Below, piece after piece: positions 1 to 32,839 of a stretch of 32,839 bases of DNA. The notes beneath the pieces are model-generated. The model was not told the DNA's origin and did no database searches. It saw nothing but the letters and a program-made list of their open reading frames with translations. How positions within the stretch are numbered: the stretch's first letter is position 1; every line of letters starts with the position of its first letter. The position numbers were made by a program, and so were the translations under genes. Origin of the DNA: Saccoglossus kowalevskii (lineage: Eukaryota > Hemichordata > Enteropneusta > Harrimaniidae); contig NW_003138455.1 in the NCBI RefSeq assembly GCF_000003605.2, positions 1-32,839 on the forward strand, read 5' to 3'.

Positions 1-112
1 TCATTTCTCGTCTATCAGATTGTTATGCATTGCTTAATTATTTGCCGTGAATATTTGTTGGATTTCAACATGCGAAAAAAACATGTGCATAGTCGTAAAC
101 ACTGAAATTGTA

Positions 113-126
113 TTATGCCAGCATAA
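113..126. repeat. Inverted repeat ttatgc-ca-gcataa, B/D spacers only (representative)
   Basis: Perfect 6-bp arms around CA, 30 bp past the tRNA 3' end. It occurs on the trailer side of B and D copies and is absent from A and C copies, which read aataacggcagc there. It is a useful family marker. Confidence 0.55.
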
Positions 127-155
127 ATGACAGTTGTGCAAAATACTCAACAACA

Positions 156-237
156 AGGCAGCGGTGGGATACGAACCCACGCCATCGAAATGACTGGTGC
201 CTTAAACAAGCGCCTTTGACCGCTCGCCCACGCTACC
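156..237 (-). pseudogene. tRNA-Leu(AAG)-like, family B
   Basis: Family B reference. Compared with the intact copy at 3073-3154 it has discriminator U73, T-loop A58 to U, a U29-C41 mismatch in the anticodon stem, and C11 to G breaking the D stem. A73 is a major leucyl-tRNA synthetase identity element and A58 is near-universal, so a charged tRNA is unlikely. The anticodon triplet is still AAG. Confidence 0.75.
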
Positions 238-572
238 CTTAATTACAAGCAAAAACGACGCAATTACCCTGAAACACAAGCATTTCATGTGTGTATGGGT
301 ATTTACCGAGACGACTGAAGTGATATTTTTAACAATGCAAATACCAAAAATTCGAATACTATTTCCTGGGAATTGTTGACGCTGTAGATACTCACTAAAA
401 TCACGTTCACCGGGTTTCATTTCGTCATCTAATCAGATTGTATGAATTGCTTAGTTACTTGCCGTGAATATTTGTTGGATTTCAAAGTGCGACTAAAACA
501 TGTGCATAACCGTATACACAGAAATTGAATAACGGCAGCATGAATGACATTTGTGCAAAATACCGAACAACC

Positions 573-654
573 TGGCAGCGGTGGGATTCGAACCCACGCC
601 ATCGAAATGACTGGTGCCTTAAACCAGCGCCTTAGATCGCTCGGCCACGCTACC
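573..654 (-). tRNA. tRNA-Leu(AAG), G19 to A
   Basis: Family A copy identical to the consensus except that D-loop G19 is A, which weakens the G19-C56 tertiary pair. Other stems are intact and A73 is present. It may be less stable than its neighbours. Confidence 0.7.
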
Positions 655-978
655 CATAGTTACATTGCCAAAACGACGCAATTACCCTGAAACACAAGCA
701 TTTCATGTGTGTTTGGGTATTTACCGAGACGACTGAAGTGATATTTGTAACAATGCAATGCCAAAAATGCGAATACTATTTTCTGAGAATTTTGACGCTG
801 TGGTTACTCATTGAAATGTGTTCACCGGGTTTCATTTCATCATCTAATCAGATGTATGCATTGCTTAATTATTTGCCGTGAATATTTGTTGGATTTCAAC
901 ATGCGAAAGAAACATGTGCATAGTCGTAAACACTGAAATTGTATTATGCCAGCATAAATGACAGTTGTGCAAAATACA

Positions 979-1060
979 AGGCAGCGGTGGGATACGAACC
1001 CACGCCATCGAAATGACTGGTGCCTTAAACAAGCGCCTTTGACCGCTCGGCCACGCTACC
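979..1060 (-). pseudogene. tRNA-Leu(AAG)-like, family B
   Basis: Carries the three B lesions (U73, A58 to U, 29-41 mismatch) with a sound D stem. The trailer lost about 10 bp (aaaatacaagg), which accounts for the short 406-bp spacing. Confidence 0.75.
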
Positions 1061-1396
1061 CTTAATTACATTGCAAAAACGACGCAATTACCCTGAAACA
1101 CAAGCATTTCATGTGTGTTTTGGTATTTGCCTAGACGACTGAAGTGATATTTGTAACAATGCAAATGCCACAAATTCGAATACTATTTTCTGGGAATTGT
1201 TGACGCTGTAGATACTCACTAAAATGACGTTCACCGGGTTTCATTTCATCATCTAATCAGATTGTATGAATTGCTTAGTTACTTGCCATGAATATTTGTT
1301 GGATTTCAAAGTGCGACTAAAACATGTGCATAACCGTATACACAGAAATTGAATAACGGCAGCTTGAATGACAGTTGTGCAAAATACTTAACAACC

Positions 1397-1478
1397 TGGC
1401 AGCGGTGGGATTCGAACCCACACCATCGAAATGACTGGTGCCTTAAACCAGCGCCTTAGACCGCTCGGCCACGCTACC
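1397..1478 (-). tRNA. tRNA-Leu(AAG), C48 to U
   Basis: Consensus family A body with one change at position 48, the partner of G15. All stems pair. Likely functional. Confidence 0.82.
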
Positions 1479-1814
1479 CAAAATTACATTGCAAAAACGA
1501 CGCAATTACCCTGAAACACAAGCATTTCATGTGTGTTTGGGTATTTACCGAGACGACTGAAGTGATATTTGTAACAATGCAAATACCAAAAATTCGAATA
1601 CTATTTCCTGGGAATTGTTGACGCTGTAGATACTCACTAAAATGACGTTCACCGGGTTTCATTTCATCATCTAATCAGATTGTATGCATTGCTTAGTTAC
1701 TTGCCGTGAATATTTGTTGTATTTCAAAGTGCGACTAAAACATGTGCATAACCGTATACACAGAAATTGAATAACGGCAGCTTGAATGACAGTTGTGCAA
1801 AATACTGAACAACC

Positions 1815-1896
1815 TGGCAGCGGTGGGATTCGAACCCACGCCATCGAAATGACTGGTGCCTTAAACCAGCGCCTTAGACCACTCGGCCACGCTACC
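1815..1896 (-). tRNA. tRNA-Leu(AAG), C16 to U
   Basis: Family A body with a harmless D-loop change (GAGTGG). The spacer to its right has a 5-bp insertion (ttcgactggaatac) shared only with the spacer right of 5996-6077. Confidence 0.88.
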
Positions 1897-2237
1897 CATA
1901 ATTACATTTCAAAAACGACGAAATTACCCTGAAACACAAGCATTTCATGTGTGTTTTGGTATTTGCCGAGACGACTGAAGTGATATTTGTAACAATGCAA
2001 ATGCCACAAATTCGACTGGAATACTATTTTCTGGGAATTGTTGACGCTGTAGATACTCACTAAAATGACGTTCACCGGGTTTCATTTCATCATCTAATCA
2101 GATTGTATGCATTGCTTAGTTACTTGCCGTGAATATTTGTTGGATTTCAACGTGCGAAAGAAACATGTGCATTGTCGTAAACACTGAAATTGTATTATGC
2201 CTGCATAAATGACAGTTGTGCAAAATACCGAACAACC

Positions 2238-2319
2238 TGGCAGCGGTGGGATTCAAACCCACGCCATCGAAATGACTGGTGCATTAAACAAGCGTCTTTG
2301 ACCGCTCGGCCACGCCACC
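2238..2319 (-). pseudogene. tRNA-Leu-like, anticodon triplet AAT
   Basis: A73 is kept, but C56 is U, the anticodon stem has the B mismatch, G24 is A, A4 is G, and the anticodon position reads AAT (formally Ile). The combined lesions argue for a pseudogene, not a recoded tRNA. Confidence 0.75.
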
Positions 2320-2655
2320 CATAATTACATTGCAAAAACAACGCAATTACCCTGAAACACAAGCATTTCATGTGTGTTTTGGTATTTGCCGAGACGACTG
2401 ATGTGATATTTGTAATAATGCAAATGCCAAAAATGCGAATACTATTTTCTGAGAATTTTTGACGCCGTGGTTACTCATTAAAATGTGTTCGCCGGGTTTC
2501 ATTTCATCGTCTAATCAGATTGTTATGCATTGCTTAATTATTTGCCGTGAATATTTGTTGGATTTCAACATGCGAAAGAAACATGTGCATAGTCGTAAAC
2601 ACTGAAATTGTATTATGCCAGCATAAATGACAGTTGTGCAAAATACTCAACAACA

Positions 2656-2737
2656 AGGCAGCGGTGGGATACGAACCCACGCCATCGAAATGACTGGTGC
2701 CTAAAACCATCGCCTTAGACCGCTCGGCCACGCTACC
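2656..2737 (-). pseudogene. tRNA-Leu(UAG)-like mosaic
   Basis: The trailer side is B (U73, A58 to U) while the anticodon loop is UUUAGGC (anticodon UAG) and the D arm is sound. C27 to A breaks the first anticodon-stem pair. A recombinant between families. Confidence 0.7.
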
Positions 2738-3072
2738 CATAATTACTTTGCGAAAACGACGCAATAACCCTGAAACACAAGCATTTCATGCGTGTTTGGG
2801 TATTTACCGAGACGACTGAAGTGATATTTGTAACAATGCAAATGCCACAAATGCGAATACTATTTTCTGAGAATTTTTGACGCTGTGGTTACTCATTAAA
2901 ATGTGTTCACCGGGTTTCATTTCATCATCTAATCAGATTGTATGCATTGCTTAGTTACTTGCCGTGAATATTTGTTGGATTTCAAAGTGCGACTAAAACA
3001 TGTGCATAACCGTATACACAGAAATTGAATAACGGCAGCTTGAATGACAGTTGTGCAAAATACTGAACAACC

Positions 3073-3154
3073 TGGCAGCGGTGGGATTCGAACCCACGCC
3101 ATCGAAATGACTGGTGCCTTAAACCAGCGCCTTAGACCGCTCGGCCACGCTACC
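3073..3154 (-). tRNA. tRNA-Leu(AAG), family A consensus
   Basis: Reference copy. Acceptor GGTAGCG/CGCTGCC has all seven pairs (U3-G70 wobble); the D arm has GCC/GGC with A14, G18G19 and A21; the anticodon stem CTGGT/ACCAG encloses loop TTAAGGC with anticodon AAG; the variable arm is CAT-TTCG-ATG; the T arm GTGGG/CCCAC encloses TTCGAAT; the discriminator is A73. Length is 82 nt without CCA or intron. A34 would be edited to inosine to read CUU, CUC and CUA codons, as known for eukaryotic Leu-AAG. A and B boxes are perfect and a T4 stop follows after 12 nt. Seventeen other copies here are identical. The same gene is repeated on the same strand on both sides. Confidence 0.96.
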
Positions 3155-3490
3155 CATAATTACTTTGCAAAAACGACGCAATTACCCTGAAACTCAAGCA
3201 TTTCGTGTGTGTTTCGGTATTTACCGAGACGACTGAAGTGATATTTGTAATAATGCAAATGCCAGAAATGCGAATACTATTTCCTGGGAATTGTTGACGC
3301 TGTAGATACTCACTAAAATGACGTTCACCGGGTTTCATTTCATCATCTAATCAGATTGTATGCATTGCTTAGTTACTTGCCGTGAATATTTGTTGTATTT
3401 CAAAGTGCGACTAAAACATGTGCACAACCGTATACACAGAAATTGAATAACGACAGCTTGAATGACAGTTGTGCAAAACACTCAACAACC

Positions 3491-3572
3491 TGGCAGCGGT
3501 GGGATTCGAACCCACGCCATCGAAATGACTGGTGCCTTAAACCAGCGCCTTAGACCGCTCGGCCACGCTACC
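3491..3572 (-). tRNA. tRNA-Leu(AAG), exact consensus
   Basis: All 82 nt equal the copy at 3073-3154. The trailer has AGTGTTTTG in place of AGTATTTTG, still T4. Its leader has 'gggtatttacc', so inverted repeat 2 is shortened. Confidence 0.95.
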
Positions 3573-3891
3573 CATAATTACTTTGCAAAAACGACGCAAT
3601 TACCCTGAAACTCAAGCATTTCATGTGTGTTTGGGTATTTACCGAGACGACTGAAGTGATATTTGTAATAATGCAAATGCCACAAATGCGAATACTATTT
3701 TCTGAGAATTGTTGACGCTGTGGTTACTCATTAAAATGTGTTCACCGGGTTTCATTTCATCATCTAATCAGATTGTATGCATTGCTTAGTTACTTGCCGT
3801 GAATATTTGTTGGATTTCAAAGTGCGACTAAAACATGTGCATAACCGTATACACAGAAATTGAATAACGGCAGCTTGAATGACAGTTGTGC

Positions 3892-3895
3892 AAAA
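3892..3895 (-). terminator. Pol III T4 terminator (representative)
   Basis: On the tRNA strand, TTTT in the context TATTTTGC starts 12 nt after the discriminator, giving a short trailer. The same run follows nearly every copy. Four Ts is the minimum for Pol III termination in vertebrates; a further T4 (ATGTTTTAG) lies about 80 nt on and may act as backup. Confidence 0.65.
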
Positions 3896-3918
3896 TACTG
3901 AACAACCTGGCAGCGGTG

Positions 3919-3929
3919 GGATTCGAACC
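3919..3929 (-). promoter_or_regulatory. Internal Pol III B box (representative)
   Basis: GGTTCGAATCC, the classical TFIIIC-binding B box, covers tRNA positions 52-62. It is unchanged in A and intact C copies. B copies read GTATCC (A58 to T) and D copies read AATAC (C61 to A), so those families should bind TFIIIC less well. Confidence 0.9.
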
Positions 3930-3971
3930 CACGCCATCGAAATGACTGGTGCCTTAAACCAGCGCCTTAGA

Positions 3972-3982
3972 CCGCTCGGCCA
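3972..3982 (-). promoter_or_regulatory. Internal Pol III A box (representative)
   Basis: TGGCCGAGCGG matches the eukaryotic A-box consensus at tRNA positions 8-19. With the B box it makes a normal type 2 Pol III promoter. Several B copies change it to TGGGCGAGCGG, which also breaks the D stem. Confidence 0.9.
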
Positions 3983-4003
3983 CGCTACCCATAATTACTT
4001 TGC

Positions 4004-4008
4004 AAAAA
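4004..4008 (-). terminator. T5 run just upstream of the tRNA (representative)
   Basis: GTTTTTG lies 15-19 nt before the mature 5' end. It is upstream of the gene it flanks, so it could only stop Pol III arriving from the neighbouring unit. C copies have only T4 here (CTTGTTTTAG). The role is inferred. Confidence 0.35.
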
Positions 4009-4023
4009 CGACGCAATTACCCT

Positions 4024-4050
4024 GAAACACAAGCATTTCATGTGTGTTTC
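4024..4050. repeat. Inverted repeat 1: 8-bp arms, 11-nt loop (representative)
   Basis: gaaacaca and tgtgtttc are perfect reverse complements about 35-60 bp upstream of the tRNA. Units reading gaaactca lose one pair, and units reading tgtgtttg lose the terminal pair, so the element is polymorphic in the array. Confidence 0.6.
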
Positions 4051-4062
4051 GGTATTTACCGA
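4049..4062. repeat. Inverted repeat 2: tcggta-tt-taccga (representative)
   Basis: Six-base arms with a 2-base spacer, overlapping the right arm of inverted repeat 1 by two bases. Units with 'gggtatttaccgag' keep a shorter version. The near-continuous dyad suits a dimeric DNA-binding protein better than an RNA hairpin; this is inferred. Confidence 0.55.
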
Positions 4063-4087
4063 GACGACTGAAGTGATATTTGTAATA

Positions 4088-4095
4088 ATGCAAAT
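4088..4095 (-). promoter_or_regulatory. Octamer motif ATGCAAAT (representative)
   Basis: A perfect ATGCAAAT (ATTTGCAT on the tRNA strand) sits 99-106 bp upstream of the tRNA at 3908-3989. The same 8-mer is at this place in nearly all spacers of all families; exceptions include those near 12030 (gcatat), 23274, 26192 and 32037 (gcaaaa). Octamers of this sequence bind POU factors such as Oct-1 in snRNA and tRNA-Sec promoters. I see no clear PSE or TATA box, so function here is a hypothesis. Confidence 0.45.
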
Positions 4096-4325
4096 GCCAG
4101 AAATGCGAATACTATTTTCTGAGAATTGTTGACGCTGTAGATACTCACTAAAATGACGTTCACCGGGTTTCATTTCATCATCTAATCAGATTGTATGCAT
4201 TGCTTAGTTACTTGCCGTGAATATTTGTTGGATTTCAAAGTGCGACTAAAACATGTGCATAACCGTATACACAGAAATTGAATAACGGCAGCTTGAATGA
4301 CAGTTGTGCAAAATACTGAACAACC

Positions 4326-4407
4326 TGGCAGCGGTGGGATTCGAACCCACGCCATCGAAATGACTGGTGCCTTAAACCAGCGCCTTAGACCGCTCGGCCA
4401 CGCTACC
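4326..4407 (-). tRNA. tRNA-Leu(AAG), exact consensus
   Basis: Identical body. The leader matches that of 3073-3154, three units earlier (offset 1,253 bp), including the 'gaaactca' break in inverted repeat 1. Confidence 0.95.
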
Positions 4408-4743
4408 CATAATTACTTTGCAAAAACGACGCAATTACCCTGAAACTCAAGCATTTCGTGTGTGTTTCGGTATTTACCGAGACGACTGAAGTGATATTTG
4501 TAATAATGCAAATGCCAGAAATGCGAATACTATTTCCTGGGAATTGTTGACGCTGTAGATACTCACTAAAATGACGTTCACCGGGTTTCATTTCATCATC
4601 TAATCAGATTGTATGCATTGCTTAGTTACTTGCCGTGAATATTTGTTGTATTTCAAAGTGCGACTAAAACATGTGCACAACCGTATACACAGAAATTGAA
4701 TAACGACAGCTTGAATGACAGTTGTGCAAAATACTCAACAACC

Positions 4744-4825
4744 TGGCAGCGGTGGGATTCGAACCCACGCCATCGAAATGACTGGTGCCTTAAACCAGCG
4801 CCTTAGACCGCTCGGCCACGCTACC
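4744..4825 (-). tRNA. tRNA-Leu(AAG), exact consensus
   Basis: Identical body. The trailer flank repeats that of 3491-3572 (gtgcacaacc, cgacagc), while the leader repeats that of 3908-3989, so the unit joins two earlier ones. Confidence 0.95.
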
Positions 4826-5161
4826 CATAATTACTTTGCAAAAACGACGCAATTACCCTGAAACACAAGCATTTCATGTGTGTTTCGGTATTTACCGAGA
4901 CGACTGAAGTGATATTTGTAATAATGCAAATGCCAGAAATGCGAATACTATTTTCTGAGAATTGTTGACGCTGTAGATACTCACTAAAATGACGTTCACC
5001 GAGTTTCATTTCATCATCTAATCAGATTGTATGCATTGCTTAGTTACTTGCCGTGAATATTTGTTGGATTTCAAAGTGCGACTAAAACATGTGCATAACC
5101 GTATACACAGAAATTGAATAACGGCAGCTTGAATGACAGTTGTGCAAAATACTGAACAACC

Positions 5162-5243
5162 TGGCAGCGGTGGGATTCGAACCCACGCCATCGAAATGAC
5201 TGGTGCCTTAAACCAGCGCCTTAGACCGCTCGGCCACGCTACC
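5162..5243 (-). tRNA. tRNA-Leu(AAG), exact consensus
   Basis: Identical body and last of six successive perfect copies. Its leader switches to the form with 'aatttttgacgctgtgg' that precedes B copies. Confidence 0.95.
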
Positions 5244-5578
5244 CATAATTACTTTGCAAAAACGACGCAATTACCCTGAAACTCAAGCATTTCGTGTGTG
5301 TTTCGGTATTTACCGAGACGACTGAAGTGATATTTGTAACAATGCAAATGCCAAAAATGCGAATACTATTTTCTGAGAATTTTTGACGCTGTGGTTACTC
5401 ATTAAAATGTGTTCACCGGGTTTCATTTCATCATCTAATCAAATTGTATGCATTGCTTAATTATTTGCCGTGAATATTTGTTGGATTTCAACATGCGAAA
5501 GAAACATGTGCATTGTCGTAAACACTGAAATTGTATTATGCCAGCATAAATGACAGTTGTGCAAAATACTCAACAACA

Positions 5579-5660
5579 AGGCAGCGGTGGGATACGAACC
5601 CACGCCATCGAAATGACTGGTGCAATCAACAAGCGCCTTTGACCGCTCGCCCACGCTACC
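5579..5660 (-). pseudogene. tRNA-Leu-like, family B, broken anticodon loop
   Basis: B lesions plus C11 to G, and an altered loop UGAUUGC that loses U33 and the leucine anticodon. Not decodable as a tRNA. Confidence 0.85.
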
Positions 5661-5995
5661 CATAATTGCAAGCAAAAACGACGCAATTACCCTGAAACAC
5701 AAGCATTTCATGTGTGTATGGGTATTTACCGAGACGACTGAAGTGATATTTTTAACAATGCAAATACCAAAAATTCGAATACTATTTCCTGGGAATTGTT
5801 GACGCTGTAGATACTCACTAAAATGACGTTCACCGGGTTTCATTTCATCATCTAATCAGATTGTATGCATTGCTTAGTTACTTGCCGTGAATATTTGTTG
5901 TATTTCAAAGTGCGACTAAAACATGTGCATAACCGTATACACAGAAATTGAATAACGGCAGCTTGAATGACAGTTGTGCAAAATACTGAACAACC

Positions 5996-6077
5996 TGGCA
6001 GCGGTGGGATTCGAACCCACGCCATCGAAATGACTGGTGCCTTAAACCAGCGCCTTAGACCACTCGGCCACGCTACC
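5996..6077 (-). tRNA. tRNA-Leu(AAG), C16 to U
   Basis: Same body as 1815-1896 and the same 5-bp spacer insertion to its right, ten units away, so the two are block duplicates. Confidence 0.88.
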
Positions 6078-6418
6078 CATAATTACATTTCAAAAACGAC
6101 GCAATTACCCTGAAACACAAGCATTTCATGTGTGTTTTGGTATTTGCCGAGACGACTGAAGTGATATTTGTAACAATGCAAATGCCACAAATTCGACTGG
6201 AATACTATTTTCTGGGAATTGTTGACGCTGTAGATACTCACTAAAATGACGTTCACCGGGTTTCATTTCATCATCTAATCAGATTGTATACATTGCTTAG
6301 TTACTTGCCGTGAATATTTGTTGGATTTCAAAGTGCGACTAAAACATGTGCATAACCGTATACACAGAAATTGAATAACGGCAGCTTGAATGACAGTTGT
6401 GCAAAATACTGAACAACC

Positions 6419-6499
6419 TGCAGCGGTGGGATTCGAACCCACGCCATCGAAATGACTGGTGCCTTAAACCAGCGCCTTAGACCGCTCGGCCACGCTACC
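6419..6499 (-). pseudogene. tRNA-Leu(AAG) with acceptor deletion
   Basis: One of the two G bases at the acceptor end is missing (cctgcagcgg), so C72 is lost and the end is shifted. The rest is consensus. A single deletion in a run of two could also be a sequencing error. Confidence 0.6.
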
Positions 6500-6835
6500 C
6501 ATAATTACATTGCAAAAACGACGCAATTACCCTGAAACACAAGCATTTCATGTGTGTTTCGGTATTTACCGAGACGACTGAAGTGATATTTGTAATAATG
6601 CAAATGCCAGAAATGCGAATACTATTTTCTGAGAATTGTTGACGCTGTAGATACTCACTAAAATGACGTTCACCGGGTTTCATTTCATCATCTAATCAGA
6701 TTGTATGCATTGCTTAGTTACTTGCCGTGAATATTTGTTGGATTTCAACGTGCGACTAAATCATGTGCATAACCGTATACACAGAAATTGAATAACGGCA
6801 GCTTGAATGACCGTTGTGCAAAATACTGAACAACC

Positions 6836-6917
6836 TGGCAGCGGTGGGATTTGAACCCACGCCATCGAAATGACTGGTGCCTTAAACGAGCGCCTTAGAC
6901 CGCTCGGCCACGCTACC
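6836..6917 (-). pseudogene. tRNA-Leu(AAG) with anticodon-stem mismatch
   Basis: G29 to C opposes C41. The T loop reads TTCAAAT, which is normal. Otherwise sound, so this is a weakened gene rather than a clear wreck. Confidence 0.5.
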
Positions 6918-7252
6918 CATAATTACATTTCAAAAACGACGCAATTACCCTGAAACACAAGCATTTCATGTGTGTTTGGGTATTTACCGAGACGACTGAA
7001 GTGATATTTGTAACAATGCAAATGCCAAAAATGCGAATACTATTTTCTGAGAATTTTTGACGCTGTGGTTACTCATTAAAATGTGTTCACCGGGTTTCAT
7101 TTCATCATCTAATCAAATTGTATGCATTGCTTAATTATTTGCCGTGAATATTTGTTGGATTTCAACATGCGAAAGAAACATGTGCATTGTCGTAAACACT
7201 GAAATTGTATTATGCCAGCATAAATGACAGTTGTGCAAAATACTGAACAACC

Positions 7253-7334
7253 TGGCAGCGGTGGGATTCGAACCCACGCCATCGAAATGACTGGTGCCTT
7301 AAACCAGCGCCTTTGACCGCTAGCCCACGCTACC
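7253..7334 (-). pseudogene. A/B mosaic tRNA-Leu(AAG)-like
   Basis: T arm, variable arm and anticodon arm are A, but the D-arm half is B with C11 to G and G13 to U. The switch lies between the anticodon stem and the D stem. Confidence 0.75.
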
Positions 7335-7669
7335 CTTAATTACAAGCAAAAACGACGCAATTACCCTGAAACACAAGCATTTCATGTGTGTATGGGTATT
7401 TACCGAGACGACTGAAGTGATATTTTTAACAATGCAAAAACCAAAAATTCGAATACTATTTCCGGGGAAGTGTTGATGCTGTAGATACTCACTAAAATGA
7501 CGTTCACCGGGTTTCATTTCATCATCTAATCAGATTGTATGCATTGCTTAGTTACTTGCCGTGAATATTTGTTGGATTTCAAAGTGCGACTAAAACATGT
7601 GCATAACCGTATACACAGAAATTGAATAACGGCAGCTTGAATGACAGTTGTGCAAAATACTGAACAACC

Positions 7670-7751
7670 TGGTAGCGGTGGGATTCGAACCCACGCCATC
7701 GAAATGACTGGTGCCTTAAACCAGCGCCTTAGACCGCTCGGCCACGCTACC
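7670..7751 (-). tRNA. tRNA-Leu(AAG) with U3-A70 acceptor pair
   Basis: G70 to A turns the consensus U3-G70 wobble into a Watson-Crick pair, so the acceptor stem is fully paired. The base before G1 is C instead of G. The rest is consensus and likely functional. Confidence 0.88.
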
Positions 7752-8086
7752 GATAATTACTTTGCAAAAACGACGCAATTACCCTGAAACACAAGCATTT
7801 CATGTGTGTTTTGCTATTTGCCGAGACGACTGATGTGATATTTGTAATAATGCAAATGCCAAAAATGCGAATACTATTTTCTGAGAATTTTTGACACTGT
7901 GGTTACTCATTAAAATGTGTTCACCGGGTTTCATTTCATCATCTAATCAGATTGTATGAATTGCTTAGTTACTTGCCGTGAATATTTGTTGGATTTCAAA
8001 GTGCGACTAAAACATGTGCATAACCGTATACACAGAAATTGAATAACGGCAGCTTGAATGACAGTTGTGCAAAATACTGAACAACC

Positions 8087-8168
8087 TGGTAGCGGTGGGA
8101 TTCGAACCCACGCCATCGAAATGACTGGTGCCTTAAACCAGCGCCTTAGACCGCTCGGCCACGCTACC
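8087..8168 (-). tRNA. tRNA-Leu(AAG) with U3-A70 acceptor pair
   Basis: Second copy of the U3-A70 variant, one unit from the first, with the same -1 C. The shared pair of changes indicates monomer duplication. Confidence 0.88.
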
Positions 8169-8504
8169 GATAATTACTTTGCAAAAACGACGCAATTACC
8201 CTGAAACTCAAGCATTTCGTGTGTGTTTCGGTATTTACCGAGACGACTGAAGTGATATTTGTAATAATGCAAATGCCAAAAATGCGAATACTATTTTCTG
8301 AGAATTTTTGACGCCGTGGTTACTCATTAAAATGTGTTCGCCGGGTTTCATTTCATCGTCTAATCAGATTGTTATGCATTGCTTAATTATTTGCCGTGAA
8401 TATTTGTTGGATTTCAACATGCGAAAGAAACATGTGCATAGTCGTAAACACTGAAATTGTATTATGCCAGCATAAATGACAGTTGTGCAAAATACTCAAC
8501 AACA

Positions 8505-8586
8505 AGGCAGCGGTGGGATACGAACCCAGGCCATCGAAATGACTGGTGCCTTAAACAAGAGCCTTTGACCTCTCGGCCACGCCACC
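8505..8586 (-). pseudogene. tRNA-Leu(AAG)-like, family B
   Basis: B lesions plus T-stem 49 changed (cccagg), G26 to U, D-loop changes and A4 to G. The D-arm variant (acaagagcc, gacctctcgg) recurs at 26843-26924. Confidence 0.82.
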
Positions 8587-8921
8587 CATAATTACATTTC
8601 TAAAACGACGCAATTACCCTGAAACACAAGCATTGCGTGTGTGTTTCGGTATTTACCGAGACGACTGAAGTGATATTTGTAATAATGCAAATGCCAAAAA
8701 TGCGAATACTATTTTCTGAGAATTTTTGACACTGTGGTTACTCATTAAAATGTGTTCACCGGGTTTCATTTCATAATCTAATCAGATTGTATGAATTGCT
8801 TAGTTACTTGCCGTGAATATTTGTTGGATTTCAAAGTGCGACAAAAACATGTGCATAACCGTATACACATAAATTGAATAACGGCAGCTTGAATGACAGT
8901 TGTGCAAAATACTGAACAACC

Positions 8922-9003
8922 TGGCAGCGGTGGGATTCGAACCCACGCCATCGAAATGACTGGTACCTTAAACCAGCGCCTTAGACCGCTCGGCCACGCT
9001 ACC
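8922..9003 (-). tRNA. tRNA-Leu(AAG), C38 to U
   Basis: Consensus except loop position 38 (TTAAGGT). It belongs to a block found four times (see 24757, 27677 and 31435). Likely functional. Confidence 0.83.
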
Positions 9004-9808
9004 CATAATTACTTTGCAAAAACGACGCAATTACCCTGAAACTCAAGCATTTCGTGTGTGTTTCGGTATTTACCGAGACGACTGAAGTGATATTTGTAAT
9101 AATGCAAATGCCAAAAATGCGAATACTATTTTCTGAGAATTTTTGACGCTGTGGTTACTCATTAAAATGTGTTCGCCGGGTTTCATTTCATAGTCTAATC
9201 AGATTGTTATGCATTGCTTAATTATTTGCCGTGAATATTTGTTGGATTTCAACATGCGAAAGAAACATGTGCATAGTCATAAACACTGAAATTGTATTAT
9301 GCCAGCATAAATGACAGTTGTGCAAAATACTCAACAACAAGGCAGCGGTGGGATACGAACCCACGCCATCGAAATGACTGGTGCCTTAAACCAGCGCCTT
9401 AGACCGCTCGGCCACGCTACCCATAATTACTTTGCAAAAACGACGCAATTACCCTGAAACTCAAGCATTTCGTGTGTGTTTCGGTATTTACCGAGACGAC
9501 TGAAGTGATATTTGTAATAATGCAAATGCCAAAAATGCGAATACTATTTTCTGAGAATTTTTGACGCTGTGGTTACTCATTAAAATGTGTTCGCCGGGTT
9601 TCATTTCATAGTCTAATCAGATTGTTATGCATTGCTTAATTATTTGCCGTGAATATTTGTTGGATTTCAACATGCGAAAGAAACATGTGCATAGTCATAA
9701 ACACTGAAATTGTATTATGCCAGCATAAATGACAGTTGTGCAAAATACTCAACAACAAGGCAGCGGTGGGATACGAACCCACGCCATCAAAATGACTGGT
9801 GCCTTAAA
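9004..9808. repeat. Recent monomer duplication
   Basis: 9004-9390 and 9422-9808 read the same by eye apart from one base in the variable loop (ccatcg, ccatca). Shared private marks are 'catagtctaatc' and 'tagtcataaac'. Confidence 0.8.
9340..9421 (-). pseudogene. B/A mosaic tRNA-Leu(AAG)-like
   Basis: The 3' half is B (U73, A58 to U) while the anticodon and D arms are intact A. Only two changes separate it from a normal gene, but one removes A73. Confidence 0.65.
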
Positions 9809-9839
9809 CAAGCACCTTTGATCGCTCGCCCACGCTACC
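9758..9839 (-). pseudogene. tRNA-Leu(AAG)-like, family B
   Basis: B lesions, C11 to G, and further changes at the D-loop end (gatcgctcgccc). The flanks left of it repeat 9004-9390 almost perfectly. Confidence 0.78.
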
Positions 9840-10174
9840 CTTAATTACAAGCGAAAACGACGCAATTACCCTGAAACACAAGCATTTCATGTGTGTATGG
9901 GTATTTACCGAGACGACTGAAGTGATATTTTTAACAATGCAAATACCAAAAATTCGAATACTATTTCCGGGGAATTGTTGATGCTGTAGATACTCACTAA
10001 AATGACGTTCACCGGGTTTCATTTCATCATCTAATCAGATTGTATGCATTGCATAGTTACTTGCCGTGAATATTTGTTGGATTTCAACGTGCGACTAAAA
10101 CATGTGCATAACCGTATACACAGAAATTGAATAACGGCAGCTTGAATGACAGTTGTGCAAAGTACTGAACAACC

Positions 10175-10256
10175 TGGCAGCGGTGGGATTCGAACCCACG
10201 CCATCGAAATGACTGGTGCCTTAAACCAGCGCCTTAGACCGCTCGGCCACGCTACC
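10175..10256 (-). tRNA. tRNA-Leu(AAG), exact consensus
   Basis: Identical body isolated among B copies. The leader has a small change (attaatttgc) and the trailer reads AGTACTTTG, so the usual T4 is interrupted. Termination may rely on the later T4. Confidence 0.92.
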
Positions 10257-10591
10257 CATAATTAATTTGCAAAAACGACGCAATTACACTGAAACACAAG
10301 CATTTCATGTGTGTTTGGGTATTTACCGAGACGACTGAAGTGATATTTGTAACAATGCAAATGCCAAAAATGCGAATACTATTTTCTGAGAATTGTTGAC
10401 GCTGTGGTTACTCATTAAAATGTGTTCACCGGGTTTCATTTCATCATCTAATCAAATTGTATGCATTGCTTAATTATTTGCCGTGAATATTTGTTGGATT
10501 TCAACATGCGAAAGAAACATGTGCATTGTCGTAAACACTGAAATTGTATTATGCCAGCATAAATGACAGTTGTGCAAAATACTCAACAACA

Positions 10592-10673
10592 AGGCAGCGG
10601 TGGGATACGAACCCACGCCATCGAAATGACTGGTGCCTTAAACAAGCGCCTTTGAACGCTCGCCCACGCTACC
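10592..10673 (-). pseudogene. tRNA-Leu(AAG)-like, family B
   Basis: B lesions, C11 to G and loss of G19 (tttgaacgctcgccc). Confidence 0.8.
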
Positions 10674-11007
10674 CTTAATTACAAGCAAAAACGACGCAAT
10701 TACCCTGAAACACAAGCATTTCATGTGTGTATGGGTATTTACCGAGACGACTGAAGTGATATTTTTAACAATGCAAATACCAAAAATTCGAATACTATTT
10801 CCTGGGAATTGTTGACGCTGTGGTTACTCATTAAAATGTGTTCACCGGGTTTCATTTCATCATCTAATCAGATTGTAGGCATTGCTTAATTATTTGCCGT
10901 GAATATTTGTTGGATTTCAACATGCGAAAGAAACATGTGCACAGTCGTAAACACTGAAATTGTATTATGCCAGCATAAATGACAGTTGTGCAAAATACTC
11001 AACAACA

Positions 11008-11089
11008 AGGCAGCGGTGGGATACGAACCCACGCCATCGAAATGACTGGTGCAATCAACAAGCGTCTTTGACCGCTCGGCCACGCCACC
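11008..11089 (-). pseudogene. tRNA-Leu-like, family B, broken anticodon loop
   Basis: The same loop lesion as 5579-5660 (gcaatcaac), with G24 to A and A4 to G. U33 and the anticodon are lost. Confidence 0.85.
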
Positions 11090-11425
11090 CATAATTACAT
11101 TGCAAAAACGACGCAATTACCCTGAAACATAAGCATTTCATGTGTGTTTTGGTATTTGCCGAGACGACTGATGTGATATTTGTAACAATGCAAATGCCAC
11201 AAATTCGAATACTATTTCCTGGGAATTGTTGATGCTGTAGATACTCACTAAAATGACGTTCACCGGGTTTCATTTCATCATCTAATCAGATTGTATGCAT
11301 TGCTTAGATACTTGCCGTGAATATTTGTTGTATTTCAAAGTGCGACTAAAACATGTGCATAACCGTATACACAGAAATTGAATAACGACAGCTTGAATGA
11401 CAGTTGTGCAAAATACTGAACAACC

Positions 11426-11508
11426 TGGCAGCGGTGGGATTCGAACCCACGCCATCGAAATGACTGGTGCCTTAAACCAGCGCCTTTAGACCGCTCGGCC
11501 ACGCTACC
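11426..11508 (-). tRNA. tRNA-Leu(AAG) with extra D-loop base
   Basis: Consensus with one added A at the end of the D loop (83 nt). D-loop length varies naturally, so it may fold normally. Confidence 0.65.
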
Positions 11509-11845
11509 CAAAATTACTTTTACTAAAACAAGGCAATTACCCTGAAACAAAAGCATTTCATGTGTGTTTCGGTATTTACCGAGACGACTGAAGTGATATT
11601 TTTAACAATGCAAATGCCACAAATTCGAATACTATTTCCTGGGAATTGTTGACGTTGTAGATACTCACTAAAATGACGTTCACCGGGTTTCATTTCATCA
11701 TCTAATCAGATTGTATGCATTGCTTAGTTACTTGCCGTGAATATTTGTTTTATTTCTAAATGCGACTAACACATGTGCATAGCCGTATACACAGAAATTG
11801 AATAACGGCAGCTTGAATGACAGTTGTTCAAAATACTCAACATCC

Positions 11846-11927
11846 TGGCAGCGGTGGAATTCGAACCCACGCCATCGAAATGACTGGTGCCTTAAACCAG
11901 CGCCTTAGACCGCTCGGCCACGCTACC
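11846..11927 (-). tRNA. tRNA-Leu(AAG), C61 to U
   Basis: T-stem pair 53-61 becomes G-U and the B box reads GGTTCGAATTC. Other stems are intact. Expression may be reduced; the trailer T4 is TTTTGAAC. Confidence 0.6.
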
Positions 11928-12262
11928 CATAATTACACTGCAAAAACAAGTTAATTACCCCGAAACACAAGCATTTCATGTGTGTTTCGGTATTTACCGA
12001 GACGACTGAAGTGATATTTGTAACAATGCATATGCCAAAAACGCGAATACTATTTTCTGGGAATTTTTGACGCTGTAGTTACTCATTAAAATGTGTTCAC
12101 CGGGTTTCAATTCGTCATCTAATCAGATTGTATGCACTGCTTAATTATTTGCCGTGAATATTTGTTGGATTTCAACATGCGAAATAAACATGTGCATAGT
12201 CGTAAACACTGAAATTGTATTATGCCAGCATAAATGACTGTTCTGCAAAATACTAAACAACA

Positions 12263-12344
12263 TGGCAGCGGTGGTATTCGAACCCACGCCAGCGAAATGA
12301 CTGGTGCCTTAATCAAGCGCCTTTGACTGCTCGGCCACGCTACC
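12263..12344 (-). pseudogene. tRNA-Leu(AAG)-like, family D
   Basis: Family D reference: A73 is kept, C61 to A gives a G53-A61 mismatch, the variable stem has one mismatch (CAT/CTG), and the B-type 29-41 mismatch is present. This copy adds a T31 to A change. Relatives are at 17270, 26425 and 32268. Confidence 0.75.
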
Positions 12345-12679
12345 CATAATAACATTGCAAAAACGACACAATTACCCGGAAACACAAGCATTTCATGTGT
12401 GTTTGGGTATTTACCGAGACGACTGAAGTGATATTTGTAATAATGCAAATGCCGAAAATGCGAATACTATTTTCTGAGAATTTTTGACTCTGTGGTTACT
12501 CATTAAAATGTGTTCACCGGGTTTCATTTCATCATCTAATCAGATTGTATGCATTGCTTAGTTACTTGCCGTGAATATTTGTTTTATTTTAAAGTGCGAC
12601 TAAAACATGTGCATAGCCGTATACACAGAAATTGAATTACGGCAGCTTGAATGACAGTTGTGCAAAATACTAAACAACA

Positions 12680-12761
12680 TGGCAGCGGTGGAATTCGAAC
12701 CCACGCCATCGAAATGACTGGTGCCTTAAACCAGCGCCTTAGACCGCTCGGCCACGCTACA
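12680..12761 (-). pseudogene. tRNA-Leu(AAG) with G1 to U
   Basis: The first acceptor pair is lost (cgctacac) and C61 is U. The flanks are C type (tactaaaacaagg). The body is otherwise sound. Confidence 0.6.
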
Positions 12762-13097
12762 CATAATTACTTTACTAAAACAAGGCAATTACCCTGAAAC
12801 AAAAGCATTTCATGTGTGTTTCGGTATTTACCGAGACGACTGAAGTGATATTTTTAACAATGCAAATGCCACAAATTCGAATACTATTTCCTGGGAATTG
12901 TTGACGTTGTAGATACTCACTAAAATGACGTTCACCGGGTTTCATTTCATCATCTAATCAGATTGTATGCATTGCTTAGTTACTTGCCGTGAATATTTGT
13001 TGTATTTCAAAGTGCGACTAAAACATGTGGATAACCGTATACACAGAAATTGAATAACGGCAGCTTGAATGACAGTTGTGCAAAATACCGAACAACC

Positions 13098-13180
13098 TGG
13101 CAGCGGTGGGATTCGAACCCACGCCATCGAAATGACTGGTGCCTTAAACCAGCGGCTTAGAGCGCTCGGGCCACGCTACC
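13098..13180 (-). pseudogene. tRNA-Leu(AAG)-like with damaged D arm
   Basis: Inserted C in the D stem (cgggccacg), G19 to C and G24 to C. T and anticodon arms are consensus. A closely related D half (gcggcttagagcgctcgg) recurs in 21854-21935. Confidence 0.75.
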
Positions 13181-13516
13181 CATAATTACTTTGCTAAAAC
13201 AAGGCAATTACCCCGAAACACAAGCATTTCATGTGTGTTTCGGTATTTACCGAGACGAGTGAAGTGATATTTGTAATAATGCAAATGTCAGAAATGCGAA
13301 TACTATTTTCTGAGAATTGTTGACGCTGTAGATACTCACTAAAATGACGTTCACCGGGTTTCATTTCATCATCTAATCAGATTGTATGCATTGCTTAGTT
13401 ACTTGCCGTGAATATTTGTTGGATTTCAAAGTGCGACTAAAACATGTGCATAACCGTATACACAGAAATTGAATAACGGCAGCTTGAATGACAGTTGTGC
13501 AAATTACTGAACAACC

Positions 13517-13598
13517 TGGCAGCGGTGGGATTCGAACCCACGCCATCGAAATGACTGGTGCCTTAAACAAGCGCCTTTGACCGCTCGGCCACGCCACC
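13517..13598 (-). pseudogene. A/B mosaic tRNA-Leu(AAG)-like
   Basis: The 3' half is A (A73, sound T arm) and the 5' half is B (29-41 mismatch, A4 to G). It is the reciprocal arrangement of 9340-9421. Confidence 0.7.
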
Positions 13599-13933
13599 CA
13601 TAATTACATTTCAAAAACGACGCAATTACCCTGAAACACAAGCATTTCATGTGTGTTTCGGTATTTACCGAGACGACTGAAGTGATATTTGTAATAATGC
13701 AAATGCCAAAAATGCGAATACTATTTTCTGAGAATTTTTGACACTGTGGTTACTCATTAAAATGTGTTCACCGTGTGTCATTTCATCATCTAATCAGATT
13801 GTATGAATTGCTTAGTTACTTGCCGTGAATATATGTTGGATTTCAAAGTGCGACTAAAACATGTGCATAACCGTATACACAGAAATTGAATAACGGCAGC
13901 TTGAATGACAGTTGTGCAAAATACTGAACAACC

Positions 13934-14015
13934 TGGCAGCGGTGGGATTCGAACCCACGCCATCGAAATGACTGGTGCCTTAAACCAGCGCCTTAGACCG
14001 CTCGGCCACGCTACC
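13934..14015 (-). tRNA. tRNA-Leu(AAG), exact consensus
   Basis: Identical body. The leader has 'gagacgagtg' and 'aaatgtcag', shared with the spacer right of 13098-13180. Confidence 0.95.
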
Positions 14016-14351
14016 CATAATTACTTTGCAAAAACGACGCAATTACCCTGAAACTCAAGCATTTCGTGTGTGTTTCGGTATTTACCGAGACGAGTGAAGT
14101 GATATTTGTAATAATGCAAATGTCAGAAATGCGAATACTATTTTCTGAGAATTGTTGACGCTGTAGATACTCACTAAAATGACGTTCACCGGGTTTCATT
14201 TCATCATCTAATCAGATTGTATGCATTGCTTAGTTACTTGCCGTGAATATTTGTTGGATTTCAAAGTGCGACTAAAACATGTGCATAACCGTATACACAG
14301 AAATTGAATAACGGCAGCTTGAATGACAGTTGTGCAAATTACTGAACAACC

Positions 14352-14433
14352 TGGCAGCGGTGGGATTCGAACCCACGCCATCGAAATGACTGGTGCCTTA
14401 ATCCAGCGCCTTAGACCGCTCGGCCACGCTACC
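14352..14433 (-). tRNA. tRNA-Leu(AAG), U31 to A
   Basis: The base closing the anticodon loop is A31 opposite A39, a mismatch. All else is consensus. Function is uncertain. Confidence 0.6.
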
Positions 14434-14767
14434 CATAATTTCTTTGCAAAAACGACGCAATTACCCTGAAACTCAAGCATTTCGTGTGTTTCGGTATTTA
14501 CCGAGACGACTGAAGTGATATTTGTAATAATGCAAATGCCAGAAATGCGAATACTATTTCCTGGGAATTGTTGACGCTGTAGATACTCACTAAAATGACG
14601 TTCACCGGGTTTCATTTCATCATCTAATCAGATTGTATGAATTGCTTAGTTACTTGCCATGAATATTTGTTGGATTTCAAAGTGCGACTAAAACATGTGC
14701 ATAACCGTATACACAGAAATTGAATAACGGCAGCTTGAATGACAGTTGTGCAAAATACTTAACAACC

Positions 14768-14849
14768 TGGCAGCGGTGGGATTCGAACCCACGCCATCGA
14801 AATGACTGGTGCCTTAAACCAGCGCCTTAGACCGCTCGGCCACGCTACC
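14768..14849 (-). tRNA. tRNA-Leu(AAG), exact consensus
   Basis: Identical body. The trailer is the 'ttaacaacc' form also seen at 1397. Confidence 0.95.
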
Positions 14850-15185
14850 CATAATTACATTGCAAAAACGACGCAATTACCCTGAAACACAAGCATTTCA
14901 TGTGTGTTTGGGTATTTACCGAGACGACTGAAGTGATATTTGTAACAATGCAAATGCCAAAAATGCGAATACTATTTTCTGAGAATTTTTGACGCTGTGG
15001 TTACTCATTAAAATGTGTTCACCGGGTTTCATTTCATCATCTAATCAGATTGTTATGCATTGCTTAATTATTTGCCGTGAATATTTCTTGGATTTCAACA
15101 TGCGAAAGCAACATGTGCATAGTCGTAAACACTGAAATTGTATTATGCCAGCATAAATGACAGTTGTGCAAAATACTCAACACCA

Positions 15186-15267
15186 AGGCAGCGGTGGGAT
15201 ACGAACCCACGCCATCGAAATGACTGGTGCCTTAAACAAGCGCCTTTAACCGCTCGGCCACGCTACC
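15186..15267 (-). pseudogene. tRNA-Leu(AAG)-like, family B
   Basis: U73, A58 to U and the 29-41 mismatch; the D stem is sound. The D loop reads GGTTAAA. Confidence 0.75.
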
Positions 15268-15602
15268 CTTAATTACATTGCAAAGACGACGCAATTACCC
15301 TGAAACACAAGCATTTCATGTGTGTATGGGTATTTACCGAGACGACTGAAGTGATATTTGTAATAATGCAAATGCCAGAAATGCGAATACTATTTTCTGA
15401 GAATTGTTGACGCTGTAGATACTCACTAAAATGACGTTCACCGGGTTTCATTTCATCATCTAATCAGATTGTATGCATTGCTTAGTTACTTGCCGTGAAT
15501 ATTTGTGTATTTCAACATGCGAAATAAGCATGTGCATAGTCGTAAACACTGAAATTGTATTATGCCAGCATAAATGACTGTTGTGCAAAATACTAAACAA
15601 CA

Positions 15603-15683
15603 TGGCAGTGTGGAATTCGAACCCACGCCATCGAAATGACTGGTGCCTAAAACCAGCGCCTTAGACCGCTCGGCCACGCTACC
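15603..15683 (-). pseudogene. tRNA-Leu(UAG)-like with acceptor deletion
   Basis: Anticodon UAG in a sound stem, but one base is lost where acceptor and T stems meet (cagtgtgg), and C61 is U. The spacer to its left joins A and D flanks near 15508. Confidence 0.7.
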
Positions 15684-16019
15684 CATAATTACTTTACTAA
15701 AACAAGGCAATTACCCTGAAAGAAAAGCATTTCATGTGTGTTTCGGTATTTACCGAGACGACTGAAGTGATATTTTTAACAATGTAAATGCCACAAATTC
15801 GAATACTATTTCCTGGGAATTGTTGACGCTGTGGATACTCACTAAAATGACGTTCACCGGGTTTCATTTCATCATCTAATCAGATTGTATGCATTGCTTA
15901 GTTACTTGCCGTGAATATTTGTTTTATTTCAAAGTGCGATTAAAACATGTGCATAGCCGTATACACAGAAATTGAATAACGGCAGCTTGAATGACGGTTG
16001 TGCAAAATACTCAACAACC

Positions 16020-16101
16020 TGGCAGCGGTGGGATTCGAACCCACGCCATCGAAATGACTGGTGCCTTAAACCAGCGCCTTAGACCGCTCGGCCACGATAC
16101 C
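16020..16101 (-). pseudogene. tRNA-Leu(AAG) with G5 to U
   Basis: The acceptor has a U5-C68 mismatch (cgatacc); otherwise consensus. The same lesion is in the next copy because the segment was duplicated in tandem. Confidence 0.55.
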
Positions 16102-16904
16102 CATAATTACTTTGCAAAAACAAGGCAATTACCCCGAAACACAAGCATTTCATGTGTGTTTCGGTATTTACCGAGACGACTGAAGTGATATTTGTAACAA
16201 TGCAAATGCCAAAAACGCGAATACTATTTTCTGGAAATTTTTGACGCTGTAGTTACTCATTAAAATGTGTTCACCGGGTTTCATTTCGTCATCTAATCAG
16301 ATTGTATGCACTGCTTAATTATTTGCCGTGAATATTTGTTGGATTTCAACATGCGAAATAAACATGTGCATAGTCGTAAACACTGAAATTGTATTATGCC
16401 AGCATAAATGACTGTTCTGCAAAATACTAAACAACATGGCAGCGGTGGTATTCGAACCACGCCAGGGAAATGAGTGGTGCCTTAAACCAGCGCCTTAGAC
16501 CGCTCGGCCACGATACCCATAATTACTTTGCAAAAACAAGGCAATTACCCCGAAACACAAGCATTTCATGTGTGTTTCGGTATTTACCGAGACGACTGAA
16601 GTGATATTTGTAACAATGCAAATGCCAAAAACGCGAATACTATTTTCTGGAAATTTTTGACGCTGTAGTTACTCATTAAAATGTGTTCACCGGGTTTCAT
16701 TTCGTCATCTAATCAGATTGTATGCACTGCTTAATTATTTGCCGTGAATATTTGTTGGATTTCAACATGCGAAATAAACATGTGCATAGTCGTAAACACT
16801 GAAATTGTATTATGCCAGCATAAATGACTGTTCTGCAAAATACTAAACAACATGGCAGCGGTGGTATTCGAACCACGCCAGGGAAATGAGTGGTGCCTTA
16901 AACA
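16070..16904. repeat. Recent ~416-bp monomer duplication
   Basis: Two successive copies appear identical, including private lesions (cgatacc, ctggaaattt, gaaccacgccaggg). Fresh unequal exchange or an assembly duplication. Confidence 0.8.
16437..16517 (-). pseudogene. tRNA-Leu(AAG)-like, D/A mosaic
   Basis: T stem lacks one base, 53-61 is disturbed, the variable arm is changed, position 43 no longer pairs with 27, and G5 is U. Clearly dead. Confidence 0.85.
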
Positions 16905-16933
16905 AGCGCCTTTGACCACTCGGCCACGCTACC
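16853..16933 (-). pseudogene. tRNA-Leu(AAG)-like, family D
   Basis: The 3' half is identical to the damaged half of 16437-16517; the 5' half is B/D with the 29-41 mismatch and C16 to U. Confidence 0.85.
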
Positions 16934-17269
16934 CATAATTACTTTACTAAAACAAGGCAATTACCCTGGAACAAAAGCATTTCATGTGTATTTCGGTATT
17001 TACCGAGACGACTGAAGTGATATTTTTAAAAATGCAAATGCCACAAATTCGAATACTATTTCCTGGGAATTGTTGACGCTGTAGATACTCACTAAAATGA
17101 CGTTCACCTGGTTTCATTTCATCATCTAATCAGATTGTATACACTGCTTAATTATTTGCCGTGAATATTTGTTGGATTTCAACATGCGAAATAAACATGT
17201 GCATAGTCGTAAACACTGAAATTGTATTATGCCAGCATAAATGACTGTTCTGCAAAATACTAAACAACA

Positions 17270-17351
17270 TGGCAGCGGTGGTATTCGAACCCACGCCAGC
17301 GAAATGACTGGTGCCTTAAACAAGCGCCTTTGACCGCTCGGCCACGCTACC
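17270..17351 (-). pseudogene. tRNA-Leu(AAG)-like, family D
   Basis: Typical D lesions. This unit and the next recur together at 32268-32766, about 15.0 kb away. Confidence 0.75.
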
Positions 17352-17677
17352 CATAATAACACTGCAAAAACGACACAATTACCCGGAAACACAAGCATTT
17401 CATGTGTGTTTGGGTATTTACCGAGACGACTGAAGTGATATTTGTAATAATGCAAATGCCGAAAATGCGAATACTATTTTCTGAGAATTTTTGACTCTGT
17501 GGTTACTCATTAAAATGTGTTCACCGGGTTTCATTTCATCATCTAATCAGATTGTATGCATTGCTTAGTTACTTGCCGTGAATATTTGTTTTATTTTAAA
17601 GTGCAACTAAAACATGTGCATAGCCGTATACACAGAAATTGAATTACGGCAGCTTGAATGCAAAATACTAAACAACA

Positions 17678-17759
17678 TGGCAGCGGTGGGATTCGAACCC
17701 ACGCCATCGAAATGACTGGTGCCTAAAACCAGCGCCTTAGACCGCTCGGCCACGCTACC
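17678..17759 (-). tRNA. tRNA-Leu(UAG), intact family C
   Basis: Differs from the A consensus only at position 34: loop TTTAGGC gives anticodon UAG for CUA/CUN leucine codons. All stems pair and A73 is present. The trailer lacks 9 bp downstream of the T4 run (gaatgcaaaatac). The leader is the 'actttactaaaac' type. The best UAG candidate in the window. Confidence 0.9.
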
Positions 17760-18095
17760 CATAACTACTTTACTAAAACAAGGCAATTACCCAGGAACAA
17801 AAGCATTTCATGTGTATTTCGGTATTTACCAAGACGACTGAAGTGATATTTTTAACAATGCAAATGCCACAAATTCGAATACTATTTCCTGGGAATTGTT
17901 GACGCTGTAGATACTCACTAAAATGACGTTCACCGGGTTTCATTTCATCATCTAATCAGATTGTATGCATTGCTTAGTTACTTGCCGTGAATATTTGTTT
18001 TATTTTAAAGTGCGACTAAAACATGTGCATAGCCGTATACACAGAAATTGAATAACGGCAGCTTGAATGACAGTTGTGCAAAATACTAAACAACC

Positions 18096-18177
18096 TGGCA
18101 GCGGTGGGATTCGAACCCACGCCATCGAAATGACTGGTGCCTAAAACCAGCGCCTTAGACCGCTCAGCCACGCTACC
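18096..18177 (-). tRNA. tRNA-Leu(UAG), C12 to U
   Basis: UAG anticodon in a sound stem; C12 to U makes a U12-G23 wobble. The A box reads TGGCTGAGCGG, still acceptable. Likely functional. Confidence 0.82.
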
Positions 18178-18513
18178 CATAATTAATTTACTAAAACAAG
18201 GCAATTACCCTGGAACAAAAGCATTTCATGTGTGTTTCGGTATTTACCGAGACGACTGAAGTGATATTTTTAACAATGCAAATGCCACAAATTCGAATAC
18301 TATTTCCTGGGAATTGTTGACGCTGTAGATACTCACTAAAATGACGTTCACCGGGTTTCATTTCATCATCTAATCAGATTGTATGCATTGCTTAGTTACT
18401 TGCCGTGAATATTTGTTTTATTTTAAAGTGCGACTAAAACATGTGCATAGCCGTATACACAGAAATTGAATAACGGCAGCTTGAATGACAGTTGTGCAAA
18501 ATACTCAACAACC

Positions 18514-18595
18514 TGGCAGCGGTGGGATTCGAACCCACGCCATCGAAATGACTGGTGCCTTAAACCAGCGCCTTAGACCGCTCGGCCACGCTACC
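18514..18595 (-). tRNA. tRNA-Leu(AAG), exact consensus in a C-type spacer
   Basis: The body is A consensus with anticodon AAG, although both flanks are the C type (ttttattttaaag, actttactaaaac). The tRNA and its spacer therefore have different histories. Confidence 0.94.
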
Positions 18596-18931
18596 CATAA
18601 TTACTTTACTAAAACAAGGCAATTACCCTGGAACAAAAGCATTTCATGTGTGTTTCGGTATTTACCGAGACGACTGAAGTGATATTTTTAACAATGCAAA
18701 TGCCACAAATTCGAATACTATTTCCTGGGAATTGTTGACGCTGTAGATACTCACTAAAATGACGTTCACCGGGTTTCATTTCATCATCTAATCAGATTGT
18801 ATGCATTGCTTAGTTACTTGCCGTGAATATTTGTTTTATTTTAAAGTGCGACTAAAACATGTGCATAGCCGTATACACAGAAATTGAATAACGGCAGCTT
18901 GAATGACAGTTGTGCAAAATACTGAACAACC

Positions 18932-19013
18932 TGGCAGCGGTGGGATTCGAACCCACGCCATCGAAATGACTGGTGCCTTAAACCAGCGCCTTAGACCGCT
19001 CGGCCACGCTACC
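18932..19013 (-). tRNA. tRNA-Leu(AAG), exact consensus
   Basis: Identical body. The trailer flank is C type, the leader is A type: another family switch across the gene. Confidence 0.94.
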
Positions 19014-19348
19014 CATAATTACATTGCAAAAACAACGCAATTACCCTGAAACACAAGCATTTCATGTGTGTTTGGGTATTTACCGAGACGACTGAAGTGA
19101 TATTTGTAACAATGCAAATGCCAAAAATGCGAATACTATTTTCTGAGAATTTTTGACGCTGTGGTTACTCATTAAAATGTGTTCACCGGGTTTCATTTCA
19201 TCATCTAATCAGATTGTATGCATTGCTTAATTATTTGCCGTGAATATTTGTTGGATTTCAACATGCGACTAAAACATGTGCATAGTCGTAAACACTGAAA
19301 TTGTATTATGCCAGCATAAATGACAGTTGTGCAAAATACTCAACAACA

Positions 19349-19430
19349 AGGCAGCGGTGGGATACGAACCCACGCCATCGAAATGACTGGTACCTTAAAC
19401 AAGCGCCTTTGACCGCTCGGCCACGCCACC
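19349..19430 (-). pseudogene. tRNA-Leu(AAG)-like, family B
   Basis: B lesions plus C38 to U and A4 to G. The trailer-side spacer is B with an A-type patch (catgcgactaaaac). Confidence 0.78.
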
Positions 19431-19765
19431 CATAATTACATTTCAAAAACGACGCAATTACCCTGAAACACAAGCATTTTATGTGTGTTTGGGTATTTAC
19501 CGAGACGACTGAAGTGATATTTTTAACAATGCAAATACCAAAAATTCGAATACTATTTCCTGGGAATTGTTGACGCTGTAGATACTCACTAAAATGACGT
19601 TCACCGGGTTTCATTTCATCATCTAATCTGATTGTATGCGTTGCTTAGTTACTTGCCGTGAATATTTGTTGTATTTCAAAGTGCGACTAAAACATGTGCA
19701 TAACCGTATAAAAGAAATTGAATAACGGCAGCTTGAATGACAGTTGTGCAAAATACTGAACAACC

Positions 19766-19847
19766 TGGCAGCGGTGGGATTCGAACCCACGCCATCGAAA
19801 TGACTGGTGCCTTAAACCAGCGCCTTAGACCGCTCGGCCACGCTACC
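19766..19847 (-). tRNA. tRNA-Leu(AAG), exact consensus
   Basis: Identical body. The trailer spacer lacks a few bases (gtataaaagaaattg). Confidence 0.95.
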
Positions 19848-20183
19848 CATAATTACTTTGCAAAAACGACGCAATTACCCTGAAACTCAAGCATTTCGTG
19901 TGTGTTTCGGTATTTACCGAGACGACTGAAGTGATATTTGTAATAATGCAAATGCCAGAAATGCGAATACTATTTTCTGAGAATTGTTGACGCTGTAGAT
20001 ACTCACTAAAATGACGTTCACCGGGTTTCATTTCATCATCTAATCAGATTGTATGCATTGCTTAGTTACTTGCCGTGAATATTTGTTGTATTTCAAAGTG
20101 CGACTAAAACATGTGCACAACCGTATACTCAGAAATTGAATAACGGCAGCTTGAATGACAGTTGTGCAAAATACTGAACAACC

Positions 20184-20265
20184 TGGCAGCGGTGGGATTC
20201 GAACCCACGCCATCGAAATGACTGGTGCCTTAAACCAGCGCCTTAGACCGCTCGGCCACGCTACC
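20184..20265 (-). tRNA. tRNA-Leu(AAG), exact consensus
   Basis: Identical body. Flank marks (gtatactcag, aatttctttgc) recur at 28931-29012 and 29766-29847. Confidence 0.95.
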
Positions 20266-20600
20266 CATAATTTCTTTGCAAAAACGACGCAATTACCCTG
20301 AAACTCAAGCATTTCGTGTGTGTTTCGGTATTTACCGAGACGACTGAAGTGATATTTGTAATAATGCAAATGCCAAAAATGCGAATACTATTTTCTGAGA
20401 ATTTTTGACACTGTGGTTACTCATTAAAATGTGTTCACCGGGTGTCATTTCATCATCTAATCAGATTGTATGAATTGCTTAGTTACTTGCCGTGAAAATT
20501 TGTTGGATTTCAAAGTGCGACTAAAACATGTGGATAACCGTATACACAGAAATTGAATAACGGCAGCTTGAATGACAGTTGTGCAAAATACTGAACAACC

Positions 20601-20682
20601 TGGCAGCAGTGGGATTCGAACCCACGCCATCGAAATGACTGGTGCCTTAAACCAGCGCCTTAGACCGCTCGGCCACGCTACC
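20601..20682 (-). tRNA. tRNA-Leu(AAG), G7-U66
   Basis: C66 to U gives a wobble at the base of the acceptor stem; otherwise consensus. First of three successive copies with this mark. Confidence 0.85.
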
Positions 20683-21018
20683 CATAATTACTTTGTAAAA
20701 ACGACGCAATTACCCTGAAACTCAAGCATTTCGTGTGTGTTTCGGTATTTACCGAGACGACTGAAGTGATATTTGTAATAATGCAAATGCCAGAAATGCG
20801 AATACTATTTTCTGAGAATTGTTGACGCTGTAGATACTCACTAAAATGACGTTCACCAGGTTTCATTTCATCATCTAATCAGATTGTATGCATTGCTTAG
20901 TTACTTGCCGTGAATATTTGTTGGATTTCAAAGTGCGACTAAAACATGTGCATAACCGTATACACAGAAATTGAATAACGGCAGCTTGAATGACAGTTGT
21001 GCAAAATACTGAACAACC

Positions 21019-21100
21019 TGGCAGCAGTGGGATTCGAACCCACGCCATCGAAATGACTGGTGCCTTAAACCAGCGCCTTAGACCGCTCGGCCACGCTACC
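21019..21100 (-). tRNA. tRNA-Leu(AAG), G7-U66
   Basis: Second copy of the triplet, 418 bp on, with the same 'tttgtaaaaacg' leader. The T5 run is kept. Confidence 0.85.
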
Positions 21101-21436
21101 CATAATTACTTTGTAAAAACGACGCAATTACCCTGAAACTCAAGCATTTCGTGTGTGTTTCGGTATTTACCGAGACGACTGAAGTGATATTTGTAATAAT
21201 GCAAATGCCAGAAATGCGAATACTATTTTCTGAGAATTGTTGACGCTGTAGATACTCACTAAAATGACGTTCACCGGGTTTCATTTCATCATCTAATCAG
21301 ATTGTATGCATTGCTTAGTTACTTGCCGTGAATATTTGTTGGATTTCAAAGTGCGACTAAAACATGTGCATAACCGTATACACAGAAATTGAATAACGGC
21401 AGCTTGAATGACAGTTGTGCAAAATACTGAACAACC

Positions 21437-21518
21437 TGGCAGCAGTGGGATTCGAACCCACGCCATCGAAATGACTGGTGCCTTAAACCAGCGCCTTAGA
21501 CCGCTCGGCCACGCTACC
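21437..21518 (-). tRNA. tRNA-Leu(AAG), G7-U66
   Basis: Third copy of the triplet. Its leader lacks one 'tg' step (cgtgtttcgg). Confidence 0.85.
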
Positions 21519-21853
21519 CATAATTACTTTGTAAAAACGACGCAATTACCCTGAAACTCAAGCATTTCGTGTGTTTCGGTATTTACCGAGACGACCGAAG
21601 TGATATTTGTAATAATGCAAATGCCAAAAATGCGAATACTATTTTCTGAGAATTTTTGACGCTGTGGTTACTCATTAAAATGACGTTCACCGGGTTTCAT
21701 TTCATCATCTAATCAGATTGTTACGCATTGCTTAATTATTTGCCGTGAATATTTGTTGTATTTCAACATGCGAAAGAAACCTGTGCATAGTCGCAAACAC
21801 TGAAATTGTATTATGCCAGCATAAATGACAGTTGTGCAAAATACTCAACAACA

Positions 21854-21935
21854 AGGCAGCGGTGGGACACGAACCCACGCAATCGAAATGACTGTTGCCT
21901 TAAACAAGCGGCTTAGAGCGCTCGGCCACGCTACC
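21854..21935 (-). pseudogene. tRNA-Leu(AAG)-like, two-parent mosaic
   Basis: The 3' half (ggacacgaac, gcaatcg, gttgcc) equals that of 30601-30682; the 5' half (gcggcttagagcgctcgg) and the leader equal the unit at 13098. Lesions are U73, altered T loop, two anticodon-stem mismatches and D-stem damage. Confidence 0.85.
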
Positions 21936-22019
21936 CATAATTACTTTGCTAAAACAAGGCAATTACCCCGAAACACAAGCATTTCATGTGTGTTTCGGTA
22001 TTTACCGAGACGAGTGAAG

Positions 22020-22128
22020 TGATATTTGTATAATGCAATGTCAGAAATGCGATACTATTCTGAGATGTGACTCTGTGGTACTCATAAAATGTGTCACCGG
22101 GTTCATTCATCATCTAATCAGATGTATG
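22020..22128. other. Homopolymer-collapsed spacer stretch
   Basis: Against neighbouring spacers about 14 single bases are missing in about 110 bp, nearly all from runs of two or more equal bases (tgcaatg, gcgata, ctattctg, ggtactcat, gttcattcat). This explains the 403-bp spacing and looks like consensus error rather than evolution. Confidence 0.7.
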
Positions 22129-22256
22129 CATTGCTTAGTTACTTGCCGAGAATATTTGTTTTATTTTAAAGTGCGACTAAAACATGTGCATAGCCGTATA
22201 CACAGAAATTGAATTACGGCAGCTTGAATGACAGTTGTGCAAAATACTAAACAACA

Positions 22257-22338
22257 TGGCAGCGGTGGGATTCGAACCCACGCCATCGAAATGACTGGTG
22301 CCTAAAACCAGCGCCTTAGACCGCTCGGCCACGTTACC
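22257..22338 (-). tRNA. tRNA-Leu(UAG), G5 to A
   Basis: UAG anticodon, A73 and sound T, D and anticodon arms, but an A5-C68 mismatch in the acceptor stem. The flank to its left is the homopolymer-collapsed stretch, so base calls nearby may be unreliable. Confidence 0.6.
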
Positions 22339-22673
22339 CATAATTACTTTGCAAAAACAAGGCAATTACCCCGAAACACAAGCATTTCATGTGTGTTTCG
22401 GTATTTACCGAGACGACTGAAGTGATATTTGTAACAATGCAAATGCCAAAAACGCGAATACTATTTTCTGGGAATTTTTGACGCTGTAGTTACTCATTAA
22501 AATGTGTTCACCGGTTTTCATTTCGTCATCTAATCAGATTGTATGCACTGCTTAATTATTTGCCGTGAATATTTGTTGGATTTCAACATGCGAAATAGAC
22601 ATGTGCATAGTCGTAAACACTGAAATTGTATTATGCCAGCATAAATGACTGTTCTGCAAAATACTAAACAACA

Positions 22674-22755
22674 TGGCAGCGGTGGTATTCGAACCCACGC
22701 CATCGAAATGACTGATGCCTAAAACCAGCGCCTTAGACCGCTCGGCCACGCTACA
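22674..22755 (-). pseudogene. tRNA-Leu(UAG)-like, D/C mosaic
   Basis: C61 to A as in D, G1 to U, and a G30-U40 wobble. The anticodon is UAG. Confidence 0.75.
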
Positions 22756-23088
22756 CATAATTACATTACTAAAACAAGGCAATTACACTGGAACAAAAGC
22801 ATTTCATGTGTGTTTCGGTATTTACCGAGACGACTGAAGTGATATTTTAAAAAATGCAAATGCCACAAATTCGAATACTATTCCTGGGAATTGTTGACGC
22901 TGTAGATACTCACTAAAATGACGTTCACCGGGTTTCATTTCATCATCTAATCAGATGCATGCATGCTTAGTTACTTGCCGTGAATATTTGTTTTATTTTA
23001 AAGTGCGACTAAAACATGTGCATAGCCGTATACACAGAAATTGAATAACGGCAGCTTGAATGACAGTTGTGCAAAATACTCAACAACC

Positions 23089-23170
23089 TGGCAGCGGTGG
23101 GATTCGAACCCACGACATCGAGATGACTGGTGCCTTAAACCAGCGCCTTAGACCGCTCGGCCACGCTACC
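23089..23170 (-). tRNA. tRNA-Leu(AAG), variable-arm changes
   Basis: Two changes confined to the variable arm (loop CTCG, one linker base). The CAT/ATG stem and all other arms are intact. Likely functional. Confidence 0.8.
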
Positions 23171-23504
23171 CATAATTACTTTGCAAAAACAAGGCAATTA
23201 CCCTGAAACACAAGCATTTCATGTGTGTTTCGGTATTCACCGAGACGACTGATGTGATATTTGTAACAATGCAAAAGTCAAAAATGAGAATACTATTTTC
23301 TGGGAATTTTTGACGCTGTAGTTACTCATTAAATGTGTTCACCGGGTTTCATTTCGTCATCTAATCAGATTGTAAGAACTGCTTAATTAGTTGCCGTGAA
23401 TAATTGTTGGATTTCAACATGCGAAATAAACATGTGCATAGTCGTAAACACTGTAATTGTATTATGCCAGCATAAATGACTGTTGTGCAAAATACTAAAC
23501 AACA

Positions 23505-23586
23505 TGGCAGCAGTGGTATTCGAAACCACACCATCGAAATGACTGGTGCCTAAAACCAGCGCCTTAGACCGCACGGCCACGCTACC
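23505..23586 (-). pseudogene. tRNA-Leu(UAG)-like with U53-A61 pair
   Basis: C61 to A as in D, but here G53 is U, restoring a pair that is otherwise almost always G-C. A14 is lost, C66 is U and C48 is U. UAG anticodon. Probably dead. Confidence 0.75.
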
Positions 23587-23921
23587 AATAATTACTTTAC
23601 TAAAACAAGGCAATTACCCTGAAACCAAAGCATTTCATGTGTGTTTCGGTATTTACCGAGACGACTGAAGTGATATTTGTAACAATGCAATTGCCAAAAA
23701 CGCGAATACTATTTTCTGGGAATTTTTGACGCTGTAGTTACTCATTAAAATGTGTTCACCGGGTTTCATTTCGTCATCTAATCAGATTGTATGCACTGCT
23801 TAATTATTTGCCGTGAATATTTGTTGGATTTCAACATGCGAAATAAACATGTGCATAGTCGGAAACACTGAAATTGAATAACGGCAGCTTGAATGACAGT
23901 TGTGCAAAATACTCAACAACC

Positions 23922-24003
23922 TGGCAGCGGTGGGATTGGAACCCACGCCATCGAAATGACTGGTGCCTTAAACCAGCGCCTTAGACCGCTCGGCCACGCT
24001 ACC
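23922..24003 (-). tRNA. tRNA-Leu(AAG), G57 to C
   Basis: Consensus except T-loop purine 57 is C. This also touches the B box (GGTTCCAATCC), so expression may fall. The spacer to its left switches from D to A type near 23873. Confidence 0.6.
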
Positions 24004-24339
24004 CATAATTACTTTACTAAAACAAGGCAATTACCCTGGAACAAAAGCATTTCATGTGTGTTTCGGTATTTACCGAGACGACTGAAGTGATATTTTTAAC
24101 AATGCAAATGCCACAAATTCGAATACTATTTCCTGGGAATTGTTGACGCTGTAGATACTCACTAAAATGACGTTCACCGGGTTTCATTTCATCATCTAAT
24201 CAGATTGTATGCATTGCTTAGTTACTTGCCGTGAATATTTGTTTTATTTTAAAGTGCGACTAAAACATGTGCATAGCCGTATACACAGAAATTGAATAAC
24301 GGCAGCTTGAATGACAGTTGTGCAAAATACTCAACAACC

Positions 24340-24421
24340 TGGCAGCGGTGGGATACGAACCCACGCCATCGAAATGACTGGTGCCTTAAACAAGCGCCTT
24401 TGACCACTCGGCCACGCCACC
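24340..24421 (-). pseudogene. tRNA-Leu(AAG)-like, B with A73
   Basis: The trailer and discriminator are A type (cctgg), then A58 to U, the 29-41 mismatch, C16 to U and A4 to G follow. The switch is between 73 and 58. Confidence 0.75.
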
Positions 24422-24756
24422 CATAATTACATTTCAAAAACGACGCAATTACCCTGAAACACAAGCATTTCGTGTGTGTTTCGGTATTTACCGAGACGAC
24501 TGAAGTGATATTTGTAATAATGCAAATTCCAAAAATGCGAATACTATTTTCTGAGAATTTTTGACACTGTGGTTACTCATTAAAATGTGTTCACCGGGTT
24601 TCATTTCATAATCTAATCAGATTGTATGAATTGCTTAGTTACTTGCCGTGAATATTTGTTGGATTTCAAAGTGCGACAAAAACATGTGCATAACCGTATA
24701 CACATAAATTGAATAACGGCAGCTTGAATGACAGTTGTGCAAAATACTGAACAACC

Positions 24757-24838
24757 TGGCAGCGGTGGGATTCGAACCCACGCCATCGAAATGACTGGTA
24801 CCTTAAACCAGCGCCTTAGACCGCTCGGCCACGCTACC
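24757..24838 (-). tRNA. tRNA-Leu(AAG), C38 to U
   Basis: Second copy of the C38-to-U block, with marks 'cataatctaatc', 'gcgacaaaaac' and 'cacataaattg' on its trailer side. Confidence 0.83.
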
Positions 24839-25174
24839 CATAATTACTTTGCAAAAACGACGCAATTACCCTGAAACTCAAGCATTTCGTGTGTGTTTCG
24901 GTATTTACCGAGACGACTGAAGTGATATTTGTAATAATGCAAATGCCAAAAATGCGAATACTATTTTCTGAGAATTTTTGACGCTGTGGTTACTCATTAA
25001 AATGTGTTCGCCGGGTTTCATTTCATAGTCTAATCAGATTGTTTTGCATTGCTTAATTATTTGCCGTGAATATTTGTTGGATTTCAACATGCGAAAGAAA
25101 CATGTGCATAGTCATAAACACTGAAATTGTATTATGCCAGCATAAATGACAGTTGTGCAAAATACTCAACAACA

Positions 25175-25256
25175 AGGCAGCGGTGGGATACGAACCCACG
25201 CCGTCGAAATGACTGGTGCCTTAAACCAGCGCCTTAGACCGCTCGGCCACGCTACC
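25175..25256 (-). pseudogene. B/A mosaic tRNA-Leu(AAG)-like
   Basis: U73 and A58 to U with intact anticodon and D arms, like 9340-9421, plus a variable-stem change (ccgtcg). Confidence 0.65.
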
Positions 25257-25590
25257 CATAATTACTTTGTAAAAACGACGCAATTACCCTGAAACTCAAG
25301 CATTTCGTGTGTGTTTCGGTATTTACCGAGACGACTGAAGTGATATTTGTAATAATGCAAATGCCAAAAATGCGAATACTATTTTCTGAAATTTTTGACA
25401 CTGTGGATACTCATTAAAATGTGTTCACCGGGTTTCATTTCATCATCTAATCAGATTGTATGAATTTCTTAGTTACTTGCCGTGAATATTTGTTGGATTT
25501 CAAAGTGCGACTAAAACATGTGCATAACCGTATACACAGAAATTGAATAACGGCAGCTTGAATGACAGTTGTGCAAAATACTGAACAACC

Positions 25591-25671
25591 TGGCAGCGGT
25601 GGGATTCGAACCCACGCCATCGAAATGACTGGTGCCTTAACCAGCACCTTAGACCGCTCGGCCACGCTACC
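25591..25671 (-). pseudogene. tRNA-Leu with shortened anticodon loop
   Basis: One A-T pair is missing from the loop (ccttaacc), so the stem and 7-base loop cannot both form; position 26-27 also changes (cagcacc). The deletion is in a run of three and could be an error. Confidence 0.6.
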
Positions 25672-26007
25672 CATAATTACTTTGCAAAAACGACGCAATT
25701 ACCCTGAAACTCAAGCATTTCGTGTGTGTTTCGATATTTACCGAGACGACTGAAGTGATATTTGTAATAATGCAAATGCCAAAAATGCGAATACTATTTT
25801 CTGAGAATTTTTGACGCTGTGGTTACTCATTAAAATGTGTTCGCCGGGTTTCATTTCATCGTCTAATCAGATTGTTATGCATTGCTTAATTATTTGTCGT
25901 GAATATTTGTTGGATTTCAACATGCGAAAGAAACATGTGCATAGTCATAAACACTGAAATTGTATTATGCCAGCATAAATGACAGTTGTGCAAAATACTC
26001 AACAACA

Positions 26008-26089
26008 AGGCAGCGGTGGGATACGAACCCACGCCATCGAAATGACTGGTGCCTTAAACAAGCGCCTTTTACCGCTCGGCCACGCCACC
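26008..26089 (-). pseudogene. tRNA-Leu(AAG)-like, family B
   Basis: B lesions and A4 to G; the D loop reads GGTAAAA. Confidence 0.77.
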
Positions 26090-26424
26090 CATAATTACAT
26101 TTCAAAAACGACGCAATTACCCTGAAACACAAGCATTTCGTGTGTGTTTCGGTATTTACCGAGACGACTGAAGTGATATTTGTAACAATGCAAAAGCCAA
26201 AAATGAGAATACTATTTTCTGGGAATTTTTGACGCTGTAGTTACTCATTAAAATGTGTTCACCGGGTTTCAATTCGTCATCTAATCAGATTGTATGCACT
26301 GCTTAATTATTTGCCGTGAATATTTGTTGGATTTCAACATGCGACATAAACATGTGCATAGTCGTAAACACTGAAATTGTATTATGCCAGCATAAATGAC
26401 TGTTCTGCAAAATACTAAACAACA

Positions 26425-26506
26425 TGGCAGCGGTGGTATTCGAACCCACGCCAGCGAAATGACTGGTGCCTTAAACAAGCGCCTTTGACCGCTCGGCCAC
26501 GCTACC
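26425..26506 (-). pseudogene. tRNA-Leu(AAG)-like, family D
   Basis: Body identical to 17270-17351. The trailer spacer has 'atgcgacataaac'. Confidence 0.75.
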
Positions 26507-26842
26507 CATAATAACATTGCAAAAACGACACAATTACCCGGAAACACAAGCATTTCATGTGTGTTTGGGTATTTACCGAGACGACTGAAGTGATATTTGT
26601 AATAATGCAAATGCCAAAAATGCGAATACTATTTTCTGAGAATTTTTGACGCTGTGGTTACTCATTAAAATGTGTTAGCCGGGTTTCATTTCATCGTCTA
26701 ATCAGATTGTTATGCATTGCTTAATTATTTGCCGTGAATATTTGTTGGATTTCAACATGCGAAAGAAACATGTGCATAGTCGTAAACACTGAAATTGTAT
26801 TATGCCAGCATAAATGACAGTTGTGCAAAATACTCAACAACA

Positions 26843-26924
26843 AGGCAGCGGTGGGATACGAACCCACGCCATCGAAATGACTGGTGCCTTAAACAAGAGC
26901 CTTTGACCTCTCGGCCACGCCACC
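26843..26924 (-). pseudogene. tRNA-Leu(AAG)-like, family B
   Basis: Shares the 'acaagagcc...gacctctcgg' D-arm variant with 8505-8586 but keeps a sound T stem, so it is closer to the parent of that pair. Confidence 0.78.
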
Positions 26925-27259
26925 CATAATTACATTTCTAAAACGACGCAATTACCCTGAAACACAAGCATTTCGTGTGTGTTTCGGTATTTACCGAGAC
27001 GACTGAAGTGATATTTGTAATAATGCAAATGCCAAAAATGGGAATACTATTTTCTGAGAATTTTTGACACTGTGGTTACTCATTAAAATGTGTTCACCGG
27101 GTTTCATTTCATAATCTAATCAGATTGTATGAATTGCTTAGTTACTTGCCGTGAATATTTGTTGGATTTCAAAGTGCGACAAAATCATGTGCATAGCCGT
27201 ATACACAGAAATTGAATTACGGCAGCTTGAATGACAGTTGTGCAAAATACTAAACAACA

Positions 27260-27341
27260 TGGCAGCGGTGGTATTCGAACCCACGCCATCGAAATAACTG
27301 GTGCCTAAAACCAGCGTCTTAAACCGCTCGGCCACGCTACC
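27260..27341 (-). pseudogene. tRNA-Leu(UAG)-like, D/C mosaic
   Basis: C61 to A, G24 to A breaking the D stem, and variable-stem change. UAG anticodon. The trailer-side spacer changes from the 'ataatctaatc' block to C type near 27184. Confidence 0.78.
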
Positions 27342-27676
27342 CGTAATTACTTTACTAAAACAAGGCAATTACCCTGAAACCAAAGCATTTCATGTGTGTT
27401 TCGGTATTTACCGAGACGACTGAAGTGATATTTGTAATAATGCAAATGCCAAAAATGCGAATACTATTTTCTGAGAATTTTTGACACTGTGGTTACTCAT
27501 TAAAATGTGTTCACCGGGTTTCATTTCATAATCTAATCAGATTGTATGAATTGCTTAGTTACTTGCCGTGAATATTTGTTGGATTTCAAAGTGCGACAAA
27601 AACATGTGCATAACCGTATACACATAAATTGAATAACGGCAGCTTGAATGACAGTTGTGCAAAATACTGAACAACC

Positions 27677-27758
27677 TGGCAGCGGTGGGATTCGAACCCA
27701 CGCCATCGAAATGACTGGTACCTTAAACCAGCGCCTTAGACCGCTCGGCCACGCTACC
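27677..27758 (-). tRNA. tRNA-Leu(AAG), C38 to U
   Basis: Third copy of the C38-to-U block, body identical to 8922-9003. Confidence 0.83.
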
Positions 27759-28094
27759 CATAATTACTTTGCAAAAACGACGCAATTACCCTGAAACTCA
27801 AGCATTTCGTGTGTGTTTCGGTATTTACCGAGACGACTGAAGTGATATTTGTAATAATGCAAATGCCAAAAATGCGAATACTATTTTCTGAGAATTTTTG
27901 ACGCTGTGGTTACTCATTAAAATGTGTTCGCCGGGTTTCATTTCATCGTCTAATCAGATTGTTATGCATTGCTTAATTATTTGCCGTGAATATTTGTTGG
28001 ATTTCAACATGCGAAAGAAACATGTGCATAGTCATAAACACTGAAATTGTATTATGCCAGCATAAATGACAGTTGTGCAAAATACTCAACAACA

Positions 28095-28176
28095 AGGCAG
28101 CGGTGGGATACGAACCCACGCCATCGAAATGACTGGTGCCTTAAACCAGCGCCTTAGACCGCTCGGCCACGCTACC
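28095..28176 (-). pseudogene. B/A mosaic tRNA-Leu(AAG)-like
   Basis: Body identical to 9340-9421: U73 and A58 to U on an otherwise sound tRNA. Confidence 0.65.
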
Positions 28177-28511
28177 CATAATTACTTTGCAAAAACAACG
28201 CAATTACCCTGAAACACAAGCATTTCGTGTGTGTTTCGGTATTTACCGAGACGACTGAAGTGATATTTGTAATAATGCAAATGCCAAAAATGCGAATACT
28301 ATTTTCTGAGAATTTTTGACACTGTGGTTACTCATTAAAATGTGTTCACCGGGTTTCATTTCATCATCTAATCAGATTGTATGAATTGCTTAGTTACTTG
28401 CCGTGAATATTTGTTGGATTTCAAAGTGCGACTAAAACATGTGGATAACCGTATACACATAAATTGAATAACGGCAGCTTGAATGACAGTTGTGCAAAAT
28501 ACTGAACAACC

Positions 28512-28593
28512 TGGCAGCGGTGGGATTCGAACCCACGCCATCGAAATGACTGGTGCCTTAAACCAGCGCCTTAGACCGCTCGGCCACGCTACC
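28512..28593 (-). tRNA. tRNA-Leu(AAG), exact consensus
   Basis: Identical body. First of five perfect copies in a row; the trailer spacer has 'gtggataacc' and 'cacataaattg'. Confidence 0.95.
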
Positions 28594-28930
28594 CATAATT
28601 ACTTTGCAAAAACGACGCAATTACCCTGAAACACAAGCATTTCGTGTGTGTTTCGGTATTTACCGAGACGACTGAGGTGATATTTGTAATAATGCAAATG
28701 CCAGAAATGCGAATACTATTTTTCTGAGAATTGTTGACGCTGTAGATACTCACTAAAATGACGTTCACCGGGTTTCATTTCATCATCTAATCAGATTGTA
28801 TGCATTGCTTAGTTACTTGCCGTGAATATTTGTTGTATTTCAAAGTGCGACTAAAACATGTGCACAACCGTATACTCAGAAATTGAATAACGGCAGCTTG
28901 AATGACAGTTGTGCAAAATACTGAACAACT

Positions 28931-29012
28931 TGGCAGCGGTGGGATTCGAACCCACGCCATCGAAATGACTGGTGCCTTAAACCAGCGCCTTAGACCGCTC
29001 GGCCACGCTACC
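28931..29012 (-). tRNA. tRNA-Leu(AAG), exact consensus
   Basis: Identical body. One trailer change (caacttgg). It is the 8,747-bp counterpart of 20184-20265. Confidence 0.95.
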
Positions 29013-29347
29013 CATAATTTCTTTGCAAAAACGACGCAATTACCCTGAAACTCAAGCATTTCGTGTGTGTTTCGGTATTTACCGAGACGACTGAAGTGAT
29101 ATTTGTAATAATGCAAATGCCAAAAATGCGAATACTATTTTCTGAGAATTTTTGACACTGTGGTTACTCATTAAAATGTGTTCACCGGGTGTCATTTCAT
29201 CATCTAATCAGATTGTATGAATTGCTTAGTTACTTGCCGTGAAAATTTGTTGGATTTCAAAGTGCGACTAAAACATGTGGATAACCGTATACACAGAAAT
29301 TGAATAACGGCAGCTTGAATGACAGTTGTGCAAAATACTGAACAACC

Positions 29348-29429
29348 TGGCAGCGGTGGGATTCGAACCCACGCCATCGAAATGACTGGTGCCTTAAACC
29401 AGCGCCTTAGACCGCTCGGCCACGCTACC
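29348..29429 (-). tRNA. tRNA-Leu(AAG), exact consensus
   Basis: Identical body. Counterpart of 20601-20682, which instead has G7-U66, so that mark arose or was spread after the block duplicated. Confidence 0.95.
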
Positions 29430-29765
29430 CATAATTACTTTGCAAAAACGACGCAATTACCCTGAAACTCAAGCATTTCGTGTGTGTTTCGGTATTTACC
29501 GAGACGACTGAAGTGATATTTGTAATAATGCAAATGCCAGAAATGCGAATACTATTTTCTGAGAATTGTTGACGCTGTAGATACTCACTAAAATGACGTT
29601 CACCGGGTTTCATTTCATCATCTAATCAGATTGTATGCATTGCTTAGTTACTTGCCGTGAATATTTGTTGTATTTCAAAGTGCGACTAAAACATGTGCAC
29701 AACCGTATACTCAGAAATTGAATAACGGCAGCTTGAATGACAGTTGTGCAAAATACTGAACAACC

Positions 29766-29847
29766 TGGCAGCGGTGGGATTCGAACCCACGCCATCGAAA
29801 TGACTGGTGCCTTAAACCAGCGCCTTAGACCGCTCGGCCACGCTACC
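29766..29847 (-). tRNA. tRNA-Leu(AAG), exact consensus
   Basis: Identical body. Flanks copy those of 28931-29012 two units away (gtatactcag, aatttctttgc). Confidence 0.95.
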
Positions 29848-30182
29848 CATAATTTCTTTGCAAAAACGACGCAATTACCCTGAAACTCAAGCATTTCATG
29901 TGTGTTTGGGTATTTACCGAGACGACTGAAGTGATATTTGTAATAATGCAAATGCCACAAATGCGAATACTATTTTCTGAGAATTTTTGACGCTGTGGTT
30001 ACTCATTAAAATGTGTTCACCGGGTTTCATTTCATCATCTAATCAGATTGTATGCATTGCTTAGTTACTTGCCGTGAATATTTGTTGGATTTCAAAGTGC
30101 GACTAAAACATGTGCATAACCGTATACACAGAAATTGAATAACGGCAGCTTGAATGACAGTTGTGCAAAATACTGAACAACC

Positions 30183-30264
30183 TGGCAGCGGTGGGATTCG
30201 AACCCACGCCATCGAAATGACTGGTGCCTTAAACCAGCGCCTTAGACCGCTCGGCCACGCTACC
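30183..30264 (-). tRNA. tRNA-Leu(AAG), exact consensus
   Basis: Identical body; last perfect copy in the window. Leader carries 'tttgcgaaaacg' and so has T4 in place of T5. Confidence 0.95.
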
Positions 30265-30600
30265 CATAATTACTTTGCGAAAACGACGCAATTAACCTGA
30301 AACTCAAGCATTTCGTGTGTGTTTCGGTATTTACCGAGACGACTGAAGTGATATTTGTAATAATGCAAATGCCAAAAATGCGAATACTATTTTCTGAGAA
30401 TTTTTGACGCTGTGGTTACTCATTAAAATGTGTTCACCGGGTTTCATTTCATCATCTAATCAGATTGTTACGCATTGCTTAATTATTTGCCGTGAATATT
30501 TGTTGTATTTCAACATGCGAAAGAAACCTGTGCATAGTCGCAAACACTGAAATTGTATTATGCCAGCATAAATGACAGTTGTGCAAAATACTCAACAACA

Positions 30601-30682
30601 AGGCAGCGGTGGGACACGAACCCACGCAATCGAAATGACTGTTGCCTTAAACAAGCGCCTTTGACCGCTCGGCCACGCCACC
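30601..30682 (-). pseudogene. tRNA-Leu(AAG)-like, family B
   Basis: U73, T-loop TTCGTGT, two anticodon-stem mismatches and A4 to G. The left spacer marks (ttacgcattgc, gaaacctgtg, gtcgcaaac) match those left of 21854. Confidence 0.85.
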
Positions 30683-31017
30683 CATAATTACATTTCAAAA
30701 ACGACGCAATTACCCTGAAACACAAGCATTTCATGTGTGTTTTGGTATTTGCCGAGACGACTGAAGTGATATTTTTAACAATGCAAATACCAAAAATTCG
30801 AATACTATTTCCTGGGAATTGTTGACGCTGTAGATACTCACTAAAATGACGTTCACCGGGTTTCATTTCATCATCTAATCAGATTGTATGCATTGCTTAG
30901 TTACTTGCCGTGAATATTTGTTGTATTTCAAAGTGCGACTAAACATGTGCATAACCGTATACACAGAAATTGAATAACGGCAGCTTGAATGACAGTTGTG
31001 CAAAATACTGAACAACC

Positions 31018-31099
31018 TGGCAGCGGTGGGATTCGAACCCACGCCATCAAAATGACTGGTGCCTTAAACCAGCGCCTTAGACCGCTCGGCCACGCTACC
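31018..31099 (-). tRNA. tRNA-Leu(AAG), variable loop TTTG
   Basis: One change in the variable-arm loop; all pairs and the identity base A73 are kept. Likely functional. Confidence 0.88.
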
Positions 31100-31434
31100 C
31101 ATAATTTCTTTGCAAAAACGACGCAATTACCCTGAAACTCAAGCATTTCGTGTGTGTTTCGGTATTTACCGAGACGACTGAAGTGATATTTGTAATAATG
31201 CAAATGCCAAAAATGCGAATACTATTTTCTGAGAATTTTTGACACTGTGGTTACTCATTAAAATGTGTTCACCGGGTTTCATTTCATAATCTAATCAGAT
31301 TGTATGAATTGCTTAGTTACTTGCCGTGAATATTTGTTGGATTTCAAAGTGCGACAAAAACATGTGCATAACCGTATACACATAAATTGAATAACGGCAG
31401 CTTGAATGACAGTTGTGCAAAATACTGAACAACC

Positions 31435-31516
31435 TGGCAGCGGTGGGATTCGAACCCACGCCATCGAAATGACTGGTACCTTAAATCAGCGCCTTAGACC
31501 GCTCAGCCACGCTACC
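31435..31516 (-). pseudogene. tRNA-Leu(AAG), C38-to-U block with stem mismatch
   Basis: Fourth copy of the C38-to-U block, with an added A30-C40 mismatch (aaatcagcg) and a U12-G23 wobble. Confidence 0.55.
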
Positions 31517-31852
31517 CATAATTACTTTGCAAAAACGACGCAATTACCCTGAAACTCAAGCATTTCGTGTGTGTTTCGGTATTTACCGAGACGACTGAAG
31601 TGATATTTGTAATAATGCAAAGGCCAAAAATGCGAATACTATTTTCTGAGAATTTTTGACGCTGTGGTTACTCATTAAAATGTGTTCGCCGGGTTTCATT
31701 TCATAGTCTAATCAGATTGTTATGCATTGCTTAATTATTTGCCGTGAATATTTGTTGGATTTCAACATGCGAAAGAAACATGTGCATAGTCATAAACACT
31801 GAAATTGTATTATGCCAGCATAAATGACAGTTGTGCAAAATACTCAACAACA

Positions 31853-31934
31853 AGGCAGCGGTGGGATACGAACACACGCCATCGAAATGACTGGTGCCTT
31901 AAACCAGCGCCTTAGACCGCTCGGCCACGCTACC
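31853..31934 (-). pseudogene. B/A mosaic tRNA-Leu(AAG)-like
   Basis: As 9340-9421, plus a T-stem change (gaacacacg). Confidence 0.72.
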
Positions 31935-32267
31935 CATAATTACTTTGCAAAAACGACGCAATTACCCTGAAACTCAAGCATTTCGTGTGTGTTTCGGTAT
32001 TTACCGAGACGACTGAAGTGATATTTGTAATAATGCAAAAGCCAAAAATGCGAATACTATTTCTGGGAATTTTTGACGCTGTAGTTACTCATTAAATGTG
32101 TTCACCATGTTTCATTTCATCATCTAATCAGATTGTATGCACTGCTTAATTATTTGCCGTGAATATTTGTTGGATTTCAACATGCGAAATAAACATGTGC
32201 ATAGTCGTAAACACTGAAATTGTATTATGCCAGCATAAATGACTGTTCTGCAAAATACTAAACAACA

Positions 32268-32349
32268 TGGCAGCGGTGGTATTCGAACCCACGCCAGCGA
32301 AATGACTGGTGCCTTAAACAAGCGCCTTTGACCGCTCGGCCACGCTACC
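32268..32349 (-). pseudogene. tRNA-Leu(AAG)-like, family D
   Basis: Body identical to 17270-17351, and opens the block that repeats 17,126 onward. Confidence 0.75.
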
Positions 32350-32684
32350 CATAATAACATTGCAAAAACGACACAATTACCCGGAAACACAAGCATTTCA
32401 TGTGTGTTTGGGTATTTACCGAGACGACTGAAGTGATATTTGTAATAATGCAAATGCCGAAAATGCGAATACTATTTTCTGAGAATTTTTGACTCTGTGG
32501 TTACTCATTAAAATGTGTTCACCGGGTTTCATTTCATCATCTAATCAGATTGTATGCATTGCTTAGTTACTTGCCGTGAATATTTGTTTTATTTTAAAGT
32601 GCGACTAAAACATGTGCATAGCCGTATGCACAGAAATTGAATTACGGCAGCTTGAATGACAGTTGTGCAAAATACTAAACAACA

Positions 32685-32766
32685 TGGCAGCGGTGGGATT
32701 CGAACCCACGCCATCGAAATGACTGGTGCCTAAAACCAACGCCTTAGACCGCTCGGCCACGCTACC
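32685..32766 (-). tRNA. tRNA-Leu(UAG), C27 to U
   Basis: Counterpart of the intact UAG copy at 17678-17759, with one change giving a U27-G43 wobble. It keeps the trailer bases deleted in that copy. Likely functional; its leader is cut by the window end. Confidence 0.82.
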
Positions 32767-32839
32767 CATAACTACTTTACTAAAACAAGGCAATTACCCA
32801 GGAACAAAAGCATTTCATGTGTATTTCGGTATTTACCAA

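Follow-up and report, generated by a model that had tools for sequence, protein, structure and literature searches.

A tandem array of tRNA-Leu genes in Saccoglossus kowalevskii, intact in part and decayed in part

Introduction

When a single tRNA gene and its spacer are repeated head to tail over tens of kilobases, is the result a gene family, a satellite, or something between the two? Contig NW_003138455.1 of the hemichordate Saccoglossus kowalevskii (assembly GCF_000003605.2) raises this question over its positions 1 to 32,839 of the forward strand, the 32,839 nucleotides that were analysed here and are called the window below. An initial annotation had described the window as 79 same-strand tRNA-Leu units of about 418 bp running off both ends, and had offered leucine-tRNA dosage, repeated TFIIIC/insulator sites or selfish expansion as explanations. 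The observation was confirmed, and the interpretation as a whole was partly supported. With a probability of roughly 0.7, we read the locus as a Pol III gene array with the organisation of 5S rDNA, in which part of the copies would work and part have decayed.

Organisation of the array

Tandem Repeats Finder (TRF), whose use the initial annotation had recommended, describes positions 1 to 32,837 as a single array with a period of 417 bp, 78.7 copies and 92% matches, and reports no second period in the window. Both edges fall inside units, so the array extends beyond either end. BLASTN with the gene as query and the minus strand searched recovers 79 tRNA-Leu units on that strand, gene relics included, and the 78 start-to-start distances range from 403 to 423 bp with a median of 417 bp. 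ARAGORN, run on both strands, misses the unit at 12263-12344 and predicts 78 tRNAs, none of them on the plus strand; 74 are assigned to Leu. The gathering score of Rfam RF00005 is reached in 71 of the 79 units, every match being on the minus strand. A 22-nt stretch of the gene, allowed at most three mismatches, occurs 78 times in the window, always on the minus strand, and never in 100 shuffles.

The window combines what marks a satellite, a short monomer in long tandem array (417 bp repeated over 32.8 kb), with what marks a tandem tRNA gene array, namely head-to-tail units of gene and spacer, 79 of them on the same strand. The structure first proposed, tandem, of one isotype by origin and intermediate between gene cluster and satellite, was right. 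Whole units share a mean identity of 92.2%, an average difference of about 8%, and the 79 units hold 52 distinct gene sequences. A higher-order repeat organisation is ruled out, as mean identity stays flat at 0.91-0.93 across lags 1 to 39, and the narrow range of all 78 spacings excludes transposons or other large insertions within the array. The period is divisible by three, yet only three ORFs of at least 110 aa occur (the longest of 135 aa), and a protein-coding monomer was rejected. In the first 8000 bases, matches to the mascRNA-like family RF01684 stay under the gathering score and coincide with the tRNA; in the whole window none attains that threshold, and they were set aside as cross-hits. 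Exact patterns of gene and spacer had no match in viral or genome contigs, and one unit had none in plasmid and phage collections, results that say little, these being collections of viruses, prokaryotes, plasmids and phages.

Intact and damaged genes

The consensus gene is complete. It has an intronless tRNA-Leu body of 82 bp with a variable-arm stem (CAT/ATG), standard pairs in all stems and the discriminator A73; in its minimum-energy fold the stems of the acceptor, the variable arm and the T arm are present, but no clean cloverleaf forms around the D and anticodon arms. The A box TGGCCGAGCGG is present in 61 of the 79 units and the B box GGTTCGAATCC in 45, the remaining 34 departing from the consensus, and TTTT begins 12 nt downstream of the gene in 75. 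A strict test on sequence and fold, applied to the 79 genes, is passed by 34 copies (31 with anticodon AAG and 3 with TAG) and failed by 45. As a prediction of functional genes, these 34 stand beside the 71 that attain the gathering score of Rfam. The description of the monomer as a complete leucine tRNA gene consequently holds for the consensus and for the 34 strictly intact copies, not for every monomer.

To judge by their sequence, more than half of the copies look damaged and some look like working genes. Intact units are confined to two of eight sequence clusters, where they make up 32 of 44 and 2 of 5 members, with none among the 30 units of the other clusters. One damaged subfamily carries the B-box change A58T in 19 copies dispersed along the array, 17 of which also carry A73T.

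Aligned across the 79 units, the anticodons are AAG (67), TAG (9), ATT (2) and AAT (1). The position-34 change from AAG to TAG thus occurs in nine units, three of them otherwise intact. These nine units carry six different spacer haplotypes, which suggests that exchange moves the new anticodon between units. In the usual view, the leucyl-tRNA synthetase of eukaryotes does not read the anticodon, so a TAG copy could still be charged with leucine and decode CUA. It is conceivable, if speculative, that the array acts as a nursery for tRNA isoacceptors, exchange spreading a new anticodon; one locus would then supply two leucine isoacceptors and keep a dead subfamily as raw material.

Constraint on gene and spacer

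The statement that the spacer is as similar as the gene is roughly correct, the gene being the less variable of the two, with a pairwise diversity of 0.055 against 0.084 for the spacer. Substitutions from the consensus average 2.53 in the 82-bp gene and 2.73-7.30 in 254 spacer windows of gene length, none touching the gene and none at or below the gene value. The gene stands out less when all 417 circular windows are ranked, those overlapping it included, coming 10th lowest in pairwise diversity and 13th lowest for common alleles.

Intact copies are also more frequent than spacer variation would predict. Among 77 whole units, 34 are strictly intact, against a mean of 7.7 under linked resampling, and this number was reached in 0.37% of 3000 trials (maximum 42). 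With intactness judged on substitutions only, 36 of 77 units are intact against a resampled mean of 6.1 (p 0.002), of 7.4 with the most variable spacer part left out (p 0.006) and of 10.6 when the ten windows of lowest variability are used (p 0.004), each from 1500 trials; all these tests leave the nucleotide composition of the GC-rich gene, and any mutational bias in it, out of account. With a divergence below that of all 254 spacer windows and this excess of intact copies, the gene looks constrained even though individual copies decay.

The allele frequencies speak partly for and partly against constraint. Alleles present in at least 11 copies are sparser in the gene, with 4 in its 82 sites against 45 in the 335 spacer sites (p 0.052), and the contrast between common and rare alleles (at most three copies) in gene and spacer has a p of 0.006 with linkage ignored. 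Single-copy alleles are equally dense in both (22 per 82 and 90 per 335 sites), and alleles in two or three copies have a higher density in the gene (24 in 82 sites) than in the spacer (39 in 335 sites; p 0.002), which indicates that selection on single copies is weak.

Turnover of the units

Linkage between variants decays over about 100-150 bp, r2 falling from 0.57 below 10 bp to 0.14 at 100-150 bp and 0.04 at 200 bp or more. On a larger scale, runs of at least three consecutive unit pairs with at least 97.5% identity occur eight times, against a mean of 0.33 and a maximum of 3 in 500 shuffles; Table 1 gives two such recurring blocks. Together, the decay of linkage and the recurrence of blocks point to gene conversion and unequal crossing-over as the probable source of the exchange patterns.

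Table 1. Position of the array and of selected units within the window
Feature	Position	Strand	Evidence
Tandem array, 417-bp monomer, 79 tRNA-Leu units	1..32839	minus	TRF, BLASTN, ARAGORN
Genes of u13 to u11, three-unit block repeated at u18-u20, mean identity 98.96%	27677..28593	minus	unit-pair identity
Genes of u20 to u18, partner of block u11-u13	24757..25671	minus	unit-pair identity
Genes of u10 to u08, three-unit block repeated at u29-u31, mean identity 99.04%	28931..29847	minus	unit-pair identity
Genes of u31 to u29, partner of block u08-u10	20184..21100	minus	unit-pair identity
Strictly intact tRNA-Leu(AAG), u61, top Rfam score of 59.1 bits	7670..7751	minus	Rfam, strict test
Strictly intact, u60, ties top Rfam score of 59.1 bits	8087..8168	minus	Rfam, strict test
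Strictly intact tRNA-Leu(TAG), u37	17678..17759	minus	ARAGORN, Rfam, strict test
Strictly intact tRNA-Leu(TAG), u36	18096..18177	minus	ARAGORN, Rfam, strict test
Strictly intact tRNA-Leu(TAG), u01	32685..32766	minus	ARAGORN, Rfam, strict test
Damaged-subfamily example, u17: A58T, A73T, one anticodon-stem pair broken, 40.4 bits	26008..26089	minus	alignment, Rfam

Discussion

In the reading that we prefer, every 417-bp unit brings its own internal promoter, the A and B boxes lying within the tRNA itself, and in most units a T4 terminator follows 12 nt past the 82-bp body. Unequal crossing-over involving several units per event would turn the units over, short gene conversion between units providing a second route. 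Selection would maintain a working subset. Since purging every copy would be beyond its reach, subfamilies with damaged promoters or damaged folds would be carried along and spread. Intact copies are probably transcribed and damaged copies silent, and the supply of Leu-tRNA is presumably the reason for the persistence of the array. Against a gene array of the 5S kind stand the 45 strict failures and the B-box change in 19 copies, which should not be there under strong selection.

The same failures, and the spread of the A58T copies through the array, would be at home in a satellite that captured a tRNA gene and expanded for its own sake, its tRNA output being irrelevant. The equal density of single-copy alleles in gene and spacer and the lack of a higher-order repeat, identity being flat over the lags compared, also favour such a satellite. 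A satellite monomer would, however, be one without gene-like constraint; the gene is closer to the consensus than each of the 254 spacer windows, even if the single-copy alleles run counter, and intactness exceeds that obtained from resampled spacer variation. The constraint on the gene in comparison with the spacer speaks against purely selfish expansion, and we consider a captured gene doubtful. An array kept in its entirety for a high dosage of tRNA-Leu, for example in oocytes or early embryos, for which the tandemly arrayed tRNA genes of Xenopus have been reported as a precedent, would overlap with the preferred reading and does not exclude it. The 34 intact copies within 33 kb are in keeping with such a role, which does not fit the remaining copies: the intact fraction is only 43% and damaged subfamilies have spread. 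As an account of the whole array, dosage is therefore unlikely.

The other alternatives fare less well. Repeated TFIIIC/insulator or boundary sites would profit from a B box at consensus in 45 units and from the human tRNA VNTR, which binds CTCF and was proposed as a boundary element (PMC4041453); with 34 of the 79 B boxes off consensus, this function is weakened to an improbable one. In a crude scan of the consensus with a CTCF core motif, the best match reached 8 of 12 positions. An assembly artefact multiplying a small cluster is very improbable: arrays of this type are generally hard to assemble, and the mean difference between units and the number of distinct genes make the copies distinguishable here. 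Hardly any credence is left for a SINE head turned tandem, even though scaled reptiles have satellites that derive from SINEs, and a tRNA-like part occurs in tandem repeats of newt and frogs (PMC10702118). Such an origin would leave a degenerate tRNA-derived head and a simple-repeat or A-rich tail; the consensus gene is complete with its A73, 34 copies are strictly intact, TTTT follows at +12 in 75 units, the A runs of the consensus reach a length of at most 5 and TRF finds only one period.

The locus is a clear sequence record of a tRNA gene array that is neither plain gene family nor plain satellite. Subfamilies with intact and with damaged promoters lie side by side, short exchanges can be discerned within the 417 bp of a unit, and several backgrounds carry an anticodon change. 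Should the intact copies be transcribed and the damaged ones silent, a natural single-locus series of promoter and fold variants would be at hand.

Comparison with known tandem arrays

5S rDNA has one short Pol III gene and spacer per tandem unit, is homogenised by recombination and includes variant and pseudogene units. The present array resembles it in unit plan and differs in that its gene is a tRNA.

The initial annotation suggested that an array of a single isotype stands apart from known cases, which fails in view of precedents in Entamoeba (PMC2652664) and Hydractinia (PMC11067881). As in Entamoeba, tandem units combine gene and spacer; units with a single tRNA are included there, the arrays [H GTG], [G GCC], [G TCC] and [R TCT] being named, and concerted evolution has been proposed (PMC2652664). 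Differently from here, Leu(AAG) sits in mixed units in Entamoeba, E. histolytica and E. dispar have short tandem repeats between genes, and the authors, in the portions of the paper drawn on, see no clear sign of nonfunctional pseudogene copies, against 45 strict failures in 79 (PMC2652664). In two Hydractinia species, tRNA genes form tandem arrays of tens or hundreds of copies at fairly regular intervals, the spacers being similar, and tRNA tandem arrays are stated to exist in Nematostella (PMC11067881). Spacers alike between units, as in Entamoeba and Hydractinia, are found here too, with 92.2% identity over whole units, decaying linkage and recurring blocks; the split into intact and damaged copies goes unmentioned for the Hydractinia and Nematostella arrays in section 14 of that paper (PMC11067881).

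The human tRNA VNTR at 1q23.3, with 9-43 units per allele, is likewise a large tandem repeat with tRNA genes in every unit, and differs in its GC-rich unit of 7.3 kb, 98% unit identity and CTCF binding, the tRNA genes taking up less than 6% of the unit (PMC4041453). A macrosatellite of this type has a kilobase unit with several tRNA genes, and the unit found here measures 417 bp and has one. Parallels in Schistosoma, in Echinococcus and with Dada transposons were considered, on partial sources, and not taken as the closest cases. The Pol III-type tandem repeats PolIII/TAN of newts (about 360 nt) and OAX of Xenopus share the tandem arrangement of a tRNA-like or tRNA-derived segment (PMC10702118). 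Their tRNA segment is called tRNA-like or derived in that source, whereas the consensus of the Saccoglossus unit contains a full tRNA gene. Among these systems, the array adds one more example of a known, though uncommon, mode of storing tRNA genes.

Organization of the array and its gene

The whole window is one tandem array. A single TRF row spans positions 1 to 32,837 (period 417, 78.7 copies, 92% matches), and BLASTN with the gene as query recovered 79 units whose start-to-start distances (n = 78) range from 403 to 423 bp with a median of 417, bearing out the tandem layout of 79 same-strand tRNA-Leu units proposed in the initial annotation. Either edge of the window cuts through a unit, and the array continues beyond it. 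ARAGORN placed all of its 78 tRNA calls on the minus strand and assigned 74 of them to Leu, 71 of the 79 units reach the Rfam tRNA gathering score, and a 22-nt segment of the gene, with up to 3 mismatches allowed, has 78 matches in the window versus 0 in 100 shuffles. The further suggestion that the spacer is as similar as the gene held only in part: units are alike overall (mean identity 92.2%, 92.7% between neighbours), but the gene is less diverse than the spacer (pairwise diversity 0.055 and 0.084, respectively).

The consensus gene is an 82-nt tRNA without intron, presumably resembling animal tRNA-Leu(AAG). Standard pairs alone suffice for the acceptor (7 bp), D, anticodon and T stems and for a 3-bp variable-arm stem (CAT/ATG enclosing TTCG); the minimum-energy fold predicts the acceptor, variable-arm and T stems, with no clean cloverleaf between them. 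The A box is TGGCCGAGCGG in 61 of the 79 units and the B box GGTTCGAATCC in 45. In 75 of the 79 units a TTTT starts 12 nt downstream of the gene, and in one it starts at 5 nt.

Intact and damaged copies

A gene was called intact when it had no indel, standard pairs throughout the listed stems, A73, the consensus B box, a Leu anticodon, T8, A14, G18 and G19. This strict test was passed by 34 of 79 genes (AAG 31, TAG 3). Failures among the 79 units, in overlapping classes and with a gap scored as a broken pair, concern the B box (34), anticodon stem (27), loss of A73 (18), T stem (11), D stem (10), variable stem (9), indels (8), acceptor (7) and a non-Leu anticodon (3).

One damaged family carries A58T, present in 19 units, 17 of which also have A73T and 14 a G-to-T change breaking an anticodon-stem pair. 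Since A58 is a B-box position and A73 a leucine identity base, these units would be expected to show poor transcription and poor charging. Seventeen of the 19 lie within one sequence cluster of 18. Of the 34 intact units, 32 belong to the largest cluster (44 units) and 2 to a cluster of 5; the remaining clusters, 30 units together, contain none. Intact units are scattered among damaged ones along the array, with a slight tendency to cluster (same state in 47 of 78 neighbours, permutation p 0.047). In each unit, the region about 110–180 nt downstream of the gene start is among the most variable parts of the spacer, and its haplotypes largely divide the canonical from the A58T class.

The TAG anticodon occurs in nine of the 79 units, on six spacer haplotypes, and in unit u73 it is joined to an A58T/A73T end. 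Two distant units share an ATT anticodon on an A58T background and are damaged elsewhere.

Coordinates of terminator and anticodon variants
Feature	Unit	Positions	Strand	Basis
Usual terminator interrupted, no TTTT within 30 nt past gene	u45	14352-14433	minus	
Usual terminator interrupted, no TTTT within 30 nt past gene	u47	13517-13598	minus	
Usual terminator interrupted, no TTTT within 30 nt past gene	u55	10175-10256	minus	
Otherwise intact TAG gene		17678-17759	minus	strict test
Otherwise intact TAG gene		18096-18177	minus	strict test
Otherwise intact TAG gene		32685-32766	minus	strict test
ATT anticodon	u53	11008-11089	minus	
ATT anticodon	u66	5579-5660	minus	

Turnover of the array

Unit identity has no preferred lag across lags 1 to 39, which rules out a higher-order repeat. 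Linkage between 47 common variable sites decays with distance, with r2 at 0.57 for <10 bp, 0.14 for 100–150 bp and 0.04 beyond 200 bp. All four combinations are present in 98–100% of site pairs at least 100 bp apart. This pattern means short exchanges within units, as produced by gene conversion. Three-unit blocks also recur at about 99% (u11–u13 with u18–u20, u08–u10 with u29–u31), and 8 runs of at least three unit pairs were counted, where shuffling the unit order 500 times gave 0.33 on average and never more than 3; such recurrence would be expected from unequal crossing-over that involves several units at once.

Constraint and the nature of the array

With a probability of roughly 0.7, we regard this as a Pol III gene array comparable to 5S rDNA, with tRNA-Leu as its gene, of which part is kept working by selection. 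Each unit would be self-sufficient, variants would spread among units by recombination, and the working part would be retained through selection. The gene departs from consensus by 2.53 substitutions per unit, and 0 of 254 same-length spacer windows are that low. When spacer differences were dealt onto the gene with their sharing pattern kept, the mutation bias of the GC-rich gene lying outside the model, 7.7 whole units were expected intact and 34 of 77 were observed, a count reached in 0.37% of 3000 trials, with insertions unchecked in this comparison. On substitutions only, 36 of 77 are intact against 6.1, 7.4 and 10.6 expected under three spacer-site choices (p = 0.002, 0.006 and 0.004; 1500 trials each), and the gene's own substitutions fall at harmless places slightly more than at random (28.2 expected, p 0.02). 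The gene has 4 common alleles (at least 11 copies) and the spacer 45 (p 0.052); common versus rare alleles compared between gene and spacer give p 0.006, linkage ignored.

The main rival, a satellite indifferent to tRNA output, differs from the gene-array reading in degree, and we consider it unlikely. Strong constraint is counted against by single-copy alleles, equally dense in gene (22 in 82 sites) and spacer (90 in 335), and by alleles at 2–3 copies, denser in the gene (24 versus 39 in spacer, p 0.002). Among 417 circular windows, gene-overlapping ones included, the gene ranks no better than 10th lowest in diversity and 13th lowest in common alleles. A reading that fits both sets of results is that new mutations enter the gene freely and harmful ones seldom spread, the A58T family being a clear exception. 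Retention of the whole array for tRNA dosage overlaps the gene-array reading and is considered likewise unlikely. Transitions make up 64 of 162 low-frequency changes (alleles in 1–2 units), without the usual excess, and CpG is not depleted (observed/expected 1.06 in gene, 1.12 in spacer).

Comparison with known tRNA arrays

In the open-licence literature, neither this array nor a tRNA-Leu satellite was found by name among the matches listed. Bermudez-Santana et al. (2010) define homogeneous tRNA clusters, describe 89% of Nematostella tRNA loci (>17,000) as clustered, mostly as heterogeneous pairs, and give Entamoeba as the only tRNA tandem repeats known to them at that date (PMC2888827). Single-tRNA arrays exist in Entamoeba (PMC2652664). 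Tandem tRNA arrays with spacers that resemble one another, as in the present case, are described in Hydractinia for each of the 20 amino acids; the authors consider such arrays unusual outside Entamoeba, plus one mammalian example (PMC11067881; the latter PMC4041453). This kind of array is therefore already in print.
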